The translations under genes and the position numbers were made by a program. DNA of 64,000 bases. Source: an uncultured Tateyamaria sp. (GTDB lineage: Bacteria; Pseudomonadota; Alphaproteobacteria; Rhodobacterales; Rhodobacteraceae). The stretch is taken from assembly GCF_947503705.1 (NCBI RefSeq), contig NZ_CANNES010000011.1, forward strand, positions 1-64,000, in the 5' to 3' direction. Below the pieces are notes generated by a model. It was not told the DNA's origin. It saw only the letters and a program-made list of their open reading frames with translations, and did not search any database. Positions 1 through 64,000 of the stretch are shown one piece after another (positions within the stretch are counted from its first letter, which is position 1; each line of letters starts with the position of its first letter).

Positions 1-123
1 GATTTGCCATTTTGCTTTTTGTCATAACCATCATCCTTACTTAAGTTGATGGTCTCCGACAAACCCGGAGCGATTCATATGGCCTTCGGTTGTAACTTAC
101 CGCAGGCTGCGGGCGTGCAATGT

Positions 124-369
124 TCAGCGCCTTGGGAAAAGGATGACTTTTTGGCATCTCTTTCTATTCGATGTGTCAAGGGATGGCGCGCGCAGGTGAG
201 CAGTCCTTTCCGAATTGATTAATAGACGTTCGTCTTTCGCCCCCTCGATCTCCCAAATGGCCACATTTAAGGCATTGGTGACCGCAGAGGCTACTTGGTC
301 GAGGCCATTTTTTTCTGCGTAAGCGCGTAAGTCTTTGCACACGCCAATGATCCAGTCGTGGTCGTTCAT
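124..369 (-). CDS. Small helical protein of unknown function
   Basis: An 81-residue soluble protein with no signal peptide or membrane segment. Its first half (MNDHDWIIGVCKDLRAYAEK onward) is predicted helical, and the C-terminus is basic. I start it at the ATG at 369; an upstream in-frame TTG at 402 would add 11 residues but looks weaker. It resembles short uncharacterised Rhodobacteraceae proteins with a DW-x-DLRxYAxxNGL pattern, recalled without a search. The next minus-strand gene (458-643) has a similar size and helical character, so the two may be related in role. No function can be assigned. Confidence 0.6.
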   Translation of the reverse strand: MNDHDWIIGVCKDLRAYAEKNGLDQVASAVTNALNVAIWEIEGAKDERLLINSERTAHLRAPSLDTSNRKRCQKVILFPRR

Positions 370-457
370 GTCCGCTCTTAGTCCTGTTTGTTGCACTCTC
401 AACGAATGCGCACAAATGGTTAACAGAACCTAAACTTTTAGTAGGGCTGTGGAAAAA

Positions 458-643
458 TCAGTGGATAGTGTGTTGACCCGCATCACCGTCCATCTTCGGT
501 GTTGCAGTGAACTCTTCGCCTAGTGTTGCACGAACTGCACGAAGAACATCAAGTAACGCAAGATAGGTTTCATCAAAACCACTTTTCTTGGCTACGTCGG
601 CAGCAAGCAGCAACTGGCCTTCAAATTCTGATAGAGCGCGCAT
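458..643 (-). CDS. Small helical protein of unknown function
   Basis: A 61-residue protein that begins MRALSEFEGQLLLAADVA and continues as a second helix (ETYLALLDVLRAVRATLG). It is soluble and acidic to neutral, with no recognisable catalytic motif. A GAGGAA ribosome-binding site sits about 7 nt before the ATG, which supports this start. It lies 88 nt upstream of the other small minus-strand gene and could share a transcript with it. Similar short two-helix proteins are common near mobile DNA in roseobacters; that remark is from memory. Function unknown. Confidence 0.6.
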   Translation of the reverse strand: MRALSEFEGQLLLAADVAKKSGFDETYLALLDVLRAVRATLGEEFTATPKMDGDAGQHTIH

Positions 644-1289
644 CGTTAATTCCTCTTAAGGATGTGTCACATGTGCAGCGGAAATCTTAACAACCCATTA
701 ACTGAAAACACTTTCCACCTTAGGTTAGCGTATTGCTGCCCATACTATCCATTTAGTAGGCGGACACCTGCCCAACCGCTAAACCTAGGGTAGATTTCAC
801 TTTTGCAACGTTCGCCTCGTGACAGAAACTGTAACGTTTGACCAACGCGTACCTGAAGAATCTGTCAGACCGCCTAGACAGAGTGTTAACTGAGTACATC
901 AAATGAACCGCGAAAGGCTGGGAGTAGCCGAATGAAGTTGCGTCATGGTATAGAAAGAGCGCCTTAAGTCGGTCTCATACCTGTCATGCGCGGCACTGCG
1001 CGAGCAATGTCCACTATCTGGCGTAACTTCATTCAAGCCTGTAGCCGGAGGGATGCAACGGGAGCGCGCAGCGGGCTCCCTTGCCTAGATGTGCTGTCTG
1101 CCAGCACACATCTTGCATATTACTTTTACGTCTTCATCTCTGCAAAGATAAGGCTGCCGAAAGGTGTCACCTTGACCCATTTGGCGCGCGGTTTGGATCG
1201 TCACATCTTGGGCCAATCTTGGGTCGTTCGCAAGCTGGATCGGACCGCGCAACGGTAATGTTCTGAACAGATGAAGGAGAATCCCCAGG
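644..1289. other. Gene-poor stretch before the IS110 stub
   Basis: About 650 nt without a convincing gene. Short open frames exist on the plus strand around 986-1266, but they overlap one another, lack good ribosome-binding sites and encode no recognisable protein. The last part, ending in an AAGGAGAAT ribosome-binding site just before the ATG at 1290, is best read as the non-coding left part of the IS110 relic that follows. An AACGTT-type sequence appears twice near 810-840, but I could not tie it to a known site. Confidence 0.4.
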
Positions 1290-1505
1290 ATGTCTCGAAC
1301 GCAAGACCAGATAAACCACCCTGTTGCTGCAAGCTACGCTGGCATTGATGTCAGCAAAGACAAACTGGAAATTGGTTCAATCGTCCAATTTGTACACAAG
1401 CACTTTATTATTGCTCAGCAAAAATACTCGCCTACCAGAATCGCACCAAAGGCAAGTCTTCCGAACTTCGTGATGGCTATATCCAAAATACCCAAATTAA
1501 ATTGA
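1290..1505 (+). pseudogene. IS110-family transposase N-terminal remnant
   Basis: The first 30 or so residues carry the start of an IS110/IS1111 DEDD transposase: SYAGIDVSKDKLE contains the first catalytic Asp in the usual GIDVSK setting. Intact members are about 300-450 residues, whereas this frame stops after 71, and from about residue 31 the sequence no longer looks like transposase. It has a good ribosome-binding site, so a short peptide may still be made. The end overlaps the 3' end of the minus-strand TIR gene by 9 nt, which suggests that the insertion, or a deletion after it, defined that gene's present terminus. Confidence 0.7.
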
Positions 1506-3140
1506 TCGCGGATGGTCAACCAATCCAAGTTCACATCGATGCTGTCCATCCTTTGAGAAGACAGAAGCAACGCGAGGGCCTCCTGCCTTTACCGCCAAGA
1601 TCCTTTCTCCGTCCGGTGAAAATACAGCTTCTGTGTACTCAGGAATTTCCCCGATCAGTGATCCGGTAAAAAGGTCGAGAATAAAAGTTTTCCGTTGCCA
1701 TTGGTGTGAAAGAACGGCGGTTCGCCCGTCCCTAGAAAATGAAACTCGTGGTGCAAAGTCACCTCCCAATCCGGGAAACATAACGGATGCGGTAGGCTTG
1801 GTTGCGTCCAAATCGGAAAATATGTCGAATTGCACGTTAGTTTCCAGCGAACCTATAACAAGAATCGGAACGCCAGACGGATGGGCAAACAACTCTTCAT
1901 GAGCATTTGTGTCGAACGGAAGAACGAAAAAATCGTTGTCGTGCACGCGGCCAAAATACTGAACGGAGTTATCTGTCAGCCGCTTGAAGCGATCAGATCC
2001 CTTTAATACGAAGCCAAATTCTTTGTATCCGCCTCCAACTTGGCTCCACTCAACAACAGTACCCTGGCATGCTAAGTCTGATGATGTACTCTGGTACAAG
2101 CCGTTTAAACTTCTGAAATACTTGATGGGTTGCAACTGATCGGTAGAGAAAAAGACCACGTCATCAGACGTGTTGCCTCTCGTCGAACACCCTAGTGGAT
2201 AGTCCGGAAGGCTTTCTCTCAGGCGCTCAGCCTTTGACTCCCCGGTCATGAAGACCCAGTTGAAAATAAGAGTGCCAACAGCAGACAGGAAACTGCTGCC
2301 CAAGTTTAATGAGCTGTAGTAATAATCACGCGCCCCGTATGAGCCGCATACGGTAAAGTAGTATTCGGGCCAATAGAAGCCATACTGCGAGCGTACCTCA
2401 TCAATCCTCATGAATCCGGTTGCCTTACCCGGGGTCGCACAAACAGAAACCATCGTGTAATCGTCTGAACCACCAAAGAAACACACACCAGACTTTCCAT
2501 TCCGCTCAAAGACTGAAAACCTAAAATCGTCACCGCCGTCGTCGCCGCATACGAACTCGCAGTCCGAACTCCATGAATCACGTTCATTACTCGGGCGTAT
2601 GGCATTCCGAGAGAAAACAGGTACGTCGTTGAGTTGCTTCATGACTGTATCGGACAAGATCACTGGACCCAAAGTTGAACCAAACAGTCTGGGATAACTA
2701 AATGTCATTCGACGAATGAGAGTTTCGAATTCAACTGGAAAGCGGTGTTGGTTGACTTCCTCAGCGTCGCTATCCAAAAGATATTTTAGGGTTGACGGCA
2801 ATTTTGCACCATCGATCTTGCGACCTGATCGTCCGAGCAGAACAGGGATTACGGGGATGTCTGCCTCCCTCGCCATTTCGAGCTCTTGCTTAACAAAATC
2901 TGGGACACCCGATTTACGACGCACTTCAAAACTGTCTTCCCAGTCCGCTGAAATAAGCGCGAAGACTAAACTTGAGCCGCGCAACCGGTCCGCCGTATCC
3001 TTTGAAAACTCTTGACCCGGTTGAAGTGCATCTACATCCATGAAGACTTTAGCTCTACCGATTAAGCTCTCAAGCTTTGCATGGAATGCATAAGCCAAAG
3101 CTGACTCGGAATCCCTGCGATAGCAGATGAAAACAGTCAT
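1497..3140 (-). CDS. TIR-domain protein with C-terminal beta-propeller-like region
   Basis: 547 residues. Residues 1-145 form a bacterial TIR domain: FICYRRDSE at the start, VFMDVDALQPG, then FVKQELEMA with the candidate catalytic Glu at residue 86, and IPVIPVLLG. Bacterial TIR domains of this sort are NADases or signalling modules (family knowledge). The remaining 400 residues are beta-rich, and near the end carry WD40-like blades (SRDGRTAVLSHQWQ and FSPDGERILAVKAGG). No signal peptide. The membrane-protein gene lies only 9 nt upstream on the same strand, so the two likely form an operon. TIR plus sensor propeller, a membrane partner and a nearby caspase gene suggest a defence role; this is inference. 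The C-terminus abuts an IS remnant and may be altered. Confidence 0.85.
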   Translation of the reverse strand: MTVFICYRRDSESALAYAFHAKLESLIGRAKVFMDVDALQPGQEFSKDTADRLRGSSLVFALISADWEDSFEVRRKSGVPDFVKQELEMAREADIPVIPVLLGRSGRKIDGAKLPSTLKYLLDSDAEEVNQHRFPVEFETLIRRMTFSYPRLFGSTLGPVILSDTVMKQLNDVPVFSRNAIRPSNERDSWSSDCEFVCGDDGGDDFRFSVFERNGKSGVCFFGGSDDYTMVSVCATPGKATGFMRIDEVRSQYGFYWPEYYFTVCGSYGARDYYYSSLNLGSSFLSAVGTLIFNWVFMTGESKAERLRESLPDYPLGCSTRGNTSDDVVFFSTDQLQPIKYFRSLNGLYQSTSSDLACQGTVVEWSQVGGGYKEFGFVLKGSDRFKRLTDNSVQYFGRVHDNDFFVLPFDTNAHEELFAHPSGVPILVIGSLETNVQFDIFSDLDATKPTASVMFPGLGGDFAPRVSFSRDGRTAVLSHQWQRKTFILDLFTGSLIGEIPEYTEAVFSPDGERILAVKAGGPRVASVFSKDGQHRCELGLVDHPRSI

Positions 3141-3149
3141 AATACCTCT

Positions 3150-3935
3150 TTACGTTACGCGTGAACAATCCGGTGTAAAGTCATTAAGCCAATTTGAAAA
3201 TGCAGGAGTTGAGGCCCTGATTTCCAAAATCATACTTGAGTACCAATCATAGAACCTCCTTCCGAGGTCGTGTATGTAATTTTCGGCGATGGATCCATCT
3301 GGTACGAGTGCAAACACTGCAGTCGAGCCCCCCTTCATTAACGCTCCACCGAGAGCGATTGCAGTGCAAGCCGTGATGTCGTAGGTAACTGCTATACACG
3401 CTACAAGTACAAATAATGGCGCAAAGAGGTCGCGGGCGACAATGGCAGGTATATAAAAAGACCGCTTGGTGAATTGCTCGAGTTTATCCTCGCCGGAAAA
3501 CCCATCATCCCAATACATTGCGTCGCTAGCCAGTAGAGACAGGTACATTAAGAAAAATAGAGCTGAGAATATGGTCAAAATCCCAGATAAAGCCTCAATG
3601 CTCATTGAGAATATCGAACTTCCATCGAAGACCGTCCAAAACCATATAGATAGTATAGAAAATTGAATTGACCGATTGCGCCGCCCTAGCGTCTCCCTTG
3701 GCTTCCTTGGATTTGCTGACCCAGTTAGTACGGAGAAGAAGCATGCAACGATGAATAAACATACATAAAGGACCAATACGAGTGCAAAAAAACCTAAGAA
3801 AATACTTGAAATGGAAAATAGAATTAGGCCGAACAAAATAAAAGAGATTGAGACCACTACTCCCAACCTGAATAGCACAATGGGCCAATACAAATTTTTC
3901 AATTTTTGATAGGCTTGTGCAAGACGTTCAAGCAT
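3150..3935 (-). CDS. Multi-pass membrane protein in the TIR operon
   Basis: 261 residues, strongly hydrophobic. Membrane segments are visible at about 18-40 and 45-70, then near 95-110, 120-142 and 165-205. The N-terminal 15 residues and the roughly 50-residue C-terminus are polar. No enzymatic motif. It ends 9 nt before the TIR gene and uses the same strand, so it is probably co-transcribed, upstream of TIR. In known TIR and caspase defence systems a membrane protein is often the killing effector or anchor (family knowledge), and that is the simplest reading here. A housekeeping role cannot be excluded. Confidence 0.7.
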   Translation of the reverse strand: MLERLAQAYQKLKNLYWPIVLFRLGVVVSISFILFGLILFSISSIFLGFFALVLVLYVCLFIVACFFSVLTGSANPRKPRETLGRRNRSIQFSILSIWFWTVFDGSSIFSMSIEALSGILTIFSALFFLMYLSLLASDAMYWDDGFSGEDKLEQFTKRSFYIPAIVARDLFAPLFVLVACIAVTYDITACTAIALGGALMKGGSTAVFALVPDGSIAENYIHDLGRRFYDWYSSMILEIRASTPAFSNWLNDFTPDCSRVT

Positions 3936-4149
3936 TAACGTTTCCTTTGTAAGAATAGACGGTAAGCGTCCGTGATCACATCAGTTTAGTCCCAATACTC
4001 TATCAACCCGAAACCGTTTGCTGTATTCTGAACTTGCTGGACCCGGCGGGCGTCTTGGCTGTTTCACGTTTGCGAGTCATTCAACTTGACATCGATGGGT
4101 ATCGTCCGGCCCTTCGCTGAGAGATAGTTTGTGAATTTTTCTACCCATT

Positions 4150-5604
4150 TTGCATGAACTTACGTTCGGTGTCATATTGTCAGTGACCGCACTTGTTTTA
4201 GGAGAATTTTTCTTGCTTTTGTCTTTGCCGGAGGTCGCTGTGAGAGCTTTCGTTTTTTGCTATCTCGCGGACCGTCCCTCAGATAGAAAAGGCATAATGC
4301 GTTGGCTTTCCGATGTGTTAGCTGTTTGCCAGCCCGAAAGCGGTGATGCAATGACAGCTTCTATTTCCGAGCGATCCCTTCGTCACTTCCTCGTAAAAGG
4401 TGGGCGCCCGAGCCCAGAAACGCTTAATGCATGCATTCACCTTCTTAGTGAGGAAGGATACATAGTAACAGAACACGCACTTTTCCAAACCCAACGCTCT
4501 CGAAAGTCGAAGAGCAAGGTCGATTCTTATGTGACCAAGGGTGATCTTCAAGGAACCTTTTATCAAGAGGAAATAGAAGATTTTGCGGCTGTTATCTACA
4601 GCTTGACTGTGGCTCGAGCCGATAAGAACAGAATTGAGTTCGATTCATTCCGCTCTCGGAGGGACTATTCCCGTAGATCCTCTGAATTGTCTCGTTCGTT
4701 TGAGCGGCGGTTGGACGAGGGTTTGTATGATAGTTTAAGCGAGCATCTCGGCCGTTTTTTTCGATTGGGCGCTTGGTGGCGTTATGAGTTTCATATCGAG
4801 AAAGGGGGTATTGATTGGAACAGTGAAATGGGTGCTGTGGTTAGTGAAGGTAGCTTTCTTTCTCTTATTGCCTCACGCGGAACAATTAAATCAAATTTTC
4901 AACGCATCGCGCCCTTGGATTTCAAGTCCTTTAACAAATCAACGAATTTGACCAAGCGCCAGAAAAGTAATATACTTAAGTATTCTCCTAGGTTTGTTTT
5001 AGGAGGGCAATCGTTAACGAAAGAGAGAGGTATGAGTAATGATTTATCTGGCGCTGATATTGCGTTTTTGCAAGCTGCGAGAGACCAAGATGCTTTAGCA
5101 ATGATGGCTGCTTTGGCTCGTGGAGCCAATATCAATGGCGTTGACCCCTTAACAGGGCAAACTGCACTGCATATCGCCGCCGCGGATGGTGAGCCAATCT
5201 GTATTTTTGTTTTAGTTCACGAACCCAACTTCCACTCTGATTTAGTACAAGCGGTGGTTGATGAAACTGACCTCAGCACTGGCGCAGTGGATTTGGCTGT
5301 AAGGCAGGCACAAGCCAAGCTCGATCCGACGATCTTGGATCATAAAGGCAGATTTGCGTTGAATTGTGCGCCGCTGCCTCCGGCAGATACCGATTTGAGC
5401 GCCGACCCCACTTCAGAGCTTCAGCTTAGGATCGCCTCACTTATTTACATACCAACATCTAACGCGCTTAAAGCGTTGGGCGTGTCTCCCGATGTGACGC
5501 ATGATGACTACGTGACTCCTGATGAACGCGCACGAATTATGGCTGCAGCAACGTCAGTTGGTGAACAAAATCAGCCGCCACCAGAACCTGAAGGTATGGG
5601 TTAG
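4150..5604 (+). CDS. Ankyrin-repeat protein with N-terminal hydrophobic segment
   Basis: 484 residues from a TTG at 4150, the only usable start in frame after a stop at 4132-4134; an internal ATG is possible. Residues 5-35 are hydrophobic (FGVILSVTALVLGEFFLLLS) and may anchor the protein. A charged middle region follows. At about 297-380 there are ankyrin repeats (ANINGVDPLTGQTALHIAAA), then an acidic, proline-rich tail. The gene is AT-richer than the mobilisation genes downstream. Its stop overlaps the stop of the caspase-like gene on the opposite strand by 4 nt, so transcription of one opposes the other. Function is unknown; a sensor or inhibitor of the neighbouring protease is an inference from position. 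Confidence 0.75.
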   Translation: MHELTFGVILSVTALVLGEFFLLLSLPEVAVRAFVFCYLADRPSDRKGIMRWLSDVLAVCQPESGDAMTASISERSLRHFLVKGGRPSPETLNACIHLLSEEGYIVTEHALFQTQRSRKSKSKVDSYVTKGDLQGTFYQEEIEDFAAVIYSLTVARADKNRIEFDSFRSRRDYSRRSSELSRSFERRLDEGLYDSLSEHLGRFFRLGAWWRYEFHIEKGGIDWNSEMGAVVSEGSFLSLIASRGTIKSNFQRIAPLDFKSFNKSTNLTKRQKSNILKYSPRFVLGGQSLTKERGMSNDLSGADIAFLQAARDQDALAMMAALARGANINGVDPLTGQTALHIAAADGEPICIFVLVHEPNFHSDLVQAVVDETDLSTGAVDLAVRQAQAKLDPTILDHKGRFALNCAPLPPADTDLSADPTSELQLRIASLIYIPTSNALKALGVSPDVTHDDYVTPDERARIMAAATSVGEQNQPPPEPEGMG

Positions 5605-6635
5605 GTCATCAGCTGTTCACGTGCGACCAGATTGCGATAGTGTCGGCCCAAAGGAGTTAACTTGCACCCTTTGCGTTTAATGGCAGCGTAATACATGTGC
5701 TCGGCATCATGTGGCACAACCAGGCCGTGACGATTGCATGCCTGCAAACCAGCAAAGATAGCCGTCAGTTCAGGAACAGGTGGAATATCTATGATCTCTG
5801 CGGGCACGTTGTCTCGATTAGGTTCATACCGTTCATCCAGTGCGTGAAAATCCTGCATATTGGCGTCCTCGACGTCGACAGGAAACCACTTCGGCAAGTC
5901 CAAAAGATATTGAATATCTATCTGCGGTTTGCATTGCCGCAAACTTGTGAAACGGGACACATTTGCTTTGTAGACTGGGCGTTGTCCTACTGCGCCAAAG
6001 TTTTGATCTATGAAAGAATATACTGCAGCAGGTGTGACGCGGCCCAGAAGATCGGCAGCACTACCTTTTAAGGCTTCAACCATAAGGTTGGTGAACACAC
6101 CACCTTCAGAGCTTTCTCTTGCCGATTGCTTTCGTCCACTAGCAGCTAGAACGGTTACGCCTTCACCAATCAAAGAAGACGTGGCGTTGTTCGTTGCTTT
6201 TTGAACCTCGCCGAATGCTCCGGAGTGGCATGTATCAATTAGTATGATTGACGATTGCACCCGCGGAAACGCCTCGTTTGCCAACGACATAACCTCGTTG
6301 AGGCGTATGCCTTGACCGCGCTTCTCGCCGTCTGGGGTCACCAGAATGAGGTCGCCACTGCGTGTGTGAAGCGCGCTGTGGCCCGCGAGATAAACTACAG
6401 CACATTTGAGTGTCGATGCGAACATCTCCTCTATGCTTTCCATGATCGCGTCTTGCGCGACCTGTGACTGAACGATGCTCAAATGTGGAACCACGTGCAT
6501 GTTCTTTGTACCATCATCATTGTGAGCGAGTTGCTTCGCGACCCGTTCCGCATCTGTGCAGCATCCATAGAGCATATTCCGCTGGGAATAGTGATCAATT
6601 CCGACAACTACCGCTGCTTTGTCATTCTCAAGCAT
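5601..6635 (-). CDS. Caspase-like cysteine protease (peptidase C14 / metacaspase type)
   Basis: 344 residues. The first 230 form a caspase-fold domain: VVVGIDHYS at the first strand, the catalytic His at 86 in VYLAGHSALH, and the catalytic Cys at 136 in ILIDTCHSGAF. The remaining 110 residues are not recognisable and may bind a partner or substrate. There is no signal peptide. An AGGAGA ribosome-binding site precedes the ATG. Upstream, two copies of AATAATTTGC lie 19 bp apart. Prokaryotic caspase-like proteases act in several abortive-infection systems (family knowledge). Lying convergent with an ankyrin protein and close to a TIR operon, it may be the effector of a defence unit; that role is inferred. 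Confidence 0.88.
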   Translation of the reverse strand: MLENDKAAVVVGIDHYSQRNMLYGCCTDAERVAKQLAHNDDGTKNMHVVPHLSIVQSQVAQDAIMESIEEMFASTLKCAVVYLAGHSALHTRSGDLILVTPDGEKRGQGIRLNEVMSLANEAFPRVQSSIILIDTCHSGAFGEVQKATNNATSSLIGEGVTVLAASGRKQSARESSEGGVFTNLMVEALKGSAADLLGRVTPAAVYSFIDQNFGAVGQRPVYKANVSRFTSLRQCKPQIDIQYLLDLPKWFPVDVEDANMQDFHALDERYEPNRDNVPAEIIDIPPVPELTAIFAGLQACNRHGLVVPHDAEHMYYAAIKRKGCKLTPLGRHYRNLVAREQLMT

Positions 6636-6662
6636 AGTGCATCTCCTATTGCATCGGTCCGG

Positions 6663-6691
6663 GCAAATTATTTCTCTTGACGCAAATTATT
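6663..6691 (-). promoter_or_regulatory. Direct repeat upstream of the caspase-like gene
   Basis: GCAAATTATT occurs at 6663-6672 and again at 6682-6691, a 19-bp period, 28 bp or more upstream of the caspase start. A shorter copy (AAATTATTGG) is at 6733-6742. The arrangement suits an operator or AT-rich promoter element. No matching regulator is identified. Confidence 0.35.
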
Positions 6692-6847
6692 GGTCGAAGC
6701 GCGATTCGATGTGCCTCAGGTTTTGGCCAAAAAAATTATTGGATGTCCCAAAAAGTTCTGATTCTAGCGGATTCTGTGGTCGACGTCGCGGCCGGAATCA
6801 TCCGGTAGGATCCTTTAAATGCAAACCCTTGGAAAAGGTTTTGTCAA

Positions 6848-7240
6848 ATGACATATGAAACTGGCAATACGAATGTATCAAAGACCCTGATTGCGCTTCC
6901 ACTGAGCGTTCTCGAAATTCCGGAAAACGCGCGTGCCATCGGCATAGCCATGGGCGATTTGTCTTGGCCCCGCCGCAAAGTTGTTGACCGCCTGCAGCTT
7001 CGGTACGAGTACTTTCTTGATGCGGGGCATCAATTCCGTACCTACGACGGTGACGTTTTTGACGTCGGTAAGGACAGGTTGGACGGTCTTTTCAACGACC
7101 CTGGCTACAAGTGGTTGTCGGAGTTTCCTAAGCGCTGCCGTCGCGGTGCGCTCGGGAAAGCGCCCGCGCGTTCGATCCAAATGCGCCTGCAAATGATTGA
7201 GCTAGGTTTACGGACGCCTGCGTACGGATACGCAATTTGA
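6848..7240 (+). CDS. Hypothetical protein
   Basis: 130 residues beginning MTYETGNTNVSKTLIALPLS. It is basic overall (a KRCRRGALGKAPAR stretch near residue 99) with aromatic-rich middle parts (RYEYFLDAGHQFRTYDGD). There is no signal peptide, membrane span or recognised domain. It opens the mobilisation region and is followed by a GC-rich hairpin and the first copy of the intergenic repeat. The basic character would suit nucleic-acid binding, but no helix-turn-helix is evident. I do not recognise the family. Confidence 0.55.
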   Translation: MTYETGNTNVSKTLIALPLSVLEIPENARAIGIAMGDLSWPRRKVVDRLQLRYEYFLDAGHQFRTYDGDVFDVGKDRLDGLFNDPGYKWLSEFPKRCRRGALGKAPARSIQMRLQMIELGLRTPAYGYAI

Positions 7241-7246
7241 AGCAAG

Positions 7247-7276
7247 CGCGCGCCTTTCGCTGACGAACGGCGCGCG
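7247..7276. other. GC-rich stem-loop in intergenic unit
   Basis: CGCGCGCC (7247-7254) pairs with GGCGCGCG (7269-7276) around a 14-nt loop. It directly precedes the repeat copy at 7277. No T-run follows, so it is not a classic intrinsic terminator. Confidence 0.55.
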
Positions 7277-7299
7277 TAAGCCGCCCAAACGTGGCCCAT
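7277..7299 (+). repeat. Intergenic CCGCCC repeat, copy 1
   Basis: TAAG followed by CCGCCCAAACGTGGCCCAT. It matches copies at 9156, 10087 and, partly, 10696. Here the leading TAA is not the stop codon of the upstream gene, unlike the other copies. Confidence 0.5.
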
Positions 7300-7374
7300 C
7301 TCAATTTCCTATCACTCGTAATCCGAGTGCGTCCGCTCGGATGCACCGACGGATGTAACTTGAAAGGACAAATC

Positions 7375-8583
7375 ATGTCTGGACAGAAAAAAGACACGCT
7401 TCGACGGATGGAGGCGAACGCTTTCGATCACGCCGAAAACTATATTGCCCTGATCTGTGGGGCAGTGTTCACAATCACCGGCCTTGTCTCCGCGTATGCC
7501 AGTTTCTCTGGCTTCAACTTGTTCGCTGAAGAAGTTGGCGGTCTCACCACGCTATCGAAAGGAGTGTCGGTAATCATGACAATTGCTGTTGCAAGCATCA
7601 TGATCGTCGGCTGGTCGCTGATCACTCGATTTGGACCCGAAGCGCGCGGGCGCGCTATGGAGTCGTGCATGGTTCTTTTGGGCACTGCGCTCTTAGTTAT
7701 CACCCTAGCCATCTCCAGCCTTAGCAATTTAATGGCGTTGGTGGGCCCTGCCTCGAAAATTCATGATTGGCGCAATACACACAGCGCACAGACCGTTGTC
7801 GTCGAGCAGCTGGCATCCAATGCCCTTGGCGTCAAAAAGTTGCTGCCAAGCTGGCGTGCAGAAGCGGCGAAAGCTTGCCCCGCGGCGACACAAGAAGTGA
7901 ATGGTGGCACTGTGTCGGGTACAGGTCTGGGCGCAGGACCCGTAGTATTCGCGCTAAATGGCGTTTGTGAGCAAACACGCGCTTTTGCGAAGGCCATGGA
8001 AGACGCCATTTCTGAAACCGACGCGGCAGTCTCGGATGCCCGCGTTGCGCTTTTGCAAATGCGGGCGGCGACAAGGGACCGCAAAACGCCCGTGATCGAA
8101 CGCGAAGACAGGTTTCTGTTGGCGGGCGATGTGCTGACGATCGCGATGCAAGACTTGCGAGCCGCTGACCTGACTTTGGTGTTGGAAGCCGGGGCGCAAC
8201 AGGTGCGTAGCAGTGTGGCTGAGTTGTCATCCAACTCGGCTTTCACAGCGAAGCAGGTCGAAACCGTGCGCACAATTCGCGTTGGGATCGAGGGACTGAT
8301 TGCCAGCACAGAGATCATAACCGAGCAGTTGCGCGCAAATACTATGCCGGAGAGACAAGCCATCACGTCGCCAGACTATATCGAAGGTGTCGTCAAACAC
8401 GCGAAGCGTTTTGTGCCAGTGTTTGCTGCCGCCATCGGCATCGATTTGTTCCAGCTGTGGGCGCTGTTCTTCATGCTGGTTTCCAAGGCTGGACAACCCA
8501 AACCCGCCCAAAGTCTGCCCTTTTGGGCTCTTGTGACGCGCTCAGATGCCTCAGAACCACAATTCACATCGGAGGAAATGTGA
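7375..8583 (+). CDS. Inner-membrane protein with large periplasmic loop
   Basis: 402 residues from the ATG at 7375, which has GAAAGGA upstream; a longer reading from 7291 crosses the intergenic repeat and is less likely. Membrane segments are visible at about 23-50, 62-82 and 98-125 and again near 345-370 (VPVFAAAIGIDLFQLWALFF). The roughly 220 residues between them are alanine-rich and helical. No enzyme motif. Its stop overlaps the next start by one base (TGATG). It belongs to a set of small membrane or secreted genes ahead of the coupling protein, so a role in DNA transfer is plausible but unproven. Confidence 0.7.
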   Translation: MSGQKKDTLRRMEANAFDHAENYIALICGAVFTITGLVSAYASFSGFNLFAEEVGGLTTLSKGVSVIMTIAVASIMIVGWSLITRFGPEARGRAMESCMVLLGTALLVITLAISSLSNLMALVGPASKIHDWRNTHSAQTVVVEQLASNALGVKKLLPSWRAEAAKACPAATQEVNGGTVSGTGLGAGPVVFALNGVCEQTRAFAKAMEDAISETDAAVSDARVALLQMRAATRDRKTPVIEREDRFLLAGDVLTIAMQDLRAADLTLVLEAGAQQVRSSVAELSSNSAFTAKQVETVRTIRVGIEGLIASTEIITEQLRANTMPERQAITSPDYIEGVVKHAKRFVPVFAAAIGIDLFQLWALFFMLVSKAGQPKPAQSLPFWALVTRSDASEPQFTSEEM

Positions 8584-9158
8584 TGTTGAAACTTATCGCA
8601 CGCAGTTTTTCGCTGACCATTCTGTTGTCCGCCATTGTCCTGACCTTCTTCATCATCGTGCTCATGATGGCCGTTGTTTTGGCAGGCGAAGGTCCGGTGA
8701 TGCGTGGCATCACATGTCAGCTCGTTATCTCAGAAGACTGTGTCCGCAAGGAACTGCAACAGGAACGGAAAAGGCTGCACGATCTGCAGCGTCAAAACCG
8801 CGAAATGCTCGCACAGAACAAGAAGGCAGAGGCGCTGATCAAGCGCCTCTCAGATTTGGATCATGCTTCGAGCTCTTATGTGGTGTTCTACAACGCGTCA
8901 TGGAAGCGCCACACGGTGACCACCGGACACACCTACGCTTCGTTGCTGGACCCAGACACGCTGATTGCGGCGCATTGTTATGTGTTCTCTCGCGTTCAGG
9001 GCGCGGGTGATCGGCAGATCAATCTCGGCAACATGAGCAAATCCAGAAGGCTTTCTTTGCCGTCCTATGGTGCACTAGCTTTGCGTGGCACAGGTTTGAG
9101 CAGCCGCGATATCGGTACGATGCAGGAGCAATGCCAGTGGCCGGACGGAGCCGCATAA
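8583..9158 (+). CDS. Membrane-anchored coiled-coil protein
   Basis: 191 residues with one N-terminal membrane segment (about 8-35), then a charged heptad-like stretch (ELQQERKRLHDLQRQNREML, about 55-95), and a globular C-terminal part. Four cysteines lie outside the membrane span, so disulphides in the periplasm are possible. The ATG overlaps the previous TGA and has GGAGGAA upstream. Its TAA stop is the first base triplet of repeat copy 2. No family recognised; the context is the putative mobilisation operon. Confidence 0.68.
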   Translation: MLKLIARSFSLTILLSAIVLTFFIIVLMMAVVLAGEGPVMRGITCQLVISEDCVRKELQQERKRLHDLQRQNREMLAQNKKAEALIKRLSDLDHASSSYVVFYNASWKRHTVTTGHTYASLLDPDTLIAAHCYVFSRVQGAGDRQINLGNMSKSRRLSLPSYGALALRGTGLSSRDIGTMQEQCQWPDGAA

Positions 9159-9178
9159 CCCGCCCGAACTGCGCCCAT
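9156..9178 (+). repeat. Intergenic CCGCCC repeat, copy 2
   Basis: Begins with the TAA stop of the upstream gene, then C and CCGCCCGAACTGCGCCCAT. It differs from copy 3 at only a few positions. A strong hairpin follows 30 nt later. Confidence 0.55.
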
Positions 9179-9208
9179 ATCGCAAAACTGCATCGCCAAT
9201 GATGAACT

Positions 9209-9233
9209 TGCGCCCCGCAACTCGCGGGGCGCA
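9209..9233. other. GC-rich stem-loop before secreted-protein gene
   Basis: TGCGCCCCGC (9209-9218) pairs perfectly with GCGGGGCGCA (9224-9233) around AACTC. It shares the core stem GCGCCCCGC/GCGGGGCGC and a 5-nt loop with the terminator at 10749. It lies just upstream of the TGGAGAAA ribosome-binding site of the next gene, and no T-run follows. Confidence 0.65.
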
Positions 9234-9251
9234 GCAATCTTGGAGAAATCA

Positions 9252-9608
9252 ATGTTCAAACCTTACAGTCTCAAGCGGCTCATTGTCATGTGCACCGTCA
9301 GTCTGACACTTGCTGAACCCGCGATCGCGGCAGGCGGCAACGCGATCGGCAAAGTTGCAGATGATGTCACAAGTCTGTTCAACAAATTTTCGAAGCCAGA
9401 GGTGCCCCCGAAAACTCCTGATCTGGACTACAGATATGATCCGCCTGAATATGTTCCTGGCGGGTCAACAACGTTCAGCACCGGACGCATCACGGGTGTA
9501 GAACCGCCTTCTGAAGGATTGTCATCGACCTTCAACAGGCAAGGTGGCGATGCCATCGAAACAGACAGTTTGTCGGACACGTTCAATTCGGGCGCAGCAT
9601 CCAATTGA
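9252..9608 (+). CDS. Small secreted protein
   Basis: 118 residues from the ATG at 9252, preceded by GGAGAAA. Residues 1-22 form a Sec signal peptide (KRLIVMCTVSLTLAEPAIAA), with likely cleavage after AIAA. The mature part is short, proline- and serine-rich and low in complexity (KPEVPPKTPDLDYRYDPPEY). No Cys in the mature part and no known domain. It sits between membrane-protein genes of the mobilisation region, so a periplasmic or surface role in transfer is possible. Function unknown. Confidence 0.62.
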   Translation: MFKPYSLKRLIVMCTVSLTLAEPAIAAGGNAIGKVADDVTSLFNKFSKPEVPPKTPDLDYRYDPPEYVPGGSTTFSTGRITGVEPPSEGLSSTFNRQGGDAIETDSLSDTFNSGAASN

Positions 9609-9699
9609 GTTGATAATTCTGGTGTGCCGTTCGGGAAACCGGGCGGCGCTTTTGCTCCAAAATTTGCGACCATGCGTTTTTATGTGATATCATTTCAAT

Positions 9700-10089
9700 A
9701 TGTTGTTCGAAGGTTATCGTGAAATGGAAAGCTACGGCGTGGTGGATGCCACCAAGGCTTTTGTCCGCGTCTATTTACCCAAACATCACTGGCACTACCT
9801 CCTTTGGCTCAAAAGTCAGGGGCTCGATTTTGATCGTTTCACGCAGGATTGTGACAAACGGCGGCGCCAGATTGGCGAAGGCTCTGTGTTGCTGCCGGAC
9901 TTCTTGGAAGTCGTGACTGAGAGGCTGGCAAATATCCACTATCGTCCCTACGCAGACCGCTCAAATGTCGTGCAACCCGTTTTGATCCATCAGCTGAGCA
10001 CAGCCATTGACAAAGCCGAAGCCTACTTCCGCAATTCTGGTCCCAACGCCACGCGCTGGAATAGTTGGACAGGACACCATACCAACTAA
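9700..10089 (+). CDS. Hypothetical protein
   Basis: 129 residues, soluble, aromatic- and histidine-rich near the front (VYLPKHHWHYLLWLKSQGLD). A second in-frame ATG at 9724 (MESYGVVDATKAF) could be the real start, since 9700 has no clear ribosome-binding site. No signal peptide or transmembrane span. The stop TAA is the start of repeat copy 3. It is not a family I recognise; by position it belongs to the mobilisation region. Confidence 0.55.
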   Translation: MLFEGYREMESYGVVDATKAFVRVYLPKHHWHYLLWLKSQGLDFDRFTQDCDKRRRQIGEGSVLLPDFLEVVTERLANIHYRPYADRSNVVQPVLIHQLSTAIDKAEAYFRNSGPNATRWNSWTGHHTN

Positions 10090-10109
10090 CCCGCCCAAGC
10101 TGCGCCCGA
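10087..10109 (+). repeat. Intergenic CCGCCC repeat, copy 3
   Basis: TAA stop of the upstream gene, then C and CCGCCCAAGCTGCGCCCGA. A small hairpin (GGAGG at 10144-10148, CCTCC at 10154-10158, 5-nt loop) follows before the next ribosome-binding site. Confidence 0.55.
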
Positions 10110-10179
10110 TGGTTTTGTCGTTTTCCAGTCTTCTGAACTCGTTGGAGGCACGTCCTCCGTTTGAGATCAGGAGGGATCA

Positions 10180-10698
10180 ATGTTCGCAATCATCGAAGCA
10201 TTCGTACTGCATTTTTTGCAAGGGATTACATTTGAATTTGCCGACGACCTGTTGTGCTGGGCGTCAGACGCTTGGCTCAGTGGAAATTTACACAGCTGTC
10301 GTGCGAGCATGGTTGCTTGGGCCAAAAAGAGTGCCAACATCGCACCCTACGCAGCTTTCGTAGGGACACTTATCGGCTATGCAGTGTCTCCGTTGTCTGT
10401 GGTTGTAGCTGCGTTCATGGGCAAGCCACACAGTCCCGGCGATGCCTTCGGCCGTGCATTCAGTATTGAATTGGTCGAAGGGGCAATTGCCGTCATTGGT
10501 CAATTGATCACAGATCAGAGCTTTGGGGCCGCGGTCTGGTCATTTGGTCTAAGCGCAGTCATCGCTCCCATTCGTGGCAGTGTTGCTGCGTTTACCTTTG
10601 CCTGGGACGCAAGTGGGGCCTTCAAGTTCTTGGTGCTTCTCGTTGTCCTCACCGCAGCGCTTGTTGGCCTGTCGATGCTAGGCTTGCTACCCATCTAA
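10180..10698 (+). CDS. Small multi-pass membrane protein
   Basis: 172 residues with a perfect AGGAGG ribosome-binding site before the ATG at 10180. Hydrophobic segments occur at about 48-80, 90-115, 115-140 and 148-171 (FLVLLVVLTAALVGLSMLGLLPI). The N-terminal 45 residues contain two Cys (LLCWASDAW and LHSCRASM). No catalytic motif. It is the last gene before a strong terminator-like hairpin and the coupling-protein gene. A membrane part of the mobilisation system is a reasonable guess. Confidence 0.65.
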   Translation: MFAIIEAFVLHFLQGITFEFADDLLCWASDAWLSGNLHSCRASMVAWAKKSANIAPYAAFVGTLIGYAVSPLSVVVAAFMGKPHSPGDAFGRAFSIELVEGAIAVIGQLITDQSFGAAVWSFGLSAVIAPIRGSVAAFTFAWDASGAFKFLVLLVVLTAALVGLSMLGLLPI

Positions 10699-10718
10699 GC
10701 CGCCCGCGCCCCGCCCTT
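10696..10718 (+). repeat. Intergenic CCGCCC repeat, copy 4 (diverged)
   Basis: TAA stop of the upstream gene, then GCCGCCCGCGCCCCGCCC. Only the first half matches copies 1-3 well. It again leads into a GC-rich hairpin. Confidence 0.4.
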
Positions 10719-10748
10719 GCGGCGCTGGCTGTCCTCTGAAGCTGTGCG

Positions 10749-10777
10749 AAGCGCCCCGCCTGACGCGGGGCGCTTTT
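10749..10777 (+). terminator. Rho-independent terminator
   Basis: An 11-bp stem (AAGCGCCCCGC at 10749-10759 with GCGGGGCGCTT at 10765-10775), a 5-nt loop and a T-run ending at 10777. It lies between the small membrane protein and the coupling-protein gene, so it should end the upstream transcript, though it also sits close to the next ribosome-binding site (GGAGG). Confidence 0.8.
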
Positions 10778-10795
10778 GTGTTTGGAGGACAGAAT

Positions 10796-12764
10796 ATGTC
10801 TCAAGGAAAGAATGGAGAGCCGCACCCGTTGGGACGGCTTATTGTCACTGCGGGTATTTGTTATCTGCTCTATTTATATCCACTGGATCGGATTTATGAC
10901 CCGATGTTCAGGGCGGTGTGGTGGTTCGGCGCGGGGTGCGCGGCGTTGGGAACTCTCAAGTCACTGCCGCAGATTGGTAGTGGGCTTGGACGGGTCTCGC
11001 GTGTGTTGCGGATGTTGCGAAAAGACACGGTGAAGGGCTCAGCGGGGTTTTTGACCGAACGAGAGGCGCGCCATGCCGGTTTGCACAAACGGCGCAAGGG
11101 CAGTCGGTTCATTGGTACACTGGGTTCAACCCCGCTGTGGCTTTGGACAGAGGTGCATCACCTGATCATTGGGCCAGCGGGAAGTTCCAAGACATCAGCC
11201 GCAATCATCAACATATTGATGGGCTCGTCGGAATCTGCGCTCATAACGGACATCAAAGGTGAATTGTGGGAAGTCACGCGGCACTACCGTGCCAAGATAT
11301 TCGGCCATAAAGTATTGAAGGTTAACCCCAAAGATCCAGCCAATTCGGTCAAGATCAATCCTCTGGATGATATTGACGATGACATCGCGGCGGAAAGCCC
11401 AAAGGCATTGTCGCGCGCGCGGGATCGCATGGCAGTTGCTACCCGACCCGGAAGGCGGTGGGGGAACCAATACCATCTTCTATCAAGGCGGACGTGCAAC
11501 CATCGTCACCGTCATCTTCGCGGTTTTGGTGATCATGCCGAAGGAGCACCGGAACCTTGCGATGGTGTTCCGCGCGCTTTCGGACATGACAATTTTGCAT
11601 GATCTTTTGGATGCCGCGACCAAGTCTCCGGCGCTCAGAGGTGAGATCGCCGATATGGCGCGCAGCCTGCATCAACAGGCCTTTGGCGATGATGGGTCGG
11701 CCAAAACCTTTGAATCGTTCCGTACCAATGCGATCATCGCGCTTGAAGCCTTTGGGCCTGGCAATTACCTCGCCGCGATCACATCCGAGACGACATTCCA
11801 CTTCCGCGACCTAAAGAAACACAAGGTCTCGCTGTACATCCTGATCGACTATGCCAACGCCAAGGTGCTGGGGTCCTTCAGCGGGTTGCTGCAACATCTC
11901 GCAGCGGAAGCAATGGTGGAAGAAGGCACAAACACGCCTGTCCTGTTCTGCCTTGATGAGTTCACAAACCAAAAATGCGCTGTGCTGGCGTCCATACTAA
12001 CCCTGCTCAGATCGGCCGGGGTGCGCGTGGTCATGGCAACGCAAGACCTCAATGACATCGAGCGTGTTTATTCCAAGAACGAACTGGAAACAGTCTTGTC
12101 AGAGACGGAGATCAAACAGTTTTTGGGCGGCATTCGGTCGAAGAAAACGCTGGATTGGCTGGCGGCCTATTTGGGTGAAATGACAGACACGACCTCATCA
12201 TATGCGATCGGCCGCGAGGGCCCACAGGAAAGCCTGAACCGAGTGAACCGAAAACTGCTAACAGAGGACGAATTGCGCCGCTTGCCCAAAGAGGCGCAAC
12301 TGGTCATCTTTGGTAATCACAAGCCAATGCTTGCGAAAAAGGTGCCCGTCTTTGCCGTTTCACCATGGCGGCATGCCGTCGGCATCAACACCGCCTATGG
12401 CCCCAAACGCCGCCTAGATGCGGTCGAAGTCTATATCCGGTGGTGGGGAACGTTTGTCACGCCGCGCGCGGCACGCGCGTACAGGCGCATGCTGCGCAAC
12501 CTGCACCGCAAACGCAGCCAAATCGGATTGTTCCTCGGCCAGTTGTTCGGTGGCATCACGCTGCTGCCCTTGGCTGTGGTGGTTTTGATCGGCGCTGTGG
12601 TGCTCAGTGGCCCTGGCCTGCCGAACCTCCGTTTCGAATACGGATACGCAGGAAGCGCCCAGGAACGGCCCAGGCACTTCATCTGGTGTCGCTATGTCGG
12701 TCCTACCAGCCCCGGCGTGATTTTTGGCCCCAATTGCCCCCTGATCCTCTGGCGCACAAATTGA
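10796..12764 (+). pseudogene. VirD4/TraG-type coupling protein, frameshifted
   Basis: Two overlapping frames together make one type IV coupling ATPase, which hands the relaxase-DNA complex to a secretion channel. The first part, from the ATG at 10796 (GGAGG upstream), has two N-terminal membrane segments and the Walker A motif IIGPAGSSKTS. It leaves the family pattern near 11420. The second frame picks up at GIAWQLLPDPEGG and carries Walker B (VLFCLDEFTN), a later motif (VVMATQDLNDIERVY) and a C-terminal hydrophobic tail. The switch falls in a CG dinucleotide run (11411-11420) and needs one base fewer or two more. It is either an inactivating mutation, a sequencing error or, less likely, programmed shifting. 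Intact members are about 600-650 residues, like the joined product. Confidence 0.85.
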
Positions 12765-12776
12765 ATGGAGATCGAC

Positions 12777-13241
12777 ATGGATGATCCAAAAGAAACCCGC
12801 ATGATCCAAACCCGCGATGGCGTGGAGCGGATTCCGCGCACGCAGATCGGTGTTGGCCTGCGTGACTATTTCCAGAACACAGAGCTGCCCGAAGATATCG
12901 AGCGTGCACAGGTTTTTGCCACATCACGCGGCCCGGTGCTTGCGCCGCGTGATCCCGTGCCATGGACGGAAGCGCATGCGCAGAAGGTGAAGAATTTTGC
13001 GCAAGATGTGAAATCCTACATCGATGAGAAAGGCAGCTACAAATGGAAGCTCGGCAATTGCGCAGAGACCCTTTCCAATGAGACTGGCTACCCTGCCTCT
13101 GAAATGAAGGCGCATATCGTGGCGGCATTTGAGGATGCACAGGGGCAAGACCCGTTCAAATACCTACAAGGGGTGCGCGCTGAACAAGGCCTGCCCGTGC
13201 GAGGCCAGGAGCAAGCGCCTGACCAATCGTTTGAACTGTGA
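12777..13241 (+). CDS. Hypothetical mobilisation-region protein
   Basis: 154 residues from the ATG at 12777, chosen because GGAG lies 6 nt before it; an ATG at 12765 directly after the coupling-protein stop is the alternative. It is acidic and soluble and predicted mixed alpha/beta, with a DYFQNTELPEDIERAQ stretch and no known domain. It follows the coupling protein with no space and overlaps the next start by one base, so it is part of that operon. Proteins of this size are common after virD4-like genes in roseobacter plasmids and islands (from memory). Confidence 0.6.
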   Translation: MDDPKETRMIQTRDGVERIPRTQIGVGLRDYFQNTELPEDIERAQVFATSRGPVLAPRDPVPWTEAHAQKVKNFAQDVKSYIDEKGSYKWKLGNCAETLSNETGYPASEMKAHIVAAFEDAQGQDPFKYLQGVRAEQGLPVRGQEQAPDQSFEL

Positions 13242-13516
13242 TGGTCAAGGATGCCTTCGAGGACGTATCGCAGGAGCCTCGCGCCGATTTGGCCGAGGCT
13301 CCTGTGCCCACACGGGACAAGCTGCTGGCGCTGATCGCAAAGCAACACCAATTGCTGACCAAAATACAGCCACAGCACAAACCGACTTGGGCGCTGGATG
13401 CCCGCAAGCCCGAGTTCAAGGAATTGCGCGAAGTTTCCCGCGCGCGCACGCGGACAGAAACCCGCCTGGAAAAGGCGGCACAGGGCTTCCGCCGCGGGTT
13501 TGACTGGAACAGCTAA
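13241..13516 (+). CDS. Hypothetical protein
   Basis: 91 residues starting at the ATG that shares a base with the upstream TGA; a GTG one codon earlier is also possible. It is helical and basic toward the end (SRARTRTETRLEKAAQGFRRG), with no membrane span. The one-base overlap points to translational coupling with the preceding gene. No family recognised. Confidence 0.5.
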   Translation: MVKDAFEDVSQEPRADLAEAPVPTRDKLLALIAKQHQLLTKIQPQHKPTWALDARKPEFKELREVSRARTRTETRLEKAAQGFRRGFDWNS

Positions 13517-13559
13517 TCGCAAATTTGCACTGATGCCGCGGAATTTGGTATTCTGGGGC

Positions 13560-13931
13560 ATGATTTTGCAAAACATAGACTACTTGATGGATCGCGAGCG
13601 GGAGGTTCTGCTTAAAACCTGCATTCGATACATCGAACTCCCCATATCTGGTCGCCAGAGGATCGAGGCTTATGATCTCGTGTGGACATGGTACGACCGT
13701 CTTCTCGCATATCCCCATGGCAATGACGAAGATCGGCTGCACCACTTCTGGGAACGCTGCATTGTCGAAGAAGGCTGCACGCCGTCTGACGCCTTGGTGC
13801 GTCTCGTGTATGAAATTCTTGAAGGGTATGATGAACGGGGTGTCGACATCATTGACGACGCTATAGCACTGAACATTGCGCATGAGCGGATGGCAGCGTG
13901 GCGGGCGCGCAAAGCGAGCGGGCTAGAGTAA
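13560..13931 (+). CDS. Hypothetical protein
   Basis: 123 residues from the ATG at 13560 (MILQNIDYLMDRERE); an ATG at 13533 would add nine hydrophobic residues. It is a soluble, acidic and mostly helical protein with conserved-looking aromatic patches (AYDLVWTWYDRLLAYPHG). No DNA-binding or catalytic motif is apparent. It follows the coupling-protein operon by 43 nt and is followed by a small hairpin. Function unknown. Confidence 0.55.
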   Translation: MILQNIDYLMDREREVLLKTCIRYIELPISGRQRIEAYDLVWTWYDRLLAYPHGNDEDRLHHFWERCIVEEGCTPSDALVRLVYEILEGYDERGVDIIDDAIALNIAHERMAAWRARKASGLE

Positions 13932-13935
13932 AAGT

Positions 13936-13958
13936 AACGGCAAGCTTAGGCTGCCGTT
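13936..13958. other. Stem-loop after hypothetical gene
   Basis: AACGGCA (13936-13942) pairs with TGCCGTT (13952-13958). There is no T-run, so a terminator function is only possible. Confidence 0.35.
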
Positions 13959-14084
13959 CAACGGATCTGGGACGTAACGCTCAGTCCTAGGGGGATATTG
14001 GCCAAGCGGCGCAGATTAACGAGCCGCCGGTTCAAAAATATTGCATCGGCCCACTTTCCGCCCAGCACAGAAGAGTCTTCGTGT

Positions 14085-14107
14085 TTTTCCCACGTTGAAT
14101 GGGAAAA
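14085..14107. other. Stem-loop upstream of small gene
   Basis: TTTTCCCA (14085-14092) pairs with TGGGAAAA (14100-14107) around a 7-nt loop, 46 nt before the ATG at 14153. It could be an operator or a weak bidirectional terminator. Confidence 0.4.
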
Positions 14108-14152
14108 GCATGAGGCATGTAAATAACGTATTCTGACTACCAAAACGAGATC

Positions 14153-14377
14153 ATGGCAGAGGACTTCCCTACCATTCTTGAATGCCTCGGACGAGAAGGG
14201 CACAGGCTCTTTGAGATCGAAAAAACACCCAACGGCATCAAAGTTGTGGAGCTTTGCGATGAGTACTACGGCGCGACGCTGTCTTGGAAGCAGCTACGAC
14301 GCTTAATCGAAGAACTCACACAAATCCTTGAAAGTGCAGACGAGATAGACACAGGTTCGCCACGCGGTGCCGACTAG
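14153..14377 (+). CDS. Small acidic protein
   Basis: 74 residues (MAEDFPTILECLGREGHRLF...), predicted alpha/beta with a long C-terminal helix rich in Glu and Leu. No known domain. Its stop overlaps the stop of the serine recombinase on the other strand by 4 nt, making a convergent pair. Function unknown. Confidence 0.5.
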   Translation: MAEDFPTILECLGREGHRLFEIEKTPNGIKVVELCDEYYGATLSWKQLRRLIEELTQILESADEIDTGSPRGAD

Positions 14378-14994
14378 AAAGGATCACATCCCACGTCATG
14401 TGATGTCGTGGTGGACAAAACCGGATAGGTCAGCTTTTCGCGGTGAAAGGCGCGCTGCAAGGTCAATCGCGAGACGCTCAGCAAGGCTGCGACATAGCGA
14501 CAAGGCAAATCCTCGGCGCACATCCAAGAATAAGCATCGTGAACAATCTCCGGGCTCAGATGCGGCGGTCGGCCCAAACGTACTCCCCGTTTACGTGCCG
14601 CTTCCAGGCCTTCTTTGGTTCGGCGGCTTATAATTTGCCGTTCGAAATTCGCAAAGGCTGCCACCATTGTGTAGAAAAGCTCGCCTTCTGCTGTTGTCGT
14701 GTCGATGGGCATCGACAGAATGCGGAAATGAACCTTGCGACGGCGTAGATCATCTGCCGTCAGCATTGCATCAATTGAGGAGCGAAAAGCTCGATCAAGA
14801 TCGACAACGACGAGCGTGTCTTGCGCACGCAACTCTTGCATCAGTGTGTCAAAAACGGGTCTTTCGACAGCTGCGCCTGAAATGAATTCCACCCGCAACT
14901 CAACACATTCGGCTTCAAGTTGCATCACCTGACGATCCGTCAACTGTGACGCAGTAGAGACGCGAATATAGCCGATGCGACGGGGTTTGGGCAT
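14374..14994 (-). CDS. Serine recombinase, resolvase/invertase type
   Basis: 206 residues from the ATG at 14994 (MPKPRRIGYIRVST). Residue 13 is the catalytic Ser in YIRVSTASQ. The family motifs DRAFRSSIDA, ANFERQIISRRTKEGLEAARKRG and LGRPP follow, with a C-terminal helix-turn-helix (CRYVAALLSVSRLTLQRAFHR). Its length is typical of small resolvases (about 180-210). A longer frame begins at 15141 but adds 49 unlike residues. It probably resolves cointegrates or inverts a segment of the element it sits in; its crossover site was not identified. Confidence 0.9.
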   Translation of the reverse strand: MPKPRRIGYIRVSTASQLTDRQVMQLEAECVELRVEFISGAAVERPVFDTLMQELRAQDTLVVVDLDRAFRSSIDAMLTADDLRRRKVHFRILSMPIDTTTAEGELFYTMVAAFANFERQIISRRTKEGLEAARKRGVRLGRPPHLSPEIVHDAYSWMCAEDLPCRYVAALLSVSRLTLQRAFHREKLTYPVLSTTTSHDVGCDPF

Positions 14995-15146
14995 GCGGGG
15001 TGATCGAAAACCATCCCTTTCGATCAACCCGTTTTGAGCGCATTTTGTGGCCGCACGCGTTTGGCGCGACCTTGTATTCCTTAGCTCTTTCTTTACCGGA
15101 TTGCCGGACTCTCGTATAGCCACCGCTTGAACAAAAACCATGGATT

Positions 15147-15494
15147 ATGAACAGCATAGCGACGTGGGCTGTGGCAATAGGGTTGGCGGTGGTCTGCACA
15201 TTCCATCCACAGAAATCTACCGCCGAGACATTTACGGGGGCCGAGTTTTTGACCTGGCCCGTGGACGGTCAGGACAACTACATCGGCATTGCCGTAACCA
15301 TGGCATCGCTCATTGCGACGCGGGTCAATCCCTCCACTGGGCAATGTCTGGATGGCTGGTATGCTGCCAGTGAGGATGTGGCGGCCTCACGTGATGCGGA
15401 GATCCGCGCAGTGATAGCCCGCAATGCGGAATATCATCCAAGCGCGGTGATCATGCTGGTTCTGGAAGGCGCATGCGGGTCATTTGCGCCGTGA
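15147..15494 (+). CDS. Small secreted protein, possibly Rap1a/Tai-like
   Basis: 115 residues with a Sec signal peptide (MNSIATWAVAIGLAVVCTFH, cleavage near STAE). The mature part has two Cys (GQCLDGWY and EGACGSF) that could pair, a YIGIAVTMAS helix and a HPSAVIMLVLEGAC end. That layout recalls the Rap1a/Tai immunity-like fold (a helical secreted domain with a central disulphide), but the match is by eye and weak. It reads divergently from the recombinase and convergently with the 15500 gene. Confidence 0.6.
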   Translation: MNSIATWAVAIGLAVVCTFHPQKSTAETFTGAEFLTWPVDGQDNYIGIAVTMASLIATRVNPSTGQCLDGWYAASEDVAASRDAEIRAVIARNAEYHPSAVIMLVLEGACGSFAP

Positions 15495-15499
15495 AAGAC

Positions 15500-16246
15500 T
15501 TACTTGAGCGCCATCGGAACTGAGATTGCTGCTGCCGTTTCCACAACAGGCGCGTCCATGGGTGCGCTGTCCTGCTCAAGTGAGATGTTTGCGGGGTTGA
15601 GCCGTTGAATGCGATCCAGATCGCGTTTGAGGTCATCCAAAGACATCGCCGGATCTTCACTGTCGTAGCGATTGCGCATGTCGCCCAATACATCGTTGCG
15701 ATAGGTGCCCCAGTCCGCGCGCTTGTCTTCCAAAGCCTGTCTTTGGGTTTGGGCCGCAAAGTAATCTTCGGAGCTTGGCGCATCAACTGGCCATATAATG
15801 CCCTCTGCAATCGCGGGATCAACGTCTGAGCCATCGGCGTAGACAACGCGCCCGTCCGCATGTTGAAACACGAGACGTCCATCTGGATCACGGGCGGCAC
15901 GCGCCTCCAAATCAGCAATCATTTGGTGTGCCGATTCAAGCTGGCGCTCGATCATTGCAAGCGCAGTATCAGCTTCGGTCTCGGCACCGCGCAACCTATC
16001 TCCAAACTCAGTGTAAAGCGCCGCATATTCCGGATCGCGCATCAACTCTTCGAGGGTGCGGCGGGTGCGCTCGCGTTCTGCCTTGCGCCGTTTGCCATCG
16101 GGTGAACGGTCGTCGTTGGGGCTCAGGAATTTGCGCATGCGGCCTGTATCCGCGCCGCTGATCTCATTTTGCAGATCGTCGAAGTCGCGCTGGCGTTTGG
16201 CCTTAGATAGTTGTTTGGAGATGTCTTCGTCGGTGTGATCACGCAT
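15500..16246 (-). CDS. Coiled-coil protein downstream of the relaxase
   Basis: 248 residues, highly charged. Residues about 45-115 look coiled-coil (KRRKAERERTRRTLEELMRD, EADTALAMIERQLESAHQMI). A central beta hairpin (DGRLVFQHADGRVVYADG) and a proline-rich C-terminus follow. There is no catalytic motif. It lies 136 nt after the relaxase on the same strand, a position often filled by such proteins in roseobacter mobilisation regions (from memory). It may assist relaxosome assembly; that is a guess. Confidence 0.6.
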   Translation of the reverse strand: MRDHTDEDISKQLSKAKRQRDFDDLQNEISGADTGRMRKFLSPNDDRSPDGKRRKAERERTRRTLEELMRDPEYAALYTEFGDRLRGAETEADTALAMIERQLESAHQMIADLEARAARDPDGRLVFQHADGRVVYADGSDVDPAIAEGIIWPVDAPSSEDYFAAQTQRQALEDKRADWGTYRNDVLGDMRNRYDSEDPAMSLDDLKRDLDRIQRLNPANISLEQDSAPMDAPVVETAAAISVPMALK

Positions 16247-16260
16247 GGCGGCCTGCCTTT

Positions 16261-16280
16261 CCCCACGCCGCGCCGTGGGG
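16261..16280. other. Stem-loop between relaxase and downstream gene
   Basis: CCCCACG (16261-16267) pairs with CGTGGGG (16274-16280) around a 6-nt loop. It borders the tRNA-like fragment, whose T-arm-like part runs into this stem. Confidence 0.5.
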
Positions 16281-16312
16281 CTTCGAACACCGCAACCACT
16301 GAACTACACCAA
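16276..16312 (-). other. tRNA-like fragment (D-arm joined to T-arm-like sequence)
   Basis: On the minus strand the sequence reads GGTGTAGTTCAGTGGTTG, the standard tRNA D-arm block, followed at once by CGGTGTTCGAAGCCCC, which resembles a T-arm. No anticodon arm lies between them, so it is not a functional tRNA. It may be a scar of an attachment site at a tRNA gene, or chance. Confidence 0.35.
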
Positions 16313-16382
16313 AATACCGTAACACACTCAATTCCATACCAAATAGTATACCGTAAATGGGGTCACCCGTGCAAATTTGGGA

Positions 16383-19193
16383 TCACAATCCCAACTGGAA
16401 ACCTGGCCGCTGTTTGGGCGCTGGTTGAGGTGTAGGTGCGGATCGCCACGTGGGACGATCTTCTTCACTGACATACAGGCGCATGTCGCGGCGATGCCGT
16501 GTCAGCGCCACGTAAGTCAGAGGATCATCCATGCTGCGCGACGCCAACACATAGGCCTGATCGACGGTCACGCCCTGGGATTTGTGGATCGTGACGGCAT
16601 AGCCGTGATCAAAAGAGCGGAACTGTGCGGGATCAAACGACACGCGACCGCCATCATCGAGATCAACCGTGATCTTGGATGCGCTGGCTGTGCGCACCGT
16701 GCCGATCATCCCATTCTTGACGCCGATGTCGCGATCATTGGCGGTAAAAACCATCCGGTCACGCGCCGCAAATGCACGCGGGCCTTGGTCGGTGCTTAGC
16801 AACACGCCCTCATCCAGGTCTCCGGCATACTTCAACGTCTCGCGTACCGATTGATTGAGCGCATGCACGTCGCGACGACGATGCGCCAGGATCAGGCGCG
16901 AGGTCTCTGGCGTTGTTGCGCGATCTACCAGGTAGTCCTCGGTCAGCTGCGCGATGGCACCGTCGCGGGATGGTGCAGGCATAACGCAACCTTTTGCAGC
17001 GTAGCTGGCCACTGCCTCATGAATGCACCCCTTTGCCAGATCACTTGTGGCATCTTTTTGCCATGCCTCTTTCTGTCGGTGAATCTCAGACAGCCACGCC
17101 GCACCGTGACGGGCGATCATGACGCGAAACGGCTCACCCGCTTCAATGGCAGGCAATTGGTCTGGATCACCGACCAACACCAGTTTTGCGCCGATCTCAT
17201 CTATCTTGTGGGCAATCCGGTCTAATTGCCGCGTGCCCACCATGCCCGCTTCATCCACAACCAACACGTCACCCGGTTTGATCGGGGTGTTGCCATTGGC
17301 CCAGCTGAGCTCCAAAGACGCAAGTGTGCGGCTGGCAATACCGGAGGCGTCTTGCAATCCGGCGGCCGCTTTGCCGAAAAGGGCCGCGCCATGCACCGTG
17401 ATCCCGGCTTTGATCCACGCGTCATTGGCGGCGGCAAGGATTGTGCTTTTGCCTGTGCCTGCACGGCCCACAACCATCGACAGGCGCACCGCATTGGTCA
17501 TGGCATGGACCGCGTCTCGCTGTTCATCGCTAAGCGCTGCGCCAAATTGAGCCAGCGCGCGGTTCTGGTTGGTCAGGGCCTGCGCAACCTGATGGTGATT
17601 TGGCGCTTTACAGGAGCGCGCCAAAAGGCTGCGAGAGGTTGATTGCAGATGTGTGTCTGCCTGGATGTAGTCGCGGGTGGTGTAACGTCGCTCGTCCCCT
17701 TCAATGCGCACCAGATCGGGTGCGGAAAGGGCGGCCTTCTTGGCTGTCAGTGCGGATATGGGATCAGGGAAGACTTTGGCCAGCGCGCGGCTGATGTCGC
17801 GCTCGTCAAAGGCCGCCTCAAAGTATCCAAGGCGCTCCAAGAGACGAACGGGCTGCGCTCTGATCTCGGCATCGGTCACCGGGCCTGTGGCTTCGGATGC
17901 CAGAAAGGTCTGTCTTGGGTCAGCGGGCGTTGCGCCTGCAAACTGATCCGTCAATCCACCTTTGAGCGGCGGTGCCGCCCCTGTGAGCTTTGCGACCAAT
18001 GCGTCGCGCTCGGCGCGCAAGTCGTCCACAAGACCAAAGGCTTCGCGCCGAAGCGCTGTGCGTTTGGCCTCAAGTGCGCGGCGCTCACTCAGTTGGCTGC
18101 GCCGCAGGTCATGCCATTCGGCGGTATGGGCCGTATCAAGCCGGGCTTTCAGCGCAGCCCAGGCTTGCCGACGCTGGCGTGTCTTTGTGATCTGATCCCA
18201 CAATCCAGCCAAACCGCCACGGCTTTGCAGGGTCTGCGCCTTGGCCTCTGACAAGGTTTTGGCCTGCGCGACCTTGAGGGCCTTGCGCGCTGCACGGTGG
18301 GATTTGATTTGTGCCTCACGCTGCGTATCGAGCGCGCGGCGTTGTGTGGACAGGTCGGCACGGATCTCGCGGGCAGCCTGCGCAAAGCGCGCCGTTGCAT
18401 TCTGAGCAAGCTGTGCGCGGGCGGTCTCAACACCGGGCAGATCATCGGCTTCGCCGAGCTTGAATCGCACCGCTTTGGTCTTGAGACCCACAGCACGGGG
18501 CACCGCGATGATCTGGCCATCGGCGGTGACAACAACGTGGCTGCGCCGATCACCGCGTGCCAATGCCAGACCGTGCTCGGCCAAGGCGGCTTCAAATGCA
18601 GCACGGCTGTCACTGACCTCCCAGCACTGTTTGATCAATTGCTTTTGGTCGATGGCATTACGCCCACGCCGTTTGGCGGCTTGCCATTCGGCAAGAGACA
18701 CACGGTCTTGCGCGGTGTGTTGGCTGTCATCAAAACCTTTGGGCAGATCAAACCCATGTTCCAAAAACAGGGTGCGGCTGATGCCCATCAGCTTGCGTTT
18801 GTAATGCGACAGGTTTTTGGCGGTCATTGTCTGGGCGTCGATCCGTGACCAGACAATATGCGCATGTCTGCGCCCGTCTTTCTCATGAAAGACAATCGCG
18901 CGCGGATGGCCCGTGAGGCCATGCGCACGCTCGATTTTGTGGGCTGCGGCCCGGAAGTCTTTGTCGGTCAACTCTGCGCTGTGTTCGGGCGGTGGATTAA
19001 CAGAGACGCTGAAATAAGGCTGCACGCAGCGAGTGCCCTTGGAGATTGCGTCGATCTCGGCAAATGCACCTGCCAGATCATCACTCAGGAAGCCACGTAA
19101 CTGGTGCACCGTGATATGGTCGTTGTCTTGCGTGTTCAAAAGGTGCAGTGCCAAAGCCCTGCCACCGCCGCGTTGGCTGCCTTTAAGGTTCAT
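16383..19193 (-). CDS. Relaxase with C-terminal helicase domain
   Basis: 936 residues. The N-terminal 200 match a mobilisation relaxase of the LKGxQRGG type (LKGSQRGGGRALALHLLN), with the metal-binding HUH-like pair H110/H112 in RRHAHIVWSR. Residues 260-400 are a charged coiled coil. Residues 555-900 form a TraA/RecD-like superfamily I helicase: Walker A GRAGTGKST at 576-584, Walker B VLVVDEAGMVG, and a late YAVTIHKSQGVT motif. It nicks and unwinds the transferred strand at oriT. Its ATG overlaps the mobC-like stop by 4 nt. The nicking Tyr is not evident in the N-terminal block, as in related proteins of this subgroup. Confidence 0.9.
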   Translation of the reverse strand: MNLKGSQRGGGRALALHLLNTQDNDHITVHQLRGFLSDDLAGAFAEIDAISKGTRCVQPYFSVSVNPPPEHSAELTDKDFRAAAHKIERAHGLTGHPRAIVFHEKDGRRHAHIVWSRIDAQTMTAKNLSHYKRKLMGISRTLFLEHGFDLPKGFDDSQHTAQDRVSLAEWQAAKRRGRNAIDQKQLIKQCWEVSDSRAAFEAALAEHGLALARGDRRSHVVVTADGQIIAVPRAVGLKTKAVRFKLGEADDLPGVETARAQLAQNATARFAQAAREIRADLSTQRRALDTQREAQIKSHRAARKALKVAQAKTLSEAKAQTLQSRGGLAGLWDQITKTRQRRQAWAALKARLDTAHTAEWHDLRRSQLSERRALEAKRTALRREAFGLVDDLRAERDALVAKLTGAAPPLKGGLTDQFAGATPADPRQTFLASEATGPVTDAEIRAQPVRLLERLGYFEAAFDERDISRALAKVFPDPISALTAKKAALSAPDLVRIEGDERRYTTRDYIQADTHLQSTSRSLLARSCKAPNHHQVAQALTNQNRALAQFGAALSDEQRDAVHAMTNAVRLSMVVGRAGTGKSTILAAANDAWIKAGITVHGAALFGKAAAGLQDASGIASRTLASLELSWANGNTPIKPGDVLVVDEAGMVGTRQLDRIAHKIDEIGAKLVLVGDPDQLPAIEAGEPFRVMIARHGAAWLSEIHRQKEAWQKDATSDLAKGCIHEAVASYAAKGCVMPAPSRDGAIAQLTEDYLVDRATTPETSRLILAHRRRDVHALNQSVRETLKYAGDLDEGVLLSTDQGPRAFAARDRMVFTANDRDIGVKNGMIGTVRTASASKITVDLDDGGRVSFDPAQFRSFDHGYAVTIHKSQGVTVDQAYVLASRSMDDPLTYVALTRHRRDMRLYVSEEDRPTWRSAPTPQPAPKQRPGFQLGL

Positions 19194-19546
19194 GGCGCTT
19201 TGCCGAGCGCCTGCATCAGCATTGCGCGCACGTCCTCAAGTAACTCGGCGCAATCGCTCAGGGTCTTGGAGGTTGCAGCGTCGGTGGTGTCTTTGTCGAT
19301 ATGCTGCTCAGCGTCCTTGAACGATTGGACCAAAGGATGCACAGAAAGCCGCGCGAGGATCGCCGCCAAAACACGCTGATCTGTTTTTGGACGGCGCGTT
19401 GGTTTGGCGCGCTTTGTGGCAGCATCCGCCAAAGCAGCGGTGCGCACAAAAGCACTTAGAGCCTGATCACCCGCCTTAGCCTGCAACTGCGCATACTCTT
19501 CCGGCGTGAACCGGATCGTCAGGCGGTGGTCAGGTTTAGAAGGCAT
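19190..19546 (-). CDS. MobC-like relaxosome accessory protein
   Basis: 118 residues. The front (HRLTIRFTPEEYAQLQAKAG followed by LSAFVRTAAL) matches the ribbon-helix-helix pattern of MobC-type mobilisation proteins. The C-terminal half is helical and charged. It should bind oriT and help the relaxase. It overlaps the relaxase start by 4 nt, and the presumed oriT lies in the roughly 280 nt upstream, where a 6-bp hairpin occurs. A symbol is not assigned because only the family pattern is visible. Confidence 0.8.
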   Translation of the reverse strand: MPSKPDHRLTIRFTPEEYAQLQAKAGDQALSAFVRTAALADAATKRAKPTRRPKTDQRVLAAILARLSVHPLVQSFKDAEQHIDKDTTDAATSKTLSDCAELLEDVRAMLMQALGKAP

Positions 19547-19573
19547 GGCGTCTCAGGGTCAGAAAAAGAAAAG

Positions 19574-19598
19574 CCCGCCGCTCAAAAACGAGGGCGGG
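19574..19598. other. Candidate oriT hairpin upstream of mobC-like gene
   Basis: CCCGCC (19574-19579) pairs with GGCGGG (19593-19598) about 28 nt before the mobC-like start. Relaxase operons usually have oriT at this spot, with an inverted repeat next to the nick. The nick itself cannot be placed. Confidence 0.35.
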
Positions 19599-19638
19599 TG
19601 ATACTGGTTGTACTGGAAAGTGAATGTGATGGCGGGCG

Positions 19639-19776
19639 TCAGTCGGGCGGATCAGCGTCGCGCACCGCGCCATCCACAGGAAAATCGGGCAGAGTGCTCA
19701 ATAGTGCTTCCCAGCGCTCCAACTCAGTGAAAAACTCGTCCCAATGGTTCGAACACGCTCCGCGATGCTCCGCCAC
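19639..19776 (-). CDS. Short remnant or small ORF upstream of mobC-like gene
   Basis: From a GTG at 19776 the minus strand encodes 45 residues, including NHWDEFFTELERWEALLSTL, and ends in DADPPD. The frame is also open further upstream without an ATG, so it may be the 3' end of a truncated gene. The acidic, aromatic composition looks protein-like rather than random. Function unknown. Confidence 0.35.
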   Translation of the reverse strand: MAEHRGACSNHWDEFFTELERWEALLSTLPDFPVDGAVRDADPPD

Positions 19777-19825
19777 TTGCTCTGTACGTCGCTGCTGTAC
19801 CCTTCTGAGTGATGGGCCAGCTATC

Positions 19826-20581
19826 CTAGACCCGAAACCTCAGCCTTTGTTGCAAGGGGATGTAGATCAGGAAACCCACGCGGAAGACTTCATACATCCA
19901 TCTTTTGACCCAAGCTTGCAGCTTGGTCAGCCAAGCGTTTTGGGTGTAAAGTCGCTGGATCAGCATTGAAGCCAGCACGTGGGCGCATATGCTGCGGGTT
20001 TGTTCCTGAAACTCGGGCCGCATGACGTCGAATATGACCACGATGCGCCGTTCGTCGGTTTGGTTCCAGGCCGTGTGCGTTTGCGCATCGCAAAAGGCCA
20101 GCAGCTTGCCTTCGTCCCAGCCCTTGATCTCGTTGCCTACTTGAAAACCACAATCTGGCAGGCCTGCGGGGACTTTGATGCCCAGGTGGCACCGATAAAC
20201 GGCGTCGGTGTCGCCCTGGTGCGGGTTGATGTTGGAGCCGGGCTCCAGAATGCTCATCGATAGGCTGGTCACACCGGGGACAGCGTTCATGATCTCAACC
20301 GTCTTGGGGCATTTTTTGTAATTCTCGTGCATGCGCAAACCCCAGAACATGATCCCCATGGTTTTCCAGTGCCGGGGCGGAAAGGCCATAGCGTGGTTGA
20401 ATGAATAGGGTTGCACGCGCTCGGGGTTTTCCTTGGAAAGGGCAAAGAGTTCGTCGCGGATGACCTCCCAATTGTCCTCGAATACCTTGGCCCAAGCCAG
20501 CTCTTGAGTGTCATAGAAGAAGGGCTGATCGCCGCGAAAACGACCGCTGAAGATTGCATACCACGGCTCTGGTTTTGTCAT
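19826..20581 (-). CDS. Aspartyl/asparaginyl beta-hydroxylase-family dioxygenase
   Basis: 251 residues, an Fe(II)/2-oxoglutarate oxygenase of the Asp_Arg_Hydrox family. The expected ligands are visible: H121 in NPHQGDTDA, R130/H132 in YRCHLGI, H169 in AQTHTAWN and R179 in DERRIVVIFDVMRPE. The C-terminal 45 residues are amphipathic and hydrophobic (VFRVGFLIYIPLQQ), suggesting membrane contact. Its ATG overlaps the PKS stop by 4 nt, so the two are translationally coupled. In this family LpxO and OlsC hydroxylate acyl chains while AspH acts on protein. Next to an acyl-activating PKS, a lipid or acyl substrate is the better guess, but protein hydroxylation is possible. Confidence 0.88.
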   Translation of the reverse strand: MTKPEPWYAIFSGRFRGDQPFFYDTQELAWAKVFEDNWEVIRDELFALSKENPERVQPYSFNHAMAFPPRHWKTMGIMFWGLRMHENYKKCPKTVEIMNAVPGVTSLSMSILEPGSNINPHQGDTDAVYRCHLGIKVPAGLPDCGFQVGNEIKGWDEGKLLAFCDAQTHTAWNQTDERRIVVIFDVMRPEFQEQTRSICAHVLASMLIQRLYTQNAWLTKLQAWVKRWMYEVFRVGFLIYIPLQQRLRFRV

Positions 20582-23500
20582 GTCAGGCTCTCCTTTTCTG
20601 CCAGCAGCATGCGTTCGGCGCGATCAATGGCCTGCGCCACCATTGCCGGGTTGGTCAACAGCACCTGGTGATCGCCATCGACGCGCGTGCACTGAAACGC
20701 GTTTTGCGACAACTCTGCCCATGCCTCGACCCGGTCCGGCGTGACGAGCGTATCTTCTTGACCATAGAGCACGCATACGGGCGGTGTCATCGCGACGTCG
20801 GATGGCTGGTACGTCGCAAAAAGCGTCAGGTCGGCACGCAGTACGTCCTTGAGCTTTTCAACGACGATGCGGCGTTCGTCGTAGTCGTCGGTGTCACCGT
20901 AAGCTTCCATGATCTCTGTCACAAAAGCGTCGTCATCCAAAAGATGGGTGGTCCGCGTCGCGCCGTTGGGGCGGGGCCTGTTGGCGCCTGACAAAACCAC
21001 CAAACGAGGCGACCTACCATCCGTATGGGTCAGCTTGATCGTCAGCTCATAGGCCAAAACAGCGCCCATGGAATGCCCAAACAGGATATAATCACTGTCC
21101 ACCGTAACAAGATCCCGGGCGATCTGATCCACCAGCGCATGAATATCCTGAACCGGGGCCATATGTCCCATATCCTCGCGGCCCGGAATTTGTACCGCAA
21201 CGACGTGGCGGGTGCCGTCGAGTGCATTGGCGAGGTTTTGATAGGCAAACGCCCCCGATCCCGCAAAGGGCAGGCAGACGAGCGTGGGGCAATCCGGAAC
21301 AGGCGCGTTGAGGGGGCGTAGCCAAGAGGCTGGTGCCAAAGGCTCTGCCGCGATCTGAGCGGGCGGGGCAGAGTGATTGACCTGTCCGTCGATGACCAAG
21401 GGCCGCGGGGCATCGCCGCTTCCGTCACCGCCCTGAACCACATCAAAGATGAATTCGCAGAGCGCGTTGATCGTTGGATAATTATAGGCAACGGTGGTGG
21501 GGAATTCGCACTGGAAATAGTTTTCGAGGTTTGCCGCGAAGGTCAGTGCCATCAGCGAGTCCATGCCCAGAATGTTAAACCGCATGTCGCCGCTGATCTC
21601 GTCGGCGGTGTCCAGCAACGTAACGGCCTGCAACTCTTTGCGAATGACCCGCTGGATAATGTCGAGGGCCACGTCGGGTTCCACATCGCGCAGAGCCGTC
21701 AAGCGATCCGAATCCGAACGTACAGGCCGGTCTTCGCTCTGATGGACATGAGCAAAGAACGAAGGCTGCGGCGCAAATTTGATGACATGCGAGTAGGATT
21801 GCCAATCGACTGCACAAATCATGCTTGTGGCGCGATCCGCGGCCATCGCGGTTTCCAGGGCAGCCGTGGCATCGGCTACAGGCATCAATTCAAAACCCAG
21901 CTTTTGCAGTGTCGGTTTCTCACTGGGCGCGGCACTCATCCCCACTTCGTCCCACGGCCCCCAATTGACGTTGGTCACCGGCAGCCCTTGCTCGCGCCGC
22001 ACCTCTGCCAAACAATCTAGAAAGTGATTGGCGGCGGTATAATGGCTGAGCTTGGCAGAGCCCCAGAGGGACGACACGGTCGAGAACAGGACGAAGCAAT
22101 CCAAGTCGCGATCCTTGGTCAACTCATGCAATTGCCAGCTGGCCTGAACCTTGGTTTTCAGCGTGGACAGCAGCCGGCGGACATCGACGTTTTCGACCAG
22201 ATCGAACCAGTTTTCTCCGGCAGCATGGACGACACCCCTGATCGGCACATCGCTGTCGTCAAAGGACTGGAACAGCGCCTGAACGGCGGGCGCATCCCGG
22301 ACGTCAAGCTGCCGTGTCTCGACGGTCACGCCGGTCGCGCGCATCTCCTTGATACCGTCAATGATGGGGTGCCAGGCATCGTCTGACGCTATGTCGGTCC
22401 AGGATGCCTCTGGCGGCAGGGCCCTGCGTGACAGCAGAACAAGGTGATTTGCGCCCTTGGCCGCCAGCCATTTCGCCGTCGCAAATCCAAGGCCTGCCAA
22501 TCCGCCGGTTACGATATAGGCGCCGTCACACCGCAGTCTGTCGCTCCGTTCCAGTTTCAACGGATCGGGCTTGAGTTGCTGGGCGTAAAAGCTTTGGTCG
22601 CGCAAGGCGACGAATGGTTCAAACTCGGGGTTGATGACTTTGTGCACAATCAATCTTGCCGATGCGGTAGGGTCGTCGCACAGGTCGACGTCGATCATCC
22701 CGCCGCGGGTGTCTGGCTGCTCAAGATAGAGAGTCTTTCCAAAGCCCCAGAGCGGCGCGCCGGCGGCAGTCAGATCAGGCGTCCGTTTCGCGATGGGCAC
22801 GGCTTGGGTGTTATTGGTCACCAGCCAGATCGGGCTGATGACAACCTGTTCTTTGAGCGCATGCAAGAACCAGATCAGCCCGGTGAAATCGCGGGTCTGC
22901 TGGGCGTTGAGGGCCGCGAGGTCGCCTTCTTGAACTCGCGCGTTGTGCGAAACAAACACGATTTTCCACGGCATATTCTCGGCCGTGCGCCGCATATGGT
23001 AGATGTCCCATACGGCCTCGTGCCAGTCCTGTTGCGTGGGCGCATCGGGCATTTTGATACGCGCACCAAGCTTGGGATAGGACTGCGCCTGTTGGCGTTG
23101 TGGGGTGCCATACTCAATCCAGAAACAGGAATCACCACGCCCGTCGATGGTTTTGCACAGCGAGGCCAGCAGGCTCGCGTCCGGGCCGACCACAACCCAG
23201 TTGAACCGCCGATCCTTGAACCCGCCTGTGTCAGGGTCGGTAGTCAGTTTTGTCCAGTCGAGTGTGTAATGCCAATCATCGGTTGTCTTTTTGGGAACGG
23301 GCGGGGTTTCTGACGGCACCAGGGCCGTATCGGCCCCCTCTGCTGACTGCGGCATCGGGGTGGTTGTGCTGCCTTGATAATGAGCCTGGTGACGGGCAAA
23401 AGCCTCGGCGTTGATGGCCTTGATCCAATGGCGGCTGCGGTCAAAGACCTGTGGCGGGAGCCGCTCCGGGTAGAAATGACCCTCGTAGATCGTGGACCAA

Positions 23501-26500
23501 TCCACATCCAATCCACGCTGGTAAAAGGTGGTCATGGCTTCGATAAAAAAACTGTCCTCCTGTCGGAATTTTCTGGTGAACAGCAGGGTGCGCAGGTACT
23601 TCGCGTCCCGTTTGCGCAAATTGGCCAAGGCAAGGGCGAGGCACGATCCGCCCGGGCCAATTTCAACGAAATCCAAGTGTTCTGAGCGCATGGTTTCAAG
23701 CGCTTGGGCGTATTGTACGGGATGGCGGAGGTGATCCAGCCAATGATTGACCGATGGCGCGTCAGCGACGTAATCGGCTGTCACGCTGGACACCCAAGGA
23801 CGGTTCGGCGCGTGGAACGTCACCTGCTCCAAGAGCAGCCTGTAGTCTTCAAGGATCGGCTCGACGATTGGGCTGTGAAAACCGAACCTTGTGTTGAGCG
23901 GATGCGTTTCCGTTCCGTCGGCCTCCAGCTCTTGCTGAACGGCCATGATGTGGTTGATGTCGCCCGAGATTGTGACCTTGCCACCGGCATTGAACGCCGC
24001 GATTTGCCCCCGTTCGGGATCAAGCCTGTCTTGGACCTCGTCAGCGGGCGCATTGACCACCAGCATGCAGCCGGGCACCTCCAACCCCTCCATCAACTTG
24101 CTACGGTGATAGAGTAGCCACATGGCGTCTGTGGGCGACAGCACACCGGCTGCGCTGGCGGCCGCAAATTCCCCCATGCTGTGCCCCAGCACGATCGCGG
24201 GCGTGATCCCGACCGTTTCAAAAAGTACGGTCAACGCGTGTTGCACCGCAAAGAGGATGGGCAAGCTGTGGCGATCGTGGGAAATGTGATGATCCGCGTC
24301 GGAAAAGGCCACATCTGCCAGGTTCAGCCCCGGCTCCAACGGATTGAGAACGGCGGCACAGCGGTCAAATTCCCTTCGAAACACGCTGTATCGTTGGTAA
24401 AGCTCTTTGCCCATCTGATGGTAAAGCTCGCCCTGTCCCGAAAACAGAAAACAGGGTTGATGTGATTTGGTTGCCGCGCTGTCCCACGTATCCAGCGCAA
24501 GCAGCTTGTCCAATTGATCCGCAGCATCAGGGCCCTGAAGCGCGTTGACGCAAACCCGGTGCTTTTGATCTGATCGACCTTTGGCAAAGGAGTAACTGAT
24601 ATCAGCGAGCGGAATGCCAGGTGCGCCGTGTAGCCAGGCCGATGTGGCCGCCATGTTGGCTTTCAGGCTGTCGCGGGTGGGCGCGGAGAGTGCAAGCGGG
24701 TAATACTGATATCCATGCATTGGTGGGTGGTCGGGCATGTCCCGGCCATTGTCATCAGGTTGCGACAGAATGACGTGGGCCAGCGCGCCCCCAAACCCGA
24801 ATGAACTGATAGCCGCGAGACGCGGTTTGTCACCGTGTGGTGCCCAGTCTTCCAACTGGTTCGGTACAGCAAGGCGTCCCGCCGACAGGTCGATGGCGGG
24901 GTTCAGGGTGTTGACGTGGATTTGCGGCGGGATCTGTTGGTTTTGGAGAACAAGCACCGCCTTGATCAGCCCGGCAATCCCCGCGGCGGATTCCAGATGC
25001 CCGATATTCGCCTTGACCGCGCCTAGCCAGCACACAGAGTCCGCATCATCAGCGTGCCGCCCATAATGTGTGTTGAGCTGTGCAACCTCAATCGGATCGC
25101 CAGATGCAGTGCCAGTGCCGTGGGTCTCGACGTAGGAGATCTGGTCGCCCGACAGCCCGCCTTGGCGCAAGGCCCGCGCGATCAAGCTGTTTTGGGCCGC
25201 ACCGTTTGGAAAAGTGATACCAGCCGCGTGCTGTGATCCAGCGCCGTCCTGTGCTGCGGCGCTGGCCTTGATATCGGCCAGAATCCTGTCGCCATTTGCA
25301 ATCGCCGCAGAGCGCCGTTTGATCATCACCAGGCCACAGCCTTCGGCGCGCACGTAGCCATCTGCGCTGGCATCAAAAACCTTGCAGCGCCCTTCGGGGG
25401 ACATCATGCCGAACTGGCTGAGAACAATGGTCGAGCCGGGCGACAGGATTGCGTTGACGCCCCCCACAATCGCCTGATCGCACTCGCCTAACCGCAGGGC
25501 CTGCACGGCCAGATGAAAAGCGGTCAGCGACGAGGAACACGCCGTGTCCACGCTCATGCTGGGGCCGTGCAGATCATAGAAATATGACAGCCGATTGGCA
25601 GCAATACTGCCCGCGTTGCCAAGGCCGGTATAGGCATTATAGCTGGATATGTTCGGGCTAAGCGTGATCTTGGCGTGCAGGTAATCCGAATTGCTGATGC
25701 CGACATAGACGCCTGTATTGGTGCCCGCGAGGTCGGATTTCCTGGTCCCTGTGTTTTCAAGCAAACGCCAGGAGGTTTCCAAGAGCAAGCGATGCTGTGG
25801 GTCGGTCTCGCGCGCTTCGATGGCGGAAAGACCAAATAGATCAGCGTCAAAGCTTTCGATCTCATCAATGAAGCCGGCCCATTTGGTGTTGGACTTGCCG
25901 GGAATGCCGGGGCGTGGGTCATAACAAAGGTCGTTGTCCCAGCGGGTCTTGGGCACTTCAGTGATCGAATCCACGCCTTGGCACAGGTTCTGCCAGAATT
26001 GATCCAACGTGTCGGCACCGGGAAAACGGCAAGCCATGCCAACGATGACAATCGGATCATCTTCATCCCTGACGTTCGAGCGGGCAGGGGCCGCGCGTGC
26101 CGCATCTTGCGATGTATCAGCTGGGTTGAGCCGGTTGTGAGAACCCAGTTGGGGAAGCGACCCTTCCAGAAACTGCGTCAGGCAGGCGCGTCGCATGAGT
26201 TTGGCGCTTGTTGTGCGCGGCAGCTTGCCTTTCGGAACACATAGAATGGTGTGCGGTGCCATGCCGAAATTTTCGATCAGGCAGGCCGCTATCCGTTTCT
26301 TGGTCTGCGCCACGTCGGCGGCAGAGCTGTGGCGGTGCATCTCTTGAAAGATATAAAGGTCTTCTTCCTTTGTGCCGTGTTCGGACACAGCGACGGTGGC
26401 CATTCCGTCCAGTACATCCGCCAGATGCGAGGCGAGGCATTGTTCCAAGTCTTCGGCTGGAAAATTCCTGCCGCGCACGATCACCACGTCTTTGTAGCGT

Positions 26501-27789
26501 CCTGAAATATAGATGCGCCCGGACGAAACACGCCCCAAGTCCCCGGTCGGCAACTCGCCGTTGTCGGTCAACAGCGGCCCGGTGCTGCTGGTTTGGGCCA
26601 GACTGTCGCCAGACAGATGAATTTCACCCTCATCGCCCTCGGCGCAGAAATCACCGGTTTCGGGATCGCGGATTGTCACTGATATACCGGTTTCAATTGT
26701 ATAGGGCAGAAGGGCACGCTTGGTGCTGCTGCCCGTCTCTTTGTAAAGCACATGGTCGCGCAGATCTGTCAAACCCGCGCGCCCCCCGGCGGCCAGAAGG
26801 CCTGCTTCGGCCAGTCCGTAGACCGGGCGTAGTGCGTTGGGCGCAAGGCCACATGGCGAAAACGTTTTGGCAAATGCATCGAGATCTTCCAAACTCACCG
26901 TCTCTGCACCGATAAAGATTTGTGTCCAGCACGACAGGTCCCAATGTTGCTGGGGCGCAACTCGGTCGGCACATAGCCGCAAGGCGAAATTCGGCGTGGC
27001 AGCTGAATTGGCCCGGTAGGTGTGGATGGCGTCGAGCCACAGGGCGGGGTCACGCAAGAAGGTGTTGGGTGTCATGAATGCACCAAACCCGCGCGTGTAG
27101 AGTACCGTCAGCAAATGTCCGACCAGCCCCATATCGTGGTGAAGTGGCAGCCAACTGACCAGGCGCACCGGGGCGGAGCGATCAAATACTGCGTCCATAA
27201 AACGCAAATTTGCCAGGACGTTCTCATGCGTCAGCGCGATGCCTTTGGGACGCGCGGTCGAACCGGATGTGTATTGAATATACGCAATGTCGGAAGGAGC
27301 CGGATAGGGGTGGTTGTCCGGTTCGGACACCGCGCGCGCCATCATCAGGTCTTCGATTGACAAGACAAGGACGTCGCTCAGCCCAGCCTCCTGCAAAAGC
27401 TGTTTGGTGGTCTCCAGCGCATTACTTTCAAGGACAAGACAGCGCACATCGTCTTCTCGCAATGTCCGCAGAACGCGGCCAAATCCGACATGGTTGCGCC
27501 GTGTCGGCAGCGGCGGGATCGGTGCAGGGATTGCGCCCGTCCGCATCAACGCAAAGAAACAGGTGACAAAGCGTGCTTGATCGCTGATCGCCATCAACGC
27601 AACGTCGCCGGGTCGCACACCAGTTTCTGCCAGAACGTCAGCCAGCCGGTCGCTGCGGGTCTTGAGCATCTTTACCGAAATCTCGGACTTGAGCCGCCCG
27701 CGACTGTCCAAAAAGACCATGGCATTTGAATCCGAAGCGGCAGGTCCGTCATCGTCCAAAAGGTCGGTCAGAGTTTCAAATGAACGCAC
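20578..27789 (-). CDS. Type I PKS: FAAL-KS-AT-KR-ACP-TE
   Basis: 2403 residues in one module. Residues 1-545 form a fatty acyl-AMP ligase (YTSGSTARPKG at 173, LPLHHDMGLVG at 214). Residues 575-1010 form a ketosynthase with Cys751 (DTACSSSL), His890 and His931. The acyltransferase spans about 1112-1410 with Ser1204 (GHSMGEF) and a GFHSP motif nearer malonyl than methylmalonyl types. The ketoreductase runs about 1510-1950 with TGGLAGLG and Tyr1917. The ACP is at about 2040-2115 (GMDSL, Ser2078), and a thioesterase with Ser2240 (GHSMG) closes the protein. No dehydratase or enoylreductase and, unusually, no ACP between ligase and KS. The predicted product is a fatty acid extended by C2 and left as a 3-hydroxyacyl chain, then released. 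No phosphopantetheinyl transferase is in the window. Confidence 0.93.
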   Translation of the reverse strand: MRSFETLTDLLDDDGPAASDSNAMVFLDSRGRLKSEISVKMLKTRSDRLADVLAETGVRPGDVALMAISDQARFVTCFFALMRTGAIPAPIPPLPTRRNHVGFGRVLRTLREDDVRCLVLESNALETTKQLLQEAGLSDVLVLSIEDLMMARAVSEPDNHPYPAPSDIAYIQYTSGSTARPKGIALTHENVLANLRFMDAVFDRSAPVRLVSWLPLHHDMGLVGHLLTVLYTRGFGAFMTPNTFLRDPALWLDAIHTYRANSAATPNFALRLCADRVAPQQHWDLSCWTQIFIGAETVSLEDLDAFAKTFSPCGLAPNALRPVYGLAEAGLLAAGGRAGLTDLRDHVLYKETGSSTKRALLPYTIETGISVTIRDPETGDFCAEGDEGEIHLSGDSLAQTSSTGPLLTDNGELPTGDLGRVSSGRIYISGRYKDVVIVRGRNFPAEDLEQCLASHLADVLDGMATVAVSEHGTKEEDLYIFQEMHRHSSAADVAQTKKRIAACLIENFGMAPHTILCVPKGKLPRTTSAKLMRRACLTQFLEGSLPQLGSHNRLNPADTSQDAARAAPARSNVRDEDDPIVIVGMACRFPGADTLDQFWQNLCQGVDSITEVPKTRWDNDLCYDPRPGIPGKSNTKWAGFIDEIESFDADLFGLSAIEARETDPQHRLLLETSWRLLENTGTRKSDLAGTNTGVYVGISNSDYLHAKITLSPNISSYNAYTGLGNAGSIAANRLSYFYDLHGPSMSVDTACSSSLTAFHLAVQALRLGECDQAIVGGVNAILSPGSTIVLSQFGMMSPEGRCKVFDASADGYVRAEGCGLVMIKRRSAAIANGDRILADIKASAAAQDGAGSQHAAGITFPNGAAQNSLIARALRQGGLSGDQISYVETHGTGTASGDPIEVAQLNTHYGRHADDADSVCWLGAVKANIGHLESAAGIAGLIKAVLVLQNQQIPPQIHVNTLNPAIDLSAGRLAVPNQLEDWAPHGDKPRLAAISSFGFGGALAHVILSQPDDNGRDMPDHPPMHGYQYYPLALSAPTRDSLKANMAATSAWLHGAPGIPLADISYSFAKGRSDQKHRVCVNALQGPDAADQLDKLLALDTWDSAATKSHQPCFLFSGQGELYHQMGKELYQRYSVFRREFDRCAAVLNPLEPGLNLADVAFSDADHHISHDRHSLPILFAVQHALTVLFETVGITPAIVLGHSMGEFAAASAAGVLSPTDAMWLLYHRSKLMEGLEVPGCMLVVNAPADEVQDRLDPERGQIAAFNAGGKVTISGDINHIMAVQQELEADGTETHPLNTRFGFHSPIVEPILEDYRLLLEQVTFHAPNRPWVSSVTADYVADAPSVNHWLDHLRHPVQYAQALETMRSEHLDFVEIGPGGSCLALALANLRKRDAKYLRTLLFTRKFRQEDSFFIEAMTTFYQRGLDVDWSTIYEGHFYPERLPPQVFDRSRHWIKAINAEAFARHQAHYQGSTTTPMPQSAEGADTALVPSETPPVPKKTTDDWHYTLDWTKLTTDPDTGGFKDRRFNWVVVGPDASLLASLCKTIDGRGDSCFWIEYGTPQRQQAQSYPKLGARIKMPDAPTQQDWHEAVWDIYHMRRTAENMPWKIVFVSHNARVQEGDLAALNAQQTRDFTGLIWFLHALKEQVVISPIWLVTNNTQAVPIAKRTPDLTAAGAPLWGFGKTLYLEQPDTRGGMIDVDLCDDPTASARLIVHKVINPEFEPFVALRDQSFYAQQLKPDPLKLERSDRLRCDGAYIVTGGLAGLGFATAKWLAAKGANHLVLLSRRALPPEASWTDIASDDAWHPIIDGIKEMRATGVTVETRQLDVRDAPAVQALFQSFDDSDVPIRGVVHAAGENWFDLVENVDVRRLLSTLKTKVQASWQLHELTKDRDLDCFVLFSTVSSLWGSAKLSHYTAANHFLDCLAEVRREQGLPVTNVNWGPWDEVGMSAAPSEKPTLQKLGFELMPVADATAALETAMAADRATSMICAVDWQSYSHVIKFAPQPSFFAHVHQSEDRPVRSDSDRLTALRDVEPDVALDIIQRVIRKELQAVTLLDTADEISGDMRFNILGMDSLMALTFAANLENYFQCEFPTTVAYNYPTINALCEFIFDVVQGGDGSGDAPRPLVIDGQVNHSAPPAQIAAEPLAPASWLRPLNAPVPDCPTLVCLPFAGSGAFAYQNLANALDGTRHVVAVQIPGREDMGHMAPVQDIHALVDQIARDLVTVDSDYILFGHSMGAVLAYELTIKLTHTDGRSPRLVVLSGANRPRPNGATRTTHLLDDDAFVTEIMEAYGDTDDYDERRIVVEKLKDVLRADLTLFATYQPSDVAMTPPVCVLYGQEDTLVTPDRVEAWAELSQNAFQCTRVDGDHQVLLTNPAMVAQAIDRAERMLLAEKESLT

Positions 27790-27834
27790 TTGTTTGTCCT
27801 ATTCCGCCACGTGTGCCGTTGCGATCATCCAATG

Positions 27835-27868
27835 CGTGCAAAACCGGGCCACAGGCCGGGCTTGCACG
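27835..27868. other. Stem-loop between glycine-rich gene and PKS
   Basis: CGTGCAA (27835-27841) pairs with TTGCACG (27862-27868). The 20-nt interior is GC-rich and may pair further. It lies in the 96-nt space between the glycine-rich gene's stop and the PKS start and could attenuate read-through. No T-run. Confidence 0.4.
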
Positions 27869-27885
27869 AAAGTTTGGACGGCTTG

Positions 27886-29187
27886 TTAGGTCAGGCTCCG
27901 AGCCGGGATAACGCTTGGGGTGGCCCCGAGCTTGCCGGGGGCACCGGCGGGCCCGCTGCCCCCGTCGCCGTTTCCGTCGGGGCTGAGACCGCCCGCACCG
28001 CCGGAGCCGCCCGCACCACCTTGGCCCGCGAGCACTTCGGTCTCGATATGTGCGGTGTCGCGTTTGACCACTCGGACAGGATCGACAATTTGGCTGCCGT
28101 CACCGCCATTGCCGCCTGCGCCGCCCCTGCCGCCTGGCCCTGAAATCCCCTGCGGGGAACTTGCGCATCCAGTTGGGGTGAAGCCGGGAAAGCCGCCGGG
28201 GCCCCCGGTGCCGCCCTGGCCGCCGTCACCGCCATCTTGGCCAGAACCGCCCTTTACCATCAGATGCAAGGGCTGACCCACTGTCGCAATGATGTCCACA
28301 TTGGCCGCTTGCAGGTTGCGCCCGGGGCCGCCCTCTGCACCTTGTCCACCCTGCGCGCCCGGCAGGCCTTCCCGACCGTGTTCGGGTTTGCGCGTACAGA
28401 TATATTTGCCGATTTCTTTGTCAAAGAAGCTCTTGCCAGCTTCGGCATCCTTGGGCTGTTCGGGTGTGGCACCAACGGCGCCTGTCTGTGCCTCGGGGGC
28501 GGAATAAGGCTCGCCGGCGATCAGGATTTGCGGGCCGTCCTTTGCGTCTTTGCCGGATGTCTGATCGGTGATCGTCACTTGGCCAAAGAACAGGCTCGCC
28601 TTGCTGTACACTGCGATCCGGGCGGATGCGGCCATTTCCACATACGAGAAATTCAACACAATCGGCTCAAGCCCGTCGATGACAAGTGTTGTGCCAGGCC
28701 CCAGAACCAGCTTGTTACCGGTATAGGCGGTGAGTTGAGAAGGAAAGAGCACGCTGTCGATTTCTTCCAGTGTCCGCTCTGGTACGCCCAAACCCCCAAA
28801 TGCAAAGACGGAGGCCAGCTTTTCCATTCTGGCTTTGAGCAAACGAGCCTCGTCAACATCGCCAGGTTGAGCGACGAGGTCCGGGCGCATGTCACCCAGC
28901 GTCACCTCCCCCATATCTTCTTGCAGCTTTTGCAGCGCGCGAATGGCAGGTCCGTCCTGAGGCTTGTCATTCAGCAAGATATTGCGCAGCTCGGCAATTC
29001 CCTTTGTTTTGAATACGTGTCCCTTGAGAGGGCCGGACCCATCACAACTGACAATGACTATCGGGGTATTCGGGTCATCAAAAGTAACTTCCTTGCCAGC
29101 CGTGAAATCATGCACACCCAGTCCGACATTCTTGTTCACTTCAGCAAAACGTTCAGCAATTTCGTGTTCGATATCAGTGTTGGTCAT
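27886..29187 (-). CDS. Glycine-rich repeat protein A
   Basis: 433 residues from the ATG at 29187 (GAGGAA upstream); an ATG at 29217 is weaker. The first 240 residues are a mixed globular domain, including DDPNTPIVIVSCDGSGPLKG. From about 255 on, the chain is dominated by Gly-Gly-X repeats (GGQGAEGGPG, GGSGQDGGDGGQGG, GGRGGAGGNGGDG) broken by a 50-residue non-repeat. Such GGX tracts can fold as polyglycine-II bundles, as in some phage adhesins and snow-flea antifreeze protein (structural knowledge). There is no signal peptide. It is tandem to a second protein of the same design, 64 nt upstream, and 96 nt from the PKS. A structural or adhesive role is inferred. Confidence 0.8.
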   Translation of the reverse strand: MTNTDIEHEIAERFAEVNKNVGLGVHDFTAGKEVTFDDPNTPIVIVSCDGSGPLKGHVFKTKGIAELRNILLNDKPQDGPAIRALQKLQEDMGEVTLGDMRPDLVAQPGDVDEARLLKARMEKLASVFAFGGLGVPERTLEEIDSVLFPSQLTAYTGNKLVLGPGTTLVIDGLEPIVLNFSYVEMAASARIAVYSKASLFFGQVTITDQTSGKDAKDGPQILIAGEPYSAPEAQTGAVGATPEQPKDAEAGKSFFDKEIGKYICTRKPEHGREGLPGAQGGQGAEGGPGRNLQAANVDIIATVGQPLHLMVKGGSGQDGGDGGQGGTGGPGGFPGFTPTGCASSPQGISGPGGRGGAGGNGGDGSQIVDPVRVVKRDTAHIETEVLAGQGGAGGSGGAGGLSPDGNGDGGSGPAGAPGKLGATPSVIPARSLT

Positions 29188-29250
29188 AATGTTCCTCGCG
29201 TCAAAATAAGGGTCCAATTCCGCGCTAAATGGTCAGCCAATTGCGGAGCC

Positions 29251-30576
29251 TTAGACGGTTGGTAGTATCAGGTTGCCAGGTGGGGTCGCAGCCCCAGGTG
29301 TCCCTGGCCCTTTGCTGCCACCGGTTGGTTTGCCGGCGCCGCCCACGCCTTCGGGGCCTGCCGCTCCGCCGTTGTCGAGGTTGTAACCCACATTGACTGT
29401 TGCGGTCCCTTCCCACACCAGTCTGGTGGTCACGGACGTGCCGCCTTTCCCACCATTGCCACCACGTCCGCCAGCGCCACCTTGCCCTTGATCGCCTTGA
29501 GTTTTGGTCGTGCAACCGGTCGCGCTATCGCCGGGCTGGCCACCCTCGCCACCTTCACCGCCGTTACCGCCTTTGCCACCTTGCTGGCCTGTTCCACCGC
29601 CGTAGTTCAGCGTCAGCACGCCGCTGATCTTCCCAAGATTGATCGTGTTCGGGTTGGTATAATCAGTTCCGTTATTGCCCGGCGTTCCGTCGTCTCCGTC
29701 GTCGCCCGTTCCGCCCTTTTGGCCGGCGCCCGGTTCTGTGTCGCACTTATATGGGCAATTGCCCGTTGTCGTCTTGTGGCTCTTGCCATTGGGCGTTGCT
29801 TTGGAGGGCTGATCACCATGATGCCCGTCTGCGCCGTCTTGTGCCTGGGGCAACTGCGCGGGCACGTAGTTGAACGAAGGGCTGGGATAAAGGCCATGTT
29901 GGGTATCCGCCAACATCAGGCTTGCGTGCGGTTCGCGCCCAACCAAATCCGTTGTTTGAGCAAAGCCGATCACCGGCGCGTGCACGTGAATGGTCGATGC
30001 GCCATGCAGTTCCAGTTTGCCCACGTTCATAAACACCGGCGCAGTCCCCACGATGCTAAGCTGGGCATGATCTTTGAGGATCAGATGGTCCGCCGTGAAC
30101 AAACCCATCGAAACGGGGAAAAACAGGCGGTTGGCCGCTGCGGCCAAGTGTTGAATCTGGTCGGCGTGGCCGTTCAGAAACACGCTCATCGCCTCGTAGA
30201 GCATGAATTGCTCTTCCGCCGAAAATGCTTCGATGCCTTGCTCTGCGCGGGCCATCCAATCGTCGACTTGGTGGGCCGCCAGATCTTTGGTGTGCAACTC
30301 TGGCGCGAGGCGAGGATGGGCCGCACACCGCCGCTCCAGATCGGAGGATGGATTGTGCAAATCACCGTTGGCGATGTAGGCGAAGTGTTCGATCGAATCC
30401 ACTTGCACCTGCTGCAACACAAAGTGCGAATTCTCGTCCAGAGAGACGATTTTATGCTCTCCTTCCTCAATAACGATTGTCGGGGATTCTGATGCTGTGA
30501 ACTGCGTCGGACCAAGATTGACCCGGGCATTCAGTTCGTTGAAATCATTGGAAAATAAAGGATTGTCTAAAATCAT
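29251..30576 (-). CDS. Glycine-rich repeat protein B
   Basis: 441 residues from the ATG at 30576 (AGGGGGA upstream). It opens with a beta-rich region (about 1-235) that has strand pairs such as GEHKIVSLDENSHFVLQQVQ, followed by DGADGHHG and long GGX tracts (GGTGQQGGKGGNGGEGGEGG, GQGGAGGRGGNGGKGG), separated by short beta segments (TINLGKISGVLTLNYGGG). Two Cys flank a loop (GNCPYKCDTE). The design parallels protein A. No signal peptide. It is divergent from the giant-protein operon across a 391-nt spacer. Confidence 0.8.
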   Translation of the reverse strand: MILDNPLFSNDFNELNARVNLGPTQFTASESPTIVIEEGEHKIVSLDENSHFVLQQVQVDSIEHFAYIANGDLHNPSSDLERRCAAHPRLAPELHTKDLAAHQVDDWMARAEQGIEAFSAEEQFMLYEAMSVFLNGHADQIQHLAAAANRLFFPVSMGLFTADHLILKDHAQLSIVGTAPVFMNVGKLELHGASTIHVHAPVIGFAQTTDLVGREPHASLMLADTQHGLYPSPSFNYVPAQLPQAQDGADGHHGDQPSKATPNGKSHKTTTGNCPYKCDTEPGAGQKGGTGDDGDDGTPGNNGTDYTNPNTINLGKISGVLTLNYGGGTGQQGGKGGNGGEGGEGGQPGDSATGCTTKTQGDQGQGGAGGRGGNGGKGGTSVTTRLVWEGTATVNVGYNLDNGGAAGPEGVGGAGKPTGGSKGPGTPGAATPPGNLILPTV

Positions 30577-30967
30577 GGTTCCCCCTAAATCGAGCGCGTA
30601 ATTCACCAAATAAGCGACCGCGAACGCGTCTTGACGCTACATCAAATCGGCCACATTTCAAGAATGGATTCCCGCAAGCCGTGTCGGACGCATGTGCGGG
30701 ATCGCGGTTTTGGGGCCGTTCAAAGCGGTCGCCGAAGCCAATGTCTGTGGGCCAAAGGCCCGTATTTTTATCAGTGTTTTAGACTGCTCGACGTGGGAGC
30801 AAGGCCGCCGAAGCGGCGCGCGCTTCGCGAAATAAGGGTATTTTTTTCTTGCCAGCAGCCAGCCGCCCATGCAACCGTGACCCCATAATGCGGGTTTCGC
30901 GCAAATATATTTTTGACGTTTCTGTTTAAGCACTCTGCGCAAAGCCCTCACTATGTGGGGATACTTT
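30577..30967. promoter_or_regulatory. Divergent promoter region between glycine-rich and giant-protein operons
   Basis: No gene is supported here. It contains GGGCC-AAA-GGCCC followed by TATTTTT near 30747-30767, a GCCGC-CGAA-GCGGC hairpin near 30812-30825 with a T-run about 25 nt later, and TTGACG at 30913-30918, which could be a -35 element for the plus-strand operon, though no good -10 stands at 17 bp. The region is clearly AT-richer at 30890-30930 than the genes around it. It probably drives both operons. Confidence 0.5.
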
Positions 30968-33040
30968 ATGAATTACGATACCATTCAGGACAGTCTGGAT
31001 GCCATTGGTGTCTCTGCGCCCGACCTCTATCGTGCGGCTCTGTATCTGACCTACCTCCAAAACGCCGAAACCTACTTCGCCATGACCCTCGCAAAAGAGC
31101 CGGACAATGGTGGGTTGGGTGACGCGTGTTACGCTTTCGTATCCGAAGCGGTGAATGCCGCCCCACTTCTGGATCAGCTCGCTGCGCTTTTGGACGGTCT
31201 TGTGGCACCCGCCGTTCAGGGGCAGTTGGCCGGGAATGCGGATCCCCCCAAGGGTTACTATGAGACTTTTTTTGACACGACGATCTTGCCCACGGCTGCT
31301 TCCGGCAAGAGCATCACCCAAGCGGAATTCGATGCCAATGTTGCCAAATTTTTTGCGGCACAGGGCCTGACCAAGACGGCGCTGGACAAAGCTTTCAGCA
31401 ACTTCACTGTGAACATCAAAACGGCTTGCGGTCGGCTTTACGCAGATGTTGCAAACCTCAAATCGCTCTATGCGGATCAGTTTGACGATGGTTTTGCGAT
31501 CCAAGAGCTCAAATCCATCAACACCGGTATGCAGCCATTCTACAACGGCGGGCAACAGGCGTTGGAGATGGAATTGGTCGTTGCAGGCAGCCCGTCTGCC
31601 AAGTCGATCTTCAAGTCGGACCTGTTCGGTAGCACGATTTCCATCGTTTACGAGCCGCGTGATATGGAAGCTGATTGCCTGATTTGCGGCATATCGGCAG
31701 CGGCCAACAGCGTGCTGGGCGACGATTTCATCGTGCAGTCGCTGTTCGAGATTTACAACAAGGGCGTGACCGACAACAAAGATCCGGTTCTGGCCAAGTC
31801 GCTCAAACCGCTACCGACGCTGCTGATCCTGCCGGTGAACCCATCATCCAAGGCCGCAAAACCCCTGGTTGGCTCGTACGGCTATCGCCAAAGTCTGAAC
31901 ACGCCGTGGCAGTCCTTGGCCGCGCGGGCAGAACCCAGAACCCTGACAGCAGATGCCTTGATTGGCCCGGACGATGACGCGGCCACGATCATTTCGGATT
32001 TCTATCTGACACTTGGGGCCATGACGGCGCTGAGCGCGACATTTTCCATCACTGGGCTCACAAGCTCGAACATCATTTCAGCCGAACGGATTCCAACGGC
32101 AACCAATACAAACGCCGCCTTTGTAATAAGCACAGAGACGATTGTCACAGACGGGCTTGTGGCTGATGGGTCAGGTGGCATTGACGGCCAGGCATCTGCC
32201 ATTCCTGTGCTGTCGATCAACGCTGATCAATCTGGGCTGGAGACAGTGATCCGAGATTACCGCGACCCCAACAGGCTGTGGCAATCAGGAAAAAGCGGCA
32301 CCGCCGCCGTGGTAGCGCTGAAACCCACGGGTGCATCCACGCCTGTCCCGGCGGAATTGCTGATAAAGGGCTTTGATGCCGGTATCGCAATTCTCAAGGC
32401 GGTTTACACCGGTGACAGCAAGTCCGGCATCACCGATTTCATCACACGTACGGACAAGGTCGTCGTCAAAATCGCGGCTGTCTCAGCCTCTGCAACGCAA
32501 GACCTGAAAACCGCGGTGTTCACAACGCTCCCTGCGCAGCGCTCGGCTTTGACCCTTGAGCAGGCGTGCAACACGACCGTCAGTGCCAGTCTGGCGACTG
32601 CCGCTGCTGCTTACACCGCCGCAGGTGATCCAAAGGCGGATCCTGCCTTTATCGCGCTGTCCCCTTTGCTGGCTGGCAAGGCGTTGGCGAACCTGGACGA
32701 TCCGACGTTTTTTCATCAGATCGGCACATCGGACCTGCTGGGCACTGATGGCACGGCGCTTGCGATCCCAGCGACGATTACCACCTATCCCGACCCCGAA
32801 ACGCCGACAAAGGCGGGCACGCTCAAGGTCAAGGGCGCCAAAGGCATGCCCGACCGAACAACCTATTTCGACCAAGCGCCAAGTGCCGCGCGAGTGTTTG
32901 GGCCGCAGGTTGAAACGATCGGGACGGCTGCGGGGGATATCTGGACCGCAAAAGTCCGGGCCAGCATTTTCACAAGCCTGGGCCTGACGTCGGATTTTGA
33001 TCCGACGACCGTGGTCGCACAAGGTAAGGACGGCAGCTGA
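30968..33040 (+). CDS. Large protein 1 of the giant operon (690 aa)
   Basis: Start at the ATG at 30968 with GTGGGGA upstream. The N-terminal 160 residues are helical. At about 160-315 the pattern FYNGGQQALEMELVV, IVYEPRDMEADCLICG, then PTLLILPVN and GSYGYRQSLN resembles the YKPR block of LanM-type dehydratase/kinase-like domains, although Glu replaces the usual Lys; this is a by-eye similarity only. The rest is alpha/beta with a Pro/Ala-rich end. No signal peptide or transmembrane span. Its stop shares a base with the next ATG, so the two are coupled. Function unknown. Confidence 0.8.
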   Translation: MNYDTIQDSLDAIGVSAPDLYRAALYLTYLQNAETYFAMTLAKEPDNGGLGDACYAFVSEAVNAAPLLDQLAALLDGLVAPAVQGQLAGNADPPKGYYETFFDTTILPTAASGKSITQAEFDANVAKFFAAQGLTKTALDKAFSNFTVNIKTACGRLYADVANLKSLYADQFDDGFAIQELKSINTGMQPFYNGGQQALEMELVVAGSPSAKSIFKSDLFGSTISIVYEPRDMEADCLICGISAAANSVLGDDFIVQSLFEIYNKGVTDNKDPVLAKSLKPLPTLLILPVNPSSKAAKPLVGSYGYRQSLNTPWQSLAARAEPRTLTADALIGPDDDAATIISDFYLTLGAMTALSATFSITGLTSSNIISAERIPTATNTNAAFVISTETIVTDGLVADGSGGIDGQASAIPVLSINADQSGLETVIRDYRDPNRLWQSGKSGTAAVVALKPTGASTPVPAELLIKGFDAGIAILKAVYTGDSKSGITDFITRTDKVVVKIAAVSASATQDLKTAVFTTLPAQRSALTLEQACNTTVSASLATAAAAYTAAGDPKADPAFIALSPLLAGKALANLDDPTFFHQIGTSDLLGTDGTALAIPATITTYPDPETPTKAGTLKVKGAKGMPDRTTYFDQAPSAARVFGPQVETIGTAAGDIWTAKVRASIFTSLGLTSDFDPTTVVAQGKDGS

Positions 33041-36000
33041 TGAGCACGATTGAAACCATCATCAAAGCCTTCAAGGCGTTTCCGACAGACGGCAGCGAGA
33101 TTGCCCTGAATGCAAAGACATTTGATCTGGATTTCACCAACGATGTATTTGAGTTCTTGCTGTTGCAAGACACGCTGACCTTCAAAACGACAACTGTGAC
33201 GGTGACTGGCGAAACGTCCGCAACCCTCAAGGGAACGACAAGTGTTTACGGCTACGACGCCGTGCCCTGTACGTTGAGCTTTGAGGTAAAGGACGCGCTG
33301 GTTGTGGCCAAGATCACAAGCGATCTGGGCAAAACCGCCAATATCCAACTGCCGGTTCTGTTCTGGATTACGACAACCGGACTGAGTTTTGCAGGAACCA
33401 TGACCGAGACCAAAGGGCTGCCTACTTTCGGTTTTGCCGGTGGGCTTGACCTGGGCAATGACGCATCGGCCCCGGTTGCCATCGACTATCAATCGGCCGG
33501 TAATTGGGACCTGGGCATTGCCAAGGATGAAAAGACAAATATCAGCGGCAGTCAGGTTGCCGCAATTTTGGGCGGCGAGGCGCTCAGCAGTCTGCTGCCT
33601 GAAAGCCTGGAAAAGGAACTGGATACGTTCGCAGTCTCCAGCATCGACGCTTCGTTCAATTCCAAGACCCATTTCCTATCGTACTTCAATGTCGGGTTTG
33701 AAGTTGTCGAAGGCTGGGACATCACCTCTGATCTGTCTCTTGAGCCGGGAATGGGCCTGTCCTTTACCCTGTCCGAGAAAAAGATCGAGCTGCCGAAACT
33801 GGGCGCAACGGCCCAAGATGTTGCCGCAACAAGCGACAAGAATATCGCAGCACAGGTCACCGGTACGCTCAAACTGGGCGGGGTCGACGTTCCGCTGATC
33901 CTGGCCGCAGCGTTCAACGATGTTGCGACGTGGGAGTTCGGTGTTCAGGCGGGCAAGACTGTAACGATCCCTTCACTCAAGGACGTTCTGTTGCTGGGCG
34001 GCGATCAGGCTTTTGTCGACAGTTTGCCGGCGCAAATCTCGACCCTGCCCAGTATCGAGATTGACCGCTTGTTCGTTATTTTCCAACCGTCGAAAAAGCT
34101 GATCAACGAGGTCAGTTTCAAGGTGCAGACGGCCTCAACCTGGCAAGTGCTGCCCGGCTATTTCGAGCTGACAAAGGTCAAGCTGGATTTCGACATCACC
34201 GACGTCAACACGCCCAAAGACCGCAAGGTGGTGGGCGAGGCCTATGCCGGGTTCGACATTGGCGACGTTCCGTTCTTTTGCCAGATCAAAAACACGAAAA
34301 AGGATCAGGATTGGGTCATTACCGGCGGTTTGGTCAAAGGTAGCAAACTGAACTTTACCGCCATTGCCGCATCCCTGTTCAATGGCGAATTGACGATCCC
34401 GAAGGATGCACCGCAGATTGCCTTTGACAAGGCAAACCTTGAAGTCGTGCCGGAGAAGAAGACCTTTGAAATCAGCGCAGGGTCGGACGACGCCTGGGAC
34501 ATTATTACAGGCAAGCTGGCGATCGAAACGCTGTCCATTGATTTTTCAAGAAAGCCGGAAAAGAAGAAAGCGGGCGAAGCGAGCCAGTTTGAAGCAAAGG
34601 CTGACGCGCCGGACAAGGCCGATCCGCCCTCCCCAACGACCTATACCTATTCGGGACAGATTTCAGGTACCTTGACGATTGGTGGGGTCGCGGTTTCGTT
34701 GAGTGCCGTGCTGAACAAAACGCCTGACAGCGGCATTGATTTTGAAGGCAGCACCGGCGACCAGAAGATCCCCTTTGGAAATTGGCTGCAGGATTTTGCC
34801 TCGTTCTTTGGGCCTGTAGAATTGCCGCATTGGGTCACGGAGCTGACCCTGTCCGACATTGCCGTCACGTATAATTCCAAGACGAAAGACTTCAGCTTTG
34901 CCATCCAACTATCGGACAATGACGCGCCAGGACTGATCATCGCCCTGTCCATCGAAATGACGCACAAGGACAAGGACTGGACCAAAGTCATCACAACGAA
35001 ACTGACCTACAAGGACGACGACGTTGATCTGCTGTTCTCGCTAGCCTTTACGACCTCAGAGGCCAAGGGCGTGAAAACATCGAACACCCGCGCGGTCTGG
35101 GGCGGGGACAATCCGCCAAGCCTTGCGACCTTCCTGATCTTCATGGGCAAAACCCTGAAGCTTGATGTCGATTTCCCGCAGGCGGTCAATTGGGACGCCA
35201 CGCTGTCCAGGATGATCATCGAGGGCAAGCAAGTCGGTACAAAGCCGCAAACCATCGAGGCCGCCGGGCAATTCGATCTCAAGATCGACGGCAACACCGA
35301 TTGGAGCCTGTTCTTCTCCTATACCAACGAGACCAGTTTCGAGGACGGCGGCGATAAGGAAAGCGCGGGCAAGCTGACGGTCTACACAAGTGATGACGCG
35401 GAAAAGAGCGCCCCCGAGGCTGACCCGACACCCGAAGCCGCGCCTTATGTCTTTGGTATCGCGCTGAGTGGGCCGATGAACCTGACGGACTTGCCCTTGG
35501 TTGGCTCGATCCCCGGCATCGATGCCTACAACATCGACAAGTTGGGGTTCTATTATACCAACGCCGCGTTCAAGGATGACAAAGCCAAACTGAACTTTAC
35601 CATTCCTGATCTGGATAGCGTGGGGACAGGCAAAGCCGGATATAGCAAGGCGCAGTTGGACAAGCCGAAATTCAACCTGTTGGCCCTGTTCGCAAAAGAC
35701 GCCAAAGGGGGCGGGGGTGACAAGGCGGCGCTGGCGGCGCCGGACATGCCCGAGGCCAGCAGTGCCAGCGGGGACAGCGACGGGAGCATGAGCCTCGGCA
35801 CACCGACTCCAGACGCGACGGCGGATCAACCCGGCTTTGCCAAGACGCAGTCATCGACCGACGCGCCGATTGCGTGGCTTGCACTGAATAAATCCATTGG
35901 CCCGGTATCGCTTGAAAAGGTCGGGCTCAGCTATTCTGCACCACCAAAGGGCGAAGACGGCGAGCTTGGCATCTTTGGTGTGTACCTCAATGGTGGGCTG

Positions 36001-38247
36001 TCAATTGCCAGTTTTTCGATGGCGCTGGACGGGCTTGGTATCACCTTCCCGCTGCCCAAACCTGGCGGTTCAATCAAAGATCCCATTTCCCAAATCGATT
36101 TCCATTTGAACGGTCTGTTCCTCGATCTTGAAGAGCCGGGGTTCAAGATTGCCGGAGGCTTCATCAAGATCCCGGGCGATACGCCAGATATGATCGGGCA
36201 ATTGACGGTGGATGCCGGCCCGTTTGGCCTGGACGCTTACGGCGGTTTTGCGGGTGATTTGTCGGACCCGTCTGTGTTTATCTTCCTGCATCTGACGGCG
36301 CCTTTGGGCGGTCCACCGTTCTTCTTTGTGGATGGTGTTTCAGGTGGGTTCGGGCTGAACCGCGATTTTGTCCTGCCGACGTTTGATCAGTTGGGCAACT
36401 ATCCGTTGCTGCCGCAAAGCCCCGCAATCCCGACTGCCGCGGATATGGGTGGAAAATCGGCGGCTGACAAGCTCAAGACGATGCAAACCGCGCTGTTGAG
36501 CCTGGCCAAATATTTCCCCGTAAAGGAAGGCCAGTATTGGGTGGCGGCCGGTCTCGACATCACGTCTTTCGAGATGATCAAGGTCTCGGTCATCTTGTCG
36601 GTATCCTTTGGCAAAGACCTTCAGGTCGCCGTGATTGGCAGTGCAGGCATGTCCTTGCCCGTCAATGTCGGCACCGATCCGATGGCCTATATCCAGATCA
36701 ATTTCCTGGTTTCCTATTCGTCCTCCAACAGTCTTGTGTCTGTGATCGGCGTCATCACGCCCTCGTCGTTTATTCTGACGAAAGAGATCAAGCTGTCTGG
36801 CGGCTTTGCCTTCTATCTCTGGCTTGATGGGCCCAATTCGGGTGATTTCGTCCTAACCATCGGCGGGTACAGCCCATTTTACAACAAACCGGCACTGTAT
36901 CCTGACGTGCCGCGGATGAGCCTGTCTGCCAGTATTGGTATCCTGTCGATGAAGGGTGAAAGTTATTTTGCCCTCGTGCCAAGTGCGCTGATGGCAGGGA
37001 TCGACGTGAAGGCAACGGCAGACCTTGGTCCCATTTCAGCCTGGTTCCACGCCAGCGCGGATTTCTTTATCGGCTGGAAACCCTTTACCTACCACATTCA
37101 GATCGGCATCGCGCTGGGCGCGTCGCTGACGCTTGATATCGGATTTGTCACGATCCGCATCACGATCCATGTGGGTGTCGGGCTCGACATCTGGGGGCCT
37201 GAATTCGGTGGCCGGGCCATGGTCGACTTGTCAATCGTGTCCTTTGCCATCGACTTTGGCAAACAAAAGCAAGAGGCCCCTGTTCTGACCTGGTCAGAAT
37301 TCATCGATTTCCTGCCCAGCAAGACCCAGAAGGAAAAGGAAAAAGCGGCCCCCTTGCGCATGGCACCGATGATGGCATTCGCGCTGATGGAAGAGCCGAA
37401 TGTAGCCGTCGCTGCCCCGGCAGCGGACACTGGCCCCAAAACGTTGATTTCGGTCGAAGTGGCGCGTGGCAAGCTTGCCAAGGATCAAGCTGCTGCCGAT
37501 GCATCCGGCGTCGCGTGGGTGGTGAACGGCAATGATTTTGCGATCCGTACCCATGCCAGCGCGCCGTCCAATGCGATCAACTTCAACAACGAACCGCTGC
37601 CACAAGACACTGCGCGTTATTTGCTGCCCGGCAACCTCAGACAGCAATTCGAAGAGCGTCCCGAACTCATCGGCAAGTTGCCTTATATCATCGATCCCAA
37701 ACCGCCCGAAGGTGCGCCGATTTGGTACGATCTTGAGGTTGGCGTCAAACCCAGCAATCTGACCGACCTGACCTCGACCCAGATCATCACCCTTAAGAAT
37801 GAGGCGGGTGATGACCAGGCAGTGATGCTCCAATTGGTGAAATCCGGTGTCGCCTCGGCGCTCTGGGGTTCTGATGGCGATACATCCACGTCCGACAGCG
37901 GGCTGATGGCGGGCGCTGTGGTCGGGATTGAGATGCTGCCCAACATCTATTTCCCCAAACGCACGTCTTACATTCAGTATTACTACCTGGTGTTCTCGCC
38001 CAACGACGTTTTTATCGCCCAAGAAGTGGCCCCCAGCATCGATACCGGCGCTTATCCCGACCCCGGGAAAATCATTGACAGCATGAAGGATGGCACAGCG
38101 TTTTCCAGCACTGAAACCGCCCGCACCGACGTCGTTGATGTCCTCGGCACGCTGGGCTTTGACGACTTGGCGCCAAAGAACTCCGGCGCGCTGAGCACCC
38201 AGGATTACGTGCAATCGGCCGAGCTGATGCACATGACGGCGGCCTGA
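33040..38247 (+). CDS. Giant beta-repeat protein 2 (1735 aa), DUF6603-like C-terminal half
   Basis: The first 900 residues are several roughly 130-170-residue beta-rich units with a shared design: a GTLxxGGVxVxL strand pair, then an IP-containing segment, then a LxxLxVxYNxKTKxFSF-like strand (for example at about residues 265-360 and 545-630). An Ala/Pro linker (about 870-945) leads to a section with GGPPFFFVDGVSGGFGLNRD (about 1090-1110), IGGYSPFYNKPALYPDVPR (about 1275) and IWGPEFGGRAMVDLS (about 1385), which recalls the DUF6603 family known from bacteria and fungi, function unknown. No signal peptide, few Cys. The repetitive beta pattern suggests an elongated structure. It starts in a one-base overlap with protein 1. 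Confidence 0.8.
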   Translation: MSTIETIIKAFKAFPTDGSEIALNAKTFDLDFTNDVFEFLLLQDTLTFKTTTVTVTGETSATLKGTTSVYGYDAVPCTLSFEVKDALVVAKITSDLGKTANIQLPVLFWITTTGLSFAGTMTETKGLPTFGFAGGLDLGNDASAPVAIDYQSAGNWDLGIAKDEKTNISGSQVAAILGGEALSSLLPESLEKELDTFAVSSIDASFNSKTHFLSYFNVGFEVVEGWDITSDLSLEPGMGLSFTLSEKKIELPKLGATAQDVAATSDKNIAAQVTGTLKLGGVDVPLILAAAFNDVATWEFGVQAGKTVTIPSLKDVLLLGGDQAFVDSLPAQISTLPSIEIDRLFVIFQPSKKLINEVSFKVQTASTWQVLPGYFELTKVKLDFDITDVNTPKDRKVVGEAYAGFDIGDVPFFCQIKNTKKDQDWVITGGLVKGSKLNFTAIAASLFNGELTIPKDAPQIAFDKANLEVVPEKKTFEISAGSDDAWDIITGKLAIETLSIDFSRKPEKKKAGEASQFEAKADAPDKADPPSPTTYTYSGQISGTLTIGGVAVSLSAVLNKTPDSGIDFEGSTGDQKIPFGNWLQDFASFFGPVELPHWVTELTLSDIAVTYNSKTKDFSFAIQLSDNDAPGLIIALSIEMTHKDKDWTKVITTKLTYKDDDVDLLFSLAFTTSEAKGVKTSNTRAVWGGDNPPSLATFLIFMGKTLKLDVDFPQAVNWDATLSRMIIEGKQVGTKPQTIEAAGQFDLKIDGNTDWSLFFSYTNETSFEDGGDKESAGKLTVYTSDDAEKSAPEADPTPEAAPYVFGIALSGPMNLTDLPLVGSIPGIDAYNIDKLGFYYTNAAFKDDKAKLNFTIPDLDSVGTGKAGYSKAQLDKPKFNLLALFAKDAKGGGGDKAALAAPDMPEASSASGDSDGSMSLGTPTPDATADQPGFAKTQSSTDAPIAWLALNKSIGPVSLEKVGLSYSAPPKGEDGELGIFGVYLNGGLSIASFSMALDGLGITFPLPKPGGSIKDPISQIDFHLNGLFLDLEEPGFKIAGGFIKIPGDTPDMIGQLTVDAGPFGLDAYGGFAGDLSDPSVFIFLHLTAPLGGPPFFFVDGVSGGFGLNRDFVLPTFDQLGNYPLLPQSPAIPTAADMGGKSAADKLKTMQTALLSLAKYFPVKEGQYWVAAGLDITSFEMIKVSVILSVSFGKDLQVAVIGSAGMSLPVNVGTDPMAYIQINFLVSYSSSNSLVSVIGVITPSSFILTKEIKLSGGFAFYLWLDGPNSGDFVLTIGGYSPFYNKPALYPDVPRMSLSASIGILSMKGESYFALVPSALMAGIDVKATADLGPISAWFHASADFFIGWKPFTYHIQIGIALGASLTLDIGFVTIRITIHVGVGLDIWGPEFGGRAMVDLSIVSFAIDFGKQKQEAPVLTWSEFIDFLPSKTQKEKEKAAPLRMAPMMAFALMEEPNVAVAAPAADTGPKTLISVEVARGKLAKDQAAADASGVAWVVNGNDFAIRTHASAPSNAINFNNEPLPQDTARYLLPGNLRQQFEERPELIGKLPYIIDPKPPEGAPIWYDLEVGVKPSNLTDLTSTQIITLKNEAGDDQAVMLQLVKSGVASALWGSDGDTSTSDSGLMAGAVVGIEMLPNIYFPKRTSYIQYYYLVFSPNDVFIAQEVAPSIDTGAYPDPGKIIDSMKDGTAFSSTETARTDVVDVLGTLGFDDLAPKNSGALSTQDYVQSAELMHMTAA

Positions 38248-38293
38248 TCCTGTGTGTCAGGGTTTTGCATGAATATTGAAAGCGATTGAGAGC

Positions 38294-40018
38294 ATGAAAG
38301 AAAACAAAGCCCCGGTGACCACCGACGACTCGCCTTTGTTCCAGGTGCGTGCGTCTTTCGTCCAGCACAGTCTGCCAGGGCTTGAGGCTGGCAAATATAC
38401 GATCACTGCCCAGCAACAGCTTGACCACGCGGACAAAACATCCGCAACGGATGGCCCTTTGCCAGTGGTCGAGCAAGTGTTCGGGGTCGAGGGGGAAAAG
38501 TACACGATCTCACAAGCCTCCGTGCACAGCAGATATCCACCGAACGAAGTACAGGGCGAGTTTTCGACCAGTCTGCCGCAGATCATCTTTCAGGATGCGA
38601 CCAAGTTGCCATGGATCAGGTCGCCCTATTATCGCGACGAACCCGTCATCCAGACGCATACCTATGATGTGGACGGCAAGCCGCAGGAATATGACGACGA
38701 CAAGGCGACGTGGCTGTTTGTGATGTCGCTGAATACCACCGATTTTGAAGGCGTCTCCCCGCGTGGTCTTGTCCGGACAGGGACGGTGGCGGACTTGATC
38801 CCGGATACGATGACGGTGCGCAGCAACACGTCCTCCACGCCGATTCCGGGCAGAATGCCTGCCAAGGACATGTATTCGATATTCTCTTATGTCTTTGAGG
38901 ATGGCAAAAAAACCAAGAAACCGGCGGGCAGTGAATTGGACCCCGGCATTGGCCACGATGGCACCGACGCCATCAAATTCATTGATATCCCCATCGCGTT
39001 GTTCCAGACACTGGCCCCGTCGATGCAAGACTTGCAACTCATGGCGCATGTGCGCTCGGTCAAGCTGGACAACAAGGCGCTGGCTGACGGCAAAGTCATT
39101 GACGCGGAAGGCGAATATGCCGTGGTCATGGGCAACCGGTTGCCGCAATCCCTGCCTGCGGCGCAAGCCGTGCCGCCGGTGCCTGGAAAACCCGCACCGG
39201 GGACCAATGACGTTTTTGTTGTGTCCCTCGAAAAAATGGAATGCGCGCTGAGGGGGTATGCAAAGCCCAGCTATTTCAGCGAGAACATAGTTGACAACGC
39301 CAACGGCCATGTGCGGCTCGTGGTTTTGAACCAATGGAGCTTTACCTCGTACGACGACACAAGTTTTGAATTCAAACTCATCCTGGGAAGCTTGAACGAC
39401 CGCACGGTTGATCCAAAACACCCCAGTGAAGGCTCGCAGGACAACCCGCACATGCGGTTGCCGAACCCGCCCCACTTTACAAGCCCGACCGAGGCACAGA
39501 AAGTGGCAGAGCACATGTTGTCTTTGGGCTATGTGCCCATGAACCACCTCACGCGCAAACCCGATGTCAGCGTTGAGCCCAAAGAGCCCATTCAAACCGT
39601 GTCCTGGTATCGCGGGCCGCTCGCCCCTTTCGCGGTCGAGCCCGATCACAATGGCCCGCTGGGTGGCGGGGCTGTGGGAAGCGATTTGTCCAAAATGGTT
39701 TATTCCGCCGACAAGCTGCTGCGCTTTGACCCCACGGTTGGCATGTACGACACCAGCTATGCCGCCGCTTGGCAGCTTGGCCGCTTGCTGGCCCTGCAAG
39801 ACAAGAGTTTTTCGGTGCCATACTACCAATGGCAACGCAGTCGTGCCTTTGCTTTCCGAATGTCGATCGAGAACGCCCTGGTGGGCGATGATTTCGCGGA
39901 CCTCAAAGCAGCCTCTCAGAACCTGATCCAGTCCCAGAGCAAATCTGGCGCGCCCGACAACGCCTTGTTCAGGTCGGCCGTGAATTTCTTTGTCCAGATG
40001 TCAGTAGAGGGAGAATAA
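38294..40018 (+). CDS. Large protein 3 of the giant operon (574 aa)
   Basis: I use the ATG at 38294; a TTG at 38276 gives six more residues. Beta-rich throughout, with recognisable but unnamed family landmarks: VSWYRGPLAPFAVEP at about 435, then LLRFDPTVGMYDTSYAAAWQLGRLLALQDKSFSV-like text around 480-515 ending in a helical tail. I associate that segment from memory with uncharacterised proteins that sit beside the families of proteins 4 and 5 in other bacteria. No signal peptide. It ends one base before the start of protein 4. Function unknown. Confidence 0.75.
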   Translation: MKENKAPVTTDDSPLFQVRASFVQHSLPGLEAGKYTITAQQQLDHADKTSATDGPLPVVEQVFGVEGEKYTISQASVHSRYPPNEVQGEFSTSLPQIIFQDATKLPWIRSPYYRDEPVIQTHTYDVDGKPQEYDDDKATWLFVMSLNTTDFEGVSPRGLVRTGTVADLIPDTMTVRSNTSSTPIPGRMPAKDMYSIFSYVFEDGKKTKKPAGSELDPGIGHDGTDAIKFIDIPIALFQTLAPSMQDLQLMAHVRSVKLDNKALADGKVIDAEGEYAVVMGNRLPQSLPAAQAVPPVPGKPAPGTNDVFVVSLEKMECALRGYAKPSYFSENIVDNANGHVRLVVLNQWSFTSYDDTSFEFKLILGSLNDRTVDPKHPSEGSQDNPHMRLPNPPHFTSPTEAQKVAEHMLSLGYVPMNHLTRKPDVSVEPKEPIQTVSWYRGPLAPFAVEPDHNGPLGGGAVGSDLSKMVYSADKLLRFDPTVGMYDTSYAAAWQLGRLLALQDKSFSVPYYQWQRSRAFAFRMSIENALVGDDFADLKAASQNLIQSQSKSGAPDNALFRSAVNFFVQMSVEGE

Positions 40019-40019
40019 C

Positions 40020-41048
40020 ATGCTCAATTCGATCGACCGCATGACCACACTGGCCCAGGAAACTGCCAGCGCCGAAATCCCCGAGGATCTGGCAACGTGG
40101 CTGACCAATCTGGAAAATCTTGTCGGGGTTCCGTTCAATTACCTGGTGCCGCAGAACGCGATGCTGCCCCCCGAGAGCATTCGTCAATTCCATATCGACC
40201 CCAATTGGGTGAATGCTCTGGTGGATGGCGCAATGAGCATCGGGCGCCACTTTGAGGGGAAGCAGACCTCTACCGTGAACCAGGTGTCGGAACATGCCAA
40301 TACCTTGGCGGCGCGGTCTCAAACCATGGAAATGAAACAGATGGTGCGCGAGGCGCAGCTGTCGAAGTTGCCGAAAAAGGAACTGCACGTCCTGGGGCGG
40401 CAAAAAACTCAGGAAAAGCTGATGGCCCGGGGGCTGGCCGCCCCACTGGATGTGGCCGACACGCCCTTGACCGGTTTCATCTTGCGCTCGCAGGTGGTCA
40501 AAGGCTGGCCCAGCATGGATGTCGCCGGCTACCCCAAAGGCGCGTCGCCCTATGACAACAGCAAAAACCCGTCGGTAAAGGTTGTCCCGCTCAAGGTCAT
40601 CCGCTTGGTCCGGCTGTCTGACGAGGTCCTCTTTGGCCTGTTTCAGGGCGAGTTGTTCGAACTGGTATTCCACCAACCAGCCGAAGCGATCCATTTCGGG
40701 TTCGACAACGTTACCTATTCAGGGGGAACAGCACAGGTCGCGAAGGATCTGAGATACCCGACAGAGGGTTGGGATGCTGCGACGTCGCCTTATGAGTACA
40801 TCAACGACGAACCTATCACCAATCCGTTTCACGACAGCGACGCGCGCGTTCTGGACATGATGGCCATCAGCCAGTCCATCGGCGCATCGCTCGCCAAAAA
40901 CAAGGCGGCACCGGGCTATTATCAAGCGTCGCCCTCATCTGACACCTACAAGAACCACCTCGTTTCCTCGGACTTTGGCTTGGAAATGGTTGAGGGCGTC
41001 GGCCTCGTCAGTTTCATAAATGCCCAAGCGCCGGAAGAGTCGAAATGA
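40020..41048 (+). CDS. Protein 4 of the giant operon (342 aa)
   Basis: Starts one base after the previous stop. The front carries FNYLVPQNAMLPPESIRQFH and WVNALVDGAMSIGRH, and the middle a TGFILRSQVVKGWPSMDVAGYP block followed by VIRLVRLSDEVLFGLFQGEL and AIHFGFDN. These are strongly patterned motifs of a widespread, unnamed bacterial family (from memory). A Gln/Met/Lys-rich helix lies at about 100-140. There is no signal peptide. Its stop overlaps the next start (ATGA), so production is coupled to protein 5. No catalytic residues can be proposed. Confidence 0.78.
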   Translation: MLNSIDRMTTLAQETASAEIPEDLATWLTNLENLVGVPFNYLVPQNAMLPPESIRQFHIDPNWVNALVDGAMSIGRHFEGKQTSTVNQVSEHANTLAARSQTMEMKQMVREAQLSKLPKKELHVLGRQKTQEKLMARGLAAPLDVADTPLTGFILRSQVVKGWPSMDVAGYPKGASPYDNSKNPSVKVVPLKVIRLVRLSDEVLFGLFQGELFELVFHQPAEAIHFGFDNVTYSGGTAQVAKDLRYPTEGWDAATSPYEYINDEPITNPFHDSDARVLDMMAISQSIGASLAKNKAAPGYYQASPSSDTYKNHLVSSDFGLEMVEGVGLVSFINAQAPEESK

Positions 41049-44000
41049 ACATCATTGTTCCCATTCACGTCGAAGCGCTGCGCGTGACAACCAACACGGC
41101 GCAGCAATCCAAAACCGCGCTTTACCAGTTTGACAAGCTGGGCAAGGTTGCAACCTCAGCCGACAGCGGGATGATCGCTGCAGAAAACTTTGCGACCTCG
41201 CAAACCTATTTGCGGAACCAACCCGGCATTCACCTGCATTGGTCCATCCCGCGTGCCTATACCAAGGGCCTTCAGGATCAAGAAACCGGCGCGCTCAAAT
41301 ACCCCGTTGTACCCAACCGCTGGATCGTTATCCGCACATTGAAAAACAACAAACCGGGGTCGCTGCCTGCCACCGATACGCATATGTGGGTGTTGGAGAG
41401 CGACGCGCATTCGCTAGATGATGGCGAAAAGACGCTTGAGAAATCTGTCGCGCCGTGGATGGACAATGCGGGGGCCTTGCAGGGCCTTCAGGGCAATGTG
41501 CTTGGACGCAAATTGGATGCCACAAATGGGTGGCATGAGCCGAACGGCCAGATGCATACCCTTGCGGCCAAAGTCGGGGATGGAAATCACGGTTATCTGG
41601 GCAAGCTTTTTCAGGCACCCTATGGCTCTGGCGAGACGTTCACCGCTTATATGCCCAGTTCGGGCAATATTCTGGGCATTTATGACAAGCTGGATGACTA
41701 TTTCCAGAACCTGCCCAATTGGACGGTCGATGCGGATTTGTCGGTGTCTTATACCGTTATGGGCTGGGTCAACGACATATCATCGGACGCCTGCCATATC
41801 ATTCTCAACAATGCGCTGACCGCCTATGGTGCGTTGCCGGAACGGGACAAACCGACCCTCGCGGAATACATCGAACAGGTGATGGGCGAGGATCTGAAAT
41901 GGTCGTTGTCGGATTATTCCTCGCTGACCGCAGCGTCTATCCCCCAGACCCAAGCGATCATGAACGGGATTGTGTCGGGTATTACCTGGAATACCTCGTC
42001 ACAATCGGGAGTGACCTATCCCACAGCCCCGCCCAAAAATCAGGACATCAAGGTCAGCGTCGGCAGCAACACCGCCGATGCGTTGTCGGCCTATCTGAAC
42101 GGTACGGTGGCCGATCCGTTCTTCAATCCGGACGCGCCCGAGGTGGATCATCAGGTCGAATGGTTGCTCAATGCCTTGCAGTTTGACCAACTGCCAAAGC
42201 TGGACGCAGGCACCAAAGGGGTCGGCCAATTACAGGAGTTTCTGCACACTACCACCTTTGCCGGCTTTCCGGGGGGGAACGTCTGGTCCGTGCGGCAAGA
42301 CAAGGACAAGACCCAATCGCAAGGGCAGGGGAACAACAACGAAGTTACGCTGCCCGCCTATCTTGGCAAACTTCTGGCCGAATTGAACGGTGCACAGATC
42401 GAGCTTGATACTGGCAAAGACAAAATTGCCAACGAGCGCAAGCAGCTGTTTCTTGACTGGTCTTATCATGCAGGCCAGTTGCAGACCAATGTGTTTGGGT
42501 CCGCCAATGAGAACCTGAACACCGATGTGACCGGCGCGTTCCTGGTTGATGGTCTGCTGCACTATTTCCCGTCGCTTTTGGACAGCGGCAGCTACAATAG
42601 CTTTACCAAACCTGTAGCGCCATACGCGGCAAAACTGGATAGTTTCAAGATCGCCCTGCCTGCGGATGCCCATCCCGACCGGGCCAGCGACATTGCCAGC
42701 TACACGTTTCTGGAACAATTGAACCCTGCCGCCCAGACCTTTGGAACAGCGCTTCAGGAGATGCTGGTGGATGCCGACGCCATCACCGAAGAGTTACTGC
42801 CGCTGGGCATCGCCAGCCTGAAAGAGGTCGCGGCCCTGGTGGAATTGGCAAGCCTCGTGCCGGCGGGCAGCCCAACGGCACAGTCGCAGATCGCTGACTT
42901 GGTGAAACAGGCGCTGGTCAGCTTGGACACGGCCAGCATGGCAATCGAAAAGGCGTCGACCTATGGCAATGCGCTGGTCGACAGCGAGGCCGGGATTGAC
43001 AGTTTGATTGCGCAGGCGACCACTGCGCAAAACGGCATCGCCGCGCTGATCACGGATTTCAAAGGGTACTTTTCTGTCCATGACGTGCCAGAGGCATTGC
43101 CCTTGGCGGGGGGCAAAGCCTTTACTGACAAAGTGCAGGCCGAGGATGTTCTGACCCTCTTCAACTATACAGCTGACGACAAGGGCTTTCCCGGGGTGGA
43201 AACCCTGCTCGACAGCTATAACGGCTATAGCGGCCAGTCTGCCTTTGTCATCGATACGAGCAAGGCCGCATATTACATGGCCTGCGCGCATATCTATGCG
43301 ATCCAGTCGCTGGTGCCTTTCATTGTGACCTGCGCCTATTACCTTCAGTTTTGCCTTCAGGAGTTGAACGAGGCCTATAGCGACGCCGAGGAAATGGTGA
43401 CGAAACTGAAGGCTGCGAAAACGGCCCTGACCCTCAGCACGATCAGCGACGCAATCACCGATCTCAACACCATTGCCACAGGCACTTTGCCATCAATCCA
43501 GTCCGATCTTGAGGCCGAGACACCCCGCCTTGCGGACGCTTTGGCCAAGGTCACAGAGCTGTTGGAAATCCAGAATTCCGGTTTGCCAAGCGATCTGTCG
43601 GATCTGAGCGGTCAGAACTGGTTGAATGTTCTGGAAGATATGCGGGCCGCAAAGGCGATTGCCTTTGCGCGGATGCCTGCGGAACAAATCGTAGGCATCC
43701 TTAATCAGTGTCTCTACGGCAAGGTCGGCAAGCAATTTGAACTTGTATCCGCGCCCGGGCAAATGTTTGCCTCTCCCAACGAGCCTGTGATCCTGATGGC
43801 GCAGGATGCGACCGAGGAAACGGTGCTTGAGCCTTTTACGCGCAACGGGCGCGCCGAGGTTATCCCTTGCCGACTGCCCAACGAATTGGTGGCTGCGGCC
43901 ACGCCGCCGACCTTTCCGCCCTCGATCACCTCCATTGCGACGTCCATTGTTCCGGCCCAGGCTGGGATGAGCACCGTGTTCCAGCAATTGGCAGAAGAAG

Positions 44001-46126
44001 GTGTGCTGTTGACGCCGGAGTTGTCCTCGCCTGTTTCCGCCGCGGATTTGAAGGCGGCGGCAAACGCCAACGAAACGCTGCACATGGACAAGTTGAAACA
44101 TGTAGAGTTGAACGATGCCCCAACCGGGCTGACGGGCAAGTTGCCCTACTACGTCGCCTATAATTGGCGCGATGACAAAGACCCGTTCATGCCACTGTTT
44201 ATCTGGTGGACAGCCACCTACACCTTTTCGAACGCATTTGATTTTGCGGACAAAAAAGTTGGGCCGGACTTCCTGGATCAGTTTGAATTGGGCCAGTACC
44301 AAGTTGAAATGCACCTCAAGTCTTCGGCGGCGGGGAATTTCTCTAGCACCAGCGGTCAGAGCAATCATTTTGGCCTGCAGGGCGTCATCGCGATGTCGTC
44401 AAACCCGACTTACGTTCTGTGCGACCAAATCGCGAAGTACTGCGCCACCTACCTCAACTATGACCCAAAGGTTGCGCCGGTACAGGAACCGAATGACCCG
44501 GATTATGATGTAAAGCTGCTCTTTCACACGTCCTATATGAAATACAAAAGCATGCGGATGCTCAGCCAGGGTCTGAGCGGGTTCAATCCCAGCATGATCC
44601 AGCGCGTTCAGGAAATGCAGTTGCCGGTGAACATTCCGACCTCCTGGACTGATGAAGGCTATCCGCTTTCCAGTTTCTGGCAAACACAATTCCTGCACAA
44701 CCAATCCCAAGGCTGGCCGGTGAATTGGAACAACGAGGCCCCGAACCCCAGCGCGCTGAAGACAAATGACAGCTATGTCGATTTCAACCCGCTGCGGGCG
44801 GGGGTGATGAAGATCGACAAGATCCAATTGGTGGATGCTTTCGGGCGCTATATCGACTTGGCGGAGCCCAATCCGGCTTATGTCTCTGACACCATGATTG
44901 ACCCCGAACTTGCCAAGGAAATCTATCTGCCGCCCCGTCTGACCCAGCCCACGCGCGTGAACATGGACTGGGTTGCCGCCGAAACCTCTGCGGTTACAGG
45001 CAGCTTTGTCGAACCGGGCAGCGCCCAGCCTGCGGTTTCGCCGATTTGTGGCTGGATATGGCCCAACCATCTGGACAATACGCTGGCGCTTTATGATGCG
45101 CGTGGCATACCTGTCGGCTCGCTTGGGTTGCAGGACACAACAAATCGCGATGACGGTCCTGTCGTTCATTGGTTCCCCGTTCCCGGCGAAACAACCAGCG
45201 TCGGTGTTTCGAACCGAGACCAAATGGCCGCCTATTTGAAGGACAAGAGTGTCAACAGCGTCTTTATCGATGTTCTGTCTGATTTCCTGTTCAGCGACGA
45301 AACCAAGTCAACGGGGCAGAATTTCGCCGAAGTCCTTATTTTACTTGAGGAATCTCAAAGCTTTATCGTCACCAATTCACTTCAGGTTGACCAAGACCTG
45401 AGCCTGTTTGTCGGCCGCCCGTTGGTCGTGGCACAGGCGCAAATCGGTCTGGAGTCCAAAGGTACGCTCAACCGGGCGGGTGATTTGAGCACGTTCCCGA
45501 CCTGGAACAAGAACGGGCCACAATTCACCATCAGCGATGCCTCCTACATCCCCTACCAACAGGATAATTTTAATGACGGCGGCATTTCTGACCTAAAGGT
45601 GCCCACACGCATCGGCACGGCCCAGGTGAAACTGCCCAGCGGCAAATCATTCCCCTATTTCGACGATGGGGTCGTAGGGTACTTCGTCGGGGGTGACTTT
45701 GGTACGCTTTTCACGCCTGTTGAGATGAACGCCACGAGCAAGATTAAGTCTCTTGCCAGTAGCGACAGCATCTACCCGGTGCAGATCACGCCGAATGGCG
45801 ATGTAGAGACAGTGACATTCATCATGGACCCGCGCGCCTCGGTGCATGCGACCACCGGTATCCTTCCGGCCCTTGGCATCAAAATCCCCGAAGACCAGTT
45901 CAACGACGTTCTGCGTCAGATCGAGATTACCTTCCTGACCGCGCCTGTGCTGACGCGTGGTGATGTGCCTGAATTGCCGATCCCGAAAGAGCAGGGCTTT
46001 GATTGGGGCTGGGTGAACACAATGGCTGAGTACCCAATCGAGGGAACCCAGAACTTCCAACAGGCCAAGTTCCCCGAAACGCCGCAAAGCCTGGTTGACG
46101 GTTGGCTCAAGCTTAAGCGTCAATAA
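41045..46126 (+). CDS. Giant protein 5 (1693 aa)
   Basis: The N-terminus has GIHLHWSIPRAYTKGLQDQE and VPNRWIVIRTLKN (about 60-105), a signature shared with uncharacterised large proteins of other phyla (from memory). Residues about 540-900 are long helices with coiled-coil character (KLKAAKTALTLSTISDAITD, LADALAKVTELLEIQ). The last 700 are beta-rich, with LPYYVAYNWRDDKDPFMPLFIWW at about 1030 and ANPxYVSD-type loops. No signal peptide or membrane anchor, few Cys. It is the largest plus-strand partner of the 1735-residue protein. A rod-and-domain layout fits a structural or scaffold role, not an enzyme; this is inference. Confidence 0.8.
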   Translation: MNIIVPIHVEALRVTTNTAQQSKTALYQFDKLGKVATSADSGMIAAENFATSQTYLRNQPGIHLHWSIPRAYTKGLQDQETGALKYPVVPNRWIVIRTLKNNKPGSLPATDTHMWVLESDAHSLDDGEKTLEKSVAPWMDNAGALQGLQGNVLGRKLDATNGWHEPNGQMHTLAAKVGDGNHGYLGKLFQAPYGSGETFTAYMPSSGNILGIYDKLDDYFQNLPNWTVDADLSVSYTVMGWVNDISSDACHIILNNALTAYGALPERDKPTLAEYIEQVMGEDLKWSLSDYSSLTAASIPQTQAIMNGIVSGITWNTSSQSGVTYPTAPPKNQDIKVSVGSNTADALSAYLNGTVADPFFNPDAPEVDHQVEWLLNALQFDQLPKLDAGTKGVGQLQEFLHTTTFAGFPGGNVWSVRQDKDKTQSQGQGNNNEVTLPAYLGKLLAELNGAQIELDTGKDKIANERKQLFLDWSYHAGQLQTNVFGSANENLNTDVTGAFLVDGLLHYFPSLLDSGSYNSFTKPVAPYAAKLDSFKIALPADAHPDRASDIASYTFLEQLNPAAQTFGTALQEMLVDADAITEELLPLGIASLKEVAALVELASLVPAGSPTAQSQIADLVKQALVSLDTASMAIEKASTYGNALVDSEAGIDSLIAQATTAQNGIAALITDFKGYFSVHDVPEALPLAGGKAFTDKVQAEDVLTLFNYTADDKGFPGVETLLDSYNGYSGQSAFVIDTSKAAYYMACAHIYAIQSLVPFIVTCAYYLQFCLQELNEAYSDAEEMVTKLKAAKTALTLSTISDAITDLNTIATGTLPSIQSDLEAETPRLADALAKVTELLEIQNSGLPSDLSDLSGQNWLNVLEDMRAAKAIAFARMPAEQIVGILNQCLYGKVGKQFELVSAPGQMFASPNEPVILMAQDATEETVLEPFTRNGRAEVIPCRLPNELVAAATPPTFPPSITSIATSIVPAQAGMSTVFQQLAEEGVLLTPELSSPVSAADLKAAANANETLHMDKLKHVELNDAPTGLTGKLPYYVAYNWRDDKDPFMPLFIWWTATYTFSNAFDFADKKVGPDFLDQFELGQYQVEMHLKSSAAGNFSSTSGQSNHFGLQGVIAMSSNPTYVLCDQIAKYCATYLNYDPKVAPVQEPNDPDYDVKLLFHTSYMKYKSMRMLSQGLSGFNPSMIQRVQEMQLPVNIPTSWTDEGYPLSSFWQTQFLHNQSQGWPVNWNNEAPNPSALKTNDSYVDFNPLRAGVMKIDKIQLVDAFGRYIDLAEPNPAYVSDTMIDPELAKEIYLPPRLTQPTRVNMDWVAAETSAVTGSFVEPGSAQPAVSPICGWIWPNHLDNTLALYDARGIPVGSLGLQDTTNRDDGPVVHWFPVPGETTSVGVSNRDQMAAYLKDKSVNSVFIDVLSDFLFSDETKSTGQNFAEVLILLEESQSFIVTNSLQVDQDLSLFVGRPLVVAQAQIGLESKGTLNRAGDLSTFPTWNKNGPQFTISDASYIPYQQDNFNDGGISDLKVPTRIGTAQVKLPSGKSFPYFDDGVVGYFVGGDFGTLFTPVEMNATSKIKSLASSDSIYPVQITPNGDVETVTFIMDPRASVHATTGILPALGIKIPEDQFNDVLRQIEITFLTAPVLTRGDVPELPIPKEQGFDWGWVNTMAEYPIEGTQNFQQAKFPETPQSLVDGWLKLKRQ

Positions 46127-46204
46127 ACAAAGTGGTTGGGCGCCAGATCCGAATTGGCGCCCGGCTCAACCGAAGCCCACGATCATTTCAGCAGGTCAGA
46201 CCCG

Positions 46205-48676
46205 ATGGCAACATACCCCCTTATTCTCACGAACCCCGCCATCACCAAGGGAGACAAGGCTGTCGTTTTCACCGGTGACGGCAAACCCAATTCATTGGAA
46301 CTGACGGTTCAGAACAAGTCGGGGTTTCAGCAGAAATTTACCCCTGACAAACCGCTGATACTGGATTTTCCAAGCACCATCATTTCCTACGACAATATCA
46401 AGAAATTGACGGTGGATGCCGCCTGGAAGATCACGGCACCAGACCCGATCAAAGAAGGGACGAGCAACCCTTATAGTATCACGCTGACCCCTGTCAGTAC
46501 GATTACCTTTGACGTGAACGCCAAGATAACGATTACGCTGGCGGAAATACTGCCGACAAAGGCGGGAAACGGCCCCCTCAAACTCAGCTATCCGTTTGCC
46601 TTGGGCACAATGATCTCGACTGCCACGCTGACGTGCAACGCTTTGCCCAAGCCAGACAATCAAACGCTCTTGGGGCCGATCTATGCCGTTTCCGTTGATG
46701 TCGAAGTTGAAGGCAATTCGGGTGGCACCCACAAAACGAACAAGATCGAACCGAGCGTGAAACCGATCAACGGCCGCATCAAGGAAACCAGCATTGTTGA
46801 AAACCGCGTCACACTGATGTTCGCGTTTCACGGCGAAAACAACAAGGCAAAGCCGACAAAGGGGTACACGCCGTCCACAGAACTTATCGAGAAACAGGGC
46901 ACTTCAGCGCCGCGCTTTACAATCCGTTTTCCCTATTCGAATGCAGCGGCTCAGATTGATCAGATCTATACCCTGACCGACAATTCCAAAAGATCCGACG
47001 ATGGCTATTTGAGCCCGACAAGTGGGCGCAATATCGACATTTCTCTGAGTTCGACGGTAAAGGGTGTGATGAAAAACACCTGGTGGACGATCCTGCCGCC
47101 GGATGTAAGCGATGACGCCACAGCCCCGGTATGGACGGTTGAGCCGACCGGTGCAAACCAGCATTTTCTGACCTCCATTGACCATATCGGTGGCGGGCCG
47201 GGCCCGACCCTGAATATCTATCTGAGTAACATCTGCACAACCCTCGATATTTTTCCGCCCACACCGCAAACTGCGGTGTTTGTCCAAAGCCTGGATTTTC
47301 CAGGCTTCAACGATCAAATGACCGTGCACCTGATCGAAAAGGACCCGGTCCAAAAGACCAAGTCATTCAGTGCCGCGATACAAAACCCATCCGCCACGCC
47401 CAGTCTGCAATTGGATTGGCTGACCCAAAACACGACGACCGTCGAGATCACCGGTGTCCAAAGCAACAGTGCCGTTCAAGGTGTAGGCGCGGCGCTGGAC
47501 CCATCTGGGCCTCTGACAGTGCCCATCTCTGTCGATGCACCGGTTTTGTGCGAATACACGCTGACGTCCTATAACGCAGGACGCAGTCCACAATCGAATG
47601 CATCCGGCAACGGAAAGATATCTGCCACCTGGGCGATCAACCCCGCTGTCGGGACAGAGATGTTCGGGAACACGACCACTGTCGCCACCTCTCCGGATGG
47701 TGGGTTGATCTACATGCCCGGACAGGGCGCGGATGTCGGCACACCGCTTTATGTCTTCAATACGAGCGATCTGTCGGTCAGCACCAAGAAAGCCTTTGAT
47801 AACAACCTGTCTGCCGTCAACGTGGCACCGTCGCCTGATGCTAAAAATGTTTATGTCGTCCTCAAAAATCAGCAATATCAGGCGTCACAGATCGTCCAAT
47901 TGACAGCGGGCAGTCTGGCCGTTGCCAACACATTTACCGGTCTGCCCGGCGGGATCATGACTGACGGCGGATCACTGGTCGTTTCGTCGGACAGCAAGCA
48001 TCTTGCCTATAGCAGTTACACGCCGGGATCAGGCTCGCCGCGTGTGATGTATCTTGATTGCGAGTCATCCTGGACGAGTTACACGCCGCCAACGGTGAAC
48101 GTCGCCACCATGAAAAACCGCGGGCTGGCCGTGACTTCAGAGGCGATATTTCATAGCGATACCGGCGGGCTGGGATATATCGGTCTGACGCCAACAATCG
48201 CCACATCCTCCAAGACTTTGACTCTGAATGTGGGTGGCATCGCGTACGAGTCTGGTCCGATGAGCCTGTCGCCAGACGGGTCACGCCTGGCCATCATGGC
48301 ATTGCCACAAGGGCGCACGTCGGGAGGCAAGGTGTTTTTTGTGGATACCAACAACATAACCCTTGAAACGCTGTCGATTGACACACCGATCAGCTTCAAG
48401 AACGGTTTCATCCTCCCCGGGCTCACGTTCTCCGTTGATGGCAAATACCTCTTTGTCTCAGGCTCAGGCCCCAGCGGCTCAGCTGCCCTTTATACCTATT
48501 CCACGTCGACGGGTCTCGCGCTTGCGCCGGTGCAATCCTCAACCGACCAATTTGGGCCCGTATCGGCACAGCCGACGGGTGTCGGGGTGTTCGTATTGAA
48601 CACAGATTCGTCCCAGATGGGGCGCATATTGCGCCTGAACCCGACATTTGCGCCGTTTAGCAATCCAAATTCCTGA
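46205..48676 (+). CDS. Large protein 6: beta-sandwich region plus beta-propeller
   Basis: 823 residues from the ATG at 46205 (MATYPLILTNPAITKGD); a 23-residue upstream extension in frame is less convincing. The first 480 residues are beta-rich, with Ig-like strand patterns. From about 480 to the end the chain shows propeller blades with SPDG-type turns (TVATSPDGGLIYMPGQG, NVAPSPDAKNVYVVLKN, MSLSPDGSRLAIMALPQG, LTFSVDGKYLFVSGSG), five or six in all. Such a propeller usually binds partners or ligands. No signal peptide. It follows protein 5 by 78 nt and is followed by a hairpin before the kinase gene. Confidence 0.8.
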   Translation: MATYPLILTNPAITKGDKAVVFTGDGKPNSLELTVQNKSGFQQKFTPDKPLILDFPSTIISYDNIKKLTVDAAWKITAPDPIKEGTSNPYSITLTPVSTITFDVNAKITITLAEILPTKAGNGPLKLSYPFALGTMISTATLTCNALPKPDNQTLLGPIYAVSVDVEVEGNSGGTHKTNKIEPSVKPINGRIKETSIVENRVTLMFAFHGENNKAKPTKGYTPSTELIEKQGTSAPRFTIRFPYSNAAAQIDQIYTLTDNSKRSDDGYLSPTSGRNIDISLSSTVKGVMKNTWWTILPPDVSDDATAPVWTVEPTGANQHFLTSIDHIGGGPGPTLNIYLSNICTTLDIFPPTPQTAVFVQSLDFPGFNDQMTVHLIEKDPVQKTKSFSAAIQNPSATPSLQLDWLTQNTTTVEITGVQSNSAVQGVGAALDPSGPLTVPISVDAPVLCEYTLTSYNAGRSPQSNASGNGKISATWAINPAVGTEMFGNTTTVATSPDGGLIYMPGQGADVGTPLYVFNTSDLSVSTKKAFDNNLSAVNVAPSPDAKNVYVVLKNQQYQASQIVQLTAGSLAVANTFTGLPGGIMTDGGSLVVSSDSKHLAYSSYTPGSGSPRVMYLDCESSWTSYTPPTVNVATMKNRGLAVTSEAIFHSDTGGLGYIGLTPTIATSSKTLTLNVGGIAYESGPMSLSPDGSRLAIMALPQGRTSGGKVFFVDTNNITLETLSIDTPISFKNGFILPGLTFSVDGKYLFVSGSGPSGSAALYTYSTSTGLALAPVQSSTDQFGPVSAQPTGVGVFVLNTDSSQMGRILRLNPTFAPFSNPNS

Positions 48677-48677
48677 T

Positions 48678-48718
48678 CTCGGGGCGGTTGTCGTCATGCT
48701 GGCGCATCTGGCCCCGAG
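48678..48718 (+). terminator. Possible terminator-like hairpin before the kinase
   Basis: CTCGGGGC (48678-48685) pairs with GCCCCGAG (48711-48718) around a 25-nt loop, with no T-run. It may reduce read-through from the giant operon into the kinase gene. Confidence 0.35.
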
Positions 48719-48734
48719 CGAAGCGTCCTGACGC

Positions 48735-49538
48735 ATGTCACGCACAACCAAGATCGCCGAAGGAAGCTTTGCCGTTGTTTATGACATCGGCGCGTCCCAG
48801 GTGTTGAAACGTTTCAAGGATAGAACTTCGGCGGACGCGGTCCGCTACGAAGCGATGATGTCCTCACATGCGTGTGACGCAGGCATACCCACGCCCGCAA
48901 TTCGCGCGGCCGATCCCGAGGGCGGGACCCTGACCTTTGACAAGATCGACGGCCCGACCCTTGTGAATGTTGTCAAAGACAAACCCTGGACAGTCTTTTG
49001 GGCCGCGCGTGAAATGGCGCGTCTTTTTGCCCGCATCCACCGGGTGGATGCCAATGCGTTTGGCGCCAAAAGCTTGCAAGATCAGATTGCCGCACAAATT
49101 CAGAGTAACGACGAAATTCCGAGCAGGGTTCAAGGGGGGCTACTGGCGGCACTGACAGCCATGGCGTCAATGCCGCGTTTGTGCCACTTCGACTTTCATC
49201 CCGAAAACGTCATGGTAGATGACAAGGGTATTCAAGTCATAGATTGGGGCGCTGCAAAGCAGGGGCATCCGATGCTCGACATCACCCAAACCGTTGTTAT
49301 GAACCGGGTGGATCGGATATTGCAGGACCCGGGCAATCCGCCGGTCATTGTCGTCATGTTGCTGCGCAAACTCTATATTGAAGCCTTCCTGTGCTTTTAT
49401 GCGCGGTTTTCGGAGGACTTTACGTATCGCCAGGTCAGACGCGACGTTGCCAGGCTTACCAAGCCCATTGCTGCGGCCCGGCTGGCCAGTGCAAAACCTT
49501 ACGAGACCGTAAAACTGAAACGGATACTTGGGCGCTGA
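48735..49538 (+). CDS. Small kinase of the aminoglycoside-phosphotransferase fold
   Basis: 267 residues. The N-lobe starts with FAVVYDIGASQVLKRFKD (nucleotide loop and the ATP-binding Lys). The catalytic loop is LCHFDFHPENVMV, with the general-base Asp and metal-binding Asn, and the metal-binding IDWGAAKQGHPMLDI follows. This fold phosphorylates small molecules, lipids or proteins; the substrate cannot be read. It lies 58 nt after the propeller protein, same strand, and is the last gene of the block. Resistance is not implied. No strong ribosome-binding site is visible before the ATG. Confidence 0.85.
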   Translation: MSRTTKIAEGSFAVVYDIGASQVLKRFKDRTSADAVRYEAMMSSHACDAGIPTPAIRAADPEGGTLTFDKIDGPTLVNVVKDKPWTVFWAAREMARLFARIHRVDANAFGAKSLQDQIAAQIQSNDEIPSRVQGGLLAALTAMASMPRLCHFDFHPENVMVDDKGIQVIDWGAAKQGHPMLDITQTVVMNRVDRILQDPGNPPVIVVMLLRKLYIEAFLCFYARFSEDFTYRQVRRDVARLTKPIAAARLASAKPYETVKLKRILGR

Positions 49539-49634
49539 GGGATTGTTGGCTTTTCTTTCTCCGATTTTGTAGGGCGGCGTAGGCGGATGGCTTGGCATCC
49601 AACCGGGAAAACCACCGATTGCTCCACCTCCAAG

Positions 49635-50717
49635 CTATTGCGCAGCGACCGTTCTGCACTGCGCATCAGACGATTTGTGCCCAGACGCAGGAAAACCTGC
49701 ACGCGTTTTCCAGAAATCCGTTTCGTAAGGGAGAGCCGCATATTGAAGGTGTGTCATGCCAAAGGTCCGCTCGGCCGTTCGGGACGAAAGTGCCTCGTAG
49801 ACCATTGGCGCATCTGGGTCTCCCGCGATGGCATCTGCTGCCGCGTTTCCGGCAAAGAAACCGCCCGACAGCGCGTTGAACAGCCCTTGTGAGGCGATGG
49901 GGTCAAAGGCGGCCGCCGCGTCGCCTGTGGCCAGCCATCCGTCGCCGCACATGCGGTCCAGCACAGCGTTGCAGCCATCCATTAGGCGCGGTGCATGGGC
50001 GGTATCCAACGTCATCAGCTTGGTCTCCGTGCAGGCCTCTGCCAGAAAAGCGCCAGGTGTGCGAGCGATGTCTTTTGCGCGCTGGGCCGTTGTCATGAAC
50101 CCGAACGTGCCGCCCGTGTTGTGCGGTACGGCATACCACCAGCCGTCGGGTGCAGCCTGGGCCAGCATACGGGTCTCGCCTGTTCCGCTTGATTGCCAGG
50201 TCACTGCCACCAGATCGGCGTCGCGCAGCATTCTTGCCCCATGCTTGCGCGCAATCGCGGCAGGCCGCCCAGTTGCATCAATGAGGAACCCGGCGGTAAT
50301 GCTGGATTGACCGCTGAGGCCGACCTGCCAGGCACCGTTGGCCCTGTCATGCGATGTTATCCGGGCCGTGACCAGCGTGACGCCGGCATCCCGTGCCCGT
50401 TGCCGCATTACGGCGGAAAGCTCTTGTCGGTTCACGCCCCAACCATGCAAACCCAGACCCGGATGCGCCCCGTGCGATTGCAGGGCGGCGCGCCCCCAGG
50501 CACTGATCACATCCGTGATCCGCACTGCATCGACCAGCACAGTACTCAGGCCCAACCGCTCAAGAATGGCGGCAGCACCCTGTGGCAACAACTCGGCGCG
50601 TGGCGCGCTAGAACCTCCCGCTGCATCGACAACCGTTGCGCTTAACCCGCGTTCGGCCAAAGCAATGGCGGCGGCGAGCCCGGCAGGCCCACCGCCCGCG
50701 ATCACGACGTCCGGCAT
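49635..50717 (-). CDS. FAD-dependent oxidoreductase, LodB/GoxB-like maturation partner
   Basis: 360 residues with an N-terminal FAD-binding Rossmann motif (VVIAGGGPAGLAAAIALAERG) and a later FAD motif (GDGWLATGDAAAAFDPIASQGLFNAL). This is the LodB/GoxB branch of flavoproteins related to tryptophan halogenases. In known systems LodB is needed to form the cysteine tryptophylquinone cofactor in LodA (family knowledge). It overlaps the upstream LodA-like stop by one base, which supports that pairing. Being assigned through its partner, its precise role is an inference. Confidence 0.85.
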   Translation of the reverse strand: MPDVVIAGGGPAGLAAAIALAERGLSATVVDAAGGSSAPRAELLPQGAAAILERLGLSTVLVDAVRITDVISAWGRAALQSHGAHPGLGLHGWGVNRQELSAVMRQRARDAGVTLVTARITSHDRANGAWQVGLSGQSSITAGFLIDATGRPAAIARKHGARMLRDADLVAVTWQSSGTGETRMLAQAAPDGWWYAVPHNTGGTFGFMTTAQRAKDIARTPGAFLAEACTETKLMTLDTAHAPRLMDGCNAVLDRMCGDGWLATGDAAAAFDPIASQGLFNALSGGFFAGNAAADAIAGDPDAPMVYEALSSRTAERTFGMTHLQYAALPYETDFWKTRAGFPASGHKSSDAQCRTVAAQ

Positions 50718-52657
50718 CAGACCTCGCCGCGGTCCATGCGGGGATAGTCACGCTCAAGGATCGCCTCGTCATCAGGCTCATGTTCGGCGGCATGCAGCAG
50801 AGCCAGTTCTTCGAGGGAAAGCGCCACGATATCATGGGCCAGCTTCAGGGTTGGGTCGCCCTTGGTAAACTTCCGCGACCGGCCCGTTTCCACAAAACAT
50901 GGATCAGGCAGGCCCGACTCTTCGGGAGGTGTATGGGCCTCGACCAGACCCGTCATCCACCACTTGTGCACCATATTGTCGATCCGGGCGGCATAGCCTG
51001 TGCTTTGCAAATCGCGCAGCCAAAAACGGCGGTTGCTGAAATGGCGCTGCGCTTGCAGAGGGGCGAGCCCCGGTGTGGTCGCAATGCGGTAGGCCTCGAT
51101 CGGGAGGACCTGATTGGGTACACGCGCGCCCCAGAAACTGGGAGAGCTGAGGTAAAGGCTCGGCTCGTATACGAGGCCTGAATTGCACGAGGCCTCATCG
51201 GTTTGCCAGGGCACCCCCATCCAGCGGGTCAGACTGCCGGCACCAGTCTCGCCCCACGGACCGTCATAGGCCAGCGCATCTTCGCGGCTGAGGTAGGGGC
51301 CATAATCCTGGCGCACCGCCTCGCCCTCGGGCAGAGGGCGCAAGCGGTAGGGCACGTCCGGGTTCCACAAGGACGCCAGACGCATGGGCCAGGTCAGCTC
51401 GATCCCCGGATGGAAAGGACCACCCAGACATTCGTGCAGCGCCGCACGGTCCAGCTCGCGGGGCTGATCGGCCACGGGGATATCGTCGAAACTGGGAATG
51501 TCGGGAAAACCTACCCAATCGGGTTCAAAGCGGCCATGGGCCCAGTTTTCAAGGTGATCAAATTGGGTCTTGGTCAGGAACAGATCCTCGCGGGCGCGGT
51601 TTACATAGGTGCCGTCGGGGTACTGATCGCCATAGGTGTCACCGTAAAACGGGGGCAGGGCGGCAGGATCAAGCGCTTGGGTGTTGCTGTCACGGAAAAG
51701 CTTGAAAACCGCGTGGCGGTAGGCCTCTCCTTCGGGCGTCGGATCGTTCATCAGCGCGATCACTGCAGGGTCGCGGGCATCCAATGGCGTGCCTTGCCCG
51801 GCCAACATCATGATACCCTCATTGACCCATTGGTGCCCTGTCATCCGGTCAAACATGGGCCAGATGTCACGGGTAAAGCTGGTGTCCTTGGGCAGATCAA
51901 GCGTCCCTTGCCGCCCAAACAGGTCGCGTACGACATCGTCCATGGTGATCATGCCAAAGAGGCCCGGGCCAAAGTTAGGCGGGGCGACGATCACATGGGC
52001 AGGCGTCGCCTCAAAGGTCTCGCCGTCAATGCTGACCGAGGCGCGCACAGGGCCATCGCAAGTGTCATCATGCCAGCCATCATTGTTGGCAAAGGTAGTG
52101 GGTTTGGCCTCCTTGTCCTTGGGCTGGGACAAGCCGTGGCCACCAAAGAACAGCAAACGACCATCTTCATCTGTGCGCAGTTCACCCAAGTACACCGGAT
52201 TGCCGTAATACAGACCATCGTTAAAAGGCTCGACCGTCATGTTGCGGCCTGTGATCTGGCGGCCGGTAGGTCTGATGCTCAACGCCTCACGGTCGGCACC
52301 CTGGACGTCCGCGTTGCGCCGCGGCGGGGCAAAAACCTGACCGGCAGGCAGGTCCATTGCGTGCAGAAATTCATACCATCCGGCCTTGAGGTTGGCGACT
52401 TCGACGCGCCAGTTGATTTGCGCTTCGTGGCCAGTGATCTCGCGAACTTCGCCGGATTTCAGGGTCGCATAGATGCGAAAGCGGGCCACCTGGCGCTTTA
52501 TATGACCTTTCTTGTTGCGGTATCCGTCACTGTCTTGGGGCGTTTCGCCGATGACTTCGGGGGCCAGGAAATACTCATCGGCCCCTTCTGCGTTCCCGAC
52601 ACGGGCTACGCCGATAGCGGGGTGAATAGCAACACTTTCAATCTCATCGGCACGCAT
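50717..52657 (-). CDS. LodA/GoxA-family cysteine tryptophylquinone oxidase
   Basis: 646 residues from the ATG at 52657 (AAGGAGAACC upstream); a longer reading from 52822 is rejected. The start RADEIESVAIHPAIGVARVGNA and the RQVARFRIYATLKSGEVREI segment are the hallmarks of LodA-type amino-acid oxidases, which deaminate an amino acid and make H2O2 and ammonia. The cofactor pair is probably C491 (PWQTDEASC) and W509 (SPSFWGARVPNQVL); the spacing is shorter than in the lysine oxidase LodA. The substrate is unknown; lysine and glycine are the known ones. It probably uses LodB encoded downstream. A TTACGAGAAT element lies about 100 bp upstream. Confidence 0.9.
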   Translation of the reverse strand: MRADEIESVAIHPAIGVARVGNAEGADEYFLAPEVIGETPQDSDGYRNKKGHIKRQVARFRIYATLKSGEVREITGHEAQINWRVEVANLKAGWYEFLHAMDLPAGQVFAPPRRNADVQGADREALSIRPTGRQITGRNMTVEPFNDGLYYGNPVYLGELRTDEDGRLLFFGGHGLSQPKDKEAKPTTFANNDGWHDDTCDGPVRASVSIDGETFEATPAHVIVAPPNFGPGLFGMITMDDVVRDLFGRQGTLDLPKDTSFTRDIWPMFDRMTGHQWVNEGIMMLAGQGTPLDARDPAVIALMNDPTPEGEAYRHAVFKLFRDSNTQALDPAALPPFYGDTYGDQYPDGTYVNRAREDLFLTKTQFDHLENWAHGRFEPDWVGFPDIPSFDDIPVADQPRELDRAALHECLGGPFHPGIELTWPMRLASLWNPDVPYRLRPLPEGEAVRQDYGPYLSREDALAYDGPWGETGAGSLTRWMGVPWQTDEASCNSGLVYEPSLYLSSPSFWGARVPNQVLPIEAYRIATTPGLAPLQAQRHFSNRRFWLRDLQSTGYAARIDNMVHKWWMTGLVEAHTPPEESGLPDPCFVETGRSRKFTKGDPTLKLAHDIVALSLEELALLHAAEHEPDDEAILERDYPRMDRGEV

Positions 52658-52754
52658 AATGGTTCTCCTTAAATGGCATTTGGGATCAAATTTTCTCTGT
52701 CTCGCTGCAACAGAATCAAACCTTACCCTCACGTCAACGACGAGCAAACACGTT

Positions 52755-52764
52755 TTACGAGAAT
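52755..52764. promoter_or_regulatory. TTACGAGAAT element upstream of LodA-like gene
   Basis: This ten-base word also occurs at 53579-53588, with an 8/10 match at 53558-53567. It lies in the gap between the iclR stop and the LodA start and may be a binding site of the adjacent IclR regulator. Confidence 0.4.
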
Positions 52765-52785
52765 TTCGCGGGGCGGAAACCCGGG

Positions 52786-53547
52786 TTAACCCGTTTTGCC
52801 TGTGGCGGTGGGCGCGTTCCATCCCAGGTCAGTGGCCAGGCCATGTGCGATCCAGGCAATTTGTGGCCCAATCTTGGCACGAAAGGCAGGTGTAAACACC
52901 CGTACCGATCCGGTTGCACCGATCGACATCGTGGCGCCCGGGCCATTTGGCGCAAGTGGGGCTGCCACCGAACACATGCCGCGCTCGATCTCTTCCACGC
53001 ATTCCGCGAAGCCGCGGGCGCGGATATTTGCAAGCTCAACTTCCAAGTCCTTAACAGACGTGAGCGTATGTTCGGTATAGGCGCGCAGCTGGCCCGCCAG
53101 GTCGCGCGTCAGAAACCCATCGGGAGCAAATGCGGCGACAGCCTTGGAACATGAACAGGCATGAAGCGGTCGTTTGCCCAAGCCGGGATGAAGATAGGAA
53201 ACCCCTGTCTCCGGCGTTTCGACATGAATGATTTCGACCGATTTGCCGCGCATCCGCGACAGGAAAAACGCGGTGCCATGTATGGCAGCGGCCTGTTTCA
53301 GTGCGGGCGCAATGACCTCGAGCAGGGCTTCATCGGACTGGTTGCTTTGCGTGATGCGCCGCAGACGCGCACCGATGGTGAACTGGCCACGCCCCACAGG
53401 CTCAAGCAAGCCCGCGCCGACCAGGTCCTGAACCAATCGATAGGCAGATGGTTTGGGCAGGTCCGAATGGGCACAGATTTCGGCCACAGTCGCCATGCCC
53501 TTCTGCCCGACCACTTCAAGGATATGGGTGAGCCGTTCGAGGTGCAT
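52786..53547 (-). CDS. IclR-family transcriptional regulator
   Basis: 253 residues from the ATG at 53547 (MHLERLTHILEVVGQKG). An N-terminal winged helix (MATVAEICAHSDLPKPSAYRLVQDLVGAGLLEP) is followed by the IclR ligand-binding domain, with the usual C-terminal G-x-GATMSIGATGSVRVFTPAF region. It is divergent from the methanethiol oxidase gene and upstream of the LodA/LodB pair on the same strand, so either unit could be controlled. The TTNNGAGAAT repeats in the divergent spacer are candidate operators. The effector is unknown. Confidence 0.88.
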   Translation of the reverse strand: MHLERLTHILEVVGQKGMATVAEICAHSDLPKPSAYRLVQDLVGAGLLEPVGRGQFTIGARLRRITQSNQSDEALLEVIAPALKQAAAIHGTAFFLSRMRGKSVEIIHVETPETGVSYLHPGLGKRPLHACSCSKAVAAFAPDGFLTRDLAGQLRAYTEHTLTSVKDLEVELANIRARGFAECVEEIERGMCSVAAPLAPNGPGATMSIGATGSVRVFTPAFRAKIGPQIAWIAHGLATDLGWNAPTATGKTG

Positions 53548-53557
53548 ATTTTTACCT

Positions 53558-53588
53558 TGTGAGAATCTGAATATCAAATTACGAGAAT
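53558..53588. promoter_or_regulatory. Paired TTNNGAGAAT direct repeats (candidate IclR operator)
   Basis: TTGTGAGAAT (53558-53567) and TTACGAGAAT (53579-53588) are 21 bp apart, two helical turns, in the 70-bp space between the iclR and mtoX-like starts. A third copy is in front of the LodA-like gene. The assignment to the IclR protein is inferred from position. Confidence 0.5.
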
Positions 53589-53617
53589 AGGAATATGATC
53601 GCAAGGGAGGATCGGTG

Positions 53618-54976
53618 ATGATGGACGGCGCATGTTGTGGCCCGGGCTATGCCAGCCCGGCCGAAGCCATCAAGGCCCCCCGCGAAAAGCTGCTTTATAC
53701 CATTGCCATCTACACGGGCACCGGGATTCAAAAACCCGACTATCTGGCCACGGTCGATGCCGATCCCGACAGCCCGACCTATTCCCAAGTAATCCACCGG
53801 CTGGAAATGCCCGGCATCGGGGATGAGTTGCACCATATGGGTTGGAACGCCTGTTCGTCTTGTCACGATGATGCAGGGATGAGCCGGAAATACTTGCTGG
53901 TGCCCGGCGTGCGGTCCAACAATATCCACGTGATCGATACGGCCACCGACCCTTTTGCGCCGCGCCTGCACAAAGTGATCGACGGGGCCGAGATCAAATC
54001 CAAAACCAACCTTAGCGGGCCGCACACGGTGCACTGCCTCGGCTCCGAGATCATCATTTCCTTTCTGGGAGATGCGCGGGGCGAGGCGCCGGGCGGTTAT
54101 CTGCACTTAAACAAGGATTTCGAGATAGTCGGCCGTTGGGAAGAGACCATGGGCGACATCCCGTTCAGCTATGATTTCTGGTATCAGCCACGCCACAACG
54201 TCATGGTCAGTTCAGAATGGGCGGCGCCCAATACGTTCATGCCAGGTTTTGACCTTGAGGAAGTGGGGCACCTGAAATATGGCCGCCGCCTGCACATCTG
54301 GGATTTCGAGGCACGTAAACCGGTTGAGACGATGTACCTCGGCGAGGATGGGTTGATCCCACTTGAGGTGAAATTCCTGCACGATCCCGACAGCAGCCAC
54401 GGCTTTTGTGGCGCAGCGCTTAGCGCCAATGTGATCCACTTCTGGAAGTCCGAGGCGGGCAAATGGGAGTGGGAAAAGATCATCGACATCGAGAACGAGC
54501 CGCATCCCGAATGGCCCATCCCTGTCCCGGGCGTCATGTCTGCGATCCTTGTTTCCATGGACGACAAATACCTCTACCTCAACAACTGGCTGCACGGTGA
54601 CATGCGCCAATACAACATCGAGGATCCGCACAATCCGGTGCTGACGGGGCAGGTCTGGATGGGGGGGCTTTTGGGCAAGGCGCCGGAGGTCAACGGTGTC
54701 AAGGTTGCTGGTGGACCGCAGATGTACCAGCTGAGCCTTGATGGCAAACGGCTCTATGTCACGACCTCGCTCTTTTCGACTTGGGACAATCAGTTTTATC
54801 CCGAAATTCGGACCCAAGGCGGCGTTATGCTGATGATTGACTGCGACGTGGAAAATGGCGGGATGAGCATCAATAAGGATTTCATCGTCGACTTTGGCCA
54901 GGAACCCAACGGACCTAGCCGTTGCCACGAAACTCGCTATCCCGGCGGTGACTGCACCAGCGACATCTGGCTGTGA
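53618..54976 (+). CDS. mtoX: Methanethiol oxidase (SBP56 family)
   Basis: 452 residues, the normal size for SBP56/MtoX, from the second of three in-frame starts (GTG at 53615, ATG at 53618 and 53621), with AAGGGAGG upstream. Family landmarks include the GYASPAEAIKAPREKLLY start, NACSSCHDD, SNNIHVIDT and the SHGFCGAALSANVIHF motif. MtoX oxidises methanethiol to formaldehyde, H2S and H2O2 with copper, a step in DMS/DMSP sulphur cycling in roseobacters (family knowledge). No signal peptide is visible, while some orthologues are periplasmic. The symbol rests on family resemblance and neighbours. The ferredoxin GTG overlaps its stop. Confidence 0.9.
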   Translation: MMDGACCGPGYASPAEAIKAPREKLLYTIAIYTGTGIQKPDYLATVDADPDSPTYSQVIHRLEMPGIGDELHHMGWNACSSCHDDAGMSRKYLLVPGVRSNNIHVIDTATDPFAPRLHKVIDGAEIKSKTNLSGPHTVHCLGSEIIISFLGDARGEAPGGYLHLNKDFEIVGRWEETMGDIPFSYDFWYQPRHNVMVSSEWAAPNTFMPGFDLEEVGHLKYGRRLHIWDFEARKPVETMYLGEDGLIPLEVKFLHDPDSSHGFCGAALSANVIHFWKSEAGKWEWEKIIDIENEPHPEWPIPVPGVMSAILVSMDDKYLYLNNWLHGDMRQYNIEDPHNPVLTGQVWMGGLLGKAPEVNGVKVAGGPQMYQLSLDGKRLYVTTSLFSTWDNQFYPEIRTQGGVMLMIDCDVENGGMSINKDFIVDFGQEPNGPSRCHETRYPGGDCTSDIWL

Positions 54977-55341
54977 CCGAGACGCGGATCATAACCCTTG
55001 CCAACCGCGATGGGGCGACCCACGTGGTAGATGCGCGCCGTCCCTTGCTGGATAGCTTGCGCGAACAGGGGGTTGATCTGCCCTATGGCTGCAAGTACGG
55101 CGGCTGCATCACTTGTGCTGCAAAACTGACCCAAGGTACGGTTGATCAACGCCGTCAGGTTGCGCTGAACAATCGGCAAATCAGTACCGGGTACGTCTTG
55201 TTATGCGTGGCCCGGGCGATCACCGATTGCACGCTGGAGATCGGTGTCGAAAGCCATGACAAACTCTATCGCAACCCTTTCCTCGACCCATTGGAACCGC
55301 ACGAATTGAAAGCCGATATCGCCACTCCGAAGGAGGCCTGA
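54973..55341 (+). CDS. 2Fe-2S ferredoxin
   Basis: 122 residues starting with a GTG that overlaps the MtoX stop (GTGA). The plant-type cluster ligands are C40, C45, C48 (LPYGCKYGGCITC) and C78 (VLLC). A soluble electron carrier, probably for the neighbouring oxidase or an associated reductase not seen here. The overlap implies co-translation. A ferredoxin is not a usual requirement for SBP56, so its partner is uncertain. Confidence 0.88.
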   Translation: MTETRIITLANRDGATHVVDARRPLLDSLREQGVDLPYGCKYGGCITCAAKLTQGTVDQRRQVALNNRQISTGYVLLCVARAITDCTLEIGVESHDKLYRNPFLDPLEPHELKADIATPKEA

Positions 55342-55344
55342 GCC

Positions 55345-55809
55345 ATGCCCGCAACTGCATTGGATGATCTCTATGACTACGACCCGGCATACCTGGCCGA
55401 CATCCTGAAATCGGTCAAGACGATCGCCATGGTCGGGGCCAGTGCGGATAAGACCAAGTTCAGTTATGGGGTGCTGCGGGTCCTGCATGAGACGGGTTAC
55501 GATATGATCCCGGTAAACCCGAACCCTGCGCTCAAGGAGATCCGGGGCATCCCGGCCTATCATTCCTTACACGCCATTGATCGTCCCGTCGACATGGTCG
55601 AGGTTTTCCGACCCAAAGAGGAACTCTATGCCATCACCGAACAAGCCATTGCCATCGGGGCCAAGGTGCTTTGGGGTCAAATCGGGGTCTACGATGATGC
55701 CGCCGCCAAGTTGGCCGAGGATGCGGGGCTGAAAGTTGTGATGAACCGCTGTCCCAAGATCGAGCTTTTTCGCCCTTTCTGGAAACCTCGGCTGGACTTA
55801 GCGATCTAA
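55345..55809 (+). CDS. CoA-binding Rossmann protein
   Basis: 154 residues. The start (LADILKSVKTIAMVGASADK) and VNPNPALKEIRGIPAYHSL, plus VFRPKEELYAITEQAI and VVMNRCPKIE, match the small CoA-binding (YccU-type) family. The usual size is 130-150. It binds CoA in a Rossmann fold; the cellular role is generally unknown. It starts 3 nt after the ferredoxin, so the three genes form one operon, and a link to sulphur metabolism is possible. Confidence 0.88.
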   Translation: MPATALDDLYDYDPAYLADILKSVKTIAMVGASADKTKFSYGVLRVLHETGYDMIPVNPNPALKEIRGIPAYHSLHAIDRPVDMVEVFRPKEELYAITEQAIAIGAKVLWGQIGVYDDAAAKLAEDAGLKVVMNRCPKIELFRPFWKPRLDLAI

Positions 55810-55939
55810 AGACGGGAGTTTTCGGCGCATACACGCCTCGGTAGGCCGTTGGCTGTCGGGTCAGGTTCGGTCATATTGATGTGGCACCCCGAGAACCACC
55901 GACACTTTTGTCTGCAAAGGCGGGGCACTATTGGACCCG

Positions 55940-56566
55940 ATGACAAAAGACATCAACAAACGCCGCCGTCGCAAAGACGCCCGCCCCAGCGAGATCATCG
56001 CGGCCGCCTTCGGCGAGTTTGAAGACAAGGGATTTGGTGGCACGACACTTGGCAGCATAGCCGCGCGGGCCGGGATTTCGCGCACCACAATCTACCTTTA
56101 TTTCGACACCAAGGAAGCGATATTCGAGGCCGCAATGCGAGGCTCTGTCGAACAGACCATCGACGCGGCTGCCATGGTTGTTCAGCAGGCTCATGGGGAC
56201 TTTCGCACTGTCTTTTCCCATGTGGTGGATATGATTTATGCGCGCCTGGTAACGGGGGATGCGTCTGTCTTGCTGCGGGTTCTGGTTGCCGAAGGGCACG
56301 AAATGCAAAGCCTGGTGGCGCTTTATCGGCACGAGATTCTGAGCAAAGGTGAAAGCACAATCCGCGCCCTGATCGAACGGGGCATTGCGGCAGGTGAGCT
56401 TGCCGAAGAGGCGCGCAGCTATGATGTTCGGCTGCTGGTGTCTCCCGCAATTTTTGTAGCGATCTGGATGCGGGTCTTTGCGCAGGTTGAACCGCTTGAG
56501 GTTGACGCGTTCAAGGCCTCGCATATCAAACTGGTTTGCGACGCTTTGATCCAGTCCAAAGCCTAG
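55940..56566 (+). CDS. TetR-family transcriptional regulator
   Basis: 208 residues from the ATG at 55940; a TTG nine bases before gives three more. The N-terminal helix-turn-helix (SEIIAAAFGEFEDKGFGGTTLGSIAARAGISRTTIYLYFDTKEAIF) is a standard TetR DNA-binding domain, and a helical ligand-binding part follows. It converges with cysG, the stops overlapping by 4 nt. Target genes are unknown; the operon on either side is a candidate. Confidence 0.9.
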   Translation: MTKDINKRRRRKDARPSEIIAAAFGEFEDKGFGGTTLGSIAARAGISRTTIYLYFDTKEAIFEAAMRGSVEQTIDAAAMVVQQAHGDFRTVFSHVVDMIYARLVTGDASVLLRVLVAEGHEMQSLVALYRHEILSKGESTIRALIERGIAAGELAEEARSYDVRLLVSPAIFVAIWMRVFAQVEPLEVDAFKASHIKLVCDALIQSKA

Positions 56567-57948
56567 ACCGCCTGCAAATGCCCGCGCATTGACACAGGTT
56601 CATCCCGCAGCATGAGGGTGAGGATGGCAGGGCTGGTGATCCCGGCGCGTTCCAGCGAAGCGGTCAGTTCGTCGGCCCGGCATGTCTCGATCTTTTGATC
56701 TGGGCGTTGGGCGTTGGCCACGATCTGCACATCCACTAAGGCGGCCAAACCATCGGCACGCAGACGCGCCTCGATCTGGGGGGCTGCGGACACGCCCATA
56801 TAGACAACAACGCGGCTGCGCTTTTGCAGAAAATGCATCCAGTCAGGGGTGGCATTATCCTCCGCCGTCTGGCCCGTGGTCAGCACAAGCGTGTCGTTGC
56901 GTCCCCGTTCCGTCAAAAAGCCGCCTGTGGCCGCCGCGGCCCCGCTGGCCGCCGTAACCCCGGGCACAATCTCATAGGTTACGCCCACAGCCTTCAACGC
57001 ATCCGCCTCTTCGGCGCCGCGCGCAAAGATCCCCGGATCACCGCATTTCAGGCGCACGACACGTTCGCCCGCGAGGGCCGCCGCCACCAAGACGGCGTTG
57101 ATTTTGTCCTGTGGCCAACTGTGACAACCAGGCGCTTTGCCCACGTAGACCCGGCGCGCATCGCGGCGCGCCAGTTCCAGCACTTGCGGATCAATCAGCC
57201 GGTCATAGAATATCACATCCGCCTCTTGCAGGCGTTTAACGCCGCGCAGGGTGATCAAGTCGCTGCTCCCCGGTCCGGCACCCACAAGGGCCACGGGGGC
57301 GGGGGCGGCCTCGGAAAATTCGCCCGTCGCAATCGCGTCTTTCAGCATCCGCGCTGCATGCTGTTCCGCACCGGCCTGATGTTGCGCCCGCACAGGGCCA
57401 TTGAACACCCACCGCCACAGATCGCGGCGCATGCGCGGGCTGAGCCGTTGCGCGGCAAAGCTGCGTAAGCGGCCCGCGAGAGCGGCCAGATCGCCCAGGC
57501 GCGGCTCCAGCATATCTTCGACCTTGGTCTTGATTTGGCGGGCCAAGACCGGGGCCGTCCCTTCAGTGCCGATAGCCACGACCACTGGATCACGGTCTAC
57601 AATGGATGGGGTGATCGCATCACACAGCTCCGGCTGATCCACCACGTTGACAGTGGCACCTGCGCATTTGGCGAGGGCGTGTAGGGCCGCATCCATCCCC
57701 GGGCAACCTGTTGCGACAAAGACGAGAGCGGTGTCCGCGAAATGGGCGGCTGTGATGGAGGTGGCGGTCCAGGTGATGCGACCCCGATCGGCCAAGTCCT
57801 GCAACTCCGCGTCAAGGCTTTGGGCGAGAACTTCGACCTGAGCATCGGTTTTGAGGATCAGGCGACACTTTTGCGCGGCCTGTTCGCCGCCGCCAACGAT
57901 GACGACGCGGCGGTCGGTCATGGTCAGGAACATGGGAAAGGTTTTCAT
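56563..57948 (-). CDS. cysG: Siroheme synthase
   Basis: 461 residues, bifunctional. Residues 1-150 form the precorrin-2 dehydrogenase/ferrochelatase part, with the NAD motif VVIVGGGEQAAQKC. The rest is the uroporphyrinogen-III methyltransferase, with VGAGPGSSDLITLRG and a GDPGIFARGAEE motif. It supplies siroheme to the nitrite reductase NirB. It is last in the assimilatory operon, 12 nt after the NasA gene. Size and order are typical. Confidence 0.93.
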   Translation of the reverse strand: MKTFPMFLTMTDRRVVIVGGGEQAAQKCRLILKTDAQVEVLAQSLDAELQDLADRGRITWTATSITAAHFADTALVFVATGCPGMDAALHALAKCAGATVNVVDQPELCDAITPSIVDRDPVVVAIGTEGTAPVLARQIKTKVEDMLEPRLGDLAALAGRLRSFAAQRLSPRMRRDLWRWVFNGPVRAQHQAGAEQHAARMLKDAIATGEFSEAAPAPVALVGAGPGSSDLITLRGVKRLQEADVIFYDRLIDPQVLELARRDARRVYVGKAPGCHSWPQDKINAVLVAAALAGERVVRLKCGDPGIFARGAEEADALKAVGVTYEIVPGVTAASGAAAATGGFLTERGRNDTLVLTTGQTAEDNATPDWMHFLQKRSRVVVYMGVSAAPQIEARLRADGLAALVDVQIVANAQRPDQKIETCRADELTASLERAGITSPAILTLMLRDEPVSMRGHLQAV

Positions 57949-57960
57949 CAGCGGTCTCCG

Positions 57961-60537
57961 TTATTCAGCGGCGAGGGCTTGGGGGCTGGTTGCCAAGAGT
58001 GCCGCCAGTTCGGGTTTGCACGACCCGCAATTTGTGCCGGCCCCGGTGCAGGTGGCCAACTCGTCCAGTGTGGCGACCCCTTCGGCGATGGCGGTACGCA
58101 GCGTATTGATGCCCACGGACATGCAGGAACAGACGGTGGCACCGGGATCTGGGCGGCCGGGTTCGGGCAGGCCTGACAAGTCGATGATCCCCTGGCCCGG
58201 TGTTCCGATTTGGGAAATAACGTGGGTGCGCGACACCGCGACCGGGTCAGGTGCGATAAACAGCAACGCGCTTTGAACGCCGTTTGTGCGCAGCGCGAGA
58301 CGGCGCAGGCCCGTCATCGGATCATCTAACTGCGTAACATCGCCTTCAAAGGGTCCAATCAACGCGCGCAGCATGTCTTCGGGCGCGTCAGCCTTTGTGT
58401 CACCGGCCAATTCGGCCTGCCAGCCAGTGCTTGTGCGTGCAACGGCACAATATGCGCCTTCGGGCATGATCTCAGAACGGGAGGCCAGAAACCCATACCA
58501 TTTTGCATCAAACCGGGCAGCCGTGACGGTTGCGGCCTTGAGCGCAGGTTGCCCAGACACGGGATCGGTGCCGGTGTGCACAACCCCATTTACCCAACCC
58601 GACGCACTGCGCTGCCGCGTCCAGTGCATCGGGGCAAAGAGCTGGCCACGGGCCAATTTGGTCGAGAGCAGGGCACGGAAAACTCCGTGATCCTCACCTG
58701 CACTCAGGCGGATCAACATGGCTTCGGTCACCCCCAACGGCTCAGCGTCCCGAGGATGAATTTCGACGTAAGGCTCGGCCAGGTGATTGCCGAGGCGTGG
58801 GGCTTTGCCCGTGCGGGTCATGGTGTGCCACTGATCGCGAATGCGACCTGTGTTGAGGCGGAAACCGGTTGTTTCGGTGACCTCTGGTGCATGGACTGCG
58901 AGCATCCGCGCCTTGCCATCGGGGTGAAAGAACCCGCCATTTGCGAAAAAACGTGTGCTGTTCCGCGGCCATTGCGTCGGGATCAGAGCGGCATAATCCG
59001 CGTCGGCAAAGATGCTGAGGTCGAGGTCACGGCCAAAGCCCGCAGTAGCCGTCGACAGGGCCACATATTCCGCAAATATCTCGGCAGGGCCGTCAAAGGC
59101 AAACGCGTCGGCCCAGCCCATTCGCGCAGCCACATCGCTGATGATTTTCCAATCTGGTCGCGCTTGGCCGGGCGCGGGTAAAAAGGCGCGTTGCCGCGAA
59201 ATCCGACGCTCTGAGTTGGTGACGGTTCCGTCCTTTTCGCCCCATCCTGTGGCGGGCAACAGCACGTCGGCCAGATCGCCGGTATCCGTGCGTGCCATGA
59301 TGTCGGACACGACTGTAAAGGGTACGGCGGTGATGGCGTCGGCCACCTTGTTGGCCCCTGGCAGGCTGACCGCCGGATTGGTGGACATGACCCACAGCGC
59401 CTTGATCTTTCCATTCGCACAAGCCTCGAAGAGGTCAACAGCTTTGAGGCCTGCCGTGGTGCAGATTGTGGGGCTGTCCCAAAAACCTTGGACCGCATCG
59501 CGGTGATCCGCATTCTCGATGTCGAGGTGATTGGCCAACATATTGGCGAGGCCGCCCACTTCGCGGCCACCCATCGCATTGGGCTGGCCGGTGACGGAGA
59601 AGGGGCCGCAGCCGGGCTTGCCGATCCGGCCCGTGGCCAGATGACAATTCAGGATCGCATTGACCTTGTCCGCACCCGATGTGGATTGGTTCACGCCCTG
59701 CGAGTAGACGGTCACAACCTTTTGCGTGCCGGCCCACATCGTATAGAATTGGGCCAGATCATGTGCGGACAGACCGGTCTGCGTCGCGTCAGTGGCGGCG
59801 GCCGCAAAAAGTGCGCTTTCGAACCCGGCCACATGTGCATTCACGTAAGATCGATTTACGTGCCCGGCATCTGAGAGATGTGCGAGCAAGCCATTGAACA
59901 GGGCCACATCCCCGTCCGGCGCAATCTGTAGATGCAGATCGGCCAATTCGGTTGTTGCCGTGCGTCGGGGATCAATATTCACAACCCGCATCCCGGGACG
60001 TGCCGCCTTGGCTGCTGCGATGCGCTGATGCAGCACCGGATGGCACCAGGCAAGGTTGGAGCCGACAACCACGATCAAGTCTGCTTCTTCAAGGTCCTCA
60101 TAAGTGCCCGGGACGGTATCGGTGCCAAAGGCACGTTTATGACCGGCAACTGATGACGCCATACAAAGCCTTGAATTCGTGTCAATATTGGCTGAACCGA
60201 TAAAGCCTTTCATCAGCTTGTTGGCCACATAGTAATCTTCGGTCAACAGTTGACCTGACACGTAAAACGCCACGCTGTCAGGGCCGTGTTCGCGTATGGC
60301 CGCCTGAAACTGTGCCGCAACAAGGTCCAGCGCAGTCTCCCAATCCGTCTCTTGCCCACCAACAATTGGTGCCAGCAACCGGCCCGACAACTCAATAGTC
60401 TCTCCCAGTGCGGCCCCTTTAGAACACAAGCGCCCAAAGTTGGCCGGATGATCAGGATCGCCGGTCACCGTCCCATCAGCCGAGGCCAAAACCCCGCAAC
60501 CCACCCCGCAATAGGGACATGTGGTGCGCGTTTTCAT
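57961..60537 (-). CDS. nasA: Assimilatory nitrate reductase catalytic subunit
   Basis: 858 residues. N-terminal 4Fe-4S cluster ligands (CPYCGVGCGVL, then FGRLCSKG) lead into the molybdopterin-guanine-dinucleotide oxidoreductase domains (WCHPVLHQRIAAAK, LPATGWGEKDGTVTNSERR). The last 60 residues add a BFD-like 2Fe-2S domain (CSCMSVGINTLRTAIAEG and TNCGSCKPELAAL), as in NasA/NasC forms that take electrons from a carrier. It reduces nitrate to nitrite in the cytoplasm. The ATG overlaps the nirD stop by 4 nt. Confidence 0.94.
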   Translation of the reverse strand: MKTRTTCPYCGVGCGVLASADGTVTGDPDHPANFGRLCSKGAALGETIELSGRLLAPIVGGQETDWETALDLVAAQFQAAIREHGPDSVAFYVSGQLLTEDYYVANKLMKGFIGSANIDTNSRLCMASSVAGHKRAFGTDTVPGTYEDLEEADLIVVVGSNLAWCHPVLHQRIAAAKAARPGMRVVNIDPRRTATTELADLHLQIAPDGDVALFNGLLAHLSDAGHVNRSYVNAHVAGFESALFAAAATDATQTGLSAHDLAQFYTMWAGTQKVVTVYSQGVNQSTSGADKVNAILNCHLATGRIGKPGCGPFSVTGQPNAMGGREVGGLANMLANHLDIENADHRDAVQGFWDSPTICTTAGLKAVDLFEACANGKIKALWVMSTNPAVSLPGANKVADAITAVPFTVVSDIMARTDTGDLADVLLPATGWGEKDGTVTNSERRISRQRAFLPAPGQARPDWKIISDVAARMGWADAFAFDGPAEIFAEYVALSTATAGFGRDLDLSIFADADYAALIPTQWPRNSTRFFANGGFFHPDGKARMLAVHAPEVTETTGFRLNTGRIRDQWHTMTRTGKAPRLGNHLAEPYVEIHPRDAEPLGVTEAMLIRLSAGEDHGVFRALLSTKLARGQLFAPMHWTRQRSASGWVNGVVHTGTDPVSGQPALKAATVTAARFDAKWYGFLASRSEIMPEGAYCAVARTSTGWQAELAGDTKADAPEDMLRALIGPFEGDVTQLDDPMTGLRRLALRTNGVQSALLFIAPDPVAVSRTHVISQIGTPGQGIIDLSGLPEPGRPDPGATVCSCMSVGINTLRTAIAEGVATLDELATCTGAGTNCGSCKPELAALLATSPQALAAE

Positions 60538-60869
60538 GCGACTTTGCGCGCCGCAAGAAAGGCCGCATCCAGTAGTATCCGGCCGTCTTCAATCCGCGCC
60601 GGGTAGGTCGTCACCTGACCCTCATCCGCGCCCTGCACGAGGCCCGTTTCCAGGGAAATCACCCAATTATGCAGCGGGCAGGTCACGGCGCTGCCGTGCA
60701 CGATCCCTTCGGCCAGCGGCCCTTGCTTGTGAGGGCAGGCATTGTCGAGGGCAAAAACGTCATCTGCCGCCGTGCGAAACACCGCGACACAGCCCGCCCG
60801 CGTCTTGACCACTCGGGCCCCGCGCAGCGGAATGTCCTCGAGGGCGGCGATATCGATCCAGGCGCTCAT
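60534..60869 (-). CDS. nirD: Nitrite reductase small subunit
   Basis: 111 residues from the ATG at 60869; an extra 24-residue N-terminus in the same frame overlaps nirB and is not used. A Rieske-type domain whose cluster ligands are intact (ACPHKQGPLAEG and CPLHNW), so it likely carries a 2Fe-2S cluster; in many NirD proteins these ligands are lost. It pairs with NirB for nitrite-to-ammonia reduction. It overlaps both neighbours by 4 nt. Confidence 0.9.
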   Translation of the reverse strand: MSAWIDIAALEDIPLRGARVVKTRAGCVAVFRTAADDVFALDNACPHKQGPLAEGIVHGSAVTCPLHNWVISLETGLVQGADEGQVTTYPARIEDGRILLDAAFLAARKVA

Positions 60870-63301
60870 TCTGCGGCCTCCAATGTCAGGTTGGCGACCG
60901 GCTGATAGGTGTCTGCCTGCTCTTGCGCATGTTCGGCCCAAGGGTCTTTTTGATAGACCGACTGGCTCAGATCAAAGCGGGCGATGAGAGCCTTGCGGTT
61001 TTCCACATTGTCAAAAACCTGTTCGCGGATCCAGTCGAGGCCCACCTTGGCCATAAACTTATAGATACGGTCCAGATACTTGGCGTTTTCGCGGTAAAGT
61101 TGGATGACCGCGATGGTCAGTTCCACCGCTTCGGCTTCGGAGGGCACTTGTGCCAGCGGTTCAATCTCCTTGAGGTCCATGCCTGCGGCCCCGCCGATGC
61201 CGACCTGAAACCCGCTGTCCACGCAAACAATGCCCACGTCCTTACACGTCGCCTCGGCACAATTGCGCGGGCATCCCGATACGCCCAGCTTGACCTTGTG
61301 CGGGGTCCAGGACCCCCACAACGCCTTTTCAAGACGAATGCCAAGGCCGGTGCTGTCTTGAGTGCCAAAGCGGCAATGATCCGTGCCGACACAAGTCTTC
61401 ACCGTGCGCAGCCCTTTGGAGTAAGCGTGGCCCGATACCATGCCGGCGGCATTCAGATCGGCCCAGATGCTCGGCAAGTCCTCACCCCGCACACCCAACA
61501 GGTCGATGCGCTGACCTCCGGTGACCTTGACGGTCGGCACGTTGTACTTGTCAGCGGCGTCGGCAATCGCGCGCAACTCGTTCGCATTGGTGATGCCACC
61601 CCACATGCGGGGCACCACAGAAAACGTGCCATCTTTTTGGATGTTCGCGTGCTTGCGCTCGTTGATAAAACGGCTTTGCGGGTCGTCCAGATATTCCAAC
61701 GGCCAATCCGCAATCAGATAATAGTTCAGGGCAGGGCGGCAGACGTGGCAACCATCGACGGTCTTCCACGCGCATTCCTGCCAGACGGCGGCCATTGACT
61801 TTAGTTCCTGCGATTTGATCATCCGGCGCACGTCTTCATGCGTCAGATCGGTACACCCACAGATCGGTTGCGCCGTGGGCAGCACAAAATCATCGCCCAA
61901 GGTCACGGCCAAAACCTGCTCGACCAACCCGGTGCAGGTCCCGCAGGACCCCGACGCTTTGGTCACCGCGCGGACCGCCCCCAGATCGGTGGCCCCGTCC
62001 GCAATCGCGTCTTGAATGGTCCCTTTACAAATGCCGTTGCAGCCACAGATTTCCGCGTCACGCGGTAAGGCTGCAACGGCTGCGAGCGGGTCCATGGGGG
62101 TGCCCCCCTGGTAAGCGGGGCCAAAGATCAGCGTTTCGCGCATCTCGGCGATGTCGGTCTTGTCGCGGATCAGGCCAAAGAACCAGTTGCTGTCGGCGGT
62201 ATCGCCATACATCACGGCCCCAATGACTTTGTCGCCCTCAATCACCAGACGGCGATAGACGCCGCGCCCGGGATCGCGAAACACGATATCCTCGCGGCCC
62301 TCGCCATCGGCAAAGTCACCGGCCGAGAACAGATCGCAGCCGGTCACTTTCAGCTTGGTGCTGAGTTCTTTTTGGACAAAGGCAGCGTCCTCGCCCATCA
62401 GGGTCTGCGCCACGACCTTGGCTTGATCGTATAGCGGGGCCACCAGGCCAAAGACTGCCCCGTCATGTTCCACGCACTCGCCCACTGCCAGAATGTTTTC
62501 GTCAGAAGTGATCATCTGGTCATCCACATGGATGCCCCGGCCCACGGCCAGCCCGGCCGCTTTGGCCAGCGCCACATTGGGGCGGATGCCCACGGCCATG
62601 ACCAAAAGATCGCAAGGCAACTCGGTGCCGTCGTCGAGTTTCAGGGCCCGCACTTTACCATCCTCGCCCAAGATCTCCTTGGAGTTGGCTTGGCACATAA
62701 CGGTGATGCCCTTGTCGACCAAAGCCTTGCGCAGCAGGTATCCTGCTGCCTCGTCCAGTTGGCGTTCCATCAGGTGGCCCATGATATGGACAACGGTGAC
62801 ATCAACACCGCGTGCGGCCATGCCAGCGGCAGCCTCAAGGCCCAAGAGGCCTCCGCCGATCACGACAACCTTGTTGTCGGGGCCAAGGGACATCATCCGC
62901 TCGGTATCTTCCAGATCGCGGTAGGCAATTACGCCTTCCAGATCATGGCCGGGCAGGGGGATCATGAACGGGTCAGACCCTGTGCCAAAGATCAGCTTGT
63001 CGTAAGGCAGCACATCGCCATTTTCCGCCGTCACCGTCTTGGCCGCCCGGTTAATCGTCGTCACTCGTTCACCAAAGCGGCAGGTGACCCCATTGGTCCC
63101 GTACCAGTCGGCGTCGTGAGTCACGATCTCTTCATATGTTTTGTCGCCGGCCAACACAGGGGACAGCATGATGCGATTGTAGTTACCGCGCGGCTCTGCG
63201 TTGAACAGCGTCACGTTCACATCGGCACCTGCATCAAACAGGTGTTCCAGTGCGCGGCCTGTGGCCATGCCGGCCCCGATGACGATGATGTTCTGGGTCA
63301 T
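60866..63301 (-). CDS. nirB: NAD(P)H-dependent nitrite reductase large subunit
   Basis: 811 residues from the ATG at 63301 (MTQNIIVIGAGMATGRALEH). An upstream 76-residue extension in the same frame overlaps the ABC gene and is rejected. FAD and NAD domains occupy the first 400 residues (VVIGGGLLGLEAAAGMAARG). A BFD-like 2Fe-2S domain follows (CGCNGICKGTIQDAIADG, SCGTCTGLVEQVL), then the nitrite/sulphite reductase domain with the siroheme/4Fe-4S ligands (CVGTDHCRFGTQDS, GVSGCPRNCAEATCKDVG). It reduces nitrite to ammonia. It starts 4 nt after the ABC stop and overlaps nirD. Confidence 0.94.
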   Translation of the reverse strand: MTQNIIVIGAGMATGRALEHLFDAGADVNVTLFNAEPRGNYNRIMLSPVLAGDKTYEEIVTHDADWYGTNGVTCRFGERVTTINRAAKTVTAENGDVLPYDKLIFGTGSDPFMIPLPGHDLEGVIAYRDLEDTERMMSLGPDNKVVVIGGGLLGLEAAAGMAARGVDVTVVHIMGHLMERQLDEAAGYLLRKALVDKGITVMCQANSKEILGEDGKVRALKLDDGTELPCDLLVMAVGIRPNVALAKAAGLAVGRGIHVDDQMITSDENILAVGECVEHDGAVFGLVAPLYDQAKVVAQTLMGEDAAFVQKELSTKLKVTGCDLFSAGDFADGEGREDIVFRDPGRGVYRRLVIEGDKVIGAVMYGDTADSNWFFGLIRDKTDIAEMRETLIFGPAYQGGTPMDPLAAVAALPRDAEICGCNGICKGTIQDAIADGATDLGAVRAVTKASGSCGTCTGLVEQVLAVTLGDDFVLPTAQPICGCTDLTHEDVRRMIKSQELKSMAAVWQECAWKTVDGCHVCRPALNYYLIADWPLEYLDDPQSRFINERKHANIQKDGTFSVVPRMWGGITNANELRAIADAADKYNVPTVKVTGGQRIDLLGVRGEDLPSIWADLNAAGMVSGHAYSKGLRTVKTCVGTDHCRFGTQDSTGLGIRLEKALWGSWTPHKVKLGVSGCPRNCAEATCKDVGIVCVDSGFQVGIGGAAGMDLKEIEPLAQVPSEAEAVELTIAVIQLYRENAKYLDRIYKFMAKVGLDWIREQVFDNVENRKALIARFDLSQSVYQKDPWAEHAQEQADTYQPVANLTLEAAE

Positions 63302-63305
63302 GAGG

Positions 63306-64000
63306 TCACTCCGCCGCGATGGTTTCAGGGGCGGCACTGGGGCCGTCCTGGGTTTCGGATGTCGGGGTTTGGGGTGTTTTGGGTTTTGCCCCGTGCTCAT
63401 ATTCCTCAAGGAAATCAAGCACGTCCTGACGGTAGGCATAATAATCGGGATGCTCCAGCAATGCCTTGCGGGTGCGCGGGCGCGGTAGATCCACATCGAC
63501 GATCTTACCGATGGTTGCCTGCGGACCATTTGTCATCATGACCACGCGGTCCGCCAAAAGGATCGCTTCGTCCACGTCATGGGTGACGCAAATGGCGGTG
63601 ACCTTGGTGCGGCTCCACACCTCCATCAGGACCTCTTGCAACTCCCACCGGGTCAAGCTGTCGAGCATCCCAAAGGGCTCGTCCAGCAGCAAAAGCTTGG
63701 GCGACAAAGCAAAAGCGCGCGCGATGCCCACCCGCTGCTTCATCCCGTTGGAGAGGCTTGCCGCCCCCTTGTCCATTGCATCAGCCAGGCCAACACGTTC
63801 GAGGTAGTATTCGACCACGTCTTGCCGCTCGGCCCGGCTTGCACGCGGGTAGACCTTATCAACGCCAATGGCCACGTTCTCCTTGGCGGTGAGCCAGGGG
63901 AATAGATTTGGTGATTGGAACACCACGGCCCGTTCAGGGTCAGCCCCCTCGACATGCCGCCCATCCAGCTTGATCGCCCCCTTGGAAATCTCGTTCAACC
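63306..64000 (-). CDS. Nitrate-type ABC transporter ATP-binding protein (3' part)
   Basis: The start lies beyond the window, so only about 231 C-terminal residues are seen and Walker A is missing. Visible: the Q-loop (VVFQSPNLFPWLT), signature (LSNGMKQRVGIARAF), Walker B (LLLLDEPFG) and H-loop (CVTHDVDEA), with a long Pro/Thr-rich tail. It resembles NrtD/SsuB-type ATPases, and the operon with nirB makes nitrate/nitrite uptake the likely job. Permease and binding protein would be further upstream. The ATPase lies 4 nt before nirB. Confidence 0.9.
   Translation of the reverse strand, partial: LNEISKGAIKLDGRHVEGADPERAVVFQSPNLFPWLTAKENVAIGVDKVYPRASRAERQDVVEYYLERVGLADAMDKGAASLSNGMKQRVGIARAFALSPKLLLLDEPFGMLDSLTRWELQEVLMEVWSRTKVTAICVTHDVDEAILLADRVVMMTNGPQATIGKIVDVDLPRPRTRKALLEHPDYYAYRQDVLDFLEEYEHGAKPKTPQTPTSETQDGPSAAPETIAAE

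Follow-up and report, generated by a model that had tools for sequence, protein, structure and literature searches.

A widespread cassette of giant DUF6603-associated proteins in an uncultured Tateyamaria sp. as a candidate payload-delivery assembly

The window analysed here, a stretch of 64,000 nucleotides from an uncultured Tateyamaria sp. (contig NZ_CANNES010000011.1, positions 1 to 64,000), harbors seven tightly packed plus-strand genes, whose reading frames are all open and whose products comprise 690, 1735, 574, 342, 1693, 823 and 267 amino acids. The source genome amounts to 4.43 Mb in 31 contigs, and the contig specifying protein 5 measures 122,370 bases. When the junctions were read in the sequence, genes 1 (30968..33040) and 2 (33040..38247) were found to overlap in a single base (the A of TGATG at 33040), genes 2 and 3 (38294..40018) to be separated by 46 nt and genes 3 and 4 (40020..41048) by one base, and genes 4 and 5 (41045..46126) to overlap by four bases, followed by 78 nt up to the ATG of gene 6 (46205..48676) and by a 58-nt gap between genes 6 and 7 (48735..49538). 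Translation of the frames and these junctions confirm the gene number, lengths and spacing given by an earlier, sequence-only reading of the locus, and its statement that signal peptides are lacking agrees with simple hydropathy, the sole test applied, by which no window protein has a signal-peptide-like N-terminus. Comparison with Pfam and NCBIfam identified DUF6603 in protein 2 (E 2.5e-122) and an APH-family kinase in protein 7 (PF01636, E 8.9e-19), together with weak matches for proteins 1 and 6, a chance-level match for protein 4 and nothing for proteins 3 and 5. Contrary to the earlier reading, protein 1 is not featureless but distantly related to DUF4135, the dehydratase domain of LanM enzymes. 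Among the matches listed, the closest relatives belong to a Thalassovita metagenome-assembled genome, with 75% identity for protein 1 and 81% for protein 5.

Gene clustering and six-frame profile searches defined three core families, designated F1 (protein 2, with DUF6603), F2 (proteins 3 and 4, representing its first and second halves) and F0 (protein 5). A search with protein 5 returned 59 proteins among the matches listed, the query included, and an F0 alignment of 21 rows (20 of the listed relatives plus the paralogue from the same genome) located 265 encoding places in GTDB species genomes, 80 of which were examined. By our own assignment from record titles, these 80 loci represent about ten phyla, namely, Pseudomonadota, Bacteroidota, Cyanobacteria, Actinomycetota, Bacillota, Chloroflexota, Acidobacteriota, Myxococcota, Nitrospirota and SAR324. 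Loci were regarded as untruncated when each flank of F0 measured at least 9.3 kb; F1 was present in all 46 that qualified and F2 in 44, the sequence of the other two (L037 and L087) stopping within or at F1. F1 was also detected in 21 of the 34 shorter loci, while 12 of the 13 without it stop less than 3 kb from F0 on at least one side, and the thirteenth (L041, with flanks of 8.3 and 8.7 kb) possesses a 202-aa end piece that clusters with F1. In each of the 80 loci all core matches share a strand, a trivial outcome for the nine that have F0 alone, and F1 precedes F0 in 40 loci and follows it in 27. F2 is a single protein in many loci and is encoded as separate proteins 3 and 4 in the window.

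The reverse approach recovered DUF6603 in 3 of 385 Alphaproteobacteria and 9 of 398 Pseudomonadota, the source genome being counted in both. In the other Pseudomonadota genomes with DUF6603, F0 lies near F1 in six of the seven neighbourhoods fetched and the seventh (G635) shows F1 and F2, as does a 4.6-kb locus in an eighth genome (G619); five of these genomes encode a giant F1 of about 3250 to 3400 aa, and G262 has F1, F2 and F0. The exception is G237, in which DUF6603 lies in a divergent locus where a weak F2-like protein was the only other core match and F0 was not detected. F0 was recovered in three of the 385 Alphaproteobacteria, but the match in one of them (G284) extends over 44 positions (E 2.4e-5) and probably arose by chance. 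Because the same genes recur in the same order in other organisms, the operon is considered more than a chance arrangement, and the comparison of loci indicates that genes 2 to 5 constitute a conserved core, to which genes 1, 6 and 7 are variable or accessory additions. The sequence-only reading had viewed the operon as one multi-protein system rather than a metabolic pathway, a view which it would have surrendered had the homologues occurred singly and far apart; the shared gene order and the DUF6603 protein in 46 of 46 untruncated loci, with G237 as the exception, sustain it.

Protein 2 is a long-type DUF6603 protein with approximately 950 aa ahead of the domain (35884..37359), which matches PF20248 at 409.5 bits against a cut-off of 27; it is, therefore, a clear member of a family that itself has no assigned function. 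The fold of this domain was approached through an F1 relative (L079), whose model is of moderate quality (pTM 0.62). A Foldseek search with the model placed ApoB100 first, with low TM-scores of 0.04 to 0.25 for the six best matches, and the porin-like matches superpose poorly (rmsd 12 to 16 A in most rows), the window copy moreover having no signal-like N-terminus. Six of the 34 strands in the model are individually amphipathic at p < 0.05. On this modeling, DUF6603 would be rich in beta-strands and resemble a porin or ApoB. An F0 relative (L092) yielded a confident predicted structure (pTM 0.81), for which no PDB match was found. A literature search found no paper naming DUF6603, PF20248 or IPR046538, and descriptive terms led, among the matches listed, to other systems only; the system is widespread and, as far as searched, unnamed.

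The gene directly ahead of F1 varies between loci, such that unrelated families precede a constant F1-F2-F0 core, an arrangement that may correspond to the variable toxin and constant carrier of polymorphic toxin systems, with the toxicity putative. In the window this slot is occupied by protein 1, whose homologue search listed at least four proteins, one of them 99% identical, and whose Yoonia and Ferrimonas relatives occupy the same slot before F1. The Ferrimonas relative resembles the LanM dehydratase, matching DUF4135 (E 2.7e-25) and, at 77.6 bits (E 4.7e-22) and under the 304-bit cut-off, the full LanM model; the Yoonia relative has no NCBIfam match. Protein 1 itself falls below both cut-offs (DUF4135, E 0.0032, 17.1 bits against 29; LanM, 9.4 bits against 304), shows no match to a cyclase domain in Pfam or NCBIfam and, like the Yoonia copy, lacks the LanM kinase-type motifs that an alignment revealed to be kept in the Ferrimonas copy. 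Its assignment as a LanM lanthipeptide synthetase was, therefore, rejected, and because the window copy is without these motifs, the protein probably has no LanM-type activity or serves another role. This occupant of the variable slot is lineage-specific and, unnoticed by the earlier reading, has a recognisable distant family.

Twenty-one upstream proteins were scanned with Pfam, five of which match enzyme families above the curated cut-off (lipase 3, Bd3614-like/cytidine deaminase, trypsin and two of the metallo-beta-lactamase [MBL] fold) and five below it (two MBL and three of the DNase-I-like EEP type), leaving 11 with no credible Pfam family. Among the latter, group F13 displays conserved His, Cys and Asn motifs that, by eye, resemble those of an HNH nuclease. 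The N, E and SDH motifs are kept in four EEP-like upstream proteins, and an alignment of seven MBL upstream proteins matches a competence protein (E 3.4e-21) and ComEC (E 1.4e-20), the domain of the latter being one that we take to be a nuclease. A uniform rule for calling the upstream gene retained 61 loci and excluded 12 (five with F1 cut, four with N stretches and three with the F1 start outside). Where F1 is long (at least 1180 aa), 25 of 35 loci have an upstream gene of at least 260 aa, compared to none of 26 with a shorter F1 (Fisher 3e-9, among related species); this limit was chosen after the small genes of short-F1 loci had been seen, and lowering it to 150 aa weakens the contrast to 25 of 35 against 6 of 26 (p 3e-4). 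These small genes of 150 to 260 aa, to which no function is assigned, may be something else. No upstream gene is called by the rule in 10 of the 35 long-F1 loci, one of them the second cassette of the source genome, and two that are known by similarity in long-F1 loci (L011 and L072) are missed. Locus comparison, accordingly, indicates an upstream gene that is variable and tied to F1 length. Basic stretches resembling nuclear localisation signals (NLS) were detected in 8 of the 21 upstream proteins, a count that leaves out the protein-1 family, against 2.55 expected from shuffles, several of the patterns being weak; at the same loci they occur in 3 of 21 F0, 0 of 21 F1, 1 of 16 F2 and 0 of 12 arm (F3) proteins, and in 11 of 105 other genes against 10.1 expected. 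Since the pattern was noticed by eye before testing, this excess is suggestive only.

Protein 6 occupies what appears to be an adhesin or fibre slot, in which Pfam detects LamG, Gp10_C, Collar, S74 or Kelch domains at other loci (Collar above the cut-off in L045 and below it in L021) and PHROG detects similarity to tail-collar fibres, with no Pfam match for two actinobacterial arms and the Ferrimonas arm. Residues 17 to 392 of protein 6 (46253..47380) are homologous to the N-terminus of fibre-like proteins from cyanobacterial and other cassettes (hhalign, 97.8%, E 7.8e-13), and the C-termini differ, ending in VGIGT-type repeats with S74 in the cyanobacterial type and in a propeller-type repeat in protein 6. 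The C-terminal tip of protein 6, a protein in which the earlier reading had perceived a propeller, shows a PD40 match (PF07676, E 0.0012; 47981..48049), which falls short of the cut-off. Profile comparison linked no actinobacterial arm to the protein-6 anchor, and the scheme of a constant anchor with a variable tip is thus demonstrated by these alignments for no more than two arm families. The earlier proposal of a cytoplasmic or cell-surface assembly stands as regards a multi-protein system, but a purely cytoplasmic one is, in our judgement, unlikely, because tail-fibre-like, LamG and Kelch modules occupy the protein-6 position and enzyme-like genes lie upstream of F1.

The kinase family of protein 7 (F9) is also encoded near cassettes of Yoonia, Ferrimonas, Algoriphagus and Fulvivirga. 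It lies on the opposite strand in Yoonia and Ferrimonas, for which reason the kinase, correctly recognised by the sequence-only reading, is regarded as accessory. To the left of the operon lie, on the minus strand, two glycine-rich collagen-like neighbours of 452 aa (29251..30609) and 443 aa (27886..29217), both possible accessories, a polyketide synthase (PKS) with an AMP ligase-KS-AT-KR-ACP-TE arrangement by Pfam (20578..27789; family F19) and an aspartyl/asparaginyl hydroxylase (19826..20581; Pfam E 4.9e-44; family F20); a relaxase and a coupling protein are also located on this side. PKS, hydroxylase and kinase are common to the window and the Bacteroidota cassettes of Algoriphagus and Fulvivirga (L065 and L078), the PKS family occurs in three of the loci clustered, and a ketoacyl-synthase-like protein adjoins the G262 cassette. 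Other recurring neighbours, for each of which one member was read by eye, are family F7 (near eight loci), with an ATPase-like N-terminus and WD40-like repeats, and the Ser/Thr-kinase-like family F10 (near five). A second cassette of the source genome, on contig C1, encodes an F1 of 1764 aa, F2 in two parts, an F0 of 1339 aa and an arm alignable with the Kelch-type arms. The genome also carries a contractile injection locus, to which the cassette is considered unlinked because that locus is situated on another contig.

We propose, at about even odds (a probability of roughly 0.5), that the operon represents a single copy of a widespread and hitherto undescribed assembly for payload delivery. 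F1, F2 and F0 would form a conserved body, protein 6 an exchangeable target-binding arm and the gene ahead of DUF6603 an exchangeable payload, for which the long N-terminal region of F1 may provide a housing or a docking site. Since the proteins appear to lack signal peptides, release of the particle would depend on lysis or some other route; the arm would then bind the target cell, and the partly amphipathic DUF6603 beta-sheet may contact or traverse its membrane and thereby give the enzyme passage. The targets would more likely be eukaryotic, such as grazers or fungi, than bacterial. The window copy may carry inactive or repurposed cargo, as the protein in its slot is a degenerate relative of the LanM dehydratase. 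Comparison across loci supports the body, the variable upstream slot and, for two families, the modular arm, whereas we infer the particle, the housing, the membrane passage and the target. Several observations count against the proposal, namely, the few upstream proteins with a clear enzyme family, the long-F1 loci in which no upstream gene was called, the weaker contrast at 150 aa, the lack of LanM catalytic motifs in the window copy, the moderate F1 model with its low TM-scores and few amphipathic strands, the F7 neighbours and G237. A gene set that is so large, conserved and widespread and yet nameless is rare, and its constant body, swappable tip and swappable upstream gene permit a specific, testable functional prediction. 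More tentatively, the cassettes may specify a new class of released bacterial nanoparticle, separate from phage tails and Tc toxins and distributed over some ten phyla including Gram-positives, in which a DUF6603 beta-sheet body, as container and membrane gate, and a fold-novel F0 hub carry exchangeable enzymes, several of them with NLS-like signals, into eukaryotic cells.

It is less probable that the cassette builds a cell-surface or matrix structure, such as a giant adhesin or an S-layer-like or biofilm component, to which the upstream enzymes are tethered as tools rather than delivered as toxins. The collagen-like neighbours would suit such a structure, as would the resemblance of the arms to adhesins, with their Kelch, LamG and propeller-type modules; however, the window proteins lack signal-like N-termini by hydropathy, the upstream families are several and unrelated, with the deaminase and ComEC-like proteins having no obvious surface role, and the upstream genes go with F1 length. 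An intracellular conflict system, in which detection of an invader by F1, F2 and F0 would set free the upstream effector enzyme within the cell that makes it, appears improbable. It draws on a patchy distribution, on the F7 and F10 neighbours, the former also befitting a sensing system, and on one MBL-type upstream protein (a slot relative, L059) that matches LmuA (E 9.8e-19) and RTasMBL of PADLOC, but proteins 2 to 6 match no PADLOC model at E 0.01, and the fibre, collar and LamG modules suit binding outside the cell. No more credible is a lipid or secondary-metabolite carrier tied to the adjoining PKS, in which DUF6603 would bind lipid as an ApoB-like sheet and export the product: the first-placed ApoB100 fold, the neighbours shared with Algoriphagus and Fulvivirga and the ketoacyl-synthase-like protein point that way, whereas the scarcity of the PKS family and the changing upstream enzymes, which it leaves unexplained, do not. 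A structural module derived from a mobile element or phage, suggested by the Collar, S74 and Gp10_C modules and by the relaxase and coupling protein, is already disfavoured and very improbable, since proteins 1 to 6 have no credible PHROG match (best E 0.014), a search of 50,697 phage records yielded nothing for protein 2 and one of viral contigs nothing for the protein-5 alignment.

The core likewise matches no tail, Tc or defence model, so that the named tail-like or toxin system envisaged earlier as an alternative was not encountered. Extracellular contractile injection systems (eCIS) resemble the payload-delivery assembly proposed here in that, according to passages of PMC8213781, their loci are scattered over environmental phyla and combine fibre tips with exchangeable toxic effectors. 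Their operons comprise 15 to 28 genes, whereas the cassette has three unrelated core proteins, and no sheath, tube, baseplate, spike, DUF4255 or AAA core was detected in the seven operon proteins and 19 neighbouring window proteins, nor a terminator in the seven; an eCIS identity was, therefore, rejected. Tc toxins, as portions of PMC7861908 describe them, share very large proteins and a body enclosing a toxic polypeptide that varies. This identity was also rejected, as Pfam and NCBIfam detect no TcB mid domain or RHS core in the seven proteins and the payload is a separate gene in the cassette; TcA_TcB_BD (PF18276) has no match elsewhere in the genome, nor did control genomes give any. The umbrella toxin particles of Streptomyces, secreted complexes with toxin domains and lectins (PMC11062931 and PMC13274773), are similar in description. 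The eCIS, Tc toxins and umbrella particles are the closest systems in operation, with no tested component in common, and, if the proposal is true, the cassette would add to phage tails, Tc toxins and known secretion systems a delivery machine related to none of them, explaining one DUF family and several giant hypothetical proteins together.

On its upstream side, the cassette operon is adjoined by a PKS and an aspartyl hydroxylase gene (window 19826-27789, minus strand), a pair which, according to gene-family clustering, also adjoins the Algoriphagus and Fulvivirga cassettes, together with an APH-type kinase. The minus strand at 27886-30609 encodes two proteins that are related to each other and whose tails are glycine-rich and collagen-like. 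A pair of similar appearance is found next to the cassette of Taibaiella (L053), and the Embleya cassette is adjoined by a relative of one member of the Taibaiella pair; blastp comparison of the window pair with the Taibaiella and Embleya counterparts returned no match. Immediately past the operon, the minus strand encodes a LodA-like lysine oxidase, a flavoprotein and an IclR regulator (49635-53604). Genes for a coupling protein, a resolvase, a relaxase and NikA-like products, with a weak RAQPRD trace, occupy positions 11367-19546, a region which is perhaps an integrative or mobilisable element.

Gene-family clustering also placed family F7 near eight cassettes (L024, L032, L033, L035, L047, L057, L070 and L073), five of which carry cyanobacterial record titles. 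One member, read by eye, combines an ATPase-like N-terminus with WD40-like repeats.

Another, diverged copy of the cassette is located in the same genome, at about 969190-982850 of contig G000:C1 (4190-17850 of locus L005). Its arm, the variable slot held by protein 6 in the window, is Kelch-like, and no payload gene was found upstream of this copy.

In five Pseudomonadota genomes (L117-L121), the DUF6603 protein reaches a giant size, about 3250-3400 aa. Genome G237 (L106 and L107) carries a distant version, comprising DUF6603 and large uncharacterised proteins of 595, 946, 589, 1716 and 964 aa, among which only the 964-aa product is weakly similar to F2 (proteins 3 and 4).

The Paenibacillus polymyxa plasmid locus (L009) harbors a baseplate-V gene about 9 kb and a nuclease gene 8 kb upstream of its cassette, with DUF4280 also present in this region. 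The Tateyamaria genome possesses a contractile injection locus (G000:C13:40000-59900; L129) encoding two sheath proteins, a gp19 tube, a CIS tube and Baseplate J.
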